Shown: positions 1 to 64,000 of the stretch, in pieces | Numbering within the stretch: the stretch's first letter is position 1 | Layout: each line of letters begins with the position of its first letter | Assembly (NCBI GenBank): GCA_026710655.1 | Contig: JAPOQN010000042.1 | Coordinates: 1 to 64,000, forward strand | Origin: Chloroflexota bacterium | GTDB lineage: Bacteria > Chloroflexota > Dehalococcoidia > Tepidiformales > Tepidiformaceae | DNA length: 64,000 bases | Direction of reading: 5' to 3' | Notes under the pieces: model-generated | Databases searched by the model: none | What the model saw: only the letters and a program-made list of their open reading frames with translations | Told to the model about the DNA's origin: nothing | Position numbers and translations under genes: made by a program

Positions 1-147
1 GACGCGGAGCGGCGCGAGGTGCTGGACCTGCTGCTGGAGGAGGCGACGATCGACGGCGAAAACAACGTCACGCTCACGCTTGCGATCCCGGCCGACGAGG
101 AGTTCGTGTCGATTACCAAACCGGAGCCGATTACAGCGTGTACGTGA
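1..147 (+). pseudogene. C-terminal remnant of a serine recombinase/integrase
   Basis: Frame 1 is open from the window edge to TGA at 145-147. The peptide contains RREVLDLLLEEATIDGE followed by NVTLTLAIPADEEFVSI. A charged helix, then a beta-rich segment ending in LAIP, is typical of the extreme C-terminus of large serine recombinases. Only this tail is visible, so catalytic residues cannot be checked, and the gene may be whole upstream of the window. Its last codons run straight into a helicase fragment read in another frame, so the two lie on a recombination junction near 112-131. The family call rests on resemblance of a short tail and is tentative. Confidence 0.45.
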
Positions 148-677
148 TGCGGCAGGCGTCGCGGCGCTCCTGGCGCATCGGCCAGACCGAGCCCGTGCAG
201 GTTGTCTTCATGGCCTACCGGAACACCCTGCAGGCGGACGCCCTCCAGCTCGTCGCGAAGAAGCTGCAAAGCTCGCTCGCCGTCGAGGGCGAGCTGCCGG
301 AGGATGGCCTCGCCGCCTACGGGGACGACGGCGACGACCTGATGCTCGCCCTGGCGAGGAAGATCGTCGCGGGTGACGAGGACCCCGGCTCCGTCGAGTC
401 GGTCTTCGAGCAGGCCCAGCAGGTCGCGGCGGAGGCCGAGGCGTTGCTGGTCGACGCGGAGTGGGCTGCCCCGGAGCCGGCCGCGGTTGCGGCCGTACCC
501 GAGAGGGACGAAGTCCCCGAGCCGCAGCGGACGCTGTTCTCGTGGGCGGAGTTCATGGCCGAGGAGACGCCGGAGCCGGAGCCACGTCGGAGACGGCGTG
601 AGGCCCCGACGCTATCCCTCTTCGAGTGGGCGCTGGAGCGGGAGCAGGAAGGCGCGCTCGCGGGAGCGGCCCGCTAG
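131..677 (+). pseudogene. 3' fragment of an SF2/SNF2-like helicase, copy 1
   Basis: The reading frame carries MRQASRRSWRIGQ, a helicase motif VI-type signature with the arginine finger (QxxRRxxRxGQ), then about 150 residues of acidic, Ala/Glu-rich C-terminus ending at TAG 675-677. All upstream helicase motifs (Walker A, DExH) are absent: the frame becomes helicase-like only from DYSVY at about 131, right after the recombinase tail. A second copy starts at the same residue near 5085. The copies are nearly identical over MRQASRR to LPEDGLAAYGD and diverge in the Pro/Glu-rich tail. This is a truncated remnant with no plausible own start; the ATG at 147 only follows the junction. Confidence 0.65.
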
Positions 678-684
678 ACGGCAC

Positions 685-724
685 GGACAGGGGGCGTCGC
701 CATTGCGGCGGTGTCCCCCTGTCC
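685..724 (+). terminator. Hairpin after helicase fragment copy 1
   Basis: GGACAGGGGG (685-694) pairs perfectly with CCCCCTGTCC (715-724). The interior is GC-rich and partly self-complementary. It lies 8 nt after the stop codon. There is no clear T-tract. A hairpin of different sequence sits at the equivalent place after copy 2. Confidence 0.5.
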
Positions 725-853
725 CCGTCCATGTGTGGGGGCTATTTCGTGCCCGGAGCCCGCGCCCGGCATGTCCGGCGATGGTGCCTGCGCCGTCGCT
801 GTGTTCGGGTCCTTGCCGTCCGCTGCCACGGCGAGCCGTTCAGCGGGAGCGTG

Positions 854-1090
854 CTACGAGTCGCCGAACAGCTCGATCATCGAGACTTGCTCCGGGGTGA
901 GCCCGAGCGCGCCGTTGTTCGGCGAGGGGTAGATCTCGGCGTCTTCCCAGACGTGGCGTCTGACGCTCGTGGCGAAGCCGATCCTGACGCCGCGTTCGGT
1001 CAGCTGCGCGACAAGCGGGGCCGCTTCAAGCAAGTAGACCGACTCGATGCTCCAGGGCTGGCTGGCGACACCGGAGGGGCGGTAGGCGGG
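854..1090 (-). pseudogene. 5'-truncated fragment of an unrecognised gene
   Basis: On the minus strand, an open frame of about 79 codons ends at TAG (854-856) and is closed upstream by TAA at 1091-1093, with no start codon. The peptide looks like real protein: it includes WSIESVYLLEAAPLVAQL, GVRIGFATSVRRHVWEDAE and SPNNGALGLTPEQVSMIEL. Its 5' part appears to have been removed at a junction just before the neighbouring gene's end at 1119. I do not recognise the family. Confidence 0.35.
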
Positions 1091-1118
1091 TTAGGAGTGC
1101 ATGGCAAGCGCCCGTAAC

Positions 1119-1895
1119 CTACTCCGAAGGTGGCGCAGCGGTGCCCGCAACGGCGGCATGGCGAGCAGCCTCGATCTTCACAAGCGCCGAGTTGACCAGC
1201 GTGAGCACTGCCTCTGTCTCGTCGGGGTTGGTCGGTACATCGTTATGCATCACGGGATTGCGGCTCAATGCGTACAGCCCCTTGAACAGGTGCAGGTACC
1301 CTTCGCGCTCCTTCGCCTCTAAAAGCTGCGTCGTGGCAGACCTTCCACCAAAGAGTTTTCCCGCGAGTTTATCGCCGTCTATGTCAGGTGGGAGATTGAA
1401 CAACTTGACCATTCTTGTCTTGAAGATTGCCCATACCTCTCTGGATGCGGCATTTAGCTGACCATTTACAAGGTGCGGCTTTAATCGGTCATTGAGGATC
1501 TGATCTACGGGGGAGCGACGCTCGTACCACTTCTCAAAGACGTCAAGAACTCCCGGAATATCAGTGCTTACTATGTCAATTGAGTCTTGAGTACACCTCT
1601 CAGGGAGATTCTTCCGGAGCCAGTAGTCGGTAAAGTTGAGATGTCGGTACAAGTCTGTGCTCTCTTTGGCTTGGCTCTGAACCTCTGGGGGAAGCGTCTC
1701 CATGAGTTCTTCTACCGCTGTGCGCAAAGATGCCGCCTGCGTCCTGAGATCTGGCAGGTGAGCTTGGAGGGTGCTGGGGCGGTCACTCCCAACTATCAGT
1801 GCTGATTCGCACCTTGACAGCGCCAGCGCGAGCGAACTTGCTTCAGCCGACGCAGCCATCGTGAGGTTGTAGACGTGAGCTCGGTAGGTGAGCAT
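1119..1895 (-). CDS. Hypothetical protein with a Ymh/TIGR02391-like C-terminus
   Basis: 258 residues. The N-terminal half is helical, with no motif I can name. From about residue 150 it has SREVWAIFKTRMVKLF, a Gly-rich LAGKLFGGRSATTQLL segment and YLHLFKGLYALSRNPVMHND. That order (Gly-rich turn, then LFKG...RNPxxHN, then helices) resembles the Hypoth_Ymh/TIGR02391 domain, a fold common in defence islands and related in style to abortive-infection HEPN-like proteins. Codon use is less GC-biased than in the core genes from 36 kb on, which suggests acquisition. The start at 1895 has only a weak GGCAGG; an in-frame ATG 12 codons in is an alternative. Biochemical role unknown. Confidence 0.6.
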   Translation of the reverse strand: MLTYRAHVYNLTMAASAEASSLALALSRCESALIVGSDRPSTLQAHLPDLRTQAASLRTAVEELMETLPPEVQSQAKESTDLYRHLNFTDYWLRKNLPERCTQDSIDIVSTDIPGVLDVFEKWYERRSPVDQILNDRLKPHLVNGQLNAASREVWAIFKTRMVKLFNLPPDIDGDKLAGKLFGGRSATTQLLEAKEREGYLHLFKGLYALSRNPVMHNDVPTNPDETEAVLTLVNSALVKIEAARHAAVAGTAAPPSE

Positions 1896-2041
1896 TGCCT
1901 GCCGATTCTCTCACTCGGTACCCGCTTCGTCTCGCGCCTCCGCACAGTTATGTCGGTTCGGCTTCCAGCGACACGCTCTACCTGCTGGAACGGCGGTTAA
2001 TCTGAGCCGCTACCTCCGGGCCCGCTCCAGCCCGTGGGGGG

Positions 2042-2953
2042 TCATGACGGACGCTCGACCATCCTCCCGCGCGGGCGTCGATGTTGTACTCGATGCGGCC
2101 CGCCTTCGTGGGTTCCGCGCTCGGCCGCTTCCGAGCTCTTCATGGCGTCCAGGATGAGGTCGGGGCCGTAGCCCTCGACGGCCTGGTAGGTGAGGGAGCT
2201 GTCGTCCTTCATGGTCACCCGGAAGCCGCCCTCGAGGGAGATGCGGAGGTTCTCCTTCGTCCTCGCGAGGACGTGCGGTTTGTCTGGATCGGAGTGGTCG
2301 ACTTCGACGCTCATCACGATGAGCGGGACTGCGCGGTGGGCGATGCCCCCGCGGATGCGCTCGCGCACGCTTCCGGACTTCGAGTTCTTCCTCGTGTGCA
2401 TGACGACGAGCCCGGCGATGTTGTGGTCGGCGCAGACTTCGGCGAACTCGCTGAGGGCGAGCGTGATCTGCTGGTTCTTGATCTCCTCGACTTCGTCCCT
2501 TGCTGAGTAATGCGACCAGGTGTTGATGACGACCAGGTCGGGCGTGGGGAGTTCGGCATGGTGGCCGATCCAATCGAGGTTCCCAACAGCCGCGTAGAAG
2601 CTGTCGGCGCGGCCGAGGAGGATGTTGGAGAGGTTGGCGCCGTTGGCCTGCAGATCGCGGCCGGTCGTGTAGCGGTAGGGACTCTCCTGCGAGTAGAGGT
2701 GCGTGATGATGCCGGGGCTGGGGCCGGCGTCGCCGGGCCAGCTGACGTCGTCCCTTGAGGCGACGGAGACCAACCAGTTCACGATCGCCGACTTGCCGGA
2801 GCCTTCGTCGCCCTCCAGGACGTGCAGCATGCCTCTGGCGAGCCAGTTCTTCCAGAGCCACTCGGGCTCCTGGGGCTCGACGTGCGGGATGGTCATGCGC
2901 CCGGCGGCGAAGTCGTCGGGCGCGGGTGGAATCCGGCGTCTGTTAGCCGGCAT
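2042..2953 (-). CDS. RepA-like RecA-fold ATPase, probably with a frameshifted C-terminus
   Basis: 303 residues. Walker A is GDEGSGKSAIVNW (about residues 48-60), and the Walker B-like strand is PDLVVINTWS (about 137-146). GLVVMHTRKN and a following RERIRGG loop fit the AAA_25/RepA family of hexameric replicative ATPases used by plasmids, phages and integrative elements. After about residue 265 the sequence loses protein-like character. Shifting by one nucleotide near 2120 gives AGRIEYNIDARAGGWSSV, which looks genuine, so an indel has probably altered the C-terminus. No partner primase or replication gene is adjacent. It is probably a decaying replication gene of an old mobile element. Confidence 0.6.
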   Translation of the reverse strand: MPANRRRIPPAPDDFAAGRMTIPHVEPQEPEWLWKNWLARGMLHVLEGDEGSGKSAIVNWLVSVASRDDVSWPGDAGPSPGIITHLYSQESPYRYTTGRDLQANGANLSNILLGRADSFYAAVGNLDWIGHHAELPTPDLVVINTWSHYSARDEVEEIKNQQITLALSEFAEVCADHNIAGLVVMHTRKNSKSGSVRERIRGGIAHRAVPLIVMSVEVDHSDPDKPHVLARTKENLRISLEGGFRVTMKDDSSLTYQAVEGYGPDLILDAMKSSEAAERGTHEGGPHRVQHRRPRGRMVERPS

Positions 2954-3050
2954 TAGTGAGCCTCCGATAGCTTGGCTTGGGTCAGGCGTTCATCGCGAGT
3001 CATGCCTGCCATTCTGCCATGCCCCTCAATCGGTGCCGCCAGGTATCGGC

Positions 3051-3056
3051 TAGACT
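3051..3056 (+). promoter_or_regulatory. -10-like TAGACT, nearly leaderless
   Basis: GGCTAGACT lies 9 nt before the ATG at 3066, so transcription would begin at or next to the start codon. The same GCTAnnnT form is seen before other genes in the window. No convincing -35. Confidence 0.35.
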
Positions 3057-3065
3057 CTCGCGCCC

Positions 3066-3822
3066 ATGACTGACCCCACCTTCGGCCAGCTGACAAAGCT
3101 CGCGCCGCGCGACTACTGGCCCGACGAGGCCGTTGACTTCACCCCCTGGCTGGCCGAGGAAGCCAATATCACCCTCCTCGGCGTCACCATCGGCATCGAA
3201 CTCGTCGTCGAGGGCGTCGAGGCGACCGTAGGCAGCTTCAGCGCCGACATCATCTGCCGCTCCCTCCCCGACGAGCACCGTGTCGTCATCAGCCCCTCCC
3301 CGCTTCGACGTCGTCGCCAAGTCCAACGACTGGCGGGGCACCGTCCGCTCCGCCACCACCGCGCCCCTCTCGCCCGCCAAGCAGCTGCAGCTCGACTACT
3401 GGACGGCCTTCCGCGACTACCTGACTGAGCGCGCCAGCAGCTCCCTCCCGCATCGCCCCCAGCCCCGAAGCTGGGCCAGCGTCTCCATCGGGCGCTCGGG
3501 CGCAAGCCTGGCGGCCATCGCCAGCACCTGGGATCCGGAGCATCAGTGGGACGGTGGCGAGAACCGCGTCGAGCTGGGACTGAACGGCGACGACGCCGGC
3601 GATGTCTATGCGCGCCTGCAGAACGAGCGAAAGGCAATCGAAGAGGCCCTGGGGCCGCTCGAATGGCCCCAGCCCGATGAGCGCACCAAGTGGCGGCGCC
3701 TCTACGTCTCGCAGCCCGCCGACATCGAGGACCGCGACGCTTGGCCGGAGCAGTTCGCCTGGCTCGAGGAGCGCCTGCAGCGCTTCGATGCGACCTTCCG
3801 CGAGCGCGTCAAGCGGCGCTGA
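3066..3822 (+). pseudogene. DUF4268-family protein, internally deleted and frameshifted
   Basis: The first frame (from ATG 3066) encodes a good N-terminus: FTPWLAEEANITLLG, then IGIELVVEG and VGSFSADI, as in DUF4268 proteins whose N-terminal domain is nuclease-like. Around 3280-3300 this frame turns to junk. The other frame (3280-3822) takes over with PRFDVVAKSNDW, LSPAKQLQLDYWTAFRDYL and a normal C-terminus. Intact relatives carry roughly another 100 residues between FSADI and the PRFxVVxKPNDW segment, so this copy has lost the middle of the gene and its frame. The C-terminal piece could still be translated but would lack the nuclease-like part. Confidence 0.7.
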
Positions 3823-4395
3823 CGCCCGCGGCGGGGCTACCCGGAGCGAGCGCGCTAGCGGGGTTCGCAACGGGCAGCGTCCAGGGTGGGACGCACAGAG
3901 CACGCGGCCGCGGTGATCACCAACACCAGGCGCAGGCATACCTTCCGGCCCGAGCGTGCAGCTCGCGGGCGTATCGAGGAGCAACGTCGGCACATCCGGT
4001 CGCCACTGGCACGCAGGCCAGGGATGGGAAGCCTGCTCCTTCGCCGTCGTGGAGCACATTTGGGGAGGCCTCCTCCTAGGAGAGCAAGACGACTACAGCT
4101 ATACCTTCCTGATCAACCGCGGGCGGTTGGATGTAGCAGATGTCCGCCGTGAGAGTCTTGTCCGGTTGCAGCTGCGAGGGGTGCCAATGCTGCAGCACGA
4201 TTTGCGTCTGGGTGTGCGACTCCATCGAACTGACATTTTGAAAGCAGGGCGTCGCGTCAGCGCAGAGCTAGCCGGAGGCGCGGGAGAGATCGAGCGTTGG
4301 CCTGGACAGCCCGGTGCGGGCAGCGGCACGCGCTTCATGGCGTCGCGACGCCGCGCCGATACTCTAGACTGGAGGACACACGGGAGGAGACCACC
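3823..4395 (+). other. 573-bp stretch without a supported gene
   Basis: Several overlapping frames are open because of high GC, but none has recognisable motifs or a good ribosome site. The only protein-like run, in frame 2 near 4040-4270 (VVEHIWGGLLLGEQDDYSY), has no match I can name. It is probably degraded accessory DNA. A TACTCTAGACT stretch at about 4362-4372 may be the promoter of the next gene. Confidence 0.4.
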
Positions 4396-4665
4396 ATGGC
4401 GACCCGCCGCCCTGCCGAGGAGATCGCCCGTCTCGGGGATAGGATCTACGAGCGCGACATTCGCCACGAGGTCGAGGACGCCCATGACGGAGATTTCGTC
4501 GCCATCGATGTCGAAAGCGGAAGCTGGGCCGTCGCTGGGAGCGAGCTTGACGCCGCAGAGCATCTGCGGGAGCGTCAGCCTGATGCAATCAATGTCTGGC
4601 TGCTGCGGGTCGGCTATCGCGCGATAGCCAGCATTGGAGGCGGCTCCCTGCGGAGAAGCGGGTGA
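4396..4665 (+). CDS. Small conserved protein paired with an aspartic protease
   Basis: 89 residues from ATG 4396, chosen because GGGAGGAG lies just upstream; the longer in-frame extension has no ribosome site. Acidic, helical N-terminus (EEIARLGDRIYERDI), then DGDFVAIDVESGSWAV and VWLLRVGYRAIASIGGGS. I recognise it as the small companion gene that commonly precedes clan AA aspartic proteases in cyanobacteria, actinobacteria and Chloroflexi. The stop overlaps the next start as GTGA, so the pair is translationally coupled. Function unknown; a toxin-antitoxin-like or protein-maturation role is only a guess. Confidence 0.7.
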   Translation: MATRRPAEEIARLGDRIYERDIRHEVEDAHDGDFVAIDVESGSWAVAGSELDAAEHLRERQPDAINVWLLRVGYRAIASIGGGSLRRSG

Positions 4666-5030
4666 TCGAAGGCTCTGTCAACGCGACCCTCGAGTCGGTC
4701 GTCGCTCTCAGCCTCCGCGGCCCGGCAGGCCAAGCCCGGTCTGTAGACGCCGTAGTGGACACTGGCTTCAGTCGGTTTCTGACGCTGCCACCGTCGGTGG
4801 TGACGGAGTTGGAATTGCCCTTCGCCGGTGCACGCCTGGTGATTCTCGCTGACGGTAGCGAAGTCGCACTCGATGCATACGCGGTGACGGTACTGTGGGA
4901 TGGCCAGCCGAGGGAGATCGTCGCCTACGCAGCCGACACGACGCCCCTTATTGGGATGGCCATGCTCGAAAGCCACAGCCTGTACGTGGAAGTCGAGATC
5001 GGTGGGCGCGTCGTTGTCCAGGCCCGCTGA
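4662..5030 (+). CDS. Retroviral-type (clan AA) aspartic protease
   Basis: 122 residues starting at GTG 4662 inside the GTGA overlap. VDAVVDTGFSRFLTLP contains the single catalytic D-T-G, with Phe in place of the usual Ala/Ser after Gly. This is followed by the hydrophobic strands and the second psi-loop region, PLIGMAMLESHSL. The length fits a single-domain retropepsin-like enzyme that must dimerise to build an active site. No signal peptide, so cytoplasmic. Its substrate is unknown; the small upstream protein is the obvious candidate. Confidence 0.75.
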   Translation: MIEGSVNATLESVVALSLRGPAGQARSVDAVVDTGFSRFLTLPPSVVTELELPFAGARLVILADGSEVALDAYAVTVLWDGQPREIVAYAADTTPLIGMAMLESHSLYVEVEIGGRVVVQAR

Positions 5031-5286
5031 GGGAGACGGATGTCGACCTCGTCGACTTCCCGTGTTCGCCCGGTTCACGACGGACTACTCCGTCTACACC
5101 ATGCGGCAGGCGTCACGGCGCTCCTGGCGCATCGGCCAGACCGAGCCCGTGCAGGTCGTCTTCATGGCCTACCGGTACACCCTGCAAGCCGACGCCCTCA
5201 AGCTCGTGGCCCAGAAGCTCCAGTCCTCGCTCGCCGTCGAGGGCGAGTTGCCCGAGGACGGGCTCGCCGCCTACGGGGACGCCCGC

Positions 5287-5322
5287 GACGATCTTCCTGG
5301 CGAGCGCCAGCATCAGATCGTC
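5287..5322 (+). other. 36-nt micro-inversion relative to copy 1 (333-368)
   Basis: Read on the minus strand, this segment encodes DDLMLALARKIV, exactly the peptide that copy 1 encodes on the plus strand at 333-368. The ends are the inverted repeat GACGATCT / AGATCGTC. The interval is 12 whole codons, so the frame is preserved on both sides. Confidence 0.85.
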
Positions 5323-5663
5323 GCGGGCGAGGAGGACAGCGGCTCGGTCGAGTCGGTGTTCGAGCAGGCCCGGCAGGTCGCGGCGGAGGCCGAGGCGCTG
5401 CTCGTGGACGACGGGTGGCAGGCGCCGGAGCCAGAGCCGGTCGCGGTCGGGGCCACAGTGGCCTCCGAGAGCGTTGCGGGCGCCGCGGACTCGGAGCCGC
5501 AGCGGTCGCTGTTCTCGTGGGCGGAGTTCATGGCGGACACGCCGGACGGGTCGCTACCGACTCGTGGCCGCCGCCGGGATGAAGCGCCGACGCTCTCGCT
5601 CTTCGAGCGGGCGCGGGAACGGGAGCGCGAGGGGTGCTGTCGGGAGCGGCCTAGTAAGCGATG

Positions 5664-5704
5664 GGAAGGGGGAGGGCGTCGGCAGGCGGCGCCCTCCCCC
5701 TTCC
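5664..5704 (+). terminator. Strong hairpin after helicase fragment copy 2
   Basis: GGAAGGGGGAGGGCG (5664-5678) and CGCCCTCCCCCTTCC (5690-5704) form a perfect 15-bp stem with an 11-nt loop. No long T-tract follows. Confidence 0.6.
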
Positions 5705-5784
5705 GCACCCCTGTGTGCGGTCTCTCCTGCGTTAAGGCGTAGCCCAGCAGGCGGCCTGTGGATCGCAAACCCGAGCCACCGAGG

Positions 5785-6474
5785 TCACCCGGCTTGCAGG
5801 CCCAGTACCGCGAGTGCGCGAATGACGTCGGGGTCGTCTGGCCGGACCGGTTCGGTACTGAACGAACGCAAAGGCGCGGGTACATCCGCCGCCGGTTCAA
5901 AGATGGCCCAGTTGGATGTCCCGTCGTCAAGGCGCGACTGGTAGCGGATGCCGGCGAGCGGCTCGACCCCCTCGGTGCGGCACTCGTAGACGAGCCGGGA
6001 GACCTCCTGGGTGAAGCCACGGCGAGCGGTGAGGCGAATCGCGGCCCCATCGATGTCGGGGAGCCGATGGTGCACGCCCGTGTCCGCCAGGCACGAACGC
6101 AGCACCGACAGTGAAGCAGCCGCGCCGACATCGGCATAGGTTCCAACGAGATCAGCCACGCCCATGAGCCGTCGCTCGAACCATTCGGGCGGGACCGTCC
6201 CGGCTGCAACCGGCTCGTCAGCGCCCTCGATCTCGCGGAGCCCTGCCACAACCTCCAGGTCGGGGCGGAACGGTGCGAGCGTCTCGATCAGTGCTCCGAA
6301 GCGCGTGGCGCTGGCGTACAGGACACGGTAGGACCCCAGCGGATCGTCCCAGCGGTTGCCGAAGGTGCCGTCGCGGCCAGCCTGGCTCCAGTCGGGCCAC
6401 GCCCAAGGGTCGGGAGAGCGTGCGAGACGGAAGACCGGACTGGCTGGGGTCACGGTCTCGAGATCGCAACTCAC
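5785..6474 (-). CDS. RES-domain toxin of a RES-Xre toxin-antitoxin pair
   Basis: 229 residues, GTG start at 6474. The RES core is visible: FGNRWDDPLGSYRVLYAS (Arg), RFGALIETLAPFRPD (Glu) and the later GRIYQS-like AGIRYQSRLDDG (Ser). Characterised RES toxins (for example MbcT and ParT) degrade NAD+ or ADP-ribosylate metabolic enzymes, causing stasis or death. The start overlaps the antitoxin stop by 4 nt (GTGA), giving antitoxin-first translation. Length is in the family range and there is no obvious lesion, so the module looks alive among the surrounding broken genes. Confidence 0.85.
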   Translation of the reverse strand: MSCDLETVTPASPVFRLARSPDPWAWPDWSQAGRDGTFGNRWDDPLGSYRVLYASATRFGALIETLAPFRPDLEVVAGLREIEGADEPVAAGTVPPEWFERRLMGVADLVGTYADVGAAASLSVLRSCLADTGVHHRLPDIDGAAIRLTARRGFTQEVSRLVYECRTEGVEPLAGIRYQSRLDDGTSNWAIFEPAADVPAPLRSFSTEPVRPDDPDVIRALAVLGLQAG

Positions 6475-6863
6475 CCGCCGGCCAGGAAGGCGCGCGCGGC
6501 GGCGATCACGTCGGGGCCTACCTCATCGAGGTCGCCTTCGCGGAGCAGTCGCAGCGGTGAACGGTCGTCGAGCTGGGGGTTCAGCCCCTGGAACCAGGCC
6601 TGCGCGACGCCTGCCGAGTCGGCAGCGGCAATCGGAGCAGCGGCCTGCAGAGCGGTACGCAGGCGCCGTTGAACGTCGGCGTTCGGTCTGCGCGATCCGT
6701 CCACCCACTGGTGGACAGCGCGGGTCTCCTTGACCGATCCCAGGTAGGCACAGAGCCTGGCGCCGAGGATGTCGCGCACCTCGCGGACTACCTCGGGGAA
6801 CGTGGAGCGCGTGGCGCGCACGTGAGCTTCATAGTCCGGGCGGGCAACGGGGGTCGTCGTCAC
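6471..6863 (-). CDS. Xre/MbcA/ParS-type antitoxin
   Basis: 130 residues from GTG 6863, with GGAGG a few bases upstream. The middle has the helix-turn-helix-like stretch VHQWVDGSRRPNADVQRRL. The C-terminal half (AWFQGLNPQLDDRSPLRLL) is the MbcA/ParS toxin-binding domain, which normally recognises the RES partner. It neutralises the toxin encoded next and probably represses its own promoter. Confidence 0.85.
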   Translation of the reverse strand: MTTTPVARPDYEAHVRATRSTFPEVVREVRDILGARLCAYLGSVKETRAVHQWVDGSRRPNADVQRRLRTALQAAAPIAAADSAGVAQAWFQGLNPQLDDRSPLRLLREGDLDEVGPDVIAAARAFLAGG

Positions 6864-6887
6864 TGGCCACCTCCTCGGCTCGAACAG

Positions 6888-6929
6888 AGTATATCATCAC
6901 TATCCCAACCTAAATCACCCTGTAATCAC
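6888..6929 (-). promoter_or_regulatory. Promoter and possible operator of the RES-Xre operon
   Basis: On the minus strand a good -10 TATACT (complement of 6888-6893) lies 25 nt before the antitoxin start. Three copies of ATCAC, read on the plus strand, begin at 6896, 6914 and 6925. They are plausible binding sites for the autoregulatory Xre antitoxin. Confidence 0.4.
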
Positions 6930-7118
6930 ACCCCAAAGGGTAGCGGCGGTAGACGGCGAATGCTTGGGTTGCCGCCGCGAGCCCGGCTGACGGCAGGAGA
7001 CCACCCATAGCGGGCAGACCCCAAAGTGGTTGTGGGGTCGGTCGACCACTTCCGCACCTTCCACTACTTTGCTCCCACACGGGAGCAACCCCACCAAGCA
7101 ACTCCGGGGAGGATGCTC

Positions 7119-7973
7119 ATGACTGTAGAAGACCGCGACCAGGCTGACACCGGCTCACAAGACCCTGCCTCAACGGGCGTCTATGTCGACATCGAGAACC
7201 TCCAGGGCGAGGGCCAGGCCATGGTCGAGCGCCTGATTGAGGACTGGCCGGCCACTTTCCCCCAGCCCTCACGCATAGCCCTTCACGTACCAGCAGATGA
7301 AGTCGAACTCTGGAAGATCTGGGCGACCAGCAAGTTCGGGGACCTGGAAGTTGTGGTCCAGGGCACCCAGCACTTCAGTGGGTCCTCGTCCAAGAATTCG
7401 GCTGACCTCGCCATCGCCACCAGTGCAATCGCCGACCTAGTTGTCGGCCGAGTCACGCACGTCGCGATTCTTAGCGACGACAGCGACTTCATGTCTGTCT
7501 TTGTCGCAATCCGCGACGAACCCGCCATTCCCCTCGACGGCGGCAGAGTTCCCTTCCTATGGGTTGTAACGGACCGGGTGGCATCCCTTTCGCCAAGAGT
7601 CAAGCAGTTCTTTCCCCCGGAGCAACTCCACGTCGCTGCGTTCAAGGGCAGCGTTCGGGCCCAAGGCGCTGGGAAGAGGAACCGCGCGTCACCGAGGAAG
7701 ACGACTCAGGAAACCTGGGCCGAGATGGCCGCAGCGATCGTGGACGAGGTCGGGGTTGGCTCGTTCAAGAGTACGGAGTGCCAAGAGTTGATCTCTGAGC
7801 GATGGCCCAAGCACCATCTGGCCACGGCCCACGGTTCGGCCTTTGGCACTGAGTTCAAGAACAACATCTGGCCAGTCCTTGAGGGTTGGGGAGTTGAGAT
7901 AGCCAACCCGGGCAAGAAGCCGGTGCGCTACGAGATGACCGAGAAGGCGAAGCGCTCAGCCCATCGCCAGTAG
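7119..7973 (+). CDS. NYN/PIN-like domain protein, putative RNase
   Basis: 284 residues from ATG 7119, which lies 6 nt after GGGGAGG; the ATG at 7113 is too close to that site. The NYN (PIN-like) acidic residues are in place: VYVDIENLQ (residues about 22-30), SADLAIATSAIADL and VAILSDDSDFMSVF. These Asp residues coordinate metal in this nuclease superfamily. A C-terminal domain of about 90 residues (TTQETWAEMAAAIVDEV to the end) resembles the small winged-helix/LOTUS-type modules that follow NYN domains. It stands alone, facing the dpd modification operon. Its place at the island edge suggests a defence accessory, but that is inference. Confidence 0.75.
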   Translation: MTVEDRDQADTGSQDPASTGVYVDIENLQGEGQAMVERLIEDWPATFPQPSRIALHVPADEVELWKIWATSKFGDLEVVVQGTQHFSGSSSKNSADLAIATSAIADLVVGRVTHVAILSDDSDFMSVFVAIRDEPAIPLDGGRVPFLWVVTDRVASLSPRVKQFFPPEQLHVAAFKGSVRAQGAGKRNRASPRKTTQETWAEMAAAIVDEVGVGSFKSTECQELISERWPKHHLATAHGSAFGTEFKNNIWPVLEGWGVEIANPGKKPVRYEMTEKAKRSAHRQ

Positions 7974-8008
7974 GCCACCCGGACTACTCTCGCAGCCACC
8001 TCGGGCCA

Positions 8009-8026
8009 GAGCACCTTCGTGTGCTC
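8009..8026. terminator. Weak hairpin between convergent genes
   Basis: GAGCAC (8009-8014) pairs with GTGCTC (8021-8026) around a 6-nt loop, in the 51-bp space between the NYN gene and the end of the modification operon. The stem overlaps the minus-strand stop codon. No T-tract. Confidence 0.25.
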
Positions 8027-8579
8027 ACCTGGAGAAGTACGTCTGTAGCCGCCTTCCGACGTAGTACATCACCAGATCGGTCATATAGCCGACGACCTCA
8101 GCAGTGAGTGGTTCCTCACGGTCAACGCCATGCCATGCCTCGACACACTTCCGACAGCATGTCGCGGTGGCATGCTGGGCATAGAAGATGACGTTGCCAG
8201 CGAACGGGGTCTGCATGCCATCGCGCGACAACTCTGACCTCGGTCTCCCTAGGTACCTCCGCAGGCGATGGGCCGTTGCTTCGCGAAGGCCGACGAGCCC
8301 CTTCCCCTTAGCGTGGTTGATAGCCTTGCCGTCCAAGGGCTTGGTCCAGAACTCACGGCGAATCAACTCTTGCTGGAGAGACAAAACCGTGTACTCGATG
8401 TCCCCGGTGTCGTGCCGGTCCAACCGGCGCCAATCGACCAACTTCGCCCCGCAGGCCCGGCATCCCTCGCTTCTATAGGACTGGCCTCGCGGCTTCCATC
8501 GGACAAACGAATGGAGGCCCCTGGCGCAGTCATAAGATGTTGCCTTCACGACCAGCGTGCCGTCAGTGCTGGCAGCCAT
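8025..8579 (-). CDS. DUF4186-like zinc-site protein at the end of the dpd modification operon
   Basis: 184 residues from ATG 8579, preferred because GGAGG lies 9 nt upstream; ATGs at 8600 and 8624 are badly placed. The N-terminal half holds a treble-clef-like CRACGAKL. The C-terminal half matches DUF4186: FYAQHATATCCRKC, then EAWHGV and LTAEVVGYMTDLVMYYV. The Cys-Cys-x2-Cys-x4-His cluster looks like a metal site. It is the last gene of the operon, 63 nt after dpdA, in the same direction and without a terminator. DUF4186 has no known function and I know of no assigned dpd role, so this may be an accessory or substitute component. Confidence 0.7.
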   Translation of the reverse strand: MAASTDGTLVVKATSYDCARGLHSFVRWKPRGQSYRSEGCRACGAKLVDWRRLDRHDTGDIEYTVLSLQQELIRREFWTKPLDGKAINHAKGKGLVGLREATAHRLRRYLGRPRSELSRDGMQTPFAGNVIFYAQHATATCCRKCVEAWHGVDREEPLTAEVVGYMTDLVMYYVGRRLQTYFSR

Positions 8580-8642
8580 GTGCGAATCCCTCCGATTCAT
8601 CTCCTTCTGGAACGGGCAAGGCAAACCGCACTGGAGCCCAAA

Positions 8643-9845
8643 TCATCCCGGAGCTGCTGCGAGTTCTCGCTGGCGCTCGATCCGGCGGCGCAGCACCCAC
8701 AGGTTGTGGAACCCTCGACGCCTGTTGCGATTGTTCCCGCGGAAGATCGCCACCTCAACGCCCAGCTCCCTGCAGACAGGGCAAGGGCACTTGTCCCAAG
8801 GGCGGGCACGCAAGAGATCCCGGTAGAGCTGGCCCCTTCGGTCGGCGTCGCTCTCGTACGGGCGAGCTCCAAGCATGGCGTCATAGGCATTGATGCACTT
8901 GAGCGTCTCCTTAATTCCGAGTGTGCGCTTTGCGTAGGCGCGCACAGCGGCCAGGGCATCCTGTTCCGCCTGCTTGAGGTCCTGGAAAGAAGCTTCACTA
9001 CGACCCACGAGTGAGGCGCTGAAGCCTCTCCCCTCTCTCGCGACAGGGATTCGGATGGCCGCGTATGCCCCATCCGCCGTGTAGTAGTTGTCCTTCGCGG
9101 ACAGCCAGGCCTGTCGCAACGGCGCCGCACTATCGGCGCTGGTTACCCCCAACTCGATGAGCAGCGGAAGCAATTTGGCTCGGGCAACGCCAAAGACGTG
9201 CACCTGGGCGCGACCCGCTGTCACCCGCGACACAGCCGTCAGCACGCTGGTGATGTCGCGAGTGTTACTCCGTGCCAAGCCGCCAATGGCAATGTAGGTG
9301 TAGCCCATCTCAACGAGGGCGTTTGCAGCCTCAACATAGGTGCATTCATCCCAGCCTTGGGCTGCCCCAACCGGAGCGAAGCTGAACTCCCCTTCGCGGT
9401 GCATGGCCAGGAAGGTCTCGGCGTTGCGAAGGGTGAGGTCAAAGCGGTAAGTCCGCTGGTCCTCGAACTCCGGAAGAATGATGTGGTCGACCGAGACACC
9501 GTAGTCGAAGCCCAATCGCTCATAGTGGTCGATAACGTCTTCCGTCGCGAAGACAGGATCACGTCGCTCGATGTAGCCGAACGCGCCGCAGTCGCCGAAC
9601 AATTCCAACTGCTCAGGCAACCGCAAGTAACCCTTCATCCCCACCTGCTCTACCCGGTCGCGCTTTCGTCCCTTGCGGTACAGGGCCATGCGCGAAACCA
9701 GGACCCCGTCGTACAAGGGATCGTCGAAGAGTTCGTGGGCGTAACGGTCGTCCCGATAGGGATCGCGCTTCAGCGTCATCTTGTCGGTGAGGAAGTCGTA
9801 TCCCGGATCGACACGGTCGTCCCAATCAGGAAGAAAGAACTTCAC
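8643..9845 (-). CDS. dpdA: DpdA, DNA-guanine transglycosylase (TGT paralogue)
   Basis: 400 residues from GTG 9845, which overlaps the upstream stop as GTGA. A (beta/alpha)8 TGT-like enzyme. SVDHI has the first conserved Asp (120), AIGGLA (186-191) is the base-binding Gly pair, VHVFGV (215-220) is the core strand, and DSAAPLR (238-244) holds the predicted nucleophilic Asp of the TGT family. The C-terminal zinc site is CPCPVC (353-358) with His at about 380. In Salmonella Montevideo, DpdA with DpdB is sufficient to place preQ0 in DNA by exchanging guanine. The surrounding queC/D/E and dpd genes separate it from the housekeeping tRNA enzyme. Confidence 0.92.
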   Translation of the reverse strand: MKFFLPDWDDRVDPGYDFLTDKMTLKRDPYRDDRYAHELFDDPLYDGVLVSRMALYRKGRKRDRVEQVGMKGYLRLPEQLELFGDCGAFGYIERRDPVFATEDVIDHYERLGFDYGVSVDHIILPEFEDQRTYRFDLTLRNAETFLAMHREGEFSFAPVGAAQGWDECTYVEAANALVEMGYTYIAIGGLARSNTRDITSVLTAVSRVTAGRAQVHVFGVARAKLLPLLIELGVTSADSAAPLRQAWLSAKDNYYTADGAYAAIRIPVAREGRGFSASLVGRSEASFQDLKQAEQDALAAVRAYAKRTLGIKETLKCINAYDAMLGARPYESDADRRGQLYRDLLRARPWDKCPCPVCRELGVEVAIFRGNNRNRRRGFHNLWVLRRRIERQRELAAAPG

Positions 9846-10462
9846 GCCCGACTTCCTTCTCCACAGACACCCCAAACGCCCAGGGCGGCGTTGAGCCCTT
9901 GCTCGACGGCATCGTCAACGAATGACGCGAATTGGCTGGCTGCAACGTCTCGAGGAGACACGCCCAAGTCTCGCGCAGCATCGGTGCCACAGGGAACCAC
10001 CACAGCCTTGCCGAACCCCCGATTAACCTGAGGCGACGCAAAGTAGAGTTGAGTGGCGGGGACTTCAAAGGGTGCGCCGGCCGCCTGGAGGTAGACCAGC
10101 GGCAGGACGAACACCGCTGTGTCGAACGCCCCCAGCTGTGTCCGCAGCCCACTCGGTAGCGCAAGTTCAAGACCGCGCCGCCTGGCCGCCCCCGGGCTCT
10201 TGCCCGTGATGGTTTCTTCGTAAAGCGGGACCTGCGCCATCTCGCCAACCAGACCAAACCTGGCGGAGACGATCGACCACTCAATGTGATCCTGGGTACT
10301 GCTCCCACGCCACCGATCGATGGCTTCGCGCACTTGGCAATGAGCACGCCCGGCGTAGCGTTCCCGAGCAGGTAGCAGTAGGTCTGATCTGCGGTCTGAC
10401 TTCCGGTCACCCAGCTTGCGTTTCGAGCAAGCGCTGACCACGAGAACGCGGTGCGCCGTCAT
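9842..10462 (-). CDS. DpdC candidate (DUF6884/YaaA-like), predicted nitrile-to-amide step
   Basis: 206 residues from ATG 10462, with GAGG 8 nt upstream; a longer version from 10561 lacks a ribosome site. The N-terminus VLVVSACSKRKL is followed by ARERYAG, IVSARFGLV and VPLYEETITG, the pattern of DUF6884/YaaA-fold proteins. CSxRK is reminiscent of the CSARKPY motif of archaeosine synthase ArcS, which acts on the preQ0 nitrile. The gene sits between queE and dpdA, overlapping dpdA by 4 nt. In the known system DpdC converts DNA preQ0 to the amide form (dADG). Position and motif together suggest this is the DpdC of this cluster, but I cannot confirm orthology. Confidence 0.55.
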   Translation of the reverse strand: MTAHRVLVVSACSKRKLGDRKSDRRSDLLLPARERYAGRAHCQVREAIDRWRGSSTQDHIEWSIVSARFGLVGEMAQVPLYEETITGKSPGAARRRGLELALPSGLRTQLGAFDTAVFVLPLVYLQAAGAPFEVPATQLYFASPQVNRGFGKAVVVPCGTDAARDLGVSPRDVAASQFASFVDDAVEQGLNAALGVWGVCGEGSRA

Positions 10463-10587
10463 CGGCTGAACCTCGGCTCCTGGTTTCAGGGTGAGGGGCG
10501 CAGGATATGCCTTTTCAGCCACTTGGTGTCTCCGAGGCTGCAGGGCAGCATGAGCCTTCATGGAGTCGTCACGACGCCGGCACCTTG

Positions 10588-11295
10588 TCAGAATCCCCGT
10601 TCATCTCCCCAAATCAAGATGTGCAGGCGCGTTGAGAACCGGTAGCCCCGGTCGCTACACAGAGGTGCAAGCCACGTCGAGCGTTCCTTGAGGGCTTCCG
10701 GTGACGCGCCCTGAGGCATCAGGATCACCCGCTCATCGGGAACCTTGAATCTGGCCAGCAGGCACTGGATCTCATCGAGGTCAGTGGGTGTATCGACAAC
10801 AAACTTGAACCACGCGTTATCCGACGCCGCGAACCACTCCAGCGGTTGGTCCAGTTGTCGCCGCTCGACCGGGTTGCCCGAGTTCGCCAATTTCGGCGAG
10901 ACATTCCACTGTGAGATGTGGGTCTGCAGCAGTGACTGGGGAGCAAACGTGCCGTTCGTCTCCACTTCAATGCGGTGTCCCAGCTGCACCAGATCGCCCA
11001 CGAGTTCCACCAGAGACGCCTGCTGCATCAGGGGCTCGCCTCCGGTGACAACCACGTTCTCGACGCCGAGTTCAGAGACGCGAGCAACGACCGCAGCGCA
11101 GTCGACAGCCGTGACCTCGACCTTTGGGTCGTAGTGCTCCCAATCCCACGTGTACCTCGTGTCACACCACGAACAGGCGAGATTGCAGAGGGACAGCCGG
11201 ACAAAGGTGCTTGGCCGGCCCGCCGAAGCACCCTCCCCCTGAATCGAGGTGAAGATCTCTGGCTCGCCGGTCGAGAGTCGAGCGAGTTTCAACAA
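10588..11295 (-). CDS. queE: QueE, 7-carboxy-7-deazaguanine synthase (radical SAM)
   Basis: 235 residues. Radical-SAM cluster ligands are C37, C41 and C44 in LCNLACSWCDT; the N-terminal FTSIQGEG and the VVTGGEPLM motif (SAM binding) are diagnostic for QueE. It converts 6-carboxytetrahydropterin to CDG. The start is probably TTG (11295, with another TTG next to it), which is rare; the first residues LKLARL fit the family N-terminus and the codon lies 3 nt after the queC stop. Translation probably depends on coupling to queC. Confidence 0.95.
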   Translation of the reverse strand: MLKLARLSTGEPEIFTSIQGEGASAGRPSTFVRLSLCNLACSWCDTRYTWDWEHYDPKVEVTAVDCAAVVARVSELGVENVVVTGGEPLMQQASLVELVGDLVQLGHRIEVETNGTFAPQSLLQTHISQWNVSPKLANSGNPVERRQLDQPLEWFAASDNAWFKFVVDTPTDLDEIQCLLARFKVPDERVILMPQGASPEALKERSTWLAPLCSDRGYRFSTRLHILIWGDERGF

Positions 11296-11298
11296 GTC

Positions 11299-12036
11299 TC
11301 AGACCAGGGACATCAGAGGATCGGCCACGCCAGCCTCAGCAAAGCCCTTGGCTCGGAGTAGGCAACTGTCACAGCGACCGCAGGGCACAGCCCCACCCTC
11401 ATAGCAACTCCACGTCTTGTCGAGCGGCGCATCGATGGCAACGGCATGGCGAACAATGTCGGCCTTCGTCATGTGCAGAAGGGGAGTCGCTATCTCAAAC
11501 GGCACCCCGTACTGCGTCCCTATCTTGCTCCCCAAGCGAAGCGTCTCGGCCAGGCTCTCGTAGAACTCTGGGCGGCAGTCGGGATACCCACTGTAGTCGA
11601 TGGCGTTCGCGGCGATGAAGAGAGTCGCCTGGACCGGCTCGGACGGGCCACCGTCACGTTCCAGTTCCTGCAGCGCGTGGCTCTCGAGATAGGCTGAAGC
11701 CAACGCAAGCAGGAACGTGTTCCGCATTGGCACGTAGGTGATAGGGATGTCCGCTGCCATCTCTTCCGCGGAGCGCCCCTCCGGGATGTCAAAGCGGTCC
11801 GGGCTGGTGAGAGCTGAGTACCACGCGAGCCGGCTGAAGAACGAGACATCTACGATCTCATGGCGAAGCCTCAGTTCCTCGGCGACCTCCTTTGCCGAAT
11901 CCAGTTCTCTGCTGTGTACCTGTCCGTAGTGCACGGTGACCGCGACGACTTCGTAGCCGGCCTGAACTGCCTGCGCTGCAACGGTGGTCGAATCCAGCCC
12001 GCCAGAGAGGAGGACCACTCCAAGCTTCCGAGTCAT
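11299..12036 (-). CDS. queC: QueC, 7-cyano-7-deazaguanine (preQ0) synthase
   Basis: 245 residues from ATG 12036, preceded by GAAGGAGA; the longer open frame upstream is read-through of queD. The ATP-pyrophosphatase P-loop SGGLDS is at residues 10-15. YVPMRNTFLLALA and the zinc cluster WSCYEGG...PCGRCDSC close the protein, as in QueC. It makes preQ0 from CDG, ammonia and ATP. The start overlaps the queD stop by 4 nt (ATGA). Confidence 0.95.
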   Translation of the reverse strand: MTRKLGVVLLSGGLDSTTVAAQAVQAGYEVVAVTVHYGQVHSRELDSAKEVAEELRLRHEIVDVSFFSRLAWYSALTSPDRFDIPEGRSAEEMAADIPITYVPMRNTFLLALASAYLESHALQELERDGGPSEPVQATLFIAANAIDYSGYPDCRPEFYESLAETLRLGSKIGTQYGVPFEIATPLLHMTKADIVRHAVAIDAPLDKTWSCYEGGAVPCGRCDSCLLRAKGFAEAGVADPLMSLV

Positions 12037-12476
12037 ATGTGTTCTCCTTCGTCGGTGTTGCCCTCCTGCAGGACGTAGTCCGCGTACTGCCCCGCTTCCC
12101 AGATGCGGACGCGGAGAAGGCTGTCCCCCAATTGGGCTCGCATGACGCAAGACAGGGTTTGCGCCATGACCTCGGCCGAGGGATTGAGCCCAGGGAAGCA
12201 ATACAGCTTGCTCTCCGGAATGACTTGAAGTGCCTCTATCAGCAGGTCATCACGGTCATTGAGGAGGAACGCATGGTCCCAGTGAGCGTCAATCCACCGC
12301 TTGAGCGGTCTCTTGATCTCACCGAAGTCGATGGCGAGGCCGAGGTCATCCAGGTGTGCCCTACCGACGAAGAGTTCCGCCCGGTAGGTGTGCCCGTGGG
12401 GAGAGGCACACTTGCCGTCATAGCCCAACAGACGGTGGGCCGCATCGAAGGACACTTCGACGCGGTCTATGAACAT
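12033..12476 (-). CDS. queD: QueD, 6-carboxytetrahydropterin synthase
   Basis: 147 residues, ATG 12476 after AAGGAG. Zinc ligands H14 (FDAAHRL), H27 and H29 (CASPHGHTY) and the catalytic C23 are all present; WDHAFLLND and the terminal IWEAGQYADY also fit. It converts dihydroneopterin triphosphate, the product of FolE, into CPH4. It is separated from dpdB by 12 nt. Confidence 0.95.
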   Translation of the reverse strand: MFIDRVEVSFDAAHRLLGYDGKCASPHGHTYRAELFVGRAHLDDLGLAIDFGEIKRPLKRWIDAHWDHAFLLNDRDDLLIEALQVIPESKLYCFPGLNPSAEVMAQTLSCVMRAQLGDSLLRVRIWEAGQYADYVLQEGNTDEGEHI

Positions 12477-12488
12477 GGCGCCTTCTCC

Positions 12489-13658
12489 TTACCTACGCGG
12501 GCCAAGCAGAACCGCCACGGATGAAGGAGCACCCCGGCTCGCCTGCTTGGTGCTCTTCGGGAAATCAAGACCGATTAGACGGGACAACTCGTCGGAGAGG
12601 AGTTGGATGGAGGTCGAAGTGTTGTTCACGCGCCCACCTTGCAGAGCTACGCTCTGCCACCCCGGGTTGGTCAATCGCCAATCTACCACGGGGTCGCCCG
12701 CTTTTGAACACTCGCCTAAGCGTTTTAGTGAATCTTTCCACGTTTTGTCTGACTGGGCGCGCGCGCGCCGTGCGACCTCCGCGAGCGCGCGCTGCGCAAC
12801 ACCATGTCCGACCAGCTGCCGCTGCCGTAGATAGGCCGGGTGTTCTTCATCGTCGCGGACCATGCGCCACGCGGGAATGGCGTCGGTCAGGCAGTCGAAC
12901 ACCTCGACGACGTCATCGGCAAGGCGCTCCTCCTCCTCCGAAGTGATGTCGTCAGCGAGGTCCCCGATGAGGGTCCGCACCATCTCGTACAGGGTCGACA
13001 GCGTCATGAATTGGCGGGCGTTTGTGGACAGGCTCGTGCTCTCCAGGTTCATGCGGCCTCGTAGCAACTGAGCTTGGTCGCACACCCGCTTTGCGATGCG
13101 CGCGTGCGGGTCACGATGAGCAAAGAGGAGGGAGATGGACTTGGAGGGGGCCTTCGCGTTCCTGTTGAGATCGCTGAACAGCGTCTGTGATTTGGAGATG
13201 TCACCGAAGGGTACGAGGATGAGAGCGATGTGCTCGCCCGCCAATTCAGGGCGCTGCCTTATCGCGATCTCGATGGACTTCAGCCTGTGCTGACCATCTA
13301 GCGCGTAAAGCGACTCTGTCCCGTCCAGGGTTAGTTGCCCAAAGTCGATACCGCCGGGAAACTGCGCCGTTGCCTCGAAACTGAGGGCCTCGCAGCCTCG
13401 ACCCATAGTGCGGACCTCGACCGTCAGCGCAGAGTAGAAGTGGTCATCGTTCGTCACGAGATAGGGAACCATCTCCTTCTCGACACGCTGAGAATTCAGC
13501 TTGCGCTGCAGTTTCAGTTCCGGAGGCGTCTCGGAGGTCCACCCGTCCACCTCCTCGGCATAGTCGATCATTCGGGCGGCCTCGCCCAGGGTCATGACCG
13601 ACACGAAATACTCGGTAACCCCGATCCTGGCGCGCATTGCGGGAACATACGTTGCCAT
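12489..13658 (-). CDS. dpdB: DpdB, DGQHR/DndB-like protein
   Basis: 389 residues from ATG 13658, 9 nt after AAGGAG; the ATG three codons earlier touches that site. YALDGQHRLKSIE holds the DGQHR signature at residues 121-125 in a ParB/DndB-like fold, and FSDLNRNAKAPSKS follows, as in DndB-type proteins. In Salmonella, DpdB works with DpdA to insert preQ0 into DNA; its exact biochemical role is unsettled and it is absent from some clusters. Here it is the first gene of the operon that also makes the base. In phosphorothioation, the related DndB binds DNA and controls transcription, so a regulatory role is possible. Confidence 0.88.
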   Translation of the reverse strand: MATYVPAMRARIGVTEYFVSVMTLGEAARMIDYAEEVDGWTSETPPELKLQRKLNSQRVEKEMVPYLVTNDDHFYSALTVEVRTMGRGCEALSFEATAQFPGGIDFGQLTLDGTESLYALDGQHRLKSIEIAIRQRPELAGEHIALILVPFGDISKSQTLFSDLNRNAKAPSKSISLLFAHRDPHARIAKRVCDQAQLLRGRMNLESTSLSTNARQFMTLSTLYEMVRTLIGDLADDITSEEEERLADDVVEVFDCLTDAIPAWRMVRDDEEHPAYLRQRQLVGHGVAQRALAEVARRARAQSDKTWKDSLKRLGECSKAGDPVVDWRLTNPGWQSVALQGGRVNNTSTSIQLLSDELSRLIGLDFPKSTKQASRGAPSSVAVLLGPRR

Positions 13659-13953
13659 CCGGCTCATCTCCTTCTTAGGCCGCCACGTTTACGTCCGCAG
13701 CGAGCGCGACGGGGGACGTAGGCAACCTGCACTTCGATCCCTGCCAACTCTCGCGGATCTCGACTCTGCTGACAAGGCCCTCACTTATTGAAGGCGACTC
13801 ACCTAACACGCGCCGGCGGCCTAGAAGAAGGTCGTCGGTGCCCTGTCCCACAGGCGCGGCCCTGCCCGCTACAATCCAGCGGGTGCATGCGTAGATAGTC
13901 GTAGGCGCTGAACTTTCCCTTCGAGACCGGTCGCACCGGAGCCGCTGCAGAGT
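13659..13953. promoter_or_regulatory. Divergent control region between the two dpd operons
   Basis: 295 bp separate dpdB (leftward) from dpdE (rightward). For dpdE there is a -10 TACAAT at 13870-13875 in the context GCTACAATC, the same 9 bases that precede the tRNA gene, with no clear -35. AAGGAG (complement, 13670-13675) serves dpdB. A minus-strand TTGTCA near 13770 is a possible -35 for dpdB, but its -10 is poor. I see no preQ1-type riboswitch and no clear operator palindrome. Confidence 0.4.
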
Positions 13954-16900
13954 ATGACCGTCGATTCCACCAACGCTCCTCCCTGCCCAAAATGCGGTGG
14001 GCGGATGGAGATCCGGGAAGCCCAGCGGGGAAGGCGTGCCGGAGGCTCGTTCTGGGGTTGTGCGGGATTCCCTGAATGCCGTGGTTCACGAGACCTGGCG
14101 GATGGGTTCGATGTCGAGCCGCCAAAGAGTGCTACGGTCGCCCCGCGCCCCCAAGCCGTTGACCGCTTCCGGTTGAAGGTTGGGGGATTTGTGTGGACGT
14201 ACGATCGGGCCTTGCTAGGGAAGCTGGTGGACCTGAATCCTGGCCAAGCGCGGGTACGGATCGTTCATTCCGCCGCCAACCACGAAGAGCGGGAGTATGA
14301 CCCTCGTAAGTTGCGGCGGGCCTTCCTGTCGCCCCAGACGCGTGTGTACGTGTTTGATGACGAGCAGGAAGTGTGGTCATCAGGTCGGGTTATCGATGAC
14401 GACCCTGCTGTAGCCGACGATCAACTGGCGTACGTCGTCCGGCTGCCAGGACAGAGCGAGAGGACGGTCCTGGAAAGCGAACTCGAGGCAAGGTGCTTTG
14501 CTCCAACCCTGGACCCCACGAGCACGCTGGCAACGGGGGGGCTTGAGTCCCAGTTCTTCGCTGACAGGCGCCTTGCGGCGCTCCGTGCGTGCTTATCGCA
14601 GCAGAGCGCCTCGGCCGGCGCAGACGGCCTGGTTTCGGCCAGCGTCGAGTTACTACCGCACCAACTCCAGGTTGTGCGACGCGTGCGCGAGGACCCCATC
14701 CAGCGGTTCCTGCTTGCAGACGAGGTTGGGTTGGGCAAGACAATCGAGGCCGGTGCTGTCATCCGCCAGACCCTCAGTGATGTTCCTTCGGCCCGCGTAA
14801 CAGTCGTGGCGCCGACATCGCTGTTGCGCCAGTGGGAGCAGGAACTTCGTGACAAGTTCGATATTGACCCCCTGAGCGGCCAGGTCGAGTTTTGCGACAC
14901 GGCGAACATCGATGAACTGCATGAAGACGGCGGACACCTCGACCTGCTCGTCGTTGATGAAGCGCATCACTTGATCCGCGGCGGGGGAGCGGTCAACGAG
15001 GGCTATGACGCGCTCGCCGTCGTCGCACATCGCGCCGAACGGCTCCTGCTCCTTACAGCAACGCCAGTGTTAGGGGACGACGCAGCCACAATCGCCCTTC
15101 TTCATCTCCTGGACCGAGCCACGTATCCGCTTGAAGACATCCAAGGCTTCCGCTCACGTCGCGAGCAGCGACAGCGTTACGGAGAACTGGTACTAGCCCT
15201 CGATCCGGGCGCCCCACCAACGCTCTTGGGCTCGACCGTGGCACAGATTGCGGACCTGCTCCCCCACGACCCCGAGGTCAAGGGACTCTGCGCGACCGCC
15301 CTGGACGCCAGCCGGGACTCCGAGGAGCGGCAGGCAGCCGTGCATAATCTGCGGTACGTCGTATCAGACACCTACCGGCTCGACCACCGACTGATCCGGA
15401 CACGCCGCGTGGACGCCGGGTGGCCAGACAGGTCTTGCCCGATCAGTGCTCCCGAGGTCGATATCGACCCTCGGGTTGACGACGCCGTTTTACTCCTTGA
15501 GCAGTGGAGACGCGATGCAGCCTCGGTTGCCACCGCAGACAGCGAGGCAGCACTGGCGCGGCTCTACATCGAATTGCTAGAGGCACTGGGGCGGGGGCTC
15601 GAAGAGTACAGCGCGTTTCTCAAGGCCCGCCTTGGGAAATTTCGGTCCGGAGGGCCTGAAGCATTCACAGGTGAACGCGAGTGGTTGCAGGATTCCCTCG
15701 GTGTTTGCCACCGGGTGAGCGACGGCATGTCGCGCGTTGAACTCTGCGTGGCGTCACTGAAGATGACCCTGTCCAGCCTTGGGATGCGGGGCACCGGTAG
15801 TCCACCCCGTATCGTCGTTTTCGCATCCTCCTCCACCCTTGCCGATGCCCTACGGGGACAACTCGAAGTGTTGCCCGGGATTGCCGTCACGGCAGTGACG
15901 TCGAACATGGACGACGCGGCGGTCGAAGATGCGGTCAGTCGATTTGTGCGAAGCACCCGTCCCGCCATTCTGGTCGCGGACCGCACCGCCGAGGAGGGGC
16001 TGAACCTACAAACTGCGGACGCCCTTTTGCTCGCTGATCTGCCTTTCGCCCCTGAGCGTCTCGAACAGCGCATCGGGCGGCTCGACCGCCTAGGACGGCG
16101 ACACCCAGAGATTCCGACACGCGTCGTACTGCCCAGCAATGAAACAGACAGTCCCTGGCTTGCTTGGCACGAACTGCTGCGAGACGGATATGGCGTGTTT
16201 TCGCGGTCCATATCGGATGTCCACTTCCTACTCGAGGAACTCCAAGAACAGGCTCGACTCGCTGTATTCCGCAGGGGCAGCGCCGGCCTTGCCGACCTCT
16301 CGGAACGAGTCGCGGAAGCAGTCGAAGAAGAACGAAGGCGACAGGACCGGGAGTATGCGCTCGAACGACTTGACCTCGAAGCCAGGGATGCCAGGGATGC
16401 CTTCGACCGCCTGAAGGCCTCAGAGCAAAAGGTCGGCGATCACGCGGAAGCTATCGCGGGATGGCTGTTTGGGGCCCTGGGCTTTGGGCGGAGCAATCCC
16501 TCCTTCAACGAGTTTCGCGTACGTTGGCGACGCCACACTCAGGTTCCGGAGCGCCCTTGGCGGGAACGATTCGACCCTGCACTGGAACGCCCTCTGACCT
16601 TTAGCCGTGCTCAAGCACTCTCCGACGCAAGGGTGCGTCTCGTGCGCCCTGGGTTCTCCCTGACGGATGAGATGCTTCGTCTCATGCGCCGAGACGACCG
16701 TGGGACGGCCTTCGCTACGTGGCGAACAGACTCGCGGTGGCGAGCCGAAGACGGGGACTGGCTTGGTTTTCGGCTGACGTACGTCCTTGAGATCGATGAG
16801 GACCGATTGCGCGACCTCATTGGAACTGAAGCTTCCATACCATTCGGGCCAGTCCGCAGCGCAGCCAACAATCTCTTCGCCCCGTGGACCGAAACACGTG

Positions 16901-17334
16901 ACTACGACGCTGAGTGTCAGTTGGTCAGCGCCCCGCTGCTCACCGATATCCTTGAGCGGCCGTACGATCCCGACACCGACCTCAACCTTGCAGGGCGGCC
17001 CGATGTAATGGAGTCCGCAGTAGGGTGGGGTCGCTTCTCCATGCTGTGCCACGAGATGCGGTCTCGCTCGGAGGAACTGCTCCGGAGCGAGACTGCGTTT
17101 GCAACACGACTCGATGACGCCCGCACGAAGGCAGTTCAGGCGTTACAGGGGCAGCGATCGCGCCTCGACCGCAGGCAACGTGCCCTCAAGGGCCTCGGGG
17201 AGACGGACCCGGCCCTGGGCAGGATGCAGGTGGTCACCGACGCTCTTCTGCAAGTCGCTACGGCGCCACGCCTGCGACTGGAGGCGATCGGGGCTTTTGT
17301 CGTTTCGCAAGACGGGCCGAGGTCGAGAGCGTGA
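13954..17334 (+). CDS. dpdE: DpdE, SNF2-family helicase with a topoisomerase-type zinc finger
   Basis: 1126 residues. N-terminal C4 finger: CPKCGG, then FWGCAGFPECRG (residues about 10-45), like the fingers at the end of bacterial topoisomerase I. The SNF2 core follows: ADEVGLGKTIEAG (about 255-267), VVDEAHHLI (about 332-340), LLLTATPV (about 365-372), EEGLNLQTAD and QRIGRLDRLGR (about 705-715). The C-terminal third is specific to this family, with a helical, charged EEERRRQDREYALERLD stretch. In Salmonella, dpdE is needed for the restriction-like phenotype. It probably translocates on DNA lacking the 7-deazaguanine mark. The stop overlaps dpdF as GTGA. No strong ribosome site precedes the ATG. 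Confidence 0.85.
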   Translation: MTVDSTNAPPCPKCGGRMEIREAQRGRRAGGSFWGCAGFPECRGSRDLADGFDVEPPKSATVAPRPQAVDRFRLKVGGFVWTYDRALLGKLVDLNPGQARVRIVHSAANHEEREYDPRKLRRAFLSPQTRVYVFDDEQEVWSSGRVIDDDPAVADDQLAYVVRLPGQSERTVLESELEARCFAPTLDPTSTLATGGLESQFFADRRLAALRACLSQQSASAGADGLVSASVELLPHQLQVVRRVREDPIQRFLLADEVGLGKTIEAGAVIRQTLSDVPSARVTVVAPTSLLRQWEQELRDKFDIDPLSGQVEFCDTANIDELHEDGGHLDLLVVDEAHHLIRGGGAVNEGYDALAVVAHRAERLLLLTATPVLGDDAATIALLHLLDRATYPLEDIQGFRSRREQRQRYGELVLALDPGAPPTLLGSTVAQIADLLPHDPEVKGLCATALDASRDSEERQAAVHNLRYVVSDTYRLDHRLIRTRRVDAGWPDRSCPISAPEVDIDPRVDDAVLLLEQWRRDAASVATADSEAALARLYIELLEALGRGLEEYSAFLKARLGKFRSGGPEAFTGEREWLQDSLGVCHRVSDGMSRVELCVASLKMTLSSLGMRGTGSPPRIVVFASSSTLADALRGQLEVLPGIAVTAVTSNMDDAAVEDAVSRFVRSTRPAILVADRTAEEGLNLQTADALLLADLPFAPERLEQRIGRLDRLGRRHPEIPTRVVLPSNETDSPWLAWHELLRDGYGVFSRSISDVHFLLEELQEQARLAVFRRGSAGLADLSERVAEAVEEERRRQDREYALERLDLEARDARDAFDRLKASEQKVGDHAEAIAGWLFGALGFGRSNPSFNEFRVRWRRHTQVPERPWRERFDPALERPLTFSRAQALSDARVRLVRPGFSLTDEMLRLMRRDDRGTAFATWRTDSRWRAEDGDWLGFRLTYVLEIDEDRLRDLIGTEASIPFGPVRSAANNLFAPWTETRDYDAECQLVSAPLLTDILERPYDPDTDLNLAGRPDVMESAVGWGRFSMLCHEMRSRSEELLRSETAFATRLDDARTKAVQALQGQRSRLDRRQRALKGLGETDPALGRMQVVTDALLQVATAPRLRLEAIGAFVVSQDGPRSRA

Positions 17335-19874
17335 GCAACCTTGCCCTCAGCCATCCCTTCGAGGCGCTCAGGGCGCGCGTGCAGGGCGAGGATGCCCCGA
17401 CTCCCGACGACGCGCCCGCTCCGGTTGCCCGCCTACTTACCGCCATGGACGGCCAGTCAGCTTCCCCGCTGGATCTCGCAGTGCTCTTCAGGCATGTGTT
17501 GCGACAGGAGGGGGGCGCCCTTCGAATTCCGGCGGCTAATGGCATGCCATCGGCGGCCGAGTGGGCTTCTGTTGGCGTTACTGCCACCCCAGTCAGCGAC
17601 GGCTTTAGTGTGCAGGCGCACCCATGGAAGCCTCAGTGGCTCCCACACGCCGAGAAAGAGGGAGTAGACGCTGCTGCGGCCGAGGGACGGCCTCGACGGC
17701 TAAGTAACCGCGCCAGCCCCGATCCGTTCCTCACGGACTTTGGATATGACTCCTACCGTTCAGCAGGTCAGCGTCGCGCACTGCGGGCGGCATTGACCGC
17801 GCCACGCGGTTCGACGCTCGCTGTCTCGTTGCCGACGGGCGAGGGCAAGAGCCTGATTTTCCATGCGATGGCACGCATCGGACTGGGCGATGGGCCGGGT
17901 GTGACGCTTGTGGTGACACCTACGGTGGCTCTGGCCGCAGACCACGAGCAAAGTGCACGGGGGTTTGGCTTTGGCGATGGACCGCTCGCATACCGGGCAG
18001 GCGACTCCGAACACAGTCAGCGACTGATAGAGGGCATTCGCAATGGAAGCCAGGCTCTCTGTCTTGCTTCGCCCGAAGCAGTTTGTACTTCGCTCAGCGA
18101 GCCACTGCGGGAAGCCGCTCGTCGTGGGCGTCTCCGAGCGATTGTCATAGACGAGGCGCACCTAATAGACAGTTGGGGGATCAACTTTCGGCCAGAATTT
18201 CAGATGCTGGCTGGACTGCGCCGTCAGTTGCTCGCCCTTTCGAGGGGCCGCGAATTCCGCACCGTGCTCCTGTCTGCAACCCTCACGCGCGACTGCCTTG
18301 AGGTTCTCCAAACCCTATTCCCAGGGGCATCGCCGGAGGCTCCGTTCAGAGTCGTCAGTGCTACGCGCCTCCGTCCGGAGATTGAGTTCTGGGTTGCCAA
18401 CAGTACGGACCCTGCTAACCGCGAGTCGCGTGTCATTGAAGCCCTTCACCACCTGCCCCGCCCCCTGATTCTCTACACAACCACCCGTCGGGACGCCGCA
18501 CATTGGTACAGCACGTTGAGGGAGAGGGGTTTCCAACGGGTACGCACCGTAACCGGAGACACACCAGATACCTCCCGTGACCAGGTGATCAAGGATTGGC
18601 GCTCGGGCGAGGTGGACGTTGTTGTTGGCACATCGGCATTTGGCCTCGGGATCGACAACTCTGAAGTGCGGGCGGTCGTGCACGCCTGTGTGCCAGAGTC
18701 GCTTGATCGCTTCTACCAGGAGGTTGGCCGAGGCGGACGGGACGGTACCGCGAGCGTCTCGTTACTGTTGCCGTCCACTGGTGACTTCGATGTCGCCCAC
18801 CGACTTAGTCTGAGACAGATGCTGACGATAGAGCGCGCCGAGCACCGCTGGCGGGCGATGTTCACGCATCCGGAGAGCCACCGGGAAGGTGATGCGCATG
18901 TCGTACCCGTTGACTGCCGGCCGGGCATCAATGAACGCGAGATTGACATGGTTGGCCTCAGAAACACGGCCTGGAACATCCGCACCTTGGTGGTGATGGC
19001 AGGAGCTGGGACCATCCAGTTGCTCGATGTCCCCAACCGGATCCTGCGGCAAGTCAACAGCACACAGGACCTTCAAGACGATGAGGCCGACGAGAGCGGT
19101 CCGAGCACAGAGCGACCCCGCGTGAGGCTAACCATCGACGACCCGATGCACCTCGACCACAGCTTCTGGGAAGGTCGAATCGCAACGTTCCGGGCCCTGC
19201 TGAAGGGCGGCGCGGCGCGATCATTCGAGCAAATGAAGCTCTTTCTGCGAGCAGACCGTTGCGCGGCTGAAGTCCTTGCACCGCTGTACGAGATCGTCGC
19301 AACTGACCCTCATGAGTCACTGGAGGTGGAGGTTGGGCGAGCTTGCGGCGGGTGCCCGTCATGCCGAGAAGCACAACGTGCCCCCTACGACGGAGCTGCA
19401 CAACTCACCCCTTATCCATGGGCGGGGTCAGCACCGAAGGATCCGCTGAAGCGACTGCTTACCCGGAACGGCCAACTCATCGTCTTCTACAAGGCGCGAG
19501 CACGTGATGCCCTGGCTCGAGGCCGCGAACGGGACGCCTTCCGCACCGTTGGCGCCTCTGGAGTTCGCAACCTGGTCTTGTTGGATGACGTGTTCGAGGC
19601 CGGTGACTTTGCCGACCTTGGCTCGATACCGCTCTTTGTCGCTCGCACATTGGGGCTCAACGACCTCCCTCCAGGCCCGACGGTCATAGCTGCGGGAGCG
19701 CAGCAGAAGCTGCATGGGTCTATGTTCGACCCACGCCCTACCGGCCACGAGCGGATCTGGCTGCTTCCGGACTCGACACCACACCCCACAAGAGCGGGAG
19801 TACGGCTAGGAGAAGTACCCCCAAGGGTTCGTGTGCTCAGCCTTGCTGAATTTGTATCGGAGGTGGAGCGATGA
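17331..19874 (+). CDS. dpdF: DpdF, RecQ-like DEAH helicase
   Basis: 847 residues from GTG 17331 in a 4-nt overlap with dpdE. SLPTGEGKSLIFHA is Walker A (about 166-178), VIDEAHLIDSWG is motif II with the RecQ-like continuation NFRPEF (about 270-286), VLLSATL is motif III, and GTSAFGLGIDN and YQEVGRGGRDG (about 434-470) are motifs V and VI. A late zinc-type cluster CGGCPSC lies near residue 671. The stretch before residue 130 and the C-terminal domain are family-specific. It belongs to the restriction half of the system, presumably unwinding or reeling DNA for the partner proteins. Confidence 0.83.
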   Translation: MSNLALSHPFEALRARVQGEDAPTPDDAPAPVARLLTAMDGQSASPLDLAVLFRHVLRQEGGALRIPAANGMPSAAEWASVGVTATPVSDGFSVQAHPWKPQWLPHAEKEGVDAAAAEGRPRRLSNRASPDPFLTDFGYDSYRSAGQRRALRAALTAPRGSTLAVSLPTGEGKSLIFHAMARIGLGDGPGVTLVVTPTVALAADHEQSARGFGFGDGPLAYRAGDSEHSQRLIEGIRNGSQALCLASPEAVCTSLSEPLREAARRGRLRAIVIDEAHLIDSWGINFRPEFQMLAGLRRQLLALSRGREFRTVLLSATLTRDCLEVLQTLFPGASPEAPFRVVSATRLRPEIEFWVANSTDPANRESRVIEALHHLPRPLILYTTTRRDAAHWYSTLRERGFQRVRTVTGDTPDTSRDQVIKDWRSGEVDVVVGTSAFGLGIDNSEVRAVVHACVPESLDRFYQEVGRGGRDGTASVSLLLPSTGDFDVAHRLSLRQMLTIERAEHRWRAMFTHPESHREGDAHVVPVDCRPGINEREIDMVGLRNTAWNIRTLVVMAGAGTIQLLDVPNRILRQVNSTQDLQDDEADESGPSTERPRVRLTIDDPMHLDHSFWEGRIATFRALLKGGAARSFEQMKLFLRADRCAAEVLAPLYEIVATDPHESLEVEVGRACGGCPSCREAQRAPYDGAAQLTPYPWAGSAPKDPLKRLLTRNGQLIVFYKARARDALARGRERDAFRTVGASGVRNLVLLDDVFEAGDFADLGSIPLFVARTLGLNDLPPGPTVIAAGAQQKLHGSMFDPRPTGHERIWLLPDSTPHPTRAGVRLGEVPPRVRVLSLAEFVSEVER

Positions 19875-20731
19875 GCGTGGTCACAACGTGGGTAGCCGTC
19901 CCGAATCGTATCGAGGCAGTTGTCCGGTTCCTAAGCCAGCGCAGAAGCGTGCCTCACGATGAGTTGACGGCAATGCTGTCGCCATCCTCGTTGAGATCAC
20001 CGTCGAGCGTCGTAGTCCCACAAGTCATTGCCGAGTCACAGCAACTTGGCCTTATCGAACATGACGGCGAGGGCCACTGGCAGCTGACGGAAGAAGCCGC
20101 TTCCACTGGCGATTTGCGACGGCTCCTCCGGCGCATTCTGCTAGCCCCAGAGGATGCAACGAGGAGAGGTCAGGGACGTGTGGCCCTTGCCATGGCCTGG
20201 TTTCTGACACAGGACAGCCGAGCCCCCTTAACGATCGGCGAGAACTGGCGAATGCGGGTCTTGCAGGAGTGCCCCGAGTCGGACATCGCTTCGGAACTCG
20301 CGAACACTGAGTCCTGTAGGCAGTTCGCCTTCTGGGTTGCTTACCTTGGCTTCGGCTGGCGCTTCGGATCGGGAATCCGCGAAGCCCGCGAGGTCCTTGT
20401 GGCCGATCCGTCTGTGGCAATCGAGTCGGTCCTCCGGGAAGAGATTCCAACCGGGGAACCAATCCCGATCGCCGAGGTCATGGGACGTTTGGCGGAAGCG
20501 TGCCCGGTTATTGAAGGCGGGGTTGTCCGCGAAGAGGTTGAGGAACAACTCGCGGACCCCCGTCCAGATGGCCAACTCTCAAGGTCGACGAGCTTCGCGT
20601 TGCGACGGCTTGAGGCACGCGGCGTGGTTTCTATGCCCATCCCGGCAGCGGACGCCCTTGTCAACACACTTGACCTCGGGACTGAGCACAGACCGGTTTC
20701 GCACATTCAGTTGAGGGAGGACACCGAATGA
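19871..20731 (+). CDS. dpdG: DpdG
   Basis: 286 residues, ATGA overlap with dpdF. No catalytic motif visible. The first 80 residues (RIEAVVRFLSQRRSVPHDEL, then VIAESQQLGLIEHDG and WQLTEEA) have the helix and wing rhythm of a winged-helix DNA-binding domain. A second segment near 195-240 (EVMGRLAEACPVIEGGVV) could be another. The identity comes mainly from its fixed place between DpdF and DpdH. In Salmonella, dpdG is among the genes linked to the restriction-like effect. It probably acts as a DNA-binding or adaptor subunit. Confidence 0.72.
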   Translation: MSVVTTWVAVPNRIEAVVRFLSQRRSVPHDELTAMLSPSSLRSPSSVVVPQVIAESQQLGLIEHDGEGHWQLTEEAASTGDLRRLLRRILLAPEDATRRGQGRVALAMAWFLTQDSRAPLTIGENWRMRVLQECPESDIASELANTESCRQFAFWVAYLGFGWRFGSGIREAREVLVADPSVAIESVLREEIPTGEPIPIAEVMGRLAEACPVIEGGVVREEVEEQLADPRPDGQLSRSTSFALRRLEARGVVSMPIPAADALVNTLDLGTEHRPVSHIQLREDTE

Positions 20732-23700
20732 GCTTTGAGCGCGTTGTTTGCTGGAATCCTGACCGCGTCTCACGGGTCATGGAAATCGAGGCGGAGGAGG
20801 CCCAACCCCCAATCTTCATGGCGGTTCATACGGACGAGCCACTTGCCCTCACGCGCCCTCGTGGTCGGCGCACCGCTCGTGAGTTCCTTGATGAGTTCCT
20901 CGGATCCCACGGCGACGTGAGAGCGGTCGTGATCGGAGATAGCGGTTCGGGGAAGTCACACTTCGTGCACTGGGTGCGGTTGAACATTCCCGACCAACCC
21001 GACCTCCGAGTTGTTAGCGTGCCGCGCTCCGGAACAAGTCTTCGCTGGATTGTGGAGCGGCTTATCAACGAATTGCCGCCTTCGATGCAGGACGACTACC
21101 GGAGGCTACTCGTCCAAGTCCCACGATCCGGAACTGACTTCAAGGACCTCCAGTTGCGCCTCCTCACGCAGGTCGTAATCGCCCTTCAGGGTGAGCAACA
21201 CACTAGCGACACCGACAGGGAGCTAGCAGAGAGTCTACGTGACTTCCTCTTCGAGGGACCGCTGAAGGAACACCATGCAGGCGCAGCCGGAATTATCACC
21301 GAACTGGCGAAACACATCACATTCACCACATCAGGACGGGAAGACCGAGTTACCCGCCGACGGTTCCAGGAGTCCGACCTTCACCTCGACTACGTCATGA
21401 CCAAGCAGGGAGATGAACTCTCAGGTCCTACCCGCTCCTTTCTCCGCATTCTTCAAGGCAACCGAGAACTCCGGGAGCGAGCCGTCGAACTCGTCAACGA
21501 GAATCTTGATACCGCTGTCACAGCGACGCTCGGCCTCAGCAGCGGCCAACTGACGGAAATGTTGAACAATATCCGTCGCTACTTGCACAGCCAGGGCCAG
21601 CAACTCGTTCTGCTTGTCGAGGACCTCGTGCGGGCAGAAGGCATTGACCGTGCCTTGCTTGGGGCCCTCATCGAACGTGGGGACGACCTATGTGACTTGC
21701 GGCTCTTGATCGCCGTCACCACCGGCTACTACGAGCGAGAGATGCTCGACACCCAAAAGACGCGCATGGACTTCATCATCAACCTGGACGGGCGCCCACC
21801 CCTTGACGAGCAGGATCGCCTCGCTCCTTTTGCCGCCCGCTACCTGAATGCACTGCGCCTACCTGCGAGTGAGCTTGACCGCTGGTTTGAAGAGTCGCGA
21901 AACGGAGGGACAACTCCCCTGCCAAACGCATGCTCGTCCTGCCAGCACCGGGCGGTGTGTCACGCATCCTTCGGCTCACGCCCGATCAAAGGAGCGGGAG
22001 ACGTAGGGCTGTATCCCTTCACGGCTCAGGCGCTGACCAACATGGCAGCTCGCTCACGAAGTGAGGGCCATCTCGGCCCGCGTGAACTCTTGCGGGATAT
22101 GCTGCGACCAGTTGTGCGTGAACGTCGAGCCCATGCCATCGAGGACGGTGACTTCCCAGACGAGGCACTGCTAGAGAGCCACGACGGACCCAAGCTACCT
22201 CTGGACGTGCAAGCGCAGATCCGCAGTCTGGGTGGGGCAAATGCGGCGCGCTATGTGACGCTGGTCGAACTGTGGAGCGCGCGCCCCGGCCTGGCAAGTC
22301 AGTTGCCCGAGTCTTTGTACGGAGCGTTCGCTCTGCCCCCACTAACACTCGGTGAAGACGCAGTTCCTTCGAACGGAGCAGAGGACGGGGCTCCCTCAAA
22401 CAGTCCTCCGACCGATGAACCCTCCACCACATCGGCGGTTCCGTCTGCTGTGCGGCGCCGCCTAAGTGCCATTGAAGAGTGGGGCAATCGTGGGACGATG
22501 ACGGGAGCTACCACAAATGACCTTCGGGGCTTGGTGTTCCGTGCGATCGTTGCCGCCGTCGACTGGGACTCCGAGGGCCTGGAGCAGGCGGTGTTTGCTG
22601 GTTCTCGGGGCGGGGCCCGAGACTCCTTCCAACGAACGGGCATCGACTTTGACCGACAGGACACTGCCCGGACCAGGCGGCAGGTCACCCTCCATCTCCC
22701 CTTGGCCGATGACCCCGACTCGCTCCTGCAAACCGCTAGGGCCCTCCAAGGCTTGGTCAACTTCGATCACTTTGGCGACTGGAACTTCGAGGACGGGCTG
22801 GACCAATTCCTTGTGGTGAGCGAGGAACTGCCCAAGTGGACCCACCACGTCATCGCCCAACTGCGGGGCGTTCACGATCCACAACGTGAGTGGGATCCCG
22901 TGGCATCGGCCGTTGAGGTGCTCGCGATCGGCGCTACCCTTGGATCGCGGCCGCCGAAGGTTGGCGCTTCGCTCCCCGAGCGCCTTGCAGCCATGTTCGA
23001 AGAGTGGCCTGAGCCCCTTCAGCTCCAGGTACAGTCTGACAAGTGGCGGTCGCTGTACCGAGCCATTTACGACCGCCGCGATAATCTACGTGATCTGGTT
23101 CTTTCGCACGCCTCCGCCATGAAGGGTGGTCAGTCGGGTCCGATGATCGAGGCGACTCAGGTCGTTCGCCCGTTGCGGGCGATTTCGCGGGACTGGCGAC
23201 CGCGAGCCGAGCCACCTGAGCGACTAGATGAGACCAATCTCGCCCCCAGGTATTCTCTGTTGCTCGAACTGCACCGCCGCATCACGGAGCAGATCGCCGA
23301 AGCAGCAGAACATGAACGGGAACTTAGGCTCGCGTGGCTTGACGAAGTCCGTGGGGACATGCCCGCCGGAGTAGAGCGACGAGCCGTCGTTTCCTCCATT
23401 GAGGACCTCATCGCAGCGATTGGCTCCTACGGCCTCCCCGTCCGACACGACCAACTTCGAGAACCGCTGGAAGAATTCAAAGCCGCGCACGTCGACGAGG
23501 CCATTCGCATCACGGAGGAATTACGGTCCCTTGAGGGGCCAGTTCGAGGGCAACTTGCTCGTCTCGCAAGCGAGCGACGCGGCAACGCTGTTCAGGCGGC
23601 TAGCCGGTTTCTGTCCACCACGAAGCAGTTCCTCGACAACGTCGAAAGCAGGGCCCGGTCCGAGAAGGAAAAGACGACCGCCACCCAGTCAGCAACTGAG

Positions 23701-23775
23701 CAGACAGCCCGCATCGAGACGGCATTCGCGAACCTTGAAAGGGCCCTCAAAGAAGTGGGGGAACCCGACCCATGA
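20728..23775 (+). CDS. dpdH: DpdH, large P-loop ATPase
   Basis: 1015 residues, ATGA overlap with dpdG. Walker A GDSGSGKSHFVHW begins at about residue 70; LVLLVEDLVRAEG (about 290-302) is a good Walker B with an acidic pair. A CSSCQHRAVC cluster near residue 400 may bind zinc. The 850-1015 part is strongly helical and charged, a probable coiled coil (EQIAEAAEHERELRLAWLD). The architecture resembles STAND/AAA-type ATPases used as DNA-sensing scaffolds in defence systems. It forms a coupled pair with the small coiled-coil protein DpdI. Confidence 0.8.
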   Translation: MSFERVVCWNPDRVSRVMEIEAEEAQPPIFMAVHTDEPLALTRPRGRRTAREFLDEFLGSHGDVRAVVIGDSGSGKSHFVHWVRLNIPDQPDLRVVSVPRSGTSLRWIVERLINELPPSMQDDYRRLLVQVPRSGTDFKDLQLRLLTQVVIALQGEQHTSDTDRELAESLRDFLFEGPLKEHHAGAAGIITELAKHITFTTSGREDRVTRRRFQESDLHLDYVMTKQGDELSGPTRSFLRILQGNRELRERAVELVNENLDTAVTATLGLSSGQLTEMLNNIRRYLHSQGQQLVLLVEDLVRAEGIDRALLGALIERGDDLCDLRLLIAVTTGYYEREMLDTQKTRMDFIINLDGRPPLDEQDRLAPFAARYLNALRLPASELDRWFEESRNGGTTPLPNACSSCQHRAVCHASFGSRPIKGAGDVGLYPFTAQALTNMAARSRSEGHLGPRELLRDMLRPVVRERRAHAIEDGDFPDEALLESHDGPKLPLDVQAQIRSLGGANAARYVTLVELWSARPGLASQLPESLYGAFALPPLTLGEDAVPSNGAEDGAPSNSPPTDEPSTTSAVPSAVRRRLSAIEEWGNRGTMTGATTNDLRGLVFRAIVAAVDWDSEGLEQAVFAGSRGGARDSFQRTGIDFDRQDTARTRRQVTLHLPLADDPDSLLQTARALQGLVNFDHFGDWNFEDGLDQFLVVSEELPKWTHHVIAQLRGVHDPQREWDPVASAVEVLAIGATLGSRPPKVGASLPERLAAMFEEWPEPLQLQVQSDKWRSLYRAIYDRRDNLRDLVLSHASAMKGGQSGPMIEATQVVRPLRAISRDWRPRAEPPERLDETNLAPRYSLLLELHRRITEQIAEAAEHERELRLAWLDEVRGDMPAGVERRAVVSSIEDLIAAIGSYGLPVRHDQLREPLEEFKAAHVDEAIRITEELRSLEGPVRGQLARLASERRGNAVQAASRFLSTTKQFLDNVESRARSEKEKTTATQSATEQTARIETAFANLERALKEVGEPDP

Positions 23776-24506
23776 CGGACGACCGCAGCATTGTCGGACG
23801 AGCAGATGGCTTGAGGGTCGAGGTTGAAAAGCTCAGTGCGCTTCGCAGGGCTGCCGCTTCCTCCACGACCCTTGAGACACGCGCTGACCAACTCGAGAAT
23901 GCAGCCACTGGTCTTCTTGAGCAGGCGGGTCGGGTTCAACTCTTCCGGGCGCATGGCATCAGGCTTTCTTTCAATGTCGACTTGCAGGAGCAGCTACTCA
24001 AAGCGACAAGGGAGCATCGAAGTGCGTTCGACGCGGACCCTGCTTCGATCGTGGCCGACCCCACGGACTCGACCTTCAAGTACGAATACCTGAGGGGACT
24101 TGAGAGCCTTCACGCTTCCATCAGGAGGAGGCTGGGGGACGAGTGGAATCGCTACATCGACTCACTCACTCCTGGAGGACTCTCTGAACTCGAGGAGGCT
24201 CTTACCCGCGTTCCCCAGGTGGCTGGCGACCTCGCGGCCATCCGAAGACTCCACGCAACCCTGAACGCGGAACGCGCGGAGGCGCCAACGAGCGTTGCGG
24301 ACTTCGAAAGAGCGGAGGCGGTCGCTCAAGACTTGCAGGATCATTGGCAAACCCTGCAGAGCATCCCTGAAGACGTTCGCGAGTTCTTGGCTGCCGCATC
24401 GACCGGTGGCGCTCCCCTCGACGACCTAACGCCAAGCATTCGGGATTGGCTCGAAAAGACCAACTCTCTTGGCCTGCTTCGATACGTCTTGAAGGAAGAG
24501 GCGTGA
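23772..24506 (+). CDS. dpdI: DpdI, helical coiled-coil protein
   Basis: 244 residues, ATGA overlap with dpdH. Almost entirely helical by composition, with heptad-like runs (RVEVEKLSALRRAAASS, LEEALTRVPQVAGDLAAI), and no enzymatic motif. Assigned by its position between the ATPase DpdH and the helicase DpdJ. Salmonella dpdI is one of the genes associated with the restriction-like phenotype. Most likely a structural partner of DpdH, whose C-terminus is also coiled-coil. Confidence 0.72.
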   Translation: MTDDRSIVGRADGLRVEVEKLSALRRAAASSTTLETRADQLENAATGLLEQAGRVQLFRAHGIRLSFNVDLQEQLLKATREHRSAFDADPASIVADPTDSTFKYEYLRGLESLHASIRRRLGDEWNRYIDSLTPGGLSELEEALTRVPQVAGDLAAIRRLHATLNAERAEAPTSVADFERAEAVAQDLQDHWQTLQSIPEDVREFLAAASTGGAPLDDLTPSIRDWLEKTNSLGLLRYVLKEEA

Positions 24507-27500
24507 CGGCGACGGCCACGGAGCAGCAACTCGACGATCTCCTGCTCAGGATTGAGCGAGAGGAGATGCGCTCCCTGCGATGGGGAGCAACCAGTGCCTC
24601 ACTCTCCGAAGATGACCTCATCCGATTCGCCCGTGAAATCGCCGGTGAATATCCAGAGGGGGCCGCCGGCGAACTGCTCGAACGGCGCCTGCTCTTTCGC
24701 GTCCCAGCACCGGGCGGCAGCGTCCGCTACCGGTCCCGTTTTGGCGAGGGCGTACGGCTGTTGACCTCGCTCCGGCAGATTTTTCCTGGTGGACGCTGGG
24801 AAGCTGCACCCCAACTCGTCGCTGACTTCCGGGCCGACCTCCGCGAGCGCCAGTTCCCTCGACGGGATAGGCAGGCGCAGGATGTCATTGGACGCTTGGC
24901 GAGCAGGTTCGATTGGAACTCCAGGGATGTCGCGATAGCCGCCGCTCTACTCTCTGACTGGTACCTCTCCGCATTCCAGGAGCGCGCGTCTGAGTCGATA
25001 CTGCGCAGGGGCTCCACTGACAGTGGCGTCGTCATCTCCGCTGGCACAGGGGCCGGAAAGACCCTCGCCTACTACTTCCCGGCAATCATGCTCGTCGCAG
25101 GGGAGGTCCGTCCGGAGGAGTTCTGGACCAAGGCAGTCTCCGTCTACCCGCGCAACGAGCTTCTCAAGGATCAATTCGCTGAGGCGATCCGTTATGTTCA
25201 ACTGATTGGCGGCACTTGCAACCGCCCCCTGAGGATCGCGACGCTGTTCGGCCCAACGCCCCAAAGTGCGGACCTGTCATCCCTCCAACGGTCGACATGG
25301 GAACGGCTCCGTGGGAATCGAGAGGACTTCGTCTGCCCCTTCGCCGTATGCCCAAACTGCTCGGGCCGTCTCATCTGGCGCGAGGAGGACATCAGCACGG
25401 GTCGTGAGAAGCTGGTGTGTGAGGGTGCAGTTGGCGACACTCCAACCTGCCAGTTCGCAACGGATCCCACACAAGTCCTCCTGACTAGGGACGCGGTCCG
25501 CAACAAGCCGCCGGATCTGCTCTTCACGACAGCGGAGATGTTGAACCAGCGGATGAGCGACCCGGGAATGCGGCACGCTTTCGGACTCGGCCAGGACCGA
25601 AGGAAACGCCCCCTGTTGATGCTCCTCGATGAGGTGCATACCTACGAGGGCGTCCCGGGGGCTCAGGCCGCCATGGTATTCCGTCGTTGGCGCTACGGTG
25701 TCGACGCTCCGGTGCGCTGGGTGGGTCTCAGCGCCACGCTGCGGGGCGGTCCAGCTTTCTTTAGCCAGGTGACCGGGGTTCCAGAGTCGGCCATCGTAGA
25801 GGTGGCACCGTCCGTCGATGAACTCGAGACTCGAGCCGCGGAGTATCAACTCATTCTCCGAGGCGACCCACTTTCGCAGACCTCCCTCCTGTCTACCTCT
25901 ATTCAGACAAGCTTTCTCCTTTCCCGGCTACTGGATCCTGAGGTCGGTTTGTCCAGGGGGCGCGCCGGAAAGCGCACGTTCGTATTCACCGACGATCTGG
26001 ACGTCACCAACAGGCTCTTTCACGACCTGCGCGATGCGGAGCGTCAAAATCTTGCACTAGAACGAGCTACCGACCGTGCTCCAGGACAGCGCGCCTTCGC
26101 GGCCGGCCAACAGTGGAGGCTGGTGGAGGAGATTGGCTGGGAACTCGATCGCCCCCTCGACGTGTCACGCACGAGTTCCCAGGACACGGGTGTCAACTCA
26201 GACAGCCAGCTCGTAGTTGCTACCGCGTCCCTTGAAGTGGGGTTTGACGACAATCGGGTAGGAGCCGTCGTCCAGCACAAGTCACCCTATCGGGCGTCGT
26301 CGTTTGTTCAGAGGAAGGGCCGTGGCGGTCGGACACACGAGATGCGTCCGTGGATGGTCACCGTACTCAGTGACTACGGGCGTGACCGCACCACCTACCA
26401 GGCCTACGAGCGGCTCTTCGACCCCATCGTTGAACCACTGCGACTGCCTATCGCCAACGGCTACGTTCGCCGAATACATGCGGCATTCGCATTCATCGAC
26501 TGGTTGGCGACCCGTCTCAACTCCCGCACATGGTGGTGGTGGGGAGCCAGCAGACCGGGACGCGGAAACGGGAACGCGCAACGGGAACTCGCGGGCCTGC
26601 TCGAAAAGCTGTTGGATCGTGACCAGACAGAACTGGGGCGACTGAACAGGCACCTGCAGGGAGCACTCGCGCTTCCTGAGGCCGATGTCGACGCGTTGCT
26701 GTGGCAGCCTCCTCGTTCGTTGATGCTCGAGGTGTTGCCAACGCTGGCTCGCCGACTGGCCACGAACTGGGTAACGGCTGCCCCCACAGGGAGGCTGGAT
26801 GCGGTCTCGGACAGCCCCTACCCGCGGCCACTTCCAGAGTTTCTGCCCCCCAACCTCTTCACGGACCTCAACTTGCCTGAGGTCACGATCAGCGGTCCTG
26901 GCATTGAGGCCGGCACGTCGCTCCTTGTGGAGCAGGCGCTCCGCCATCTCGCACCAGGCCGTGTAACCCGCCGGTTCGCGCCGGGACCAGGGGAGACATA
27001 CCACTGGGTGTCCATCCCGCATGATGGAACGGAGCAACACAACCTTCCGCTCAGTGAGTTCATTTCCCGTGCGCATGTCGCCTCACAGGTGGAGGTCACC
27101 CTGGACGGCACTCCGAACGAGCTGACCGTCTATAGGCCGTGGGAGATGTCGCTATCGGTTGCACCCACTGGTCGAAGCGGTCGACAAGGAGACCTCTTAC
27201 CCAGTTCCAATGCCCGGCTCCGTTGGTACTCGGAGATCATCCCGCAGGGTGAGGCACTCAGAGTCGAGGCTGCTCACGACCCCATTTGGAGCAAGGTGAT
27301 AGCCAGTTTGGGGTTCTACCTCCATGACCAGCGCACTCCGCTCACAGTCCGGAGATTTGCCGCGGAAGCCAAAGCGGACCTTCGCCGTAGAGGGGGCTCC
27401 GAAGGGACAACCGTTCAAGTTCGGTTCCTCGATCCCTATGAGCCCGACAAACCAGCGGCGATTGGTTATGAGGCTGAGGTCGACGGCCTAGCCGTGCGGT

Positions 27501-29047
27501 TCCGTGAATTTGATGAACAGGACATCGCCCGGGAAGCTGATACGGCGCCTTCGCTGCGAGTGTGGCGAACCGCCTATGTGCGCGATCTCGTGCTGTCCGA
27601 CGCAGAACTCCCTGCTCCATCGGACATCTTCCTGCGAGAGAGACTGTTTGAGGCGTACCTCCTTGCAGTGGTGAGCACCGCGCTCAAGGAGGGGATGCAC
27701 GCCAGCAGCGCAAACGAACTGCTGCGCACAGATTCGGGCGCCGAGCGGTTCGAGCCCCTCCTTGCAAGCATCTTCTACGTTGAGCGGAAGTCTGAGCGGG
27801 TGGAAGAGGGAGACGTGGGAAGCGAAGGAGACGACGCTGAAGAGAGGAGTGGCGGCGATAGTTTCAAGGCAGCCAGGAAAGGGCTCTCCGCTCGCCTTCT
27901 CCACCTCCTGCAAAGGAGCGAGCTTCGCAGTCGCCTCGCTGACCTCTTCGCCGAGTGCTGGACACCCAACCCGGCCACGTGGCAACGCTGGCTTGGGGAT
28001 TCGCTCCACAACACCCTCTCGGAGGCTGCTCGTGCTGCGGCTCTCTCGACCGCTCCAGATCATGTCACCGAAGACTCTGTGTGGCTCGATCTGGGCCGAC
28101 AGAGCGGCGCGCGCCTAGGCGGCCCCCGTGAAGCGTGGATCACTGAGTCGGCGATCGGAGGGGCTGGTGTCGTGGAAGCGGTAGCAACTTCCTATGCATC
28201 CGAGCCTCGATCCTTCTTCCGCGCCTTCGAGTTCGAATTGCTTCCAGGGGAGTTCGAGCTGAGTTCAAACGATCTCGACGCTACGGTGCGCCTTGGTGCG
28301 GAGGACGCGGAAGTTCGCGCGGCCCTCAGTGCCACCCAAGGTACCGATGACCATGAGGCGCGCGACGAGCAGATGCACGAACTGAGCTCTTTGCTACAGC
28401 GCCGCGGCATTTCGCCCGGACATGCCTTCCTTGCGGCTCTGAACCAGCGCGTGTTGCGCCCTGGCATGACAGAGGATGCGTGCCGTCTACTGAGTGACCT
28501 TGTGACATTCTGGACCGACGTCGAGCGTGACCACGGTGTTGCCCTGGACCTCCGCACCTTCTGCAGTCTCGCTGCGCAAGCAACCCAACTCGGACCGCGC
28601 CAGACGAGCGCCACGCTTCTGGAGTTTCTAGCGGGCCAAGCCGGCGTAGCCCTTACCTCGGCCGAGCGCGCTGGCGTCCTGATGGGCCTCCTGTGGCCCA
28701 GATCGCACGAAGCACGACGACACGCCCTAGGCTCGTGGTCACCGTTCCGTGATGCTGGATTTGCTGACCCCGCCCTTCTTCGCGAGCTGCTACTCCGTGA
28801 TGAGGTTCCGGAAGTGCCTGTCGCAGACCCTGAGTGGGACGCAAGAGTCAGAACAGCACTCGCGCGGACGGGCATCGTGCGGGTTCGTGCGGAGGGAAGC
28901 GAGACTGAGGATTTACAAGCCACCCTGCTCCGCTTCATCGCGGAACCCGTCGATGTCGGATTTCTGCAGCTGTTCCCCGTCGTTGAACAACTCCGTCGGG
29001 AAGAGCGAGCACACATCGCCGTCCTGGCCCTTCGGGGGATCGTGTGA
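24503..29047 (+). CDS. dpdJ: DpdJ, large DEVH-box helicase
   Basis: 1514 residues from GTG 24503 in a GTGA overlap with dpdI; a longer frame from 24446 would overlap dpdI by 60 nt. SF2 helicase motifs: AGTGAGKTLAYY (about 178), LLDEVHTYEG (about 373), GLSATLRG (about 407), ATASLEVGFDDNR (about 572) and FVQRKGRGGRT (about 600), in the style of Lhr/DrmA-type helicases. CPFAVCPNCSG near 277 begins a zinc-like insertion between motifs I and II. About 800 residues after the helicase core have no motif I can name. This is the longest gene of the window. Its resemblance to DISARM helicases is structural style only. Confidence 0.83.
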   Translation: MTATATEQQLDDLLLRIEREEMRSLRWGATSASLSEDDLIRFAREIAGEYPEGAAGELLERRLLFRVPAPGGSVRYRSRFGEGVRLLTSLRQIFPGGRWEAAPQLVADFRADLRERQFPRRDRQAQDVIGRLASRFDWNSRDVAIAAALLSDWYLSAFQERASESILRRGSTDSGVVISAGTGAGKTLAYYFPAIMLVAGEVRPEEFWTKAVSVYPRNELLKDQFAEAIRYVQLIGGTCNRPLRIATLFGPTPQSADLSSLQRSTWERLRGNREDFVCPFAVCPNCSGRLIWREEDISTGREKLVCEGAVGDTPTCQFATDPTQVLLTRDAVRNKPPDLLFTTAEMLNQRMSDPGMRHAFGLGQDRRKRPLLMLLDEVHTYEGVPGAQAAMVFRRWRYGVDAPVRWVGLSATLRGGPAFFSQVTGVPESAIVEVAPSVDELETRAAEYQLILRGDPLSQTSLLSTSIQTSFLLSRLLDPEVGLSRGRAGKRTFVFTDDLDVTNRLFHDLRDAERQNLALERATDRAPGQRAFAAGQQWRLVEEIGWELDRPLDVSRTSSQDTGVNSDSQLVVATASLEVGFDDNRVGAVVQHKSPYRASSFVQRKGRGGRTHEMRPWMVTVLSDYGRDRTTYQAYERLFDPIVEPLRLPIANGYVRRIHAAFAFIDWLATRLNSRTWWWWGASRPGRGNGNAQRELAGLLEKLLDRDQTELGRLNRHLQGALALPEADVDALLWQPPRSLMLEVLPTLARRLATNWVTAAPTGRLDAVSDSPYPRPLPEFLPPNLFTDLNLPEVTISGPGIEAGTSLLVEQALRHLAPGRVTRRFAPGPGETYHWVSIPHDGTEQHNLPLSEFISRAHVASQVEVTLDGTPNELTVYRPWEMSLSVAPTGRSGRQGDLLPSSNARLRWYSEIIPQGEALRVEAAHDPIWSKVIASLGFYLHDQRTPLTVRRFAAEAKADLRRRGGSEGTTVQVRFLDPYEPDKPAAIGYEAEVDGLAVRFREFDEQDIAREADTAPSLRVWRTAYVRDLVLSDAELPAPSDIFLRERLFEAYLLAVVSTALKEGMHASSANELLRTDSGAERFEPLLASIFYVERKSERVEEGDVGSEGDDAEERSGGDSFKAARKGLSARLLHLLQRSELRSRLADLFAECWTPNPATWQRWLGDSLHNTLSEAARAAALSTAPDHVTEDSVWLDLGRQSGARLGGPREAWITESAIGGAGVVEAVATSYASEPRSFFRAFEFELLPGEFELSSNDLDATVRLGAEDAEVRAALSATQGTDDHEARDEQMHELSSLLQRRGISPGHAFLAALNQRVLRPGMTEDACRLLSDLVTFWTDVERDHGVALDLRTFCSLAAQATQLGPRQTSATLLEFLAGQAGVALTSAERAGVLMGLLWPRSHEARRHALGSWSPFRDAGFADPALLRELLLRDEVPEVPVADPEWDARVRTALARTGIVRVRAEGSETEDLQATLLRFIAEPVDVGFLQLFPVVEQLRREERAHIAVLALRGIV

Positions 29048-29559
29048 TGAGCGCCCACCCCAGCCGGGACATCGCGTCGCAGAGGTCATATGACGTGCCA
29101 CGGGATGTCCTTCAGTCTCTCTTCGTACTTGAGCTGCTCTCGCCCAGCCGTCCCTTGTGGATCCTGTCACCGTGGATTAGCGATGTTGCGTTGATCGACA
29201 ACCGAGGCGGGCGATTCTCCGCTTTGGAGCCGGCGTGGCCAAGCGCAGAGATCCGCCTTCTCTCTATCCTCAGCGCGCTGGCCTCCCGAGGCGGGAAAGT
29301 GGTCATCGTCTCCAACAAGGCATCTCACAACGACGAGTTTGAGCGTCGCTGCAAAGACCTAGGAGACCGGGACATCTCGTTTCTTCGCGAAGACGACCTA
29401 CACACGAAGGGAATCGTGGGAGAGAGGTTCATGATCTCCGGGTCGATGAACCTCACTCACAACGGCGTCTTTCGCAACGACGAGCACCTGCTGTACGAAA
29501 CTGACCCCGCTCGCATTCATGAGTGGCGTGTTGAACTCGACCAGCGCTGGGGGACGTAG
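29044..29559 (+). CDS. dpdK: DpdK, phospholipase D-like protein
   Basis: About 170 residues. GTG 29044 and ATG 29047 are adjacent in frame; both overlap the dpdJ stop. One PLD (HKD) motif: H-T-K-G at about residue 118, followed by the diagnostic GSMNLTHNG. A single motif means two chains are needed for one active site. PLD folds in defence (DISARM DrmC, BfiI-type endonucleases) are often metal-independent nucleases, so this is the best candidate for the DNA-cutting subunit of the system. It lacks a signal peptide, consistent with a cytoplasmic role. Confidence 0.85.
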   Translation: MMSAHPSRDIASQRSYDVPRDVLQSLFVLELLSPSRPLWILSPWISDVALIDNRGGRFSALEPAWPSAEIRLLSILSALASRGGKVVIVSNKASHNDEFERRCKDLGDRDISFLREDDLHTKGIVGERFMISGSMNLTHNGVFRNDEHLLYETDPARIHEWRVELDQRWGT

Positions 29560-29561
29560 AC

Positions 29562-31736
29562 ATGATCCTCCGGGATCAAGCAGCGCGTGATGCGCTGCGA
29601 GACGAGATTCGGGACGTCCTCAACTGGAACCCACATGGCACGTCCGGCCAGGAGCGCCGACTTGCTGATGTCTACGCATCCATAGACGAACCCAGAATGC
29701 CCGGCGCTGTCATTCCAGTAGTTCACGACAACCAGCTCCTGTTCTACGCCGTGGCCGACAATCCCAGTGAATGGCGGCGCCTTGCTCCGTTGCTCCTGGC
29801 GGCAGTTGGCGTAACCCTGACCGACTTCGACGGCAGGCCTGTTGGAGCACCCGGCCCCGTCGGGGGCACTCTTCGCAGGCATCAGTTGGAGGTGCGAGGG
29901 TTCTCAGCTCCAGCGGGCAATACCAAGCAAGCCGGGAGAACTGTCGACGCATTGGGTCGACTTGTTGTCACGTTACGGACAATGCCGGTAGCACTACGGG
30001 AACTTCCTCGGAGCGCCCCCCAAGTCCTCCACGAATTCGACCTTGCGCTGCAGGTCGGAGATCGCCAGGGATCGCTCTCGAGACTGCACGAACTCGAAGA
30101 GCGTCGAGCTATCGACTCACTGAATCTGCGTTTCTTGTCCGTTCGTTGGCACGCTGCATTTCGGGAGTGGCAGTCCCTTCGGGAACAGAGGTGGTTCCAC
30201 GACCTGTCCCAAACGAGACGTCCCCCGCACGTCACGAGCGAACTCCTGAGGGCACTGTACGAGGTCGACATGGCCGGTCCGTCACTGCTGGGCGACTCCA
30301 CGGCACTGCTCGGTCGTTTCCGCAACATGGCAGCCACCGAGATTGGCACTCTCTGTGACCCGCTGCCGCCATCCCCGTCCGGACCCGCCTCAATCATGTT
30401 GGCGCTCGATGGAGTAGCGCGTGATGACGAGGCGCGCCTTGCGGCCCTCCGCGACGTACCGACCGAGACCTGGAACTCTGAGGAGCAGTCTGCATTCAGG
30501 GAGGTGCTTGCCCTGAGGCCAGTGTCGTCCTCTGTGGTCTCGGAGCAGTCTCCGAGGGAAGCACTGGTTGACTTGCAGCGAAGGATCGATGGGGGTCAGC
30601 GACTTACCCCGGTAGAGCGCATCGCCATCCAGGAACTCGTCGCAAGTGACGGTTCTCTGACGCTCCAGCAATTGCTCAGCACTCTCGTCGGCGACGACCC
30701 GGACCGAATGCCAGCCCTGGGCTCTCCAGTCGAGGACTCGCCCGCAGCAGTTCCCGACGACTGGAGCACTGACACCTGGAGCGAGTGGTTCGAAGCGCTC
30801 CCTACGCTCAGCCCCCAAGCAGCACGGCAGACAGCAGAGCGTCTCGCCGACGAAGTCAGCCTCATCGACCATGTGCCGACCCCGGAGGATCGTGACCGCC
30901 TCGCCTCTGACATACAGGAAGCCCTAGCAAGAAATGAGGAGAGTGCGGTTCTGGCACTCCCCCACCTGGCTCGCTGGATGCAGAACGAGGAGGGTTGGCC
31001 GCGCGCGGACCTGGGCCCGCTGTACAAGGCGCTGCTGGTGTCCTTTCTCCTCTTCGATTCCCGCACCGTCGATGGTTTCCGCTCCTCCCTCTCAATTCTC
31101 GATGGGTGGTTGAGTACCGGTCCCGACAAGTCGGACTATTCCGAGGTGATTGGGGAGTTCAGAGAGGCGCTCGAAGGGCTGTCCTCCGTGCGGACGCTCG
31201 ACTCCCTCATCGATCTTGCAGAACTTCTGGTGGTCCACCCCACTCAAGATGCTGAACTCCGAGGCGAGCTCTGGGTAGAAATTCAGGCAAGAGTGAGTGG
31301 GCTGCAACAGTGGATGACGCGGTCTCAGGTCGCGCTCCTGAACGGCCTCTGTGACATTCTTGGGGTCCCGCAGGCACTCGACGTTGCCGACCGACGCGCC
31401 CCAGAAACAGACGCCGTGGCCACGTGGCGAGGCACGATCGGCATGTACACACTGAGACCATCCATAGGCCAGCGGGTCCCGGATGCTCTGAGAGAGCGAA
31501 TTCCGGATGCCGAAGTGAGGTGGAACGATGACCATGTGGCGACAGAGCGGCTGCGGAATCTTGCAGAGCGCAGCGACCTCATGGTCGTCGACTGGTCAGC
31601 AGCAAAGCACTCGGCGACAGATGCGATACGAAAGGCTCGAGCCGAGGGCGAGGTACTGTGGGTGTGTGGAGGTGCCTCCACGATAGTTACCTCAGTCCTC
31701 AATGCGCTGCGGGAACTTCACGCGAAGGGCGCCTAG
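29562..31736 (+). CDS. dpdD: DpdD
   Basis: 724 residues, 2 nt after dpdK, with no overlap but no room for a promoter. No P-loop or nuclease motif is visible. The first 110 residues (LLFYAVADNPSEWRRLAPLL) resemble a small alpha/beta domain, and the rest is largely helical. Recognised by its place at the end of the restriction operon and by the segment RWHAAFREWQSLREQRWF with RRPPHVTSELLRALYE. In Salmonella, dpdD is one of the genes behind the restriction-like effect. Its stop is 6 bp from the stop of the convergent SIR2 gene. Confidence 0.72.
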   Translation: MILRDQAARDALRDEIRDVLNWNPHGTSGQERRLADVYASIDEPRMPGAVIPVVHDNQLLFYAVADNPSEWRRLAPLLLAAVGVTLTDFDGRPVGAPGPVGGTLRRHQLEVRGFSAPAGNTKQAGRTVDALGRLVVTLRTMPVALRELPRSAPQVLHEFDLALQVGDRQGSLSRLHELEERRAIDSLNLRFLSVRWHAAFREWQSLREQRWFHDLSQTRRPPHVTSELLRALYEVDMAGPSLLGDSTALLGRFRNMAATEIGTLCDPLPPSPSGPASIMLALDGVARDDEARLAALRDVPTETWNSEEQSAFREVLALRPVSSSVVSEQSPREALVDLQRRIDGGQRLTPVERIAIQELVASDGSLTLQQLLSTLVGDDPDRMPALGSPVEDSPAAVPDDWSTDTWSEWFEALPTLSPQAARQTAERLADEVSLIDHVPTPEDRDRLASDIQEALARNEESAVLALPHLARWMQNEEGWPRADLGPLYKALLVSFLLFDSRTVDGFRSSLSILDGWLSTGPDKSDYSEVIGEFREALEGLSSVRTLDSLIDLAELLVVHPTQDAELRGELWVEIQARVSGLQQWMTRSQVALLNGLCDILGVPQALDVADRRAPETDAVATWRGTIGMYTLRPSIGQRVPDALRERIPDAEVRWNDDHVATERLRNLAERSDLMVVDWSAAKHSATDAIRKARAEGEVLWVCGGASTIVTSVLNALRELHAKGA

Positions 31737-31742
31737 GACTCC

Positions 31743-34700
31743 TCAGGCTGTCAATCTTGCGCGGAGTTCCTGCAACTCATCCCTCAACTTGCCGGGGAGG
31801 TCCACTTCCAGCAGTTCTCCAATGAGCGCCCGTATGTCGTCACGCTGCCACGGGCGAGGCGTCGCTTGCCTCCCGAGGTGTACCAACAAGCGCCCTGTGC
31901 TCTCGGGACACTCCAACCAAAGGCCAACTTCTTCACCGTCATCGAAGAGTTCGTCGGGAAACGCCCCGGTTGGTGTCCTAAGTGCCATCTCGACCATGTC
32001 CGGGAAGAGGTGGCCAGCTCCGCGGAGCCAGTAGAGCATGGCGGCTGCCTCCGGGTCGCTAGGCGGCGCGGGGACGCCCCGGAGCCGGTTCTCCCAGTAC
32101 CGCTTCAACCAGCGGGCCCACCACTCTCCCTTGGCAGTGTCGCTCGCTCGGCGTAGGAGGTCGCCCACATCCAGGGCGAAGTGTCGTCGGGCACCTTCGT
32201 CAGCAACGTCAAAGAAGGCCGGTATCCAGTCATCAAGAGGATCCTCCACGAACAGGGTGATAGTCCCCACAAAGAGGTTGACGAACCCCTCTTGCAGTTG
32301 GGAGCTCGGGAAGAGCGCATCCATGTTGCGAGCAGCATGGAGAGTCGCAGTGCCTAGCGCATCGGCCGTCCGGTCTGTGAGCCCCTGGTACACGAGCCCG
32401 CTCCACACAGCCCGATAGTCCTCACCTTCGTCAACCCGGAACAACGGGACCAGGTGTTCCATTGTCCACCGTTCATCGGCGATCAGTAGAAAGTCCAGGT
32501 GTCGCGCGAGCACAGCCTTTCCACATGTGCCCGAGAATTCCTGACTCTGGACTATGCGTAGGAGTGCCGCTGCGTAAACCGCTCCGAGTGCTTCGGGCGC
32601 TGGATCGTGCTTCCCTCGCCGGAGCCAGAGGCTCTGGATCCAGAATTCGGCAAGCATGCCGGCTGGGTGGTTCATCCCTCGGTTCAGCCAGTCATCGCCA
32701 TCCCAGGCGGATTCCTCCCGCTCGCAATACTCCCATAGGCCGGCAGCCACTTGGTTCGCTTCCTTGAGCAGGGCGGGCAGATGCGGGAAGCCACCGCCCC
32801 TTACGAGCGCATACAGGGTCCCACCCATTGCACGGACGTGGTGTGGGAAGAGGCCCGGGCTATCTAGCCTCTCTAGCACGCGACGATGTTGGGCTTCCTC
32901 CAGTTCGGCGACCCATGAACCCATCAGGGCTGGCCAGAGATCCGTCTCCCAGTGCGATGACTCGGCTAGGGCGTCCGCCAACGCGAGTCCCCAGTCAAAG
33001 TCGCGACTCGCGGCTTCCTGGACGGCGGCGAGGAGACCCTCGCGGTTCGGTTCCCGGAGGCTGTCGCCTTCGAACGCGAGTAGCTCGTCTAGCCAGTCGC
33101 TAGCAGCCCGCAAGAGCAGGTCGTCGGCGCTCCAGGGGCTCTGCGGTACGTATGACCCGAAAGAGATGTGGTAATTCAGGTCTGGGTGCTCCCGGGGTTG
33201 GAAGTCGGGGTGTGCTCGCTTCAGGTCCGCGAGAGCCTTCCCGACGACATCGCACCCTGGGTCTGACTCATGAAGCCAGTGAAGCCACTCGAAATGACGG
33301 TGTGCCGTGGAGCCTTGGCTGTCCTCATCATCTGGCCACGGCCATTCGTACGCGAGTATCGCCTCGACGATTACTTCCCGACTCGATCTGCTGGTGTCGG
33401 GGAAGACGACGCGTAAGGCCTGGAACGACTCGTGATGGGCAGCTCGATCGTGGAGACCGATGCTTGAGAGCAGCCAGTCGACCTTGTGGTCCGCACTGAG
33501 GTCAGTTCGCGCCGTCAATGTGTGCACGGCGAGCCGGCGCAGGAGGGGTGGCTTGGCCCTAACCAGGTTGTCAGACCATCTCGCCGCCGCATCAGGCTGG
33601 CTCGCTGCGAGATGTTCGAGGCAGTCCCGTGCTGCATCAATCGACACATCGATGGCCTTCCGGACGTGGTCCTGCTGATGGGGTTCGATGGCGCTTCTGC
33701 CATCACTGGTCGAGTCCCACTCCCGGTCTGCGGACTGCCACGCACAGAGCGTGCGGTGTTCATCTGTCAAGCGATGAGCGACCATCTCGAGTAGGGCCTC
33801 TGCGACCTGGTGGAGGACAGGTTTCAGGCTGGCGTCATACAACCGGTTCAACGGCCAGTGCTCACATTTGCTCGTGACCCGGCCTGTTACCAGAAGCTCT
33901 TCCTCCAACCAGGGGACCTCTTCGAGTACCAAGCTCCTTGCCGTCATCTCTTCGAAGACGGCGAGGACACCGTCGGTCAATCCGACGGCCGCGCAACGCT
34001 CACCCAGACCAAGCAGTTCGTGCCCGTCCACATCCGGGGGAGCTGCCGCGAGTAGCAGAACTATCCACTTGGCAAGGGTGCCTGCGTCTGGCGCCGGGTC
34101 CCCGTGGGCTACCGTCCGTACCAACTCATGCCACAACGCTGAATTGAGTTGTGCTCCCTTCCGAGCGATGAGAGCGAAGAGGTCACTCGGACGGTCAAGG
34201 GCAAATATGCTCGCCACCCACCGGGCCAGTACCCGCTCAGGTCCCTCCGCGGCCTTACTGCTAAACAGCCCGTCCAGATGTCCTCGATGCTCAAGCCAAC
34301 CGATCCACTCAGGGTGGACCGCCGCGTCGGCAAAGAAACGGCATCGCGTCTCATCCGTGAGCGCGTCGCCAATTATGTCTGCCGCCTCGTCGTTAAGTGA
34401 AGGCGGGTTGCTGGCGATCTCCCTGACCTTCCGTTGCCAGTCGAGCACGCCACGGCGCGCGTAGTCGGCCAGTCCCTTCACCCCTTGCTCGAGGACACTG
34501 TGATCGTTATCGCCGGGCTTCGTATACCCAATGGGCTCAATTCCGAGCAGTCGCCACCTGTCGTTGTCCGGGTCATCCGTGAGCACGTAGCGCTGTCTGG
34601 AATCGGGCGGCAAGGCGCGCCCCAAGTAGGTCATGACCAGATCGCTATGGCTGTAACCGACGAACAGGACCGCATACGAGCGGAACAGGTCAACCAGGAA

Positions 34701-35237
34701 CCTGCGCGCCCATCCTTCGGTCAGGTATGCCCTGCCGAAGTCTTCGTCGGTGAGCACGATGCCATCGGGACGGTTGAGGGCGCCGTGCACATGGACGACC
34801 CCGTTGAACGCCGTTCCACGGGGAAGTGCCGGCGCGGTGGCTGTGTCTGGGGGCGAACCGAACAAGTCCGGTGCCGCCTGTTCGAACAGTGTGTCGAAGT
34901 TGGTGGTGACTACGCGAACGGACTCTGGAGTCTCGGACAGCCGCAGCAGGTCCCTGTGCAGGCCAGAGGGCAGGGGATCGCGACTCTGAAGCACCTCTGC
35001 GGCTCTTGCATGAACGTCGACTCCTGCACCACTAAGGCGCCCAAGAAAGCGGTCCACCGGCTCGGAGCCATCTCGCGTTTTCCCGGTCCCCTTAGCTATT
35101 GCCGCTGAAAGGTCCTCGAAGCCAGGGAGGTTCGCAGGCGCTGGCATGGAGACGCCCGCCCCCGCGAACACCACGACCTCATCATTGCGCAGGGCCTCAA
35201 TCAGGGCCGACGGGAAGTCGAGGCCAGAAATCCTCAC
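31743..35237 (-). CDS. SIR2-domain defence protein with a long helical C-terminus
   Basis: 1164 residues from GTG 35237, with GAGGT upstream. The first 280 residues are a SIR2-like NADase fold: VVVFAGAGVSMP (22-33), VVTTNFDTLFE (about 110-120), GVVHVHGALNRPDG (about 147-160) and AVLFVGYSHSD. The remaining 880 residues are helical, repeat-like and rich in Trp/Asp/Glu; this layout resembles SIR2-DUF4020 proteins. Defence-associated sirtuins deplete NAD+ when they sense phage, killing the infected cell. It converges on dpdD with a 6-bp gap, so it is a separate transcription unit at the island's right edge. No membrane segment. Confidence 0.8.
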   Translation of the reverse strand: MRISGLDFPSALIEALRNDEVVVFAGAGVSMPAPANLPGFEDLSAAIAKGTGKTRDGSEPVDRFLGRLSGAGVDVHARAAEVLQSRDPLPSGLHRDLLRLSETPESVRVVTTNFDTLFEQAAPDLFGSPPDTATAPALPRGTAFNGVVHVHGALNRPDGIVLTDEDFGRAYLTEGWARRFLVDLFRSYAVLFVGYSHSDLVMTYLGRALPPDSRQRYVLTDDPDNDRWRLLGIEPIGYTKPGDNDHSVLEQGVKGLADYARRGVLDWQRKVREIASNPPSLNDEAADIIGDALTDETRCRFFADAAVHPEWIGWLEHRGHLDGLFSSKAAEGPERVLARWVASIFALDRPSDLFALIARKGAQLNSALWHELVRTVAHGDPAPDAGTLAKWIVLLLAAAPPDVDGHELLGLGERCAAVGLTDGVLAVFEEMTARSLVLEEVPWLEEELLVTGRVTSKCEHWPLNRLYDASLKPVLHQVAEALLEMVAHRLTDEHRTLCAWQSADREWDSTSDGRSAIEPHQQDHVRKAIDVSIDAARDCLEHLAASQPDAAARWSDNLVRAKPPLLRRLAVHTLTARTDLSADHKVDWLLSSIGLHDRAAHHESFQALRVVFPDTSRSSREVIVEAILAYEWPWPDDEDSQGSTAHRHFEWLHWLHESDPGCDVVGKALADLKRAHPDFQPREHPDLNYHISFGSYVPQSPWSADDLLLRAASDWLDELLAFEGDSLREPNREGLLAAVQEAASRDFDWGLALADALAESSHWETDLWPALMGSWVAELEEAQHRRVLERLDSPGLFPHHVRAMGGTLYALVRGGGFPHLPALLKEANQVAAGLWEYCEREESAWDGDDWLNRGMNHPAGMLAEFWIQSLWLRRGKHDPAPEALGAVYAAALLRIVQSQEFSGTCGKAVLARHLDFLLIADERWTMEHLVPLFRVDEGEDYRAVWSGLVYQGLTDRTADALGTATLHAARNMDALFPSSQLQEGFVNLFVGTITLFVEDPLDDWIPAFFDVADEGARRHFALDVGDLLRRASDTAKGEWWARWLKRYWENRLRGVPAPPSDPEAAAMLYWLRGAGHLFPDMVEMALRTPTGAFPDELFDDGEEVGLWLECPESTGRLLVHLGRQATPRPWQRDDIRALIGELLEVDLPGKLRDELQELRARLTA

Positions 35238-35797
35238 ACTGACCTCACTGCCTGCGCGTAGGAGAGGCGGTTGTGAGGGCTGTCCTCAACCCTCCATGTG
35301 ACCCAACGGGCAGCTGGCATGTGGCTTTTAGGCGTCGGCATCGCTCATGGTGGGTCACGATCCAATGCTAGCAGTGCAGGCCGGGCTAACTCACGCTACT
35401 GTACTTGCGATCATCACCTGGAAGCGAGCGGTGGCTACTCTGGAGCACCAGTGGGGGCTGCGCGCTGAGACTTGGGCTTCTCCATAGGTGTCCCCGTGAA
35501 GACTCGAACGGGGGTTGACCTTGGGTGGCCAGGAAGGCCCAGTTTGCGTTCTCATAACGAGAGCGGCAACGAAGAACCGGGTGCAGCCCTGGTCGCACGA
35601 CCGCGCTGTCATGCCAATAGACAGGCGCTGCCCGCCCGACGAGGGGCACTTGTTGTGAGGCCGGCCCCTACCCACCTCTCGGAGGCAATGCGGCTCCCCA
35701 GGAGTAGCGCAGCGTTTGGTGTCGATTAGGAAACAGGGAACGTGGTCGGTGGTCGGTGGTCGGTGGTCGGTGGTCGGTGGAGTGTACAGCGGGGCGA
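35238..35797. other. 560-bp gene-free border region
   Basis: Between the SIR2 gene and the first chromosomal-type gene. Open frames here are antisense extensions without motifs or ribosome sites. A short tRNA T-arm-like string near 35493-35515 does not fold. The region ends with a heptamer tandem repeat. Composition shifts from the moderate GC of the dpd genes to the higher GC of what follows, so this is a likely right border of the island. Confidence 0.45.
35742..35780. repeat. GTGGTCG heptamer tandem repeat
   Basis: Five full head-to-tail copies of GTGGTCG plus a partial GTGG, without mismatches. It lies 17 bp from the stop of the alpha/beta hydrolase gene. Too short and without spacers, so not CRISPR. 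Slippage-prone. Confidence 0.9.
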
Positions 35798-36598
35798 TCA
35801 GGCGGGGGCGAGCGTGCTGGTGAGCCAGTCGAGCATGGCCTCGGCTCCGTCCCGCCAGTTGGCCTCCAGCATGATGTCGTGGGCGGTGTCGTCGAGGAGG
35901 GTGAGGTCGGCGCCGTAGTCCCTGGCGGTGGCGCGCAGGGCATCCTCCGGGATGAGGCGGTCGTTGGCCGCGGCGAGGATGAGCATGGGCGTACCGCGGA
36001 TACGGCCGGCGTCGGGTGCACGGCCCAGCTGCTCTAGGGCGGAGCGGAAGGACTCCGGCCCCAGCCGGGCCCAGTAGCGGCGCACGGTCTCCCTGTCCAT
36101 ATCGGGGGAGAAGACGAGGCCGTGGCAGCGCTCGGGTGTGGAGAAGAGGGCGTACGGCTCCAGGGTGAGCCAGAACTTGAGGAACGGCCACGGATCCCGC
36201 AGGGACCACCGAAGGGCCGTGCGCCTCATCCCCCGCCTGGGCGTGGGCGCCACGAGCACAGCTCCCGGCGCCTCATGCCGTTCGAGGTACTTCTGCACGA
36301 CGAAGCCGCCGAGCGAGTGCCCGATGACGACCGGTTCGCCTGGTAGGTCAGAGGCCACGCGTTCGACATCGGCGACGTAGCTGGCGGTGGAAGTCCAGCG
36401 GAGGCGTTCGCCGCCGCCGCTCCCACCGTGGCCGCGCAGGCTGAGGGCGTAGGCGTCGAAGCCGTGCCCGGCGAAGAACGGCAGGAAATGCTCGTCCCAG
36501 CACCAGGCGGCGTGACAGGAGCCGTGGACGAAGAGCAGGGGCGGGTAGTCCGAGCCTCCCTCGCACTTGCGGACTATGACCTCGAGCTCGTGCGGCAT
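35798..36598 (-). CDS. Alpha/beta hydrolase
   Basis: 266 residues. The oxyanion-side motif FVHGSCHAAW is followed by the nucleophile elbow GHSLGG (Ser about 96), an acidic residue after PMLILAAANDRL (Asp about 210), and the catalytic His in DTAHDIML (about 237). This is a soluble, cytoplasmic member of the esterase/lipase superfamily; the substrate cannot be told. It follows the P450 gene in the same direction with a 22-bp gap, so the two may be co-transcribed and act on the same lipid- or terpene-like compound. Confidence 0.85.
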   Translation of the reverse strand: MPHELEVIVRKCEGGSDYPPLLFVHGSCHAAWCWDEHFLPFFAGHGFDAYALSLRGHGGSGGGERLRWTSTASYVADVERVASDLPGEPVVIGHSLGGFVVQKYLERHEAPGAVLVAPTPRRGMRRTALRWSLRDPWPFLKFWLTLEPYALFSTPERCHGLVFSPDMDRETVRRYWARLGPESFRSALEQLGRAPDAGRIRGTPMLILAAANDRLIPEDALRATARDYGADLTLLDDTAHDIMLEANWRDGAEAMLDWLTSTLAPA

Positions 36599-36620
36599 CG
36601 GATTCTCCCCAGGCGTCGGA

Positions 36621-37970
36621 CTACTCCGGGTCGAACTGGATCCAGAGCTCGACGGGCGAGCGGAACCCGCCCGAACCGAGGGTCGGCGAAGTGATGCCGG
36701 GGTGCGTGGGGAACTTCGGACGGGGGTTCTTCATCGCTTCGAGCAGGCGCGTGCTGGCGATGATCGCCTCCTGGCGGGCCATGGCGTAGCCCATGCAGAA
36801 GTGCTGCCCCATGCCGAAGCCGAGGTGGCCGTGCTTTCCGTCGGGGTAACGGCCCGATCGCAGCTCGCGGCCCATGTGCAGGTCTTCGCGGAAGATGTCG
36901 AAGGTGTCGGGATCCTTGAAGACGCGCTCGTCGCGGTTTCCGGCGCCGAGGAGCAGGGTGATGCTCGTGCGCTCCGGGATGACCTCGCCGTGCAGCTTCA
37001 CCTCGCGCGTGGTGAAGCGGTACTGGAAGTGGACGACCGGGTCGTAGCGCATCATCTCGGTGAAGACGTTGGTCCAGAGCTCCGGGTTCTTCTTGACCTC
37101 CTCGAACTGGTCGGGGCGGGTGTAGAGCATGTGGTACCACATGAGCGCGATGGCCTTGTCGGTCGTATCACCGCCGGCCGCGAGCAGGAGGGCGATGAAG
37201 CCCTTGATCTCGTCGGCGTTCATGCGCTGGCCGCGGAACTCGGCGTGGACGATGCGCGAAACGAGGTCCTCGCCGGGGGCGTCCTCGGCGCGGCGGATGA
37301 GCGGGTCGAGGTAGTCCCACATCTCGTTGCGCGCCTGGAGGCCGCGGGCGAGGTGCTCGCCGCCGAAGCCGAGGCCCTCGATGAGGTGCTGGTACCAGCG
37401 CACAAAGGTGTCCTCGTCCTCGCGGGGGAGGCCGAGCATGTTGGAGATGACGCGGATGGGGAACTGGGTGGTGAACTGGCTGACCAGCTCGACCTCGCCA
37501 GCCTCGGCGAAGCCCGCGGCGATGTCGTCGGCCGACTTCGCCCAGATGTTGCCCATCATTTCGCGGGCGATCTGCTCGATGAAGGGGAGGAAGGTCTGGA
37601 GGCGGTTGCCGACGAACTGGTCAGCGACGACGTTGCGCAGGAAGCGGTGCTCGTCGCTGTTGCCGTACTCGAGAATGTTCGGGCCGAAGACGTGCTTCTT
37701 GCCGAACTCGTACTCACCGCTGGGGTCGTACTCGGCGCGGTCGAAGTCCTCGTTGTTCTGGAAGACCGCCACGATGTCGTCGTAGCGGGTGATGACCCAG
37801 TTGTTGTGGAAGAGGTCCTGGTAGGCGGGATGGTGATCGCGAAGCCGCTTGTAGAGGGGGAAGGGGTCCTTGATGTACTCGGGGCTATCGAACTCCTGGG
37901 GTTCGATGGCCAGCGCAAGCTGCTGCTTGATGGCTTCTTCCATGGTCATGGACTCTTCGGTGGCCGTCAT
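36621..37970 (-). CDS. Cytochrome P450
   Basis: 449 residues from ATG 37970, with GGAGGGG just upstream; a longer frame from 38003 lacks one. The I-helix oxygen-activation motif AAGGDTT, a K-helix ExxR (EMMR) and the haem loop FGMGQHFCMG with the Cys thiolate at about residue 392 are all present. No membrane anchor, so a soluble bacterial P450 that needs separate ferredoxin and reductase partners, none of which is nearby. The early block LFHNNWVITRYDDIVAVF fits CYP families acting on sterol, terpene or alkyl substrates. Substrate unknown. Confidence 0.93.
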   Translation of the reverse strand: MTATEESMTMEEAIKQQLALAIEPQEFDSPEYIKDPFPLYKRLRDHHPAYQDLFHNNWVITRYDDIVAVFQNNEDFDRAEYDPSGEYEFGKKHVFGPNILEYGNSDEHRFLRNVVADQFVGNRLQTFLPFIEQIAREMMGNIWAKSADDIAAGFAEAGEVELVSQFTTQFPIRVISNMLGLPREDEDTFVRWYQHLIEGLGFGGEHLARGLQARNEMWDYLDPLIRRAEDAPGEDLVSRIVHAEFRGQRMNADEIKGFIALLLAAGGDTTDKAIALMWYHMLYTRPDQFEEVKKNPELWTNVFTEMMRYDPVVHFQYRFTTREVKLHGEVIPERTSITLLLGAGNRDERVFKDPDTFDIFREDLHMGRELRSGRYPDGKHGHLGFGMGQHFCMGYAMARQEAIIASTRLLEAMKNPRPKFPTHPGITSPTLGSGGFRSPVELWIQFDPE

Positions 37971-38062
37971 CGTCCCCTCCGTGCGTGGGTGTCGTGCGGC
38001 CAAAGGCTACCCGATCCGGCGTGCGCTTCCCACGACCGGGAGGGGCGGAAGGGACGCGGTTG

Positions 38063-38068
38063 CTACAA
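38063..38068 (+). promoter_or_regulatory. -10 of the tRNA-Gly gene (TACAAT)
   Basis: TTGCTACAATC lies 15 nt before the tRNA. The same GCTACAATC occurs before dpdE. The -35 is not recognisable. Confidence 0.5.
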
Positions 38069-38083
38069 TCTCGGAGGCCGCGA

Positions 38084-38158
38084 GCGGGAGTAGCTCAGCG
38101 GTAGAGCGCCTGCCTTCCAAGCAGGATGTCGCGAGTTCGATCCTCGTCTCCCGCTCCA
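38084..38158 (+). tRNA. tRNA-Gly (anticodon TCC)
   Basis: 75 nt including an encoded CCA. Acceptor GCGGGAG pairs with CTCCCGC. The D-arm is GCTC-AGCGGTA-GAGC. The anticodon stem is CCTGC/GCAGG with loop CTTCCAA (anticodon TCC). The T-arm is GCGAG-TTCGATC-CTCGT with one weak closing pair. No duplicated 3' end was noticed nearby, so no sign that it serves as an attachment site. Confidence 0.97.
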
Positions 38159-38198
38159 GTTCTTTCAAACCTCCCCCGGGTGACTGAGCCAGGAGACC

Positions 38199-39140
38199 AT
38201 GGTGGCGAGACGTGACAGGTGGACCGCCGACAACATTCCCGACCTGACGGGACGGGTCGCCCTCGTTACGGGGGCGAACAGCGGGATCGGATTCGAGGCA
38301 GCGAAGGAACTCGTGCGCAAGGGCGCAGAGACAGTGCTGGCCTGCCGATCGCCGGAGCGCGGGCAGGCCGCCCTCGACACGCTGAAGGCGGAGATTCCGG
38401 AGGCCAGGACTGAGCTCATGGCTCTCAACCTCGCGAGTCTTGCGTCGGTCGAGCGGTTCGCCGCAGCGTCCAACGAGCGGTACCCGCGGCTCGACGTGCT
38501 GGCGAACAACGCCGGGATCATGGCTGTTCCGTGGGCCCAGACGGAAGACGGGTTCGAGTTACAGAACGGGACGAACCACCTTGGTCACTTCGCCCTGACG
38601 GGAAGACTCCTGGACCTACTGCTGTCCACTCCGGGAGCGCGCGTCGTGAGTGTGAGCAGCGTGGGGCACCGCCAGGGAAAGATCGATCTCGACAACCTGC
38701 TGTACGAGAACGGGGGCTTCGGACCGTGGAAGGCGTACTTCCGGTCGAAGCTGCTCAACCTGCTGTTCGCGTACGAGCTGCAACGGCGGTTCGAGGCGGC
38801 CGGGGCGGGGGCATCGTCGCTGGCGGCGCACCCGGGCTTCGCTTCAACGAACATGGGGACGGCGGCAGTGCGTCCCCGGGGACTGGGGTGGGCGTTCACC
38901 CTGTTCATCGGCAAGGTGGAACAAAGCGCGGCCATGGGGGCACTTCCCACCCTTCGGGCCGCGACTGACCCCACGGCCCGTGGTGGCCAGTACTACGGGC
39001 CCTCGGGATTCTATGAAGCAAGAGGTTATCCGGTGGTCGTGACGTCGAACCCCATTTCGTACGACGAAGAAGCGGCGCGCCGCGCCTGGGAGGTATCCGA
39101 GGAGCTGACGGGAGTTCGATTCACGGGGCTGGAGGCGTAA
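38199..39140 (+). CDS. Short-chain dehydrogenase/reductase, tandem copy 1
   Basis: 313 residues after AGGAG. A classical SDR of the retinol-dehydrogenase-like type: cofactor motif TGANSGIGF (about 24-32), CRSPERG after beta2 (Arg favouring NADP), NNAGIM (about 104-109), catalytic Ser in SVSSVGH and YFRSK (Tyr-x3-Lys). C-terminal HPGFASTNMG is also typical. It is followed after 4 nt by a closely similar paralogue, a clear tandem duplication. Likely acts on a hydrophobic alcohol or ketone. Confidence 0.92.
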   Translation: MVARRDRWTADNIPDLTGRVALVTGANSGIGFEAAKELVRKGAETVLACRSPERGQAALDTLKAEIPEARTELMALNLASLASVERFAAASNERYPRLDVLANNAGIMAVPWAQTEDGFELQNGTNHLGHFALTGRLLDLLLSTPGARVVSVSSVGHRQGKIDLDNLLYENGGFGPWKAYFRSKLLNLLFAYELQRRFEAAGAGASSLAAHPGFASTNMGTAAVRPRGLGWAFTLFIGKVEQSAAMGALPTLRAATDPTARGGQYYGPSGFYEARGYPVVVTSNPISYDEEAARRAWEVSEELTGVRFTGLEA

Positions 39141-39144
39141 ACCG

Positions 39145-40083
39145 ATGGCGAAACGCGGCAAGTGGACCACCGACGACATCCCGGACCTGACCGGCAAGGT
39201 GGTGGTGGTGACGGGCGGGAACAGCGGCATCGGCTTCGGGGCAGTGAAGGCAGTCGCACGGAAGGGCGCGGACACCATCCTCGCCTGCCGCTCGCCGGAG
39301 CGGGGCCAGGCCGCGCTCGACGCGCTGAAGGCGGAGATTCCCGGAGCGAAAGCGGAGCTGATGGCGCTCGACCTTGCGAGCCTTGCCTCGGTCGAGCGGT
39401 TCGCCACGGAGTTCACGGAGCGCTACTCGCGCCTGGATGTGCTGGCGAACAATGCCGGGATCATGGTGATCCCCTACGGAAAGACGGAGGACGGGTTTGA
39501 GCGGCAGGTCGGTACGAACCACCTGGGGCACTTCGCCCTGACCGGCCGCTTGCTCGACCTGCTGCTGTCGACGCCGGGGGCGCGCGTCGTGAACGTGAGC
39601 AGCCTGGCGCACAAGCGAGCCGAACTGGACCTCGACAACCTGCTCTACGAGAAGGGCGGGTACGGGGAATGGGCGGCGTACGGCCGCTCGAAGCTGCTGA
39701 ACCTGCTGTTCACGTACGAGCTCCAGCGCCGTTTCGAGCGAGCCGGGATCGATGCGCAAGCGCTGGCGGCGCATCCGGGTTTCTCCGCCTCGAACCTCAC
39801 CGGGCACATGGCGGACCGCCTGTACATGCGGATCGCCCTTCGCATCTTCAACCTGATCATCCAGGGCCCGGACGGGGGCGCCCTGCCCACACTGCGGGCC
39901 GCCACCGACCCGGATGCCACGGGCGGCCAGTACTTCGGTCCCGGCAGGCTCAACGAGACGACGGGGCATCCCGTGGTCGTGGAGGCGTCGGACGCGGCGC
40001 ACGACGAGGCAGACGCAAAGCGGCTGTGGGAGCTATCGGAGGAACTGACCGGGGTCCGGTTTTCCGCGCTGGAGGCCGGGTAG
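39145..40083 (+). CDS. Short-chain dehydrogenase/reductase, tandem copy 2
   Basis: 312 residues, ATG 39145 with GGAGG inside the previous gene's end. Same motifs as its neighbour: TGGNSGIGF, CRSPERG, NNAGIM, VNVSSLAH and YGRSK. The two share long identical blocks (such as TNHLGHFALTGRLLDLLL) and differ mostly in the C-terminal substrate loop, where this copy has SNLTGHMADRLYMRI. The duplicates have probably diverged in substrate rather than in chemistry. Confidence 0.92.
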   Translation: MAKRGKWTTDDIPDLTGKVVVVTGGNSGIGFGAVKAVARKGADTILACRSPERGQAALDALKAEIPGAKAELMALDLASLASVERFATEFTERYSRLDVLANNAGIMVIPYGKTEDGFERQVGTNHLGHFALTGRLLDLLLSTPGARVVNVSSLAHKRAELDLDNLLYEKGGYGEWAAYGRSKLLNLLFTYELQRRFERAGIDAQALAAHPGFSASNLTGHMADRLYMRIALRIFNLIIQGPDGGALPTLRAATDPDATGGQYFGPGRLNETTGHPVVVEASDAAHDEADAKRLWELSEELTGVRFSALEAG

Positions 40084-40169
40084 GCAGCACCCAGGCGCAT
40101 AGCCGCCAGCACCCGCCGCGTGCGACACTCGCCCGCGGATTCGCCGTACCGGCGATGAGGAGCAGGCCA

Positions 40170-40553
40170 ATGGCGCTCGAACCGGGACCGATGCAGGTCA
40201 TCCACAACGCCTTCACGACCAAGGAAGAAGTGCTCGAGGACCTGAAGCGGCTCGACCTCTGGCCCACGACCTACGTCTCGGAGCGGATGGAGGAGCTGCC
40301 CCTGCACTGGCACGACGTGGACAACTGCGGCTACGTGCTGGAGGGAAGCAGCTACGTGCTCAACGAGAAGGGCGAGCGCTTCCCCCTGGGCCCCGGCGAC
40401 AAGCTCGTGATCCCGGCCGGCGCGATCCACGCCGAGGGCGAGGTGAAGGAGCGGATGGTCTACATCGTCGGCATCTCGGAGGCGGCCAACCTGTTCGAGG
40501 TGCTTGAGCTGCGCAATCCAACCGAGAGCCCGCTCTACCAGAAGGCCGGCTGA
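40170..40553 (+). CDS. Small cupin-domain protein
   Basis: 127 residues from ATG 40170, after GATGAGGAG; the longer frame is an antisense-like extension of the SDR region. LPLHWHDVDNCGYVLEG is cupin motif 1 (metal His residues) and GPGDKLVIPAGAIHAEGE is motif 2. A single-domain cupin that may bind a metal and act as an isomerase or dioxygenase, or simply bind a small molecule. It lies 10 nt before an LLM-class flavoenzyme and is probably co-transcribed with it. Confidence 0.8.
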   Translation: MALEPGPMQVIHNAFTTKEEVLEDLKRLDLWPTTYVSERMEELPLHWHDVDNCGYVLEGSSYVLNEKGERFPLGPGDKLVIPAGAIHAEGEVKERMVYIVGISEAANLFEVLELRNPTESPLYQKAG

Positions 40554-40563
40554 CTCCAGCGGC

Positions 40564-41619
40564 ATGGAGAACGCTCCTGAGTTCGGGCTGAACCGCTTCG
40601 ACTGGACCTCGACCGAAGCCTTCGTGGCCGACATTCAGCGGGCGGAGGAGGTCGGGTTCGGGTATGCGCTCATCCCCTGGAACCCGCTCTCGCGTCGCGA
40701 CCCGTACATGGAGTTGGCGGTCGCGGCGGGGCGCACCTCACGCATCAAGCTGGGGCTGCTGCTCGATAACCCCGTGCTGCACCACCCGGCCGTCTCGGCC
40801 AGCTCGATCGCAACGCTGGACGAGCTCTCCGGCGGTCGCGCGATCCTGACGTACGGCATCGGCGATACTGCCGTGCGCTGGCTGGGGCTGCGGCCCGCGC
40901 GCATGGCGGAACTGGAGGAGGCGACCGTACTCGCGCGACGCCTGCTCGCGGGGGAAGCGGTTGATGTGGGGGCGGTGCGCCCGGCGGAGCTCCTGCACGC
41001 GAGGCCAGTCCCGATCTGGATTGCGGCGGGCGGGCCCAAAACGATCGAGATGGCGGGACGGGTGGCGGACGGAGTCTTCCTGCGGGTGGGGCGGCATCCG
41101 GAAAACCTGCGCACGGCCATCGAACGCGTCCACGCGGGGGCGCGGGCGGCGGGGCGCGACCCGTCCGAGATCGGCATCGGGCTCATCTTCCACACGGTGA
41201 TGAGCGACGACCCCACGGAGATCCGCGCGACGGCGCGCTCGATGGCGGCGGGCTACTACGAGTACTCGCCCGCGCTGTTCGAGATTCCGGGGCTGCCCTG
41301 GGACGGTCCGCCCGTGGAGGAGCTGAAGCAGCAGGTGTACCCCGACTTCCACCACGCCCCCGACCTGGTGGAATCGGGCAACCTGGTGAGCTTCCTCGAC
41401 GAGGAAACGGCGGACTCGTTCGCGCTGTTCGGGTCGGCGGAAGACATTGCCGGGCAGATTCGCGAGGCCGTCGCGATCGCGGGGCGGGTCGACATCGTTG
41501 TGCCCCACCCCGTACCGATGCCGGTGCCCGGCGCACCGGTCGCACGGGCGTTGCCGCCCACCCTCGCGGGGGCCGACTACAAGACGTGGTTCGCCGCGGA
41601 AGTGATGCCCCGCCTGTAG
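40564..41619 (+). CDS. LLM-class flavin-dependent oxidoreductase (1)
   Basis: 351 residues from ATG 40564. A luciferase-like (beta/alpha)8 fold: ADIQRAEEVGFGYALIPW, IKLGLLLDNPVLHHPAV, TLDELSGGRAILTYGIGD and PIWIAAGGPKTIEMAGRVADG are the family hallmarks. It uses FMNH2 or F420; which one cannot be decided here. Typical roles are C-C or C-S bond oxidation of aliphatic, terpene or sulfonate compounds. No reductase gene adjacent. Confidence 0.88.
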   Translation: MENAPEFGLNRFDWTSTEAFVADIQRAEEVGFGYALIPWNPLSRRDPYMELAVAAGRTSRIKLGLLLDNPVLHHPAVSASSIATLDELSGGRAILTYGIGDTAVRWLGLRPARMAELEEATVLARRLLAGEAVDVGAVRPAELLHARPVPIWIAAGGPKTIEMAGRVADGVFLRVGRHPENLRTAIERVHAGARAAGRDPSEIGIGLIFHTVMSDDPTEIRATARSMAAGYYEYSPALFEIPGLPWDGPPVEELKQQVYPDFHHAPDLVESGNLVSFLDEETADSFALFGSAEDIAGQIREAVAIAGRVDIVVPHPVPMPVPGAPVARALPPTLAGADYKTWFAAEVMPRL

Positions 41620-41837
41620 CAGCCCCGCAAGCACCGAATGTGTAATAGCCAATATTGCGGCGTGTTCTGGAGGAGCGTAGCCTGCACGGTAACGGCTTTG
41701 CACCCCTGCCGACCCGGAACGTTTCGGCACTCTGAACCGGACAAAGCCCCAGAAACGGATGGCAACAGGCCATCACAGCGACCGAGCGCGTTCCACAATC
41801 GAAGTGTGGGGACCGCTGTGGGCACGGAGGGAACGGA

Positions 41838-43670
41838 ATGGCTGAGAACTACTGGCGACGACACTGGGACCGGAAACGAGTAAGCCGGCGGGCGCTCCTG
41901 AGGGGCACGGTTGCCGGGGCAGCCGGGGCCGGCGCGCTCGTGGTGGTGGGCTGTGGCGACGACGATGACGACACCGAGCCGGCCGAGACCGCAGCGGCCA
42001 CCGCTGCCCCAACGGAAGCTCCCACTGAGGCCCCGACTGAAGCGCCGGCTCCGGCGGGAACGGTCCCCACGGACGGTGGGCAATACAGCTTCCACCGCGA
42101 TCTCACGGGCGCCACGCTCGACATGCACCGGGAGCTCTACCCCGGACGGGGTGAGATGCTCAGCCTCGCCTACAACCAGCTGATCGCGTGGGACGACATC
42201 GAGTTGGCCACCATCCGGGGCGAGATCGCGCAGGGCGTGCCCGAACAGCCCGACGACGTGACCTACACCTTCAAGATTCGCAACGATGTGAAGTACCACG
42301 ACAAGCCTCCAGCCAACGGCCGCACGCTGACGATGGAGGACGTTCGCTGGAATATCGAGCGCCAGCGCGCTCGCAAGCTGGCCGACGGGACCGAGACCGA
42401 GGACTTCTATCGCTACAGCGCCCTCTACCAGCACGTCGAGAACGTGGACTACATCGACGAGGAGACGTTCACGATCACGCTGAACGCGCCGAGCGTGCTC
42501 TGGCTCTCGGAGATGTGTGACCGTTTCAACGTCATCAACGACCGCGACACGGCAGAGGCAATCGAACTCGACTTCGCGGTGACCGATTCCCGGTTCATCC
42601 TCGGCACGGGACCGTATGTCTTCGAGGAGTACAACCTCGATACGCGCGCGAAGGCCGTGCGACACCCGGACTACTTCCTGAAGGCCGCGGGTGAGGAAGT
42701 CCAGTTCTTCGACGAGTTGATCTACACCCCGATCGACGACGCCCAGGCGATCCGGCTGGCGTTCGAGCAGAAGCAGCTCGACATCATGCAAGCCAGCAAC
42801 GACGTCATCTCGGCGGTTGAAGCGGCGCAGCCCGACGCACTGCGGTTGTCGGTCGGCGAGCCAAACAGCAACCTCGGCCTGACCTACCCGTATCTGCAGA
42901 GCGAGGGCTGGAACAACAAGGACATCCGCAACGCGATTTTCATCGCCACCGACCGGGTGTTGAGCGGGCAGCAGTACTTCCAGGGCGTCGCTCGCCCGAA
43001 CCCGCCAGTTCCCTGGCCGTTCCAGGACTGGGCCCTCTCCCAGGACGAGCTCGCGACGACGCCCGGCTACCGCGAGGACAGGGCCGAGGACATCAAGGAA
43101 GCGCGGGCGCTGTGGCAAGCGGGCGGCGGTGACGCGATCGATCCGATGTGGTTCGAGATGACCATCATCGACGTCCAGGACCAGGCCATCAAGGAGTGGT
43201 GGCCGGCCATGATGAACGAGAACCTGGACACGGATAAGTTCTCCCTCCACACCGTGCCTGTGGGGACGCTTCTCCAGTACCTGCTCGACCAGGGCTCCGG
43301 GGGCTACCTCGGCGGGTGGACCCAGTGGCACTCGCCCGACCCGCGACAGCGCTGGAAGGGGCTGTGGGGGATTGAGGGGAACATTAACTTCTACAAGACC
43401 ACGACTCCGGAGATGGAGGAACTGATCGCGGACATGTTCGCCGAGTTCGATACGGAGCGAGCGAAGGAGATCCTGAGGGACGCGCAACGACTCTCAATCT
43501 CGGACGGGGGCACCGGGCACATCCCGATCTCTGGTTCGCTGCGGCAGTACCTGCACTGGCCGTACCTGCACGGGGCCGAACCAGGGTTCCTCGACTTCGA
43601 GAAGAAGCTCGGCAGGCGAGCCTGGCTCGACCAGACCGATCCCACGTACGCCGGCAAGCCCACCTTGTAG
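41838..43670 (+). CDS. Peptide-type ABC transporter substrate-binding lipoprotein (family 5), module A
   Basis: 610 residues. The N-terminus has a Tat motif (SRRALLRG) and a lipobox (VVVGC, Cys at about 38), then a low-complexity linker of Thr-Glu-Ala-Pro repeats, so the protein is exported folded and lipid-anchored. The mature part is SBP family 5: GVPEQPDDVTYTFKIRNDV, TLTMEDVRWNIERQR and GTGPYVFEEY. These bind oligopeptides, nickel or glycosides. It heads an apparent operon with an amidohydrolase and two DppB/DppC-type permeases, which points to uptake and trimming of acylated or D-amino-acid peptides. Confidence 0.9.
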   Translation: MAENYWRRHWDRKRVSRRALLRGTVAGAAGAGALVVVGCGDDDDDTEPAETAAATAAPTEAPTEAPTEAPAPAGTVPTDGGQYSFHRDLTGATLDMHRELYPGRGEMLSLAYNQLIAWDDIELATIRGEIAQGVPEQPDDVTYTFKIRNDVKYHDKPPANGRTLTMEDVRWNIERQRARKLADGTETEDFYRYSALYQHVENVDYIDEETFTITLNAPSVLWLSEMCDRFNVINDRDTAEAIELDFAVTDSRFILGTGPYVFEEYNLDTRAKAVRHPDYFLKAAGEEVQFFDELIYTPIDDAQAIRLAFEQKQLDIMQASNDVISAVEAAQPDALRLSVGEPNSNLGLTYPYLQSEGWNNKDIRNAIFIATDRVLSGQQYFQGVARPNPPVPWPFQDWALSQDELATTPGYREDRAEDIKEARALWQAGGGDAIDPMWFEMTIIDVQDQAIKEWWPAMMNENLDTDKFSLHTVPVGTLLQYLLDQGSGGYLGGWTQWHSPDPRQRWKGLWGIEGNINFYKTTTPEMEELIADMFAEFDTERAKEILRDAQRLSISDGGTGHIPISGSLRQYLHWPYLHGAEPGFLDFEKKLGRRAWLDQTDPTYAGKPTL

Positions 43671-43711
43671 AGTGAGGCTGAAGCCGGAGGAGGCCAGCGG
43701 AGGTTTGCGTC

Positions 43712-45448
43712 ATGGCTGAGTTTGACCTGGTAATCAAGGGCGGAACGATCATTGATGGGTTGCGCACGCCGCGTTATGTCGCAGACGTCGGCATCTCGGA
43801 CGGGCGCATCGCCTACATCGGTCGCCTGAACGCATCGGACGGCGAGCGCGTGCTCGATGCGGAAGGGCTCATCGTTGCGCCCGGCTTCGTGGACCTGCAC
43901 ACGCACTACGACGGCCAGGTCTACTGGGACCCGTACTGCTCCATCTCGGGCTGGCACGGGGTCACATCGGTGGTGATCGGGAACTGCGGCTTCGGCTTCG
44001 CCCCGGTGAAGCCGGACGACCGTGAGCGGGCGATGCTTTCGCTTGCGCGGAACGAGGCCATCCCGCTGGAGTCGATGCAGGAGGGGATGCCGTGGGACTG
44101 GGAGACCTACCCGGAGTTCCTCGATAGCCTCGACCGCACGCCGAAGGGCGTAAACCTCCTCAGCTACGTCGGGCTGGGCCCGCTGATGATGTACGTGATG
44201 GGGCTTGAGGCGGCGAAGAACCGGCTCCCAAACGAAGCCGAGATGGCGGAGATGTCGCGCATCCTGGAGGAAGCCATCAAGGCGGGGGGCTGTGGGTTCT
44301 CCGCGCAGGTCCTCGGACCGGGAAGCGGCCAACGGGACTACGACGGCACGCCGATGATTACGGACACCATGGCGCCCGAGACTCTGCTCTCGTTCGCGGA
44401 GGTGCTCGCAAAGTGCCGGGACGGGTTCATCCAGCTCACCGGCGGCGGGATGGAGCTCAATGAGCAGCTCGCCGAAGTGAGCGGCCGGCCCGTCATCTAC
44501 AACCTCATCCTGGCGATGGGGCGGGACCAGCACGGAAACGAGATGGAGGGGCACCACAAGACGATCAAGTGGCTCAACGAGGCGAACGCACGCGGCAATC
44601 GCGTGTTCGGCCAGGCGGTCACCGTGAAGATCGGCTACGAACTCACGCTCGAGCACTGGAACATGTTCGATACGTACGAGCTCTGGCGAGATCTCACGCT
44701 CGGCACGGTCGAGGAGCGGATGGCGAAAATGGGTGACCCCGAGCGCCGCCCCGCCCTCCGTGCGGAGTACGACGAAGGGAAGGGGCCAAACGCCCCTGGC
44801 CGCGAGGAGGAGGCGGAAGTCGACGGACAAATCGGGAGGGGGATCGCGGTACTCACGGTGCAGGAGGTCGAAGATCCGGCCCTGAAGCACCTGGAGGGGC
44901 TGACGGTCAAGGAGATCGCCGAGCAGAGCGGAAAGCACGTGATCGACGCCTTCCTCGACCTGGGGGTCGCGGACAAGCTCCAGACGACCTGGGTAACGCC
45001 TCCGGAAGAGGTCGACGTGAAGGCGATGAGCGAGGTCGCGAACTCGCCGTTCGCGATCCCGGGCGTTTCCGACGGCGGCGCGCACACGAAATTCCTCGCG
45101 ATGGGCGTCTACCCAACGGAGATGCTGGCGGAACTGGTGCGCGACCACGAGATCATGGACCTCGAGCAGGCGCACTGGCGCCTGAGCGCCTACCCAGCCC
45201 AGGCCGCGGGCTTCAAGGACCGCGGCTGGATCCGGGAGGGTTCACCGGCCGACATCGTTATCTACGACCTGGAGAACCTCGGCATCGGCCCGATGGAGAA
45301 GGTCTACGACCTTCCCGCCGGTCAGTGGCGCAGGGTGCGCAGGGCCGAAGGCTACCGATGGATCCTCGTAAACGGTGAAGTGACGATGGAGGATGGAGAG
45401 ACGACCGGCGCGACACCGGGTCGACTGATCCGGCACGGCGCAGGGTAA
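43712..45448 (+). CDS. D-aminoacylase-type amidohydrolase, module A
   Basis: 578 residues, GGAGG upstream. N-terminal DLVIKGGTIIDGL, then the metal site GFVDLHTHYDGQ (HxH at about 66-68). HGVTSVVIGNCGFGFAP follows, where the Cys is a metal bridge in D-aminoacylases. GVSDGGAHTKF supplies the late Asp/His; PADIVIYDLENLG closes the small domain. Members hydrolyse N-acyl-D-amino acids or similar amides and cyclic amides. It lies between the binding protein and the permeases, so it probably processes the imported substrate in the cytoplasm. No signal peptide. Confidence 0.87.
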   Translation: MAEFDLVIKGGTIIDGLRTPRYVADVGISDGRIAYIGRLNASDGERVLDAEGLIVAPGFVDLHTHYDGQVYWDPYCSISGWHGVTSVVIGNCGFGFAPVKPDDRERAMLSLARNEAIPLESMQEGMPWDWETYPEFLDSLDRTPKGVNLLSYVGLGPLMMYVMGLEAAKNRLPNEAEMAEMSRILEEAIKAGGCGFSAQVLGPGSGQRDYDGTPMITDTMAPETLLSFAEVLAKCRDGFIQLTGGGMELNEQLAEVSGRPVIYNLILAMGRDQHGNEMEGHHKTIKWLNEANARGNRVFGQAVTVKIGYELTLEHWNMFDTYELWRDLTLGTVEERMAKMGDPERRPALRAEYDEGKGPNAPGREEEAEVDGQIGRGIAVLTVQEVEDPALKHLEGLTVKEIAEQSGKHVIDAFLDLGVADKLQTTWVTPPEEVDVKAMSEVANSPFAIPGVSDGGAHTKFLAMGVYPTEMLAELVRDHEIMDLEQAHWRLSAYPAQAAGFKDRGWIREGSPADIVIYDLENLGIGPMEKVYDLPAGQWRRVRRAEGYRWILVNGEVTMEDGETTGATPGRLIRHGAG

Positions 45449-45522
45449 CCGGCCCGCATGGCGCGTAGCGCCCCGGCCCCGCGCCGGGGATGGCGTGCGA
45501 CGACCCTGGTGGAGCGTGCCCC

Positions 45523-46500
45523 GTGACGCAATACATTGCGCGACGCCTTCTCCTCAATCTCGTGGTCATCCTGATCGTGATGACCTTCATCTTCATCACG
45601 CTGCGAATCCTGCCGGGCGACTTTGCCGCGCAGCAGGTTTCGGACCAGTTCTTCGCGGGTCGGGGCGGAGATCCCGACGAGGCCCTTCGTCTCGCCCGTG
45701 AGCGGCTGGGGCTCCACGACCCCATCCCCATCCAATACGGGAAGTTCCTCCGGGACCTCTTTACCGGGGACTTTGGAACCTCATTCCGGACGGGCGACTC
45801 CTCCCTGAAGTCCGTACGGGCCGCGCTGCCGTACACGCTTCAGCTTGGCCTGATGTCTGTCGTCATCGCCCTCATCCTGGCGTTCCCCGTCGGCATCATC
45901 TCGGCCCTCAGGCAGGATTCCTGGCTTGACGGCACCTTGCGCCTCTTCGCGGTTTTCTTCCTGGCGGCGCCGCCGTTCTGGATTGCCACGCTCGGCTCCG
46001 GGTGGTCCCTCCAGTACGACATCCTGGAGCTGAACGTCATTGCGCACCCGGGCATCTGGGAGGACCCCTGGGCGAGCATCCAGCTGATGATCATCCCCAG
46101 CCTTGCGGCCGGGCTCGCTTTTGGGGCCATCCTAATGAGATTCCTGCGATCCCAACTGCTCGACGTGCTGCGGCAGGACTACGTACGAACCGCACGGGCG
46201 AAGGGCCTGCAGAGCAGGGCTGTCATCGCCCGCCACGTGCTTCGGAATGCGCTCATCCCCATCGTGACGATCTTCGGGATCTCCCTGGCCGCACTCGTCG
46301 GTGGGAACGTCATCCTCGAAACGATGTTCAACATCCCGGGCATGGGGAGGCTGCTCCTGGAAGCGCTCCTCATCCGGGATGTCCCCGTAGCGCAGGCCAT
46401 GGCCCTGCTGCTCGTGGTGGGGGTCGTCATGATCAACCTCCTGGTCGACCTCAGCTACTTCCTGATTGACCCCCGGGTCACGGTCGGGGCGGCCGAATGA
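45523..46500 (+). CDS. DppB-type ABC transporter permease, module A
   Basis: 325 residues from GTG 45523 (GGAG 8 nt upstream); the ATG at 45490 would add a non-membrane leader. N-terminal YIARRLLLNLVVILIVMTF is the first membrane helix, with about six in all. The EAA loop LRQDYVRTARAKGLQ contacts the ATPase subunits; RHVLRNALIPIVT follows. It pairs with the next gene (ATGA overlap). No ATPase gene is in the window. Confidence 0.9.
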   Translation: MTQYIARRLLLNLVVILIVMTFIFITLRILPGDFAAQQVSDQFFAGRGGDPDEALRLARERLGLHDPIPIQYGKFLRDLFTGDFGTSFRTGDSSLKSVRAALPYTLQLGLMSVVIALILAFPVGIISALRQDSWLDGTLRLFAVFFLAAPPFWIATLGSGWSLQYDILELNVIAHPGIWEDPWASIQLMIIPSLAAGLAFGAILMRFLRSQLLDVLRQDYVRTARAKGLQSRAVIARHVLRNALIPIVTIFGISLAALVGGNVILETMFNIPGMGRLLLEALLIRDVPVAQAMALLLVVGVVMINLLVDLSYFLIDPRVTVGAAE

Positions 46501-47465
46501 CGGGAAGCGTGGGAGTGGCGGAAGGCGATCTCGCGATGACCGCTCACGACGAGACGCGTTCAAGAGCCGCTCGGGGGCTGGCCGCGTTCGGGCGATTCAT
46601 CAAACAGAAGAAGGTAGGGGCCCTCGGTCTGGGGATGGCCGTCATCTTCCTGGTGCTGGGGGTGCTGGGGCCGTACGTGACCCCCTACGACAAGGACGAG
46701 GCCTTCAGCGAGGTGAACGCAAACTACGACCGCACCAGCACCGACCCGGAGAAGATCAGCCCCACCACCCTCCTGCGGCTCGCCAACCCGAGCTGGGAGC
46801 ACCCCCTTGGGACCGACGACAAGGGTCGCGACCTGCTCACACGGCTGCTGGTGGGAGCGAGGCGGGCGCTCTACTTTGGCTTCGCCTCGGCGGCCCTTGC
46901 GACGGTGCTCGGGGCCGTCATCGGAGTCGCCTCCGGTTACTTCGGAGGCCTTGTCGACCTCATCCTTCAGCGGCTAGTCGACGCGATGATCGCCATCCCG
47001 GGCCTCATCTTCCTGCTCCTCCTCATCCAGATCGGGGAGGTGACCCTGTTCCGGGTCATCCTTGCCTTATCCATTCTGGGATCGTTTGGCGCGGCGAGGG
47101 TCGTGCGGTCGGCGGCGCTCTCAACGCGCAATGAGGTCTACGTGGAGGCCGCCAGAGTCGTGGGTGCGAGTCACTTTCGAATCGTCGCCCGCCACCTACT
47201 GCCGAACGTTGCGGCGCCGATAATCGTGATCTTCTCCATCTCCGTCGGCACCGCGATTCTCGCGGAGGCCGGCCTGTCCTTCCTGAACCTGGGGGCGCCC
47301 GGGCCGAGCTGGGGCAAGATGGTGGCGCAAGGGCGCTTGACGTTCGACTCGCAGCCCGTCATGAGCATCGTTGGCGGGGGCGCGATTACCTTCACGGTGG
47401 CGGCCTTCAACCTGCTCGGCGACGCACTGCGCGACGTTCTCGACCCCCGGCAGCGCGGAACCTGA
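46497..47465 (+). CDS. DppC-type ABC transporter permease, module A
   Basis: 322 residues, 4-nt overlap with the DppB partner. Cytoplasmic N-terminus, first helix LGLGMAVIFLVLGVLGPYV, then HPLGTDDKGRDLLTRLL, the typical DppC periplasmic entry. EAARVVGASHFRIVARHLLPN is close to the EAA coupling motif. LAEAGLSFLNLGAPGPSWG and a terminal RDVLDPRQRG are standard. Last gene of module A. Confidence 0.9.
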   Translation: MTGSVGVAEGDLAMTAHDETRSRAARGLAAFGRFIKQKKVGALGLGMAVIFLVLGVLGPYVTPYDKDEAFSEVNANYDRTSTDPEKISPTTLLRLANPSWEHPLGTDDKGRDLLTRLLVGARRALYFGFASAALATVLGAVIGVASGYFGGLVDLILQRLVDAMIAIPGLIFLLLLIQIGEVTLFRVILALSILGSFGAARVVRSAALSTRNEVYVEAARVVGASHFRIVARHLLPNVAAPIIVIFSISVGTAILAEAGLSFLNLGAPGPSWGKMVAQGRLTFDSQPVMSIVGGGAITFTVAAFNLLGDALRDVLDPRQRGT

Positions 47466-47497
47466 CGGGACAGGGGATCACGCAACCGGGCCGGTGC

Positions 47498-47503
47498 TAC
47501 CCT
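47498..47503 (+). promoter_or_regulatory. -10-like TACCCT before the EthD-like gene
   Basis: GTGCTACCCT precedes AGGAGG (47518-47523) and the ATG at 47532. It has the window's recurrent GCTAnnnT form. No clear -35. Confidence 0.35.
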
Positions 47504-47531
47504 TGGCCCAACCACGCAGGAGGAATTGACC

Positions 47532-47918
47532 ATGCCGAAATTCGTGCTCATCGGGCTCTGCGAGCCCACCGGCGAGGACGCCCAGGAGGCGTTCGACGAG
47601 TGGTTCGTCGACCAGCACATCGAGGACACCGCGAAGTGCCCCAACTTCATCCGTGGGAGCGTGTTCAAGCTGAGCGGCCCGCACGGAGGCGGCGAGACCG
47701 TCTCAGGCTACCTCTCCCTCTACGAGGTGGAGGCGCCCAGCTATGACGAGGCGGAGGCCACCCTGAACGCGTGGCAGCGCGACCCCGACGCCTGGGAAGG
47801 GCGCAAGGTCCACCGCGAGACCGGCGAGAAGCTGGGCGGGATCCCGATCGCGGTCAACGGCTCCGGCTGGTACGAGCTCATCAAGTACTGGGACGGGCCC
47901 AAGGCGGACCAACGGTGA
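47532..47918 (+). CDS. EthD-like dimeric alpha+beta barrel protein
   Basis: 128 residues from ATG 47532, with a full AGGAGG 8 nt upstream. The pattern FDEWFVDQHIEDTAKCPNF, with YLSLYEVEA and EATLNAWQRDP, matches the EthD/DUF4286 dimeric ferredoxin-like barrels. Such proteins bind or convert small aromatic or polyketide substrates. It begins a run of small catabolic-type genes. Confidence 0.65.
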   Translation: MPKFVLIGLCEPTGEDAQEAFDEWFVDQHIEDTAKCPNFIRGSVFKLSGPHGGGETVSGYLSLYEVEAPSYDEAEATLNAWQRDPDAWEGRKVHRETGEKLGGIPIAVNGSGWYELIKYWDGPKADQR

Positions 47919-47943
47919 TCGCCGCCCGCTTCGGGACTTGCGC

Positions 47944-48381
47944 ATGACACGGGCCGGCGGCATGAGCCGCGCAGAGATCGAGGCCTTCCTGGCGGAGCCC
48001 CGGAACGCGATGGTGGGCGCCATCCGCCGGGACGGGCGCCCGCAGATGACGCCGAACTGGTTCCACTGGGACGGGTCGCGCTTCTATGTCTCGACCACCA
48101 AACGGCGACGGAAGTTCGAGAACTTCAGCCGCGACCCGCGCGTGCAACTCGCGATCGACGACGCGACCGGCTTCCGCACCGTGCTGGTCGACGGGACGGT
48201 CGAGCTTCGCGACGACCACGAGGCGGTGTTCGAGCAGTTCAAGGCGATCCGCGCGAAGCACGGCCGCGAGCAGGACGATGAGGCGTTTCTCGCGGAGCTG
48301 AAGCGGGACGAGCGCGTTCTGTTGATAATCACGCCGGACAAACCGATCGACGAGTGGACCTCGTGGGGTCCCGGAAGCTAA
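47944..48381 (+). CDS. Pyridoxamine 5'-phosphate oxidase-family flavin/F420 protein
   Basis: 145 residues from ATG 47944; ATG 47962 is equally possible and neither has a strong ribosome site. Split-barrel fold: EIEAFLAEPRNAMVGAIRRDG, PQMTPNWFHWDG, FYVSTTKRRRKFENFSRDP and VQLAIDD. TKRRRKxxN is close to the F420-binding pattern of actinobacterial and Chloroflexi members. It probably reduces or oxidises a small organic substrate with F420 or FMN. Confidence 0.85.
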   Translation: MTRAGGMSRAEIEAFLAEPRNAMVGAIRRDGRPQMTPNWFHWDGSRFYVSTTKRRRKFENFSRDPRVQLAIDDATGFRTVLVDGTVELRDDHEAVFEQFKAIRAKHGREQDDEAFLAELKRDERVLLIITPDKPIDEWTSWGPGS

Positions 48382-48392
48382 GGAGCAACGAA

Positions 48393-48848
48393 ATGGTCAC
48401 ACCCCAGGAACTGTGCGAAATCGAGGAGATCAAGGAAGTTCGCTACCTCTACACCCACTACTACGACGGGCAGCGGGTGGAGGAGCTGGCCAACCTGTTC
48501 ACCGAGGACGCGGTGTGCGAGTTCGGGGAGGAGTATGGCGGCAACTGGGTCGGGCGCGAGCAGATCTACAACAACTACAAGAACTTCATCGAGGGGGAAG
48601 GCGGGGACCCGCACGGCGTGATGCACGCGGTCGTGAATCCGTGGATCCGGCTCGCCGACGAGACCACGGCCCACGGCCGCTGGTATCTGCTCGACCTGCG
48701 GACGTCTGAGGGCGTGGAGAACCCGCTCATCCTCTTCGGCATCTACGACGAGGACTACAAGAAAACGGAGGACGGCTGGAAGATCCAGCGCACGCGCATC
48801 GACTTCCTCTGGCCGCGGCGCGAGTACCAGCCAAGCGCGAACCTCTAG
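48393..48848 (+). CDS. SnoaL-like (NTF2-fold) protein, tandem copy 1
   Basis: 151 residues from ATG 48393, with AAGGAG upstream; an earlier in-frame ATG is inside the previous gene. IKEVRYLYTHYYDGQRVEEL, LFTEDAVCEFG and GWKIQRTRIDFLWP are the SnoaL/NTF2 cone-fold elements. Members act as hydratases, isomerases or cyclases, or simply bind ligands. A close paralogue follows 13 nt downstream. Confidence 0.83.
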   Translation: MVTPQELCEIEEIKEVRYLYTHYYDGQRVEELANLFTEDAVCEFGEEYGGNWVGREQIYNNYKNFIEGEGGDPHGVMHAVVNPWIRLADETTAHGRWYLLDLRTSEGVENPLILFGIYDEDYKKTEDGWKIQRTRIDFLWPRREYQPSANL

Positions 48849-48861
48849 GGAGCGCCCCGCG

Positions 48862-49311
48862 GTGGTCACCATCGAGGAGCTCTGCGAGATCGAGGAGATC
48901 CGGAATCTCCGGACGCTCTACGCCCACTACTACGACGGGAACCGGGTCGAGGAGTTGGTCGACCTGTTCACCGATGACGCCGTGTGCGACTTCGGTGAGA
49001 GTTACGGCAAGTGGGTGGGCAAAGAGGAGATCCACAGGGAGTACGCAGCAGCGGCGGCGAACAAGAGCCCCGACTACGGCATCCTCCACAACGTCACGAA
49101 CCCCTGGATCCGGATCGTCGACGAGACGACGGCGATAGGGCGCTGGTACCTGCTCAACATTCGCTCGACGGAGGGGGTCGAAAACCCCCTCATCCTGTTC
49201 GGCATCTACGACGAGCGGTACCGGAAAACCGGGGACGGGTGGAAGATCCAGCGCACGCGCATCGACTTCCTCTGGCCGCGGCGCGAGATCAACGGGAGCA
49301 CGGACCTGTAG
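48862..49311 (+). CDS. SnoaL-like (NTF2-fold) protein, tandem copy 2
   Basis: 149 residues from GTG 48862. It matches copy 1 along its whole length (ELCEIEEI, YYDGNRVEELVDLFTDDAV, KIQRTRIDFLWPRRE) and differs mostly in the pocket region 55-75. The copies may form a heterodimer or serve two successive intermediates. Confidence 0.83.
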   Translation: MVTIEELCEIEEIRNLRTLYAHYYDGNRVEELVDLFTDDAVCDFGESYGKWVGKEEIHREYAAAAANKSPDYGILHNVTNPWIRIVDETTAIGRWYLLNIRSTEGVENPLILFGIYDERYRKTGDGWKIQRTRIDFLWPRREINGSTDL

Positions 49312-49323
49312 GGAGGCCCAACG

Positions 49324-50403
49324 ATGGTGGAGTTCTGGACAACCTCGGTGGGCCGCCCCGACTCGGTGGTGCGCGCCGCCGTGCAAGCGGAGGAGCGGGG
49401 CTGGGACGGCTTCGGCACGCCCTATGCGCCCACCATGGCGTTCGATCCCTACGTGGTGCTCTCGGCGGTGGCGCGGGAGACGAGCCGCCTGCAGGTGGCT
49501 CCCTGGGTGGCGACACCCGCCTCGCACACGCCCGCCTCCGCAGCGGGGTCGATCAAGTCGGTGCAGGCCCTCTCCGGTGGCCGCGCCATCCTGGGGCTGG
49601 GGCGGGGCGACTCCGCCATGGCCTACCTCGGCATGGCGCCGGCGCCGCTCAAGTTCTTCGAGGCCTACACGAGCCGCCTGCGGAACTACCTGCAGGACGA
49701 ACCGCAGCCCTTCGACCTCGACCTCGATGGGGGCGGGCACTTCCCACCGGTCGACCGGCTCGGGCTGGCGCAGACGGCGAAACAGGCGAGGTTCGGGCTA
49801 TTCATGAAAGGCATCGAGTCGGTTCCGCTCGACCTGGTGGGGACGGGGCCCCGGGTGCTGGGCATCGCCGCTCGCCACGCGGATCGCGTGACCACGGCCG
49901 TGGGCGCGGACCCGGCGCGGGTAGCCTGGGCGGTGGGTGTCGTTCGCGAAGCACGCGAGGCGGCGGGGGTGACGCGCCCGGTGAGCCTCGGTTCATGGGT
50001 ACCGGTCGCGGTAACGGACGACCTTGCAGTGGGGCGCCAGATGCTGAGCGGGACGGCCACGTCGATGGCGCGCTTCACGGCCATGTACGGGAAGGTTGTA
50101 GCGCCCGTCTCGGACTCCGACCGGGAAGTCTACGAACGGATCCACGACACCTATACGCTGGCGGGGCACTTCCGAGAGGGCTCGGAGCAGTCGAAGGTCG
50201 TTCCGGACGACTTCTTCGACCGGTTCGCGGTGATCGGCCCGCCCGAGGTCTGCATCCAGCGCCTGCGCGCGCTGGCCGACCTGGGCATCGAGCGCTTCGT
50301 GATCTCCGGGCCGGCCTCGGGCCCATCCGCTTCATCGACGCCGGAGCAGGCGGAGCGGGGCATCCGGCAGTTCGAAGAAGAGGTCATGCCCGCGCTGCGC
50401 TGA
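49324..50403 (+). CDS. LLM-class flavin-dependent oxidoreductase (2)
   Basis: 359 residues, GGGAGG upstream. VRAAVQAEERGWDGFGTPY, LQVAPWVATPASHTPA, SVQALSGGRAILGLGRGDS and PRVLGIAARHADRVTTAVG follow the luciferase-like barrel, closest in style to F420-dependent N5,N10-methylene-H4MPT-reductase-like proteins. It is in the same direction and close behind the SnoaL pair, so a shared pathway is likely. Confidence 0.88.
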   Translation: MVEFWTTSVGRPDSVVRAAVQAEERGWDGFGTPYAPTMAFDPYVVLSAVARETSRLQVAPWVATPASHTPASAAGSIKSVQALSGGRAILGLGRGDSAMAYLGMAPAPLKFFEAYTSRLRNYLQDEPQPFDLDLDGGGHFPPVDRLGLAQTAKQARFGLFMKGIESVPLDLVGTGPRVLGIAARHADRVTTAVGADPARVAWAVGVVREAREAAGVTRPVSLGSWVPVAVTDDLAVGRQMLSGTATSMARFTAMYGKVVAPVSDSDREVYERIHDTYTLAGHFREGSEQSKVVPDDFFDRFAVIGPPEVCIQRLRALADLGIERFVISGPASGPSASSTPEQAERGIRQFEEEVMPALR

Positions 50404-50437
50404 GCGCTGCCCCGGCACGACCGGCGCCGTCGGGGGG

Positions 50438-51238
50438 CTAGGCCTCCGCTCCGGCGAGGTCGAGAGCCATGATGAGCAGGTCACGGGGGAGGCCACGGCG
50501 GTCGGTGACCCAGCCGTGAAGCGTGGCTTCCTCCTTGAACCCGAGACGCTCGAAGGCGCCGCGGGCGCCACCCTGGTCGACGGTCATCTGGGCCGTGATC
50601 TTGCGCGAGCCGAAGTTCGGGGCGGCATCGATGACATCCCGGACGAGGCGCCCGCCGAGGCCGCTGCCACGGTAGTCGCTGGCGACCACCACACGGACCT
50701 CGCCCACGTTCCGCGTCCACCGCATGGGTTCGCCGTGCAGGGAGGCGTACCCGACGATCTCGTGGCCGGGGGCCTCGGCAACGAGGGCAAAGTCAACGCC
50801 GTCGTCCACGTTCCGGATCATCGTGTCGACAACGGCCCGGCTGGCCAGGTCCTCACGAAGGAAGAGCAGGTCGTCGTACGGGAGCGCGCGGGCGAACTGC
50901 AGGAACGCGTTGCGGTTTCCCTGGCTCAGGTGGTGCAACTCGACCTGGCGCCCGTCGGCGAGGTTCCAGGTAACGGGGTAGCGGGCCTTGATGTTGGGAC
51001 GCTCCTGGAGGCCTCGGCGGATACGGTCGGCATCGGTGCCGCGCAGGATCTCCTCTTCCTCGCGCGTGAAGCTCTCATCGCAGGTGTTGCAGCGGTAGCT
51101 GCTCGCCTTGTCTTCAACGCCCATGTTCTCGGGCGAGTCCCAGTGGGGGACGAGGAGCACGTGCTCACATGTATCCGATACGCCCTCGACGGCCTGACCG
51201 CTACTCGACTCCGCCTCACCACGTCGCAAGAACCGCAT
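50438..51238 (-). CDS. GNAT acetyltransferase with an N-terminal zinc-ribbon-like segment
   Basis: 266 residues, GGAGG upstream of ATG 51238. The first 60 residues hold CEH and, 30 residues later, YRCNTCDESF, a possible zinc ribbon. The GNAT fold starts near 95 (LHHLSQGNRNAFLQF), with the acetyl-CoA loop DYRGSGLGGRLV at about 190-200 and FERLGFKEEATLHG near the end. It is like the GNAT domains of protein acetyltransferase Pat-type enzymes. Convergent with the LLM gene at a 34-bp gap. Confidence 0.82.
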   Translation of the reverse strand: MRFLRRGEAESSSGQAVEGVSDTCEHVLLVPHWDSPENMGVEDKASSYRCNTCDESFTREEEEILRGTDADRIRRGLQERPNIKARYPVTWNLADGRQVELHHLSQGNRNAFLQFARALPYDDLLFLREDLASRAVVDTMIRNVDDGVDFALVAEAPGHEIVGYASLHGEPMRWTRNVGEVRVVVASDYRGSGLGGRLVRDVIDAAPNFGSRKITAQMTVDQGGARGAFERLGFKEEATLHGWVTDRRGLPRDLLIMALDLAGAEA

Positions 51239-51341
51239 GTCTGCCTCCTGCTGCTATCAAATCGCGCCCAGCCTACTCCTTTTCGGCAGAGGCAAGGAGG
51301 GGGTCGGCTACCCTCCAGCACGATACCGTCTGCAAGCTCAC

Positions 51342-52760
51342 CTACTGAGCGGTGACTTCCTCGGCGGCGTCTGCTATGGCGTCGGGGAGCGGGGCCTGCT
51401 TGACCCTCGGCAGGAGCAGGAAACCGAGAATGGCAAGCGGTCCGGCGATGACGAGGGCAGCGAGGATGCCGATCTTGCTCTGGCGCAGCAGCTCGGCGTC
51501 CGTATAGGCGAGGTCGCCGACGAAGAGGGCGACGGTAAAGCCGATGCCGGCCACGAGCCCGATAGCGGCCACACCGCGCCAGGTCACGCCCGCAGGGCGG
51601 ACCGCCCCGAGCGCGACCGCGATCCAGGTCGCCGCCACCAGCCCAACGGGCTTCCCCACCACAAGCCCGATGAGCACGCCCCAGGTCACGCTGCTGGTGA
51701 AGGCCTCGCCGAGGCCGCCAGGATCGAGATGCACGCCAGCGTTCGCGAGCGCGAAGGCGGGCACCACCAGGTAGGCCACCCACGGATGGAGGTTGTGCTC
51801 GAGACGATCGACGTGGGGCACGGCATTGCTGCTGAGTTCACTGAGGCTGAGGAGAGAGTCGACCACCTGGTCGTGCCCGAGGGGCGTCTCGGGGTCCTCG
51901 TCCCCTGCGCGGAAGCGTTCGAGGAGCTGGCGAGCGGTACGCACGAAGCCCTCCAGCGACACCGGTGGACGCCAGGGGGTGAGGAAACCGAGGAGAGCGC
52001 CCAGCGTTGTCGGATGCACGCCTGAATCGAGGATGGCGGCCCAGGCAACGATGCCGATGCCGGCGAACACAAACATGCTGCGCACGCCGAAGCGGTACGT
52101 CACGAGCATGAGCGCTACCAGCGAGGCCGTGAGCACCAGTTGGTCGACCTGGACATCGCCTGAGTAGAAGAGGGCGACGACGAGGACCGTCCCGATGTCG
52201 TCCACGATGACGAAGGTGAGGAGCATCGCGCGCAGGCCAATGGGGACGCGCTTCGCGAAGAGCGTGGCGATGCCGAGGGCGAAGGCGACATCGGTGGCCA
52301 TGGGGATGGCCCAGCCCTCACGCGCCTCGGCCCCGGCCCCCTGCGTAACGAGAAGGAAGATGGCGAGCGGCAGCAGCATGCCGCCGATGGCCCCGACCAC
52401 CGGCGCCGCCATCACGCGCGGGTCGGAAAGCTCGCCGATCGTGATCTCGCGCTTGATCTCGAGGCCGATGACGAAGAAGAAGAGGACCATCGCCACTTCG
52501 TTCACCCAGAAGTGAAGGCTCCCTTCGACCGCCCAGAAGGCGAGGTCGATACCGAGGTGGACATCCAGCAGCTCTTCGTAGTGGGTGTGCCAGGGCGAGT
52601 TAGCCCAGACGAGCGCGACCACAGCGGCGACCATGAGGAGGACGGCGCCCGCACTCTCCGTCTGCACGAACTCCTGTACGGGCCGGACGAAGTTGGTGAA
52701 TCGGCGCCGGGCGCCCGCTCGAGGGTCAAGCCTGCGAAGGGCGCGCTTGATCATGCCCAC
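51342..52760 (-). CDS. nhaA: NhaA Na+/H+ antiporter
   Basis: 472 residues from GTG 52760 (470 from ATG 52754). About twelve membrane helices. VNEVAMVLFFFVIGLEIKRE, PMATDVAFALGIATL and TFVIVDDIGTVLVVALFY carry the paired Asp residues of the ion site. EHNLHPWVAYLVVPAFALANAG is also a family hallmark. It exchanges Na+ for protons to control cytoplasmic pH and salt. A long, charged cytoplasmic loop near residues 270-300 joins the two halves. The -10-like TAGTGG lies almost on the start, so it may be leaderless. Confidence 0.95.
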   Translation of the reverse strand: MGMIKRALRRLDPRAGARRRFTNFVRPVQEFVQTESAGAVLLMVAAVVALVWANSPWHTHYEELLDVHLGIDLAFWAVEGSLHFWVNEVAMVLFFFVIGLEIKREITIGELSDPRVMAAPVVGAIGGMLLPLAIFLLVTQGAGAEAREGWAIPMATDVAFALGIATLFAKRVPIGLRAMLLTFVIVDDIGTVLVVALFYSGDVQVDQLVLTASLVALMLVTYRFGVRSMFVFAGIGIVAWAAILDSGVHPTTLGALLGFLTPWRPPVSLEGFVRTARQLLERFRAGDEDPETPLGHDQVVDSLLSLSELSSNAVPHVDRLEHNLHPWVAYLVVPAFALANAGVHLDPGGLGEAFTSSVTWGVLIGLVVGKPVGLVAATWIAVALGAVRPAGVTWRGVAAIGLVAGIGFTVALFVGDLAYTDAELLRQSKIGILAALVIAGPLAILGFLLLPRVKQAPLPDAIADAAEEVTAQ

Positions 52761-52803
52761 TAGCGTAGAGGGCGGGGGGGCAATGCGTTCGCGGCACTAC
52801 ATA

Positions 52804-52832
52804 TTGACCCGCCTCTGGCCGATCGCTAGCGT
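52804..52832 (+). promoter_or_regulatory. Promoter TTGACC-N17-TAGCGT
   Basis: The best sigma-70-type promoter seen in the window: TTGACC (52804-52809), a 17-nt spacer and TAGCGT (52827-52832, context GCTAGCGT). It drives the LLM gene at 52916, giving a leader of about 75 nt. Confidence 0.6.
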
Positions 52833-52915
52833 GGGCGCGGAGTTCCCCGCTCCAGGCGCCCAGCCTCCGGCCGAGACGCCGGCCCGCCCGCAGAGGGGCG
52901 TCTGGGAGGTACCCG

Positions 52916-54184
52916 ATGAAGATCTCCATGTTCCACCTGATGCCCCACCGGGAGCTGCCGGACGACTTCGAGGAGCGCTACCACTCGGTCTGGGTTGACC
53001 CGCCCTTCCACGAGCTGGCCACGGCCGAGCGCGTGGGCGATTACTACAACTGGACGCTCGACGAGCTGATGCACGCCGCCGACCTCGGGTTCGACGGCAT
53101 CTGCGTGAACGAGCACCACCAGAACGCCTACGGCTTCATGCCCGGCCCCAACGTGATGGGCGGGGCGCTGGCGCGGGCGACCCGCGGCCAGGACGTGGCG
53201 CTCGTGCAGATGGGGGCGACGCTGCCGACGACGAACCCGCCGATCCGGATCGCGGAGGAGTACGCGATGCTGGACTGCATCTCCGGGGGGCGACTGGTGG
53301 CGGGGATGCCGCTGGGCACGGCCATGGACGCCAATATGGGCTACGGCATCACGCCGATCGAGCAGCGCGAGCGCTACTACGAAGCGCACGACCTGATCCT
53401 GAAAGCGTGGGAGTCACGGGAACCATTCCCCTTCAACGGCAAGTACACGCAGCTGCCGATGGTGAACCTGTGGCCGCGTCCCATCCAGCAGCCCCGCCCG
53501 CCTATCTGGGTGCCCGGCATGGGCAGTCTGAGCACGTGGGAGTTCGCGGCCGAGCAGGGACATTGCTACTGCTTCCTGAGCTACTTCGGGCACGCCCGCG
53601 GCAAGGCGGTGATGGACAGCTTCTGGGAGTTCATGGAAAGCAAGGGCAAGGAGCCGAACCCGTACCGGGCGGGCTTCCTGCAGCTTGTTGCCGTCTCGGA
53701 GACAGACGCGCAGGCGGAGAAGGACTACGAGAAGCACGTGAAGTACTTCTTCGAGAAGTGCCTCCACATCGCACCCGAGTTCACGCCGCCCGGCCACCAG
53801 GACTACCGCAGCCTCGAGAACTCGATGCGGCGGATGCTCTCGGAGCAGACGTCAATGCGGGACCAGCTGAGCGAGTGGTCGTACAAGGATTATGTCGATA
53901 ATCAGTTCGTCATCTCGGGCGGCCCCGCATCGGTGCGGGACCAACTCGAGAACCTCATCAAGAGCCTGCGTGTGGGCAACCTGATGCTGCTGCTGCAGAT
54001 CGGGTCGATGCCACACGAGTTGACGATGAAGAACATCGAACTGATGGCGACGGAAGTGCTCCCCCACATCCGCCACCACTGGACGGACGAGTGGGAGAAC
54101 CACTGGTGGCCGGAGAGCCTCCGCGGGGGACGCCGGATGAACGCCGAGGCCGCCGATATCGCGGCCGTGGCGGGCGGCTCCTGA
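52916..54184 (+). CDS. LLM-class flavin-dependent oxidoreductase (3)
   Basis: 422 residues, GGGAGG upstream. A longer LLM subtype: FHLMPHRELPDDFEERY, GFDGICVNEHHQNAYGFM, ISGGRLVAGMPLGTAMD and PRPPIWVPGMGSLSTWEFA. The EHH/NAYG block fits monooxygenases acting on limonene or alkanesulfonate-like substrates. Its stop overlaps the next ATG (TGATG), tying it to an alpha/beta hydrolase that could cleave the oxidised product. Confidence 0.88.
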   Translation: MKISMFHLMPHRELPDDFEERYHSVWVDPPFHELATAERVGDYYNWTLDELMHAADLGFDGICVNEHHQNAYGFMPGPNVMGGALARATRGQDVALVQMGATLPTTNPPIRIAEEYAMLDCISGGRLVAGMPLGTAMDANMGYGITPIEQRERYYEAHDLILKAWESREPFPFNGKYTQLPMVNLWPRPIQQPRPPIWVPGMGSLSTWEFAAEQGHCYCFLSYFGHARGKAVMDSFWEFMESKGKEPNPYRAGFLQLVAVSETDAQAEKDYEKHVKYFFEKCLHIAPEFTPPGHQDYRSLENSMRRMLSEQTSMRDQLSEWSYKDYVDNQFVISGGPASVRDQLENLIKSLRVGNLMLLLQIGSMPHELTMKNIELMATEVLPHIRHHWTDEWENHWWPESLRGGRRMNAEAADIAAVAGGS

Positions 54185-54981
54185 TGGCAGCCGTTACGGA
54201 GCGCGAGACGCGAGTCTGGCAGGGCAAGGTCGAGTCGCGTGCGCTGATCGCCGGAGAGGGGCCGCCCCTGGTCTTCTTCCACGGCGCGATGGGGCTCAAC
54301 TGGGACCCGTTTCTCGATACGCTGGCGGAATCGTTCACGGTGTACGCGCCCGAGCATCCGGGCACGACCCCGGGGCTCCCGGACGCGATCAAGCCGATCG
54401 ACAACCTCTGGGACCTCGTCCTCTCCTATTACGAGGTGTTCGACGAGCTGGGCCTTGAGAATCCGGCGGTCGTCGGGCACTCGTTCGGGGGGATGGTGGC
54501 GGCGGAGGTGGCGGCCACGAACCCGTCGCGCGTGAGCAAGCTGGCGCTGATCGACCCGGTCGGCCTCTGGCGCGACGACGCGCCCGTGAAGAACTGGATG
54601 GCGACGGCCCCGCAGGACCTCGGACCGCTGCTCTTCGCGGACCCGACCGGTCCGGCGGCGATGATGATGGCGACGCCTCCGCCGGACCCGGAGACCGGCA
54701 TTCAGATGGCCCTGCGTACGACGTGGTCGCTGGCCTGCACGGGAAAGTTCGTGTGGCCCATCCCGGACAAGGGGCTGAAGAAGCGGCTGCATCGCATCAC
54801 CGCGCCCACGCTCATCCTCTGGGGGGAGCAGGACGGGCTCATCCCGCCCGTCTACGCAGGCGAGTTCGAGCAGGCCATCCCCAACGCACGGATCGCGCTG
54901 ATCCCAGGGGCGGGTCACCTGCCCCAGATGGAGCAACTGGAGCAGACCGCGAGTGCGGTCACGGGGTTCCTGGGCGGGTAG
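54184..54981 (+). CDS. Alpha/beta hydrolase coupled to the LLM enzyme
   Basis: 265 residues from ATG 54184, overlapping the upstream stop by one base. LVFFHGAMGLNWDPF, the nucleophile in VVGHSFGGMVA (Ser about 101), the Asp after LILWGEQDGLIPP, and GAGHLPQ (catalytic His). Epoxide-hydrolase/haloperoxidase-like subgroup. It lies 6 nt before the permease pair, so the operon may link an imported compound, its oxidation and its hydrolysis. Confidence 0.88.
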   Translation: MAAVTERETRVWQGKVESRALIAGEGPPLVFFHGAMGLNWDPFLDTLAESFTVYAPEHPGTTPGLPDAIKPIDNLWDLVLSYYEVFDELGLENPAVVGHSFGGMVAAEVAATNPSRVSKLALIDPVGLWRDDAPVKNWMATAPQDLGPLLFADPTGPAAMMMATPPPDPETGIQMALRTTWSLACTGKFVWPIPDKGLKKRLHRITAPTLILWGEQDGLIPPVYAGEFEQAIPNARIALIPGAGHLPQMEQLEQTASAVTGFLGG

Positions 54982-54987
54982 GCGCGC

Positions 54988-55932
54988 ATGACGACGTACA
55001 TCCTGCGGCGATTGATGCTCGTGCCGGTGACGCTGTTCATCCTCTCGTTCGGCACGGCCATGATCATGCGGCTCACGCCCGGGGACGTCGTCGACTACCA
55101 GCTACAGAACAGCTACACGCCCGAGCGTGCCGAGGCGCTTCGGGAACACCTGGGCCTGAACAAGGGACCCTTCGAAGCCTACTTCGACTGGATGTCCGAC
55201 GCGTTCCGGGGCGACTTTGGCCGATCCTTCGTCAGCTACACCCCAATCGAGGAAGAGATCAGGCGACGCTTTCCCGTCACCATCCAGCTAGTTGTGCTGA
55301 CGGTACTGGTGCAGGCGGTCATCGCCATCCCCCTTGGGGCTCTGGCGGCCGTGCGACAGAACGGCCTAGGCGACCACTCCATCCGCATCATCAGTGTGAT
55401 CGTGCTGGCCGTGCCGAGCTTCGTCATTGCCGTGTTCGTGCTGAAGTTTCCAGCGATCTGGTGGGGTTGGTTCCCACCACTTGGATACGTGGCTTTCCAG
55501 GATGACCCCCTGCGGAACATGCAGGTCTACTCCATTCCCGTCGTTGTGAACGCCCTCGCACTCATGGCGACACTAATCCGTCTGACGCGCACCGAGATGC
55601 TTGAGGTGCTTCGTCAGGACTACGTGCGCACGGCGCTGGCCAAGGGGCTGCGCCAGCCAACGGTTATCCAGCGGCACGCCCTCAAGAATGCGCTTATCCC
55701 CGTCATCACCGTGCTGGGACTCTCCTTCGGGGGCGCACTCGGGGGCGTTGTCATTGTCGAGTCGATATTCAGCTTGCCCGGGCTCGGGCTCTACGCACTC
55801 GACGCCGTGCGGCAGGAGGACTACCTCGTCGTCCAGACGTTTGTCGTCTTCTCTGGCTTCATGTTCGTGATGGTGAACCTGGCGGTGGACATTGTGTACG
55901 CCTGGCTCAACCCAAGGATTCAGTACGCATGA
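54988..55932 (+). CDS. DppB-type ABC transporter permease, module B
   Basis: 314 residues. First helix ILRRLMLVPVTLFILSF, then RLTPGDVVDY; coupling loop LRQDYVRTALAKGLRQP followed by RHALKNALIPVIT. It resembles the module A permease but lies next to the LLM/hydrolase pair rather than behind its binding protein. ATGA overlap with the next gene. Confidence 0.9.
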   Translation: MTTYILRRLMLVPVTLFILSFGTAMIMRLTPGDVVDYQLQNSYTPERAEALREHLGLNKGPFEAYFDWMSDAFRGDFGRSFVSYTPIEEEIRRRFPVTIQLVVLTVLVQAVIAIPLGALAAVRQNGLGDHSIRIISVIVLAVPSFVIAVFVLKFPAIWWGWFPPLGYVAFQDDPLRNMQVYSIPVVVNALALMATLIRLTRTEMLEVLRQDYVRTALAKGLRQPTVIQRHALKNALIPVITVLGLSFGGALGGVVIVESIFSLPGLGLYALDAVRQEDYLVVQTFVVFSGFMFVMVNLAVDIVYAWLNPRIQYA

Positions 55933-56822
55933 GCGCCGGGCCGATGGGAGCAGCGATGGTTGCCGAGCCCGTGCTTCCGGCGCGTCCAAGTGTCTGGTGG
56001 CGAATGGCACGGACCGCGCGGGCGCAACCCGTGGGTGTTTTCGGGTTGTTCCTGACGCTCATCGTGGTGGTAATCGTCGTATTCGGACCGACCATCGCGA
56101 CGCACGACCCAGACAAGCAGAGCGGCAATTTGCTCGCCAGCCCCTCCGGTGAGAGCTGGTTTGGGACAGACGAGAAGGGCCGTGACTACTTCTCCCGCAC
56201 CATGGCAGGCGGACGGATCACCGTCATCGTAGCGGCCCTGTCGTTGGCCATCGCGACGGTGGCCGGAACCCTGCTGGGGATGATTTCGGCCTATGTCCGC
56301 GGAATCGACATCATCTTCCAGCGCATCATTGATGCGATGCTTGCCTTGCCGGGTCTATTCCTCATCCTCCTTTTCCTCATCGTGTTCGGCCGCGACACAC
56401 AGGTTCTTGTCCTAGTCTTGGCCCTCTCCGTAACACCTCCACTGGTGCGCATCGCACGGGCATCAACACTGTCCACTCTGACAAACCCGTACGTTGAGGC
56501 AGCAGAGGTAATGGGAGCTTCCTGGAGGCGGATTCTGCTGCGCCATGTACTGCCCAACATCGCCCCAACAATCGGCGTGATCTTCGCCGTGGGTGTAGGG
56601 AACCTGATGCTAGCAACGGGAGCACTCGGCTTCCTCGGTCTGGGTGTGCAGCCCCCACAGTCGGAGTGGGGACGCATGATTGCGGACAGCCGGAGCTACA
56701 TTTCGTTCGCCTCGCACATGTTCATCTACCCGGCCATCGGGCTTGCCCTGGCGGTGCTGGGTGTGAATCTGCTCGGGGACTCCCTGCGCGACCTGTGGGA
56801 TCCACGCATGCGAGGCACCTAG
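55929..56822 (+). CDS. DppC-type ABC transporter permease, module B
   Basis: 297 residues. VGVFGLFLTLIVVVIVVFGP is the first helix; WFGTDEKGRDYFSRTM, EAAEVMGASWRRILLRHVLPN (coupling loop) and ATGALGFLGLGVQPPQSEWG are standard DppC elements. It ends at a bidirectional hairpin that separates it from the convergent binding-protein gene, probably the third component of the same transporter. Confidence 0.9.
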   Translation: MSAGPMGAAMVAEPVLPARPSVWWRMARTARAQPVGVFGLFLTLIVVVIVVFGPTIATHDPDKQSGNLLASPSGESWFGTDEKGRDYFSRTMAGGRITVIVAALSLAIATVAGTLLGMISAYVRGIDIIFQRIIDAMLALPGLFLILLFLIVFGRDTQVLVLVLALSVTPPLVRIARASTLSTLTNPYVEAAEVMGASWRRILLRHVLPNIAPTIGVIFAVGVGNLMLATGALGFLGLGVQPPQSEWGRMIADSRSYISFASHMFIYPAIGLALAVLGVNLLGDSLRDLWDPRMRGT

Positions 56823-56846
56823 AACGTCTGACTGCCAGAGACGCAA

Positions 56847-56878
56847 AGAAGGAGCGGGCCCTGGGGCCCGCTCCTTCT
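56847..56878. terminator. Bidirectional terminator hairpin
   Basis: AGAAGGAGCGGGCCC (56847-56861) and GGGCCCGCTCCTTCT (56864-56878) are perfect reverse complements around a 2-nt loop (effectively CTGG). Short A/T-rich edges on both sides suit two convergent genes. Confidence 0.85.
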
Positions 56879-56906
56879 CAGGATTGCTCGGCTCGCCGCT
56901 TCCGGC

Positions 56907-58682
56907 CTAGGTATCCAGCCAGAGATTCCCGAGGTTGTGGGTAAGCCCGAAGGGAATTCCCTCCGGATGGCCCATGACGTAGCTCCGGAAGATCGGATAG
57001 AAGACCAGCGACGCCGTGAAGGCCTGTGGCGAGTGCTCGATGAGGGCGAGCGAGGCGTCGCGGACGGCATCCGCCCGGGCTTCGGTGTCGAGCGTCGATC
57101 GCTGCTTCTCCAGCAGCCGGTCAACATCGGGATCGGAGAAGCCAACACGGTTGAACGGAGCATCCGTGTGGAAGCGGTGGTAGATGTAGGTATCGGCGTC
57201 GGTACCGCCCACTTCGAGGCCGATGTTCATGATGAAGTTGCCCTGCGCCCGCTCGGCGAAGTAGTCGGCGCCCGTCGCCTGCTCGAGCTCGAGCTCGAGT
57301 CCGAGGACGGACACATCATCCTTAATGCCCGTGCCGTGGCAGGGGCACTGGATAGGCGTGGGGATGGTGATGGTCTCGTCCGCGCCTACGCCGACACCGG
57401 CGGCGGTCATGAGGGCGATCGCATCTGCGACGTCCTGCTCCTTGTCCTCCCGCCAGCCCGGCATCTGGAGCAGCTCATCCTCGGTGAAGGCGAAGGGGTG
57501 GAACATCTGTGGAACCGGCCCCATGTAGATGCCGCTCTCAGGCCCGAACGGGTTGACAGCGATCTGCCGGTTGATGACGAGGTGGACCGCCTGACGCACA
57601 CGGGGGTCGTTGAACGGCTCTTTCTGGTTATGCATGTGCGTTTCTTCGATGGCGGAGTGCAGCCGCTTGCGGAAGGCGACTTGATCGCCCATCTGATCCT
57701 GCAGGGACTGCACCTGGATGAAGAGACCGCCAGCGCCGATGTTGTCGAAGTGATCGAACTCGCCGGAGATAAAAGCGCCTTCCTGCGCCTCTGGGGAAAA
57801 GGCGAGGTGCTCAACGTTGTCGAGATAGGGGAGCGCCTGACCATCCTCGCCCCTCTCGAAGTAGTTGGGGTTGCGGTTGAGGATGCCGCGTACATTCGGA
57901 TCGAGCTCACCGCGGATGAACGGGCCGGTTCCGACCATGTTCTCATAGAGCTTCATACCCTCGTCGCCAACGGCTTCACGCTGCTCACGATTCACCATCA
58001 GGATTGGGTCGTCGGCAAGGAAGCGAAGCATGGGCGCGAACGGCTCGCTAGTCGTCACGCGGAAGGAGAGGTCGTCGATGACCTCAATGTTGTCGATGCG
58101 GTCCAGCTGACCCTGGATGAATTCGGGGTTGTCTTCGTTGAATCGGCCCAGGCCGAAGGCAGCGTCTTCAGCAGTAAACTGCCTGCCGTTCGCGGGTGGC
58201 AGATCGTGCCAGTTCACATCCGGGCGCACCTTGAACACGTAGGTGACATCGTCGGGCTGCTCGGGTAGGGATTCCACCAACTCGGCATTAACCTGCACGT
58301 CGCCGTCGTAGTTGAGCAGACGGTTGTAGGCGAGCCCCATGCCCAGTGAGTAGGTGGTCGTGTGATTGGTGATGGCGGGGTCGAAGACCGAGTCGCCGCC
58401 GACGCTGCCCCCGATTCGCAGCGTACCCCCACGGGTGATGGGGGATGGCGCCGGTGTGGGCTCGGGAGTCGCCTCCTCGGTCGGAGCTTCGGTCGCCGCA
58501 GCAGCCTGGGTGGCGGCGGCTTCGGTCGCGGCGGGCGCCGGCTCGTCGTCGTCATCGTCGTCGCCGCAACCGATGAGCACGGCCGTGGCGGCGCCGCCGC
58601 CCACAAGGGCGGAACCCTTCAGGAAGCCCCTGCGCGTGATGGGACGCCTGCGCATATACCTCGTCCAGTAGTTCTCGGCCAT
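56907..58682 (-). CDS. Peptide-type ABC transporter substrate-binding lipoprotein (family 5), module B
   Basis: 591 residues from ATG 58682, right after AAAGGAGGG; the longer frame has no ribosome site. A full Tat motif (TRRGFLKG) and lipobox (AVLIGC), then an Ala/Thr/Glu/Pro linker. The mature SBP family 5 domain includes SLPEQPDDVTYVFKVRPDV, FTAEDAAFGLGR and MVGTGPFIRGE. Start and signal (MAENYW, RR, GCGDDDDD) are nearly the same as in module A, so the two are paralogues. It is transcribed toward the permeases that it probably serves. Confidence 0.9.
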   Translation of the reverse strand: MAENYWTRYMRRRPITRRGFLKGSALVGGGAATAVLIGCGDDDDDDEPAPAATEAAATQAAAATEAPTEEATPEPTPAPSPITRGGTLRIGGSVGGDSVFDPAITNHTTTYSLGMGLAYNRLLNYDGDVQVNAELVESLPEQPDDVTYVFKVRPDVNWHDLPPANGRQFTAEDAAFGLGRFNEDNPEFIQGQLDRIDNIEVIDDLSFRVTTSEPFAPMLRFLADDPILMVNREQREAVGDEGMKLYENMVGTGPFIRGELDPNVRGILNRNPNYFERGEDGQALPYLDNVEHLAFSPEAQEGAFISGEFDHFDNIGAGGLFIQVQSLQDQMGDQVAFRKRLHSAIEETHMHNQKEPFNDPRVRQAVHLVINRQIAVNPFGPESGIYMGPVPQMFHPFAFTEDELLQMPGWREDKEQDVADAIALMTAAGVGVGADETITIPTPIQCPCHGTGIKDDVSVLGLELELEQATGADYFAERAQGNFIMNIGLEVGGTDADTYIYHRFHTDAPFNRVGFSDPDVDRLLEKQRSTLDTEARADAVRDASLALIEHSPQAFTASLVFYPIFRSYVMGHPEGIPFGLTHNLGNLWLDT

Positions 58683-58720
58683 GTTCCCTCCTTTGGTCGG
58701 AACGACGTGCGATGAGGGGC

Positions 58721-58726
58721 ATTCTA
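58721..58726 (-). promoter_or_regulatory. -10 TAGAAT of the module B binding-protein gene
   Basis: Complement of ATTCTA, context CATAGAAT, 38 nt before the start codon at 58682. No clear -35. With the hairpin just upstream it indicates independent transcription from the amidohydrolase. Confidence 0.4.
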
Positions 58727-58754
58727 TGTCATCGCGCAAGGCCCGTGACGTGGA

Positions 58755-58779
58755 GCGGGGCGCCCGATGGGCGCCCCGC
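58755..58779 (-). terminator. Hairpin between amidohydrolase and binding-protein genes
   Basis: GCGGGGCGCCC (58755-58765) and GGGCGCCCCGC (58769-58779) form a perfect 11-bp stem with a 3-nt loop. It lies 29 nt past the amidohydrolase stop and upstream of the next gene's -10. No T-tract. Confidence 0.6.
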
Positions 58780-58807
58780 GTTGGTGCGTTGCCTCTGACG
58801 GTTTGTG

Positions 58808-60508
58808 CTAGGCGGAGCCGTGGCGAAGGAGCTTGCCAGTTGTCGCGCCGGTGCACTCGCCGTCGACGAATGTCTCCTCGCCGTTGACCATGATGTGGCG
58901 GTAGCCATGCGGCTTGCGGACGAGGCGCCAGGCACCCGCCGGGTAGTCGTACGCCTTCTCCGTCTCGCCCATCTCGAGGTTCTCGAGATCGTAGATGACG
59001 ATGTCGGCGGGAGCGCCCTCGCGAATCGTGCCGCGATCGCGGAAGCCCGCCGCCAGCGCCGGGTAGGCGCTGAGACGCCAGTGCGCCTGCTCCAGGTCCA
59101 TGACCTCGTTGTCGCGCACGAGAAGGGCGAGGAACTCGGTCGGGTAGCGGCCGAGGGTGATGAACTTCGTGTGGGCGCCGCCATCAGAGACGCCAGGAAG
59201 GGCGAAGGCGGAATTCGCCATCTCACTCATAGCGGCCATGTCGTACGGACGCGGGGAGGTGACGAAGAGGGCCTTCATGTCGTCCTCAAGGGCGATGTCG
59301 AGCATCGCATCGATGACGTGGACACCGCGCTTCTCGGCGGCCTCGGCGACGGTCAGGCCCGTGTACTCTTCGAGTTCCGGCTTGTGCACCTCGCCGATGA
59401 TGAGGTCATCCATCGAGAAGACCACGCCCTGGCCGGTGCGCTCGGAGTCGTCGTACTCGTCCCTGGCGGCGGCGCGACGCTCCGGGTCGGCGAGCTTGGC
59501 GGCCCGCTCGGGAACGGTCCCGAGCGTCATCTCGCGCCAGACCGGGCTCGTATCGAAGAGGTTCCACTCCTCGAAGGTGAACTGGAAATTGTTCTCGGAG
59601 GTGAGGGCCTGGCCGAAGACGCGCGTGCCGCGCGCGTTGCAGTCGTCCAGCCACTGCATGGTGTCCTTGTACTGCGGCATGGCGACGCCGTGCTGGTCCA
59701 TGGCAACGGCGAGGACGTTGTAGATGACCGGGCGGCCACTCTCGTCGGCGAGCGTCTCGGTGAGCTCGCGGGAGGCGCCGATGCACTGGATGAAGCCACG
59801 GCCGACTTCGCGAAGAACGCGGGCGAAGGAGACGAGATCCTGCTCCTTCATGAGGTTCGTAATCATGAGCGTGCCGTCGTAGTCGCGCTGCACGTCGTTG
59901 TCGCCGAACTGGCCGGACCAGCCGCAGCCGCCCGCCTCGAGGCCCTCGATCATGAGCCGGCGCATCTCCGCCATCTCGTCATCGTTGGCGGGGCGACCCT
60001 TGGCCGCCTCAAGGCCCATCACGTACATCATGAGCGGGTTGAGGGGCATGTAACTGAGGACATTCACGCCCTTGGGGACTCGGTCGAGGCTGTCGAGGAA
60101 CTCGGGGTAGGTCTCCCAGTCCCAGGGCATCCCCTCCTGCATGGACTCCAGGGGAACGGCCTCGTTGCGCGACATGGTGAGCATGGCGCGGTCCTGGTCC
60201 TCGGGCTTGCAGGGGGCGAAGCCGAAGCCGCAGTTCCCGATGGCGACCGAGGTCACGCCGTGCCAGCCGGAGATGGAGCAGTACGGGTCCCAGAAGATCT
60301 GGGAGTCGTAGTGCGTGTGCAGGTCGATGAAACCGGGGGCGACGTTGAGCCCGCTGGCGTCGATGACCTTGCCGGCATCGGAGGTGTGAATCTTGCCGCC
60401 AATCGCGGCGACCTTGCCATCCTTGATGCCGATGTCGCCGTTGAAGCGCGGCGTGCGCTGGCCATCAAAGACCGTGCCGCCCTTGATGACGGTATCGAAT
60501 TCGGGCAT
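58808..60508 (-). CDS. D-aminoacylase-type amidohydrolase, module B
   Basis: 566 residues from ATG 60508, preceded by GGGGAGGG; the frame before it is not coding-like. FDTVIKGGTVFDGQ, metal site GFIDLHTHYDSQ, GVTSVAIGNCGFGFAP and GVSDGGAHTKF match the module A enzyme, which it resembles along its whole length. Same predicted chemistry: hydrolysis of N-acyl-D-amino acids or related amides. The TAGGAT about 40 nt before the start is a possible -10. Confidence 0.87.
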   Translation of the reverse strand: MPEFDTVIKGGTVFDGQRTPRFNGDIGIKDGKVAAIGGKIHTSDAGKVIDASGLNVAPGFIDLHTHYDSQIFWDPYCSISGWHGVTSVAIGNCGFGFAPCKPEDQDRAMLTMSRNEAVPLESMQEGMPWDWETYPEFLDSLDRVPKGVNVLSYMPLNPLMMYVMGLEAAKGRPANDDEMAEMRRLMIEGLEAGGCGWSGQFGDNDVQRDYDGTLMITNLMKEQDLVSFARVLREVGRGFIQCIGASRELTETLADESGRPVIYNVLAVAMDQHGVAMPQYKDTMQWLDDCNARGTRVFGQALTSENNFQFTFEEWNLFDTSPVWREMTLGTVPERAAKLADPERRAAARDEYDDSERTGQGVVFSMDDLIIGEVHKPELEEYTGLTVAEAAEKRGVHVIDAMLDIALEDDMKALFVTSPRPYDMAAMSEMANSAFALPGVSDGGAHTKFITLGRYPTEFLALLVRDNEVMDLEQAHWRLSAYPALAAGFRDRGTIREGAPADIVIYDLENLEMGETEKAYDYPAGAWRLVRKPHGYRHIMVNGEETFVDGECTGATTGKLLRHGSA

Positions 60509-60615
60509 GGGTTCCCTCCCCGGGAGATAGACGTAACGCAATCCTACCGCCGGGCCGGTGCCGATTCCACCATTTTCGCCGTGGGGACGGGGCTTTCGAG
60601 GGGGAGTCGGAGCGC

Positions 60616-60645
60616 TTGTCAGGCCCGGCGTGGCGTGGCTATCGT
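60616..60645 (+). promoter_or_regulatory. Promoter TTGTCA-N18-TATCGT
   Basis: TTGTCA (60616-60621) and TATCGT (60640-60645, context GGCTATCGT), 51 nt before the nitroreductase start. A reasonable sigma-70-type pair. Confidence 0.55.
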
Positions 60646-60696
60646 GCGGCACCACCAGCAAGCCCGCGTGAACTCATCGCGGGCGGGAGCGAACCT

Positions 60697-61338
60697 ATGG
60701 GCGACGTTTCGGTCCACGAAGCGATATTCACGACGCGGAGCATGCGCCACCTGAAGCCGGACCCGGTCCCGCGGGAGGACCTCGAGTACATCATCGAGGC
60801 GGCGACCATGGCGCCGAGCGCGGGCAACACGCAGATGTGGGCGTTCGTGGTCGTGACCGACCCGGAGCAGATCGCGAAGATCGGGGCGGCCTATCGCGAC
60901 GTGGGCGAGCGCTACATCCGCGACGGCGTCCTCGCCGACCCGGACATCACGGCCGACCGCCAGCGCGTGTACTCGAAGGCGATGCACAACGTCGAGCACC
61001 TGGACGAGGCGCCGGCGATCATCGTGCCGTGCCTGCACGGTCGCGCCCCGGACAACTCCGACATTTCCTCGGGCTTCTTCAGCTCGACCTACCCGGCGGT
61101 GCAGAACATCCTGCTGGCGGCTCGGGAAAGGGGCCTCGGAACGGTCCTGCTGACACTGGCGACGGATTACTCGCCCATCAAGCCGGCTGAGACCGCGGAG
61201 GTCCGCGACGTGCTCGGTCTACCCGAGGACGTCACGATCACGGCGCTCATCCCGGTGGGTTACCCGAAGGGTCCGTGGGGCCGTCCCTGGCGAAAGCCCT
61301 GGCAGCAGGTCACGCACTGGGACCGGTGGGGCGAGTAG
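60697..61338 (+). CDS. Nitroreductase-family FMN protein
   Basis: 213 residues from ATG 60697. TTRSMRHLKPDPVP and APSAGNTQMWAFVVV hold the FMN-binding Arg and Ser/Asn residues of the NfnB/BluB-like superfamily. A middle segment FFSSTYPAVQNILLAARERGLG and the end VTITALIPVGYPKG are also typical. Uses NAD(P)H and FMN to reduce nitro, quinone or iodo groups, or performs flavin-dependent dehydrogenation; the substrate is unknown. Stands alone with its own promoter. Confidence 0.9.
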   Translation: MGDVSVHEAIFTTRSMRHLKPDPVPREDLEYIIEAATMAPSAGNTQMWAFVVVTDPEQIAKIGAAYRDVGERYIRDGVLADPDITADRQRVYSKAMHNVEHLDEAPAIIVPCLHGRAPDNSDISSGFFSSTYPAVQNILLAARERGLGTVLLTLATDYSPIKPAETAEVRDVLGLPEDVTITALIPVGYPKGPWGRPWRKPWQQVTHWDRWGE

Positions 61339-61393
61339 GATCAGGAGCCACTACCCCATCATCGACCCACTCGGCATACGCAGTAGGTAGCAA

Positions 61394-64000
61394 GTGCGCC
61401 TGTCCTGGAATGAAATACGCGCCCGAGCAGCTGAGTTCGCCCGTGAGTGGGCGGACGCTTCCTACGAGAGGGGCGAGACCCAGAGCTTCTACAACGAGTT
61501 CTTCGAGGTCTTCGGTGTCCGTCGACGCTCCGTGGCCCGCTACGAGGAGCACGTCCAGCGCCTCGACAACACCTCTGGCTATATCGACCTCTTCTGGCCC
61601 GGAGTCCTGCTGGTGGAGCAAAAGAGCGCCGGCCGGAGCCTCGTCGCTGCCGGCGAGCAGGCTGGCTCCTATTTCGACGGCCTCTCAGAGCACGAGCGTC
61701 CCCGCTACCAGTTGCTCTGCGACTTTCAGACGTTTGAGTTGCTCGACCGGGACGAGGGCGAAGAGTGCCGCTTCGCCCTCTCCGAGCTGCCCGAACACGT
61801 GGACAAATTCGGCTTCATCGTCGGCGTCGAGAAGCGAACATTCCGGGACCAGGATCCGGTCAATGTCGATGCGGCTGAACTCGCGGGCAAGCTCCATGAC
61901 GCGCTGAGGGATGCCGGGTACGCCCGCCACGACCTCGAACGGTTCCTAGTGCGAATCGTCTTCTGCCTCTTCGCCGACAACACGGGCATCTTCGAGCGCG
62001 ACAGCTTTCTCTCCCTGCTGGAGGAACGCACCTCCACCGACGGCAGCGATACCGGACCGCGCCTCTCACAGCTCTTCCAGGTGCTCGACACGCCGGAGAG
62101 CCAGCGGATGGCCACCCTCGACGAGGACTTGGCCCGCTTCCCTTACGTCAACGGCGAACTCTTCCACGACCCGCTGCGCATTCCCCAATTCGACGCATCC
62201 ATGCGGGAAGCACTGATCGAGGCTTGCCACTTCGACTGGTCAAAGGTCTCGCCCGCCATATTCGGCTCGCTCTTTCAGTCGGTGATGGAGCCGGAGGAGC
62301 GACGGGCGCAGGGCGCCCACTACACGACCGAGCGCAACATCCTCAAGGTCATCGAACCGCTCTTTCTCGACGACCTGCGAGCTGAATTCGAGCACATCCG
62401 GGGACTGAGGCGCGGTCGGCACTCGAGGCTGGATGCCTTCCACCGGCGGCTCGGGGAGATGACGTTCTTCGACCCCGCCTGCGGGTGCGGCAACTTCCTC
62501 ATCATCGCGTATCGGGAGCTGCGCACGCTTGAGATCGAGGTGATCCGCGAGCTCATAGCGGGGCAGCAGGCCTTCAATGTGGCCGACCTGACACGCATCG
62601 ATGTCGACCAGTTCTACGGAATCGAGCTCAACGAGTTTCCGGCGCGCATCGCCGAGACGGCCCTCTGGATGATGGACCACATCATGAACAACCGGCTCAG
62701 CCTGGAGTTTGGTGAGTCGTATGCCCGCATCCCGCTGGAGGCCTCGCCACACATCCTGCAGGCGGACGCGCTTGAAATGGACTGGGCCGAGCACCTACCG
62801 CGAGACCAATGCTCCTACGTCTTCGGCAATCCTCCTTTTGTCGGAGCCAAGCAGCAGAGCACCGAGCAACGGGAACAGGTGCGCCGCATCGCGAACCTGG
62901 GCAAGACCGGGGGCACGCTCGACTACGTGACAGCGTGGTTCATCAAGGCGGGCGAGTACGTGCAGGAAAGCGACGCCCCCTTTGCCTTCGTGGCCACAAA
63001 CTCGATCACGCAGGGTGAGCAGGTCGGACAGCTCTGGCCCCCGCTATTTGAGCGCCTGGGACTCGAAATCACCTTTGCGCACCGCACGTTCGCATGGGGG
63101 TCTGATGCACGGGGCAAGGCACATGTGCACGTCGTCATCATCGGCCTGGCGAAGGCGGCGGACGCGACCCGCGAGCGACGGCTCTACTCGTATGACGCCC
63201 TCACCGGCGAACCACTCGAGAGTCGCCACGCAGCGCTGTCTCCGTACCTGTTCGACACGGGCGGGCTGGCCGATCCGCACCTAGTGGTGCGGGAAACGTC
63301 CAGTCCAATCAACGGTTTTCCCGCCCTGGTAACCGGGACGCAGATCATCGACGGTGGCCATTATGTCTTCGCTGGTGAGGAGCGAGCCGTATTCCTCAGC
63401 GAGGAACCTGAAGCGGAGCGTTGGCTGAGGCCCTATCTGGGTGCGCGGGAGTTCCTGCAGGGCGGCGAGCGCTGGCTGCTGCACCTAACGGACACTCCTC
63501 CCAACGTTCTCAAAGCGCTCCCCAAGGCGCGGGAGAGGGTCGCCCTCGTGCGGGAGTTCCGCCTCGCGAGCAAGCGCAAGTCCACACAGGAACTCGCTAG
63601 GACGCCAACGCTCTATCAGATCAATACCATCCCTACGGAGCCGTTCTTGGTCGTACCTGAGGTCAGCTCGGAACGACGAGACTACATCCCTATTGCTTGG
63701 CTCGAGCCACCAGTAGTCCCTGCTCACACCGTACGAGTCATCCCCAACGCATCACTTGAGCTGTTTGGACTGCTTGCTTCGGCAATGCACATGGCTTGGC
63801 TCAGCCATGTTGGCGGGCGGCTAGAAAGCCGGTTTCGCTACTCCATCGGCCTTGTCTACAACACGTTCCCACGGCCGCCAGTTGGCGAAGAGAGGCTTGA
63901 GAAGATCGAACCTCTGACACAGGCGGTGCTTGACGCGCGCGCCGAGCATCCCGAGGCCACCCTTGCTGACCTGTATGACCCCGACCTGATGCCACCCAAC
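61394..64000 (+). CDS. MmeI-like type IIL restriction-modification enzyme (3' end outside window)
   Basis: 869 codons from GTG 61394 to the window edge with no stop; family members are about 900-950 residues, so little is missing. N-terminal nuclease: Asp65 in YIDLFWPG and E75-x-K77 in LVEQKSAG give D-x9-ExK, the spacing known for MmeI. A helical linker follows, then the N6-adenine methylase core: DPACGCGNFLIIA (about 361, SAM) and GNPPFVGAKQQ (about 478, NPPF catalytic loop). The last 250 residues are the target-recognition domain. One chain cuts and modifies the same asymmetric site. No lesion seen. Confidence 0.88.
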   Translation, partial: MRLSWNEIRARAAEFAREWADASYERGETQSFYNEFFEVFGVRRRSVARYEEHVQRLDNTSGYIDLFWPGVLLVEQKSAGRSLVAAGEQAGSYFDGLSEHERPRYQLLCDFQTFELLDRDEGEECRFALSELPEHVDKFGFIVGVEKRTFRDQDPVNVDAAELAGKLHDALRDAGYARHDLERFLVRIVFCLFADNTGIFERDSFLSLLEERTSTDGSDTGPRLSQLFQVLDTPESQRMATLDEDLARFPYVNGELFHDPLRIPQFDASMREALIEACHFDWSKVSPAIFGSLFQSVMEPEERRAQGAHYTTERNILKVIEPLFLDDLRAEFEHIRGLRRGRHSRLDAFHRRLGEMTFFDPACGCGNFLIIAYRELRTLEIEVIRELIAGQQAFNVADLTRIDVDQFYGIELNEFPARIAETALWMMDHIMNNRLSLEFGESYARIPLEASPHILQADALEMDWAEHLPRDQCSYVFGNPPFVGAKQQSTEQREQVRRIANLGKTGGTLDYVTAWFIKAGEYVQESDAPFAFVATNSITQGEQVGQLWPPLFERLGLEITFAHRTFAWGSDARGKAHVHVVIIGLAKAADATRERRLYSYDALTGEPLESRHAALSPYLFDTGGLADPHLVVRETSSPINGFPALVTGTQIIDGGHYVFAGEERAVFLSEEPEAERWLRPYLGAREFLQGGERWLLHLTDTPPNVLKALPKARERVALVREFRLASKRKSTQELARTPTLYQINTIPTEPFLVVPEVSSERRDYIPIAWLEPPVVPAHTVRVIPNASLELFGLLASAMHMAWLSHVGGRLESRFRYSIGLVYNTFPRPPVGEERLEKIEPLTQAVLDARAEHPEATLADLYDPDLMPPN

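What the first reader, a model, noticed from the sequence alone, without database searches (positions are those of the whole stretch)
8025..31736. Near-complete dpd (7-deazaguanine in DNA) modification-restriction island in two divergent operons
Seen: a TGT paralogue, a DGQHR protein, QueC/D/E and a DUF6884-like protein in one operon; two smaller helicases, a winged-helix-like protein, a P-loop ATPase, a coiled-coil protein, a giant DEVH helicase, a PLD protein and a DpdD-like protein in the other. Known: in Salmonella Montevideo dpdA and dpdB insert preQ0, dpdC makes the amide, and dpdE/G/I/K/D (possibly J) give restriction. Inference: this host's DNA carries dPreQ0 or dADG, and the second operon attacks unmodified DNA. 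Clear separation of modification and restriction into divergent units is a tidy architecture for studying control.
Basis: partly seen in the sequence, partly recalled or inferred. Interest (0 to 1): 0.85.

Follow-up and report, generated by a model that had tools for sequence, protein, structure and literature searches.

The report
dpd DNA-modification island, unusual partner gene
This stretch carries an almost full gene set of a known bacterial defence that marks the cell's own DNA with an altered guanine and attacks unmarked DNA, but the usual helper gene of the marking enzyme is missing and a distant cousin, more like a part of another DNA-marking system, sits in its place.

Summary
All eight genes at 13954-31736 match Dpd restriction families (DpdI below its cut-off). 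The genome's only QueC is the island's; of 8 other genus genomes, one has a partial 32.7-bit match. FolE lies elsewhere. Best read as an acquired dpd modification-restriction island, complete but for folE.

One correction makes it a variant. The gene in the dpdB slot is not canonical DpdB: DpdB models of PADLOC and NCBIfam miss it but find known-type DpdBs. It shares the DGQHR superfamily with DpdB and resembles DndB of phosphorothioation systems more (192 bits), yet misses DndB's cut-off (328) too. The two nearest islands share it. A tree test rejects one origin with DndB-like genes of cyanobacterial dpd islands (p-AU 0.0037).

Modification and restriction are inferred by homology, not shown. 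DUF4186 and a Dsr1-like sirtuin gene beside the island have no counterpart in 84 other DpdA loci.

The parts
12489..13667 (-). DGQHR protein (392 aa) in the position of dpdB, more like DndB than DpdB but under DndB's curated cut-off; first gene of the modification operon
   Evidence: PF14072 245 bits, PADLOC DndB E 1e-64, TIGR03187 DGQHR 148 bits over cut-off 58.85, TIGR03233 DndB 192 of 328; no DpdB model at E 0.01; DGQHR at aa 124-128
12033..12476 (-). QueD, 6-carboxytetrahydropterin synthase
   Evidence: PF01242 86 bits, TIGR03367 75.7 bits; CxxxHxH present
11299..12036 (-). QueC, preQ0 synthase (open frame to 12201; the ATG at 12036 follows a GGAG and overlaps the queD stop)
   Evidence: TIGR00364 184 bits over cut-off; junction read; only QueC match of the assembly
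10588..11295 (-). QueE, 7-carboxy-7-deazaguanine synthase (radical SAM)
   Evidence: QueE models up to 103 bits, below cut-offs; PF04055 over cut-off; CxxxCxxC
9842..10561 (-). DpdC relative (DUF6884), predicted to turn the nitrile of dPreQ0 into the amide of dADG; start uncertain
   Evidence: PADLOC DpdC 24.6 bits; DUF6884 in 4 of 4 family members; iterated profile reaches Enterobacter DpdC
8643..9845 (-). DpdA, DNA-guanine transglycosylase (frame open to 9875)
   Evidence: NF041059 429 bits; PDB 7ui4 E 7e-79; D95, D248, C363, C365, C368, H390 invariant in 6 aligned DpdAs
8025..8579 (-). DUF4186 long form with an N-terminal Cys/His-rich segment; last gene of the modification operon (frame open to 8624)
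   Evidence: PF13811 79.7 bits; alignment A5; junction
13668..13953 (.). 286-base gap between the two divergent operons
   Evidence: sequence; no promoter-like match, one 11-base imperfect inverted repeat with arms 13809-13819 and 13848-13858
13954..17334 (+). DpdE, SNF2-type helicase with an extra N-terminal topoisomerase-type zinc ribbon
   Evidence: NF041062 868 bits; PF01396 29.4 bits at aa 11-46, just under its cut-off 32
17331..19874 (+). DpdF, RecQ-like helicase
   Evidence: NF041063 775 bits
19871..20731 (+). DpdG
   Evidence: NF041064 132 bits over cut-off
20728..23775 (+). DpdH, P-loop ATPase
   Evidence: NF041065 591 bits; Walker A at aa 70
23772..24506 (+). DpdI, divergent
   Evidence: NF041066 59 bits, cut-off 150
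24503..29047 (+). DpdJ, large DEVH helicase (GTG start overlapping the dpdI stop)
   Evidence: NF041067 1492 bits; DEVH at aa 395 of the longer frame; junction
29044..29559 (+). DpdK, phospholipase-D-type nuclease candidate
   Evidence: NF041068 183 bits; HxK motif
29562..31736 (+). DpdD
   Evidence: NF041061 351 bits over cut-off
31743..35237 (-). SIR2-domain protein related at its N-terminus to Dsr1, convergent with dpdD; neighbour, not a dpd gene
   Evidence: PF13289 71 bits; NCBIfam Dsr1 219 bits, cut-off 1400, best stretch aa 5-317
35743..35777 (.). GGTCGGT tandem repeat where nucleotide synteny with genus relatives begins (right edge of the unshared segment)
   Evidence: blastn against six relatives' loci: homology starts at 35741-35777; in five it ends within the relative's contig, in L108 it reaches the end of the locus; sequence

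Best explanation
An acquired dpd-type 7-deazaguanine DNA modification-restriction system. Host FolE makes dihydroneopterin triphosphate; island QueD, QueE and QueC turn it into preQ0; DpdA exchanges a DNA guanine for preQ0, with the DndB-like DGQHR protein acting in place of DpdB; DpdC makes the amide (dADG). DpdD-DpdK, with DpdK the likely nuclease and DpdE, F, H and J ATP-driven sensors or motors, restrict DNA lacking the mark. Shown here: family membership, gene order, motifs, no other QueC in the assembly, no canonical DpdB found. Inferred: the chemistry, the partner role of the DGQHR protein, and restriction. The confidence below is for the dpd reading; the partner step on its own I put at about 0.55.
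For: 8 of 8 plus-operon proteins hit Dpd families. DpdA aligns over residues 9-401 to the solved DNA-guanine transglycosylase 7ui4 (S. Montevideo DpdA according to a legend in PMC12137116), with Asp and zinc-type Cys/His residues kept in 6 of 6 aligned DpdAs (their roles are recalled). The own genome's only QueC is the island's; of 9 genus genomes one other has a match, partial, 32.7 bits, over the Pfam cut-off of 22. FolE, Tgt and QueA lie on other contigs. The DGQHR gene opens the same operon in the same order (DGQHR-QueD-QueC-QueE-DpdC-DpdA) in both nearest islands L020 and L021, is 74-75% identical to theirs and keeps DGQHR. It and canonical DpdB both pass the DGQHR domain model TIGR03187 and PF14072. 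It is the only PF14072 match in the assembly.
Against: No DNA nucleoside or restriction data. DpdI and the DpdC relative are weak direct matches. Profile comparison of the window-type plus cyanobacterial alignment with canonical DpdB gives only 78% probability, E 1.7e-5, and a canonical DpdB profile scores the window protein at 2.6 bits. [quoted passage not shown] The assembly is a 93% complete draft, so absences are provisional. The left end of the segment is not resolved because the window starts at the contig end.
Confidence: 0.8

Rival explanations
1. Same dpd system, but the DndB-like protein is a negative regulator, as proposed for DndB in Dnd systems, and DpdA works alone or with another protein. 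This differs from the best explanation only in that step.
For: DndB is proposed to act as a negative regulator in Dnd systems (PMC12839542 passage). Relatives often sit in dnd operons: a DndC match lay nearby in 6 of 11 phylum loci and 5 of 5 plasmid loci read. 19 of 70 classed DpdA rows showed no canonical DpdB, DndB-like or second TGT-like gene, and DpdB is said to be dispensable in some clusters.
Against: The gene is first in, and packed tightly with, the modification operon in 3 of 3 islands of this DpdA branch; it shares the DGQHR domain family with canonical DpdB. One weak inverted repeat only in the divergent gap.
Confidence: 0.38
2. The island is decayed or silent: preQ0 only feeds the host's tRNA queuosine pathway.
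For: Host has Tgt and QueA and no other QueC match.
Against: Frames intact, overlapping genes, motifs kept; DpdA belongs to the DNA-acting family; 8 restriction genes retained.
Confidence: 0.08
3. The plus-operon attacks DNA that carries 7-deazaguanines (modified phage DNA) rather than unmodified DNA.
For: Phages protect DNA with 7-deazaguanines (PMC6884629 abstract start and passages), and a modification-dependent system (GrwAB) acting on such phages is described (PMC12137116 passages).
Against: The island carries the modification genes itself; the S. Montevideo cluster is reported to restrict unmodified plasmid over 1000-fold (PMC5567051 passage).
Confidence: 0.04

Closest known systems
dpd island of Salmonella enterica serovar Montevideo type (Enterobacter plasmid pPOL9A, L018, examined here as a stand-in)
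   Same: DpdA, a DpdC family protein, and DpdE-F-G-H-(hypothetical)-J-K-D in the same order
   Different: L018 has canonical DpdB (PADLOC E 2e-162, NCBIfam 477 of 300 bits) and convergent operons; the window has a DndB-like DGQHR gene, divergent operons, DUF4186, and a zinc ribbon on DpdE
dpd modification operons of Chloroflexi bacterium bin125 (L020, L021)
   Same: Same six-gene order, DpdA 73 and 71% identical, same DGQHR gene; L021 has DpdE (with zinc ribbon) and DpdF divergent as in the window
   Different: No DUF4186 in about 9.9 kb after dpdA in L021 (L020 ends about 0.4 kb after it); L020 has, by eye, a helicase-methylase gene upstream and no DpdE match
Cyanobacterial dpd islands with a DndB-like gene (L016, L032-L034, L039, L041, L045, L047, L054, L081, L091)
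   Same: A DndB-like gene near DpdA
   Different: DpdC fused to DpdA in 11 of 11, a second TGT-like gene in 10 of 11, DndB-like gene on the other strand, 24-26% identical in the 8 aligned; one origin with the window type is rejected, p-AU 0.0037
DndB of dndBCDE phosphorothioation operons (Priestia L125, Aliivibrio L126, Pseudomonas L127)
   Same: 29-33% identity over more than 90% of the protein
   Different: Window protein scores 192 bits on the DndB model, cut-off 328; Priestia DndB 537. The window gene sits with 7-deazaguanine genes. In the tree it groups with L145 (no dnd neighbour seen) and L153/L154 (L153 has a DndC-like, PAPS-reductase-domain gene and a cysteine-desulfurase-like gene about 2-4 kb away), apart from the dnd DndBs

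Membership tests
dpd (7-deazaguanine in DNA) system | DpdA of the DNA-acting TGT family | tested here: met
   NF041059 429 bits against cut-off 200; 7ui4 E 7e-79
dpd (7-deazaguanine in DNA) system | canonical DpdB beside DpdA | tested here: not met
   No DpdB model of PADLOC or NCBIfam at E 0.01; positive controls L018 and L003 match NF041060 at 477 and 486 bits, L018 matches PADLOC DpdB at 1.6e-162; the PADLOC model PDLC02811 finds nothing in the genome (the second PADLOC model was not run genome-wide). A DGQHR relative takes the position. DpdB is reported dispensable in some clusters, so this does not exclude dpd membership.
dpd (7-deazaguanine in DNA) system | DpdC (DUF6884) for dADG | tested here: met
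   Direct match weak, match through relatives firm
dpd (7-deazaguanine in DNA) system | preQ0 supply (FolE, QueD, QueE, QueC) | tested here: met
   QueCDE in the operon; FolE on contig C16
dpd (7-deazaguanine in DNA) system | restriction genes dpdD-dpdK | tested here: met
   8 of 8 matched; DpdI below its cut-off
dpd (7-deazaguanine in DNA) system | dPreQ0/dADG in DNA and restriction of unmodified DNA | not testable with these tools
   needs LC-MS/MS and transformation assays
DndB (equivalog) | score over the curated DndB cut-off | tested here: not met
   192 of 328 bits; control Priestia DndB 537
Dnd phosphorothioation system | DndC, DndD, DndE with DndB | tested here: not met
   no Dnd model other than DndB and related DGQHR models hit the operon proteins; the rest of the genome was not searched for DndC-E
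Dsr1 sirtuin defence (gene 31743-35237) | full-length Dsr1 match over the curated cut-off | tested here: not met
   219 bits of 1400

The most novel reading that the evidence does not exclude
Dpd islands have exchanged their DGQHR protein more than once: in this branch a DndB-like member, not DpdB, lets DpdA put preQ0 into DNA, so the island is a Dnd-Dpd hybrid; DUF4186 at the operon's end may be a further component that changes the final base or its placement.
Probability: 0.35. Interest if true: 0.62.

Novelty: new variant of a known kind. Interest (0 to 1): 0.4.

Why it matters
What DpdB does for DpdA is not settled, and it has been called dispensable in some clusters (PMC12839542 passage). 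A natural island in which a DndB-like DGQHR protein fills its place, with canonical DpdB limited almost wholly to one DpdA branch (8 of 9 rows), offers a direct swap experiment and suggests that DGQHR proteins are exchangeable parts between DNA-marking systems. The dpd survey whose passages I read required both dpdA and dpdB, names eight phyla without Chloroflexota (0 occurrences in the main text), and so may have missed islands like those of bin125. In the window's genome preQ0 synthesis seems to have arrived with the island.

Tried and rejected
DUF4186 as a general dpd component: rejected. phmmer found it in 0 of 84 DpdA loci L016-L099 (many loci end within a few kb of dpdA, L020 within 0.4 kb). 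Its long-form relatives (36-43% identical over the whole protein) sit in a different plasmid gene cluster (XRE - DUF4186 - radical SAM - unknown - ASCH - AAA). Three phage records carry only a DUF4186 core at 29-31%. No solved structure; its model without an alignment was useless (mean pLDDT 36). DUF4186 text search: 4 papers; passages of two were read, neither about dpd.

Viral relatives of DUF4186 and DpdA by pattern scan: none confirmed; one phage record encodes a DpdA, 35% identical. The model of the DGQHR protein was weak (mean pLDDT 51), so no fold search was run. Rfam found only the tRNA-Gly, which lies in sequence shared with genus relatives and so is not taken as the insertion site. 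An empty site was not shown: the left end coincides with the contig start, and relatives differ among themselves left of the boundary.

My first wording, that the DGQHR gene simply 'belongs to the DndB family', was mended after controls: canonical DpdBs also match PF14072 (56-91 bits, 3 of 3) and the DGQHR domain model (2 of 2), and the window protein is under the DndB cut-off. I lowered interest slightly for this.

A first partner table undercounted second TGT-like genes and its DpdJ column also picked up other helicases; its tallies were replaced, in which 3 short DpdA fragments (L054, L079, L097) were dropped and 13 of 83 rows were left unclassed for short flanks. In the DGQHR tree I used 8 of 11 DndB-like genes of cyanobacterial islands (L032, L034, L091 left out), 5 of 129 plasmid records, and 11 of the 14 non-window matches, dropping a 675-aa frame, a copy with a stop, and the weakest hit.
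Full report
What was checked. The window is contig C45, bases 1-64000, of an unnamed 3.14-Mb draft genome in 71 contigs, 93% complete. I translated the genes from 8025 to 35237 and scanned them against PADLOC, NCBIfam and Pfam.

The restriction operon. The eight plus-strand genes match DpdE, F, G, H, I, J, K and D in that order. Seven pass the NCBIfam curated cut-off; DpdI does not (59 of 150 bits, E 6e-16). Six of the seven neighbouring pairs overlap by about 4 bases and K-D are 2 bases apart, as in one transcript. Motif patterns for DpdE, F, H and K were found; my Walker A pattern missed DpdJ, where GTGAGKT is visible by eye in the translation and the DEVH box was found.

The modification operon. 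On the minus strand follow a DGQHR gene, QueD, QueC, QueE, a DpdC relative, DpdA and DUF4186. DpdA is firm (429 bits; PDB 7ui4 over residues 9-401, E 7e-79). The DpdC relative is weak when scanned alone, but DUF6884 is found in 4 of 4 members of its alignment (best E 1e-9), and an iterated profile reaches both the DpdC of Enterobacter plasmid pPOL9A and many ~700-aa DpdAs. In 48 of 83 DpdA rows DpdC and DpdA are one frame, which ties DUF6884 to DpdA.

The DGQHR gene is not canonical DpdB, nor a curated DndB. It scores 192 bits on the DndB model (cut-off 328), E 1e-64 on PADLOC DndB, and matches no DpdB model at E 0.01. Controls: DpdBs of pPOL9A and of relative G031 score 477 and 486 on the NCBIfam DpdB model (cut-off 300); Priestia DndB scores 537 on the DndB model; bin125's two genes behave like the window's (188 and 179 on DndB, no DpdB match). 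All these proteins pass the shared DGQHR domain model, and canonical DpdBs also match PF14072 (90.7, 89.3 and 55.8 bits against the window's 245), so Pfam alone does not separate them; a published survey likewise lists dpdB under the DndB domain (PMC11888242 passage). A profile of canonical DpdBs scores the window protein at 2.6 bits; profile-profile comparison gives 78% probability, E 1.7e-5 over 297 columns. PADLOC model PDLC02811 finds no DpdB in the genome. The annotated plasmid matches whose context I read are dndB genes followed by dndC, dndD and dndE (33, 31 and 29% identical). In 400 genomes of the phylum 12, own included, have a match at E 1e-8 or better; 6 of the 11 other loci have a DndC match nearby, and the closest gene (41%, L145) has no dnd or dpd neighbour recognised within its 19 kb.

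Kin. A scan of 84,980 species genomes kept the best 80 of 363 DpdA relatives. The two nearest are both from Chloroflexi bacterium bin125 (73 and 71%), with the same order DGQHR-QueD-QueC-QueE-DpdC-DpdA. In a quick tree of 83 DpdAs the window and these two form one branch (SH-aLRT 99), sister to a Planctomycetota DpdA whose 4.3-kb contig is too short to show a partner. Of 9 rows with canonical DpdB, 8 form one supported branch, and the ninth (L076) has its DpdB beside a second DpdA-like frame. In a tree of 27 DGQHR proteins the window type groups with L145 and with L153/L154; L153 has a DndC-like gene with a PAPS-reductase domain and a cysteine-desulfurase-like gene nearby, so this group is not cleanly outside Dnd-like contexts. 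One clade of the window type with the DndB-like genes of cyanobacterial dpd islands is rejected (p-AU 0.0037). Long branches are in play, so this is evidence for at least two recruitments, not proof. My two text searches for DpdB with DndB or DpdA (2 and 4 papers) listed no paper whose title or shown abstract start describes such a swap; I read only passages of two of them.

Acquisition. GC is 60-64% from 8 to 36 kb and 62-69% in the flanks, by 2-kb steps. Homology with six relatives of the genus starts at 35741-35777, at a GGTCGGT repeat; in five the relative's sequence goes on without homology, in the sixth (L108) the locus ends there. DpdA over its cut-off occurs in 2 of 99 relatives including the own genome, with 7 more below the cut-off; the other, G031, has a canonical DpdA-DpdB pair of the other branch (L003). 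QueC: the own genome's only match is the island's, and of the 8 other genus genomes (drafts, 89-96% complete) one has a 32.7-bit match to model positions 133-207 of 210, over the Pfam cut-off but partial. The host does have FolE, Tgt and QueA, so without the island it would probably depend on salvaged precursor (inference). The left edge is unresolved.

Function. From the studied S. Montevideo system (passages in PMC11888242, PMC5567051 and PMC12839542; the primary papers were not held, and what I know of them is recalled) I infer preQ0 insertion by DpdA, amide formation by DpdC and restriction of unmarked DNA by DpdD-K. Whether the DGQHR protein replaces DpdB or regulates is the real open point; I favour replacement (about 0.55 against 0.38 for regulation) because it is first in the modification operon in 3 of 3 islands of the branch where the spot can be seen, and shares DpdB's domain family and motif.

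Extras. DUF4186, last in the operon, is found beside no other DpdA (0 of 84 loci). DpdE carries a topoisomerase-type zinc ribbon also seen in L021 but in none of the other 18 DpdE frames listed (a pattern match within the first 260 residues, and the Pfam score is just under its cut-off). A SIR2 protein with a Dsr1-like N-terminus lies convergent to dpdD inside the unshared segment; it has no relative in the 84 loci at E 1e-4.

Noticed in passing
L003 and L016-L099 (DpdA loci): In 48 of 83 DpdA rows a DUF6884 (DpdC) domain is fused to the N-terminus of DpdA, giving a ~700-aa protein.
   Followed up: partly
L012 7087-12923, L013 7051-12991, L014 7038-12901, L015 7008-12969: A plasmid gene cluster with an XRE-type regulator, DUF4186, a radical SAM protein, an unknown protein (weak N6-adenine methyltransferase match in one), ASCH and a small AAA kinase-like protein, in alphaproteobacteria and cyanobacteria; it looks like a nucleotide or DNA modification cluster (the Pfam scan covered L012 and part of L013 only; L014 lacks an annotated gene in the unknown protein's place).
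   Followed up: partly
window 31743-35237: Dsr1-like SIR2 protein directly convergent with dpdD; SIR2-type motifs present, but it scores far below the Dsr1 cut-off.
   Followed up: partly
window 13984-14091 (DpdE aa 11-46): Zinc ribbon on DpdE, seen also in L021 but in none of 18 other DpdE frames.
   Followed up: partly
window 129-743 and 5034-5744: A roughly 600-base element with copies of more than 400 bases in 7 of 9 genus genomes, about 73-83% identical; no Pfam match in the overlapping frames 373-900 and 4895-5944.
   Followed up: no
L020 and L021: One genome bin carries two copies of the modification operon, one beside a helicase-methylase gene and one beside dpdE/dpdF and genes that look like a CBASS operon (both by eye from translations).
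   Followed up: no
L145 6431-10001: The closest match to the DGQHR protein among the 400 phylum genomes, own copy aside (41%), sits next to a 785-aa gene that was not identified; possibly a small unrecognised system.
   Followed up: no
L017, L056, L057, L061, L066, L067, L071, L073 and others: A second TGT-like gene of about 300 aa accompanies many DpdA loci without canonical DpdB or a DndB-like gene (29 of 70 classed rows, 22 of these with fused DpdC-DpdA); it may be the partner there.
   Followed up: partly
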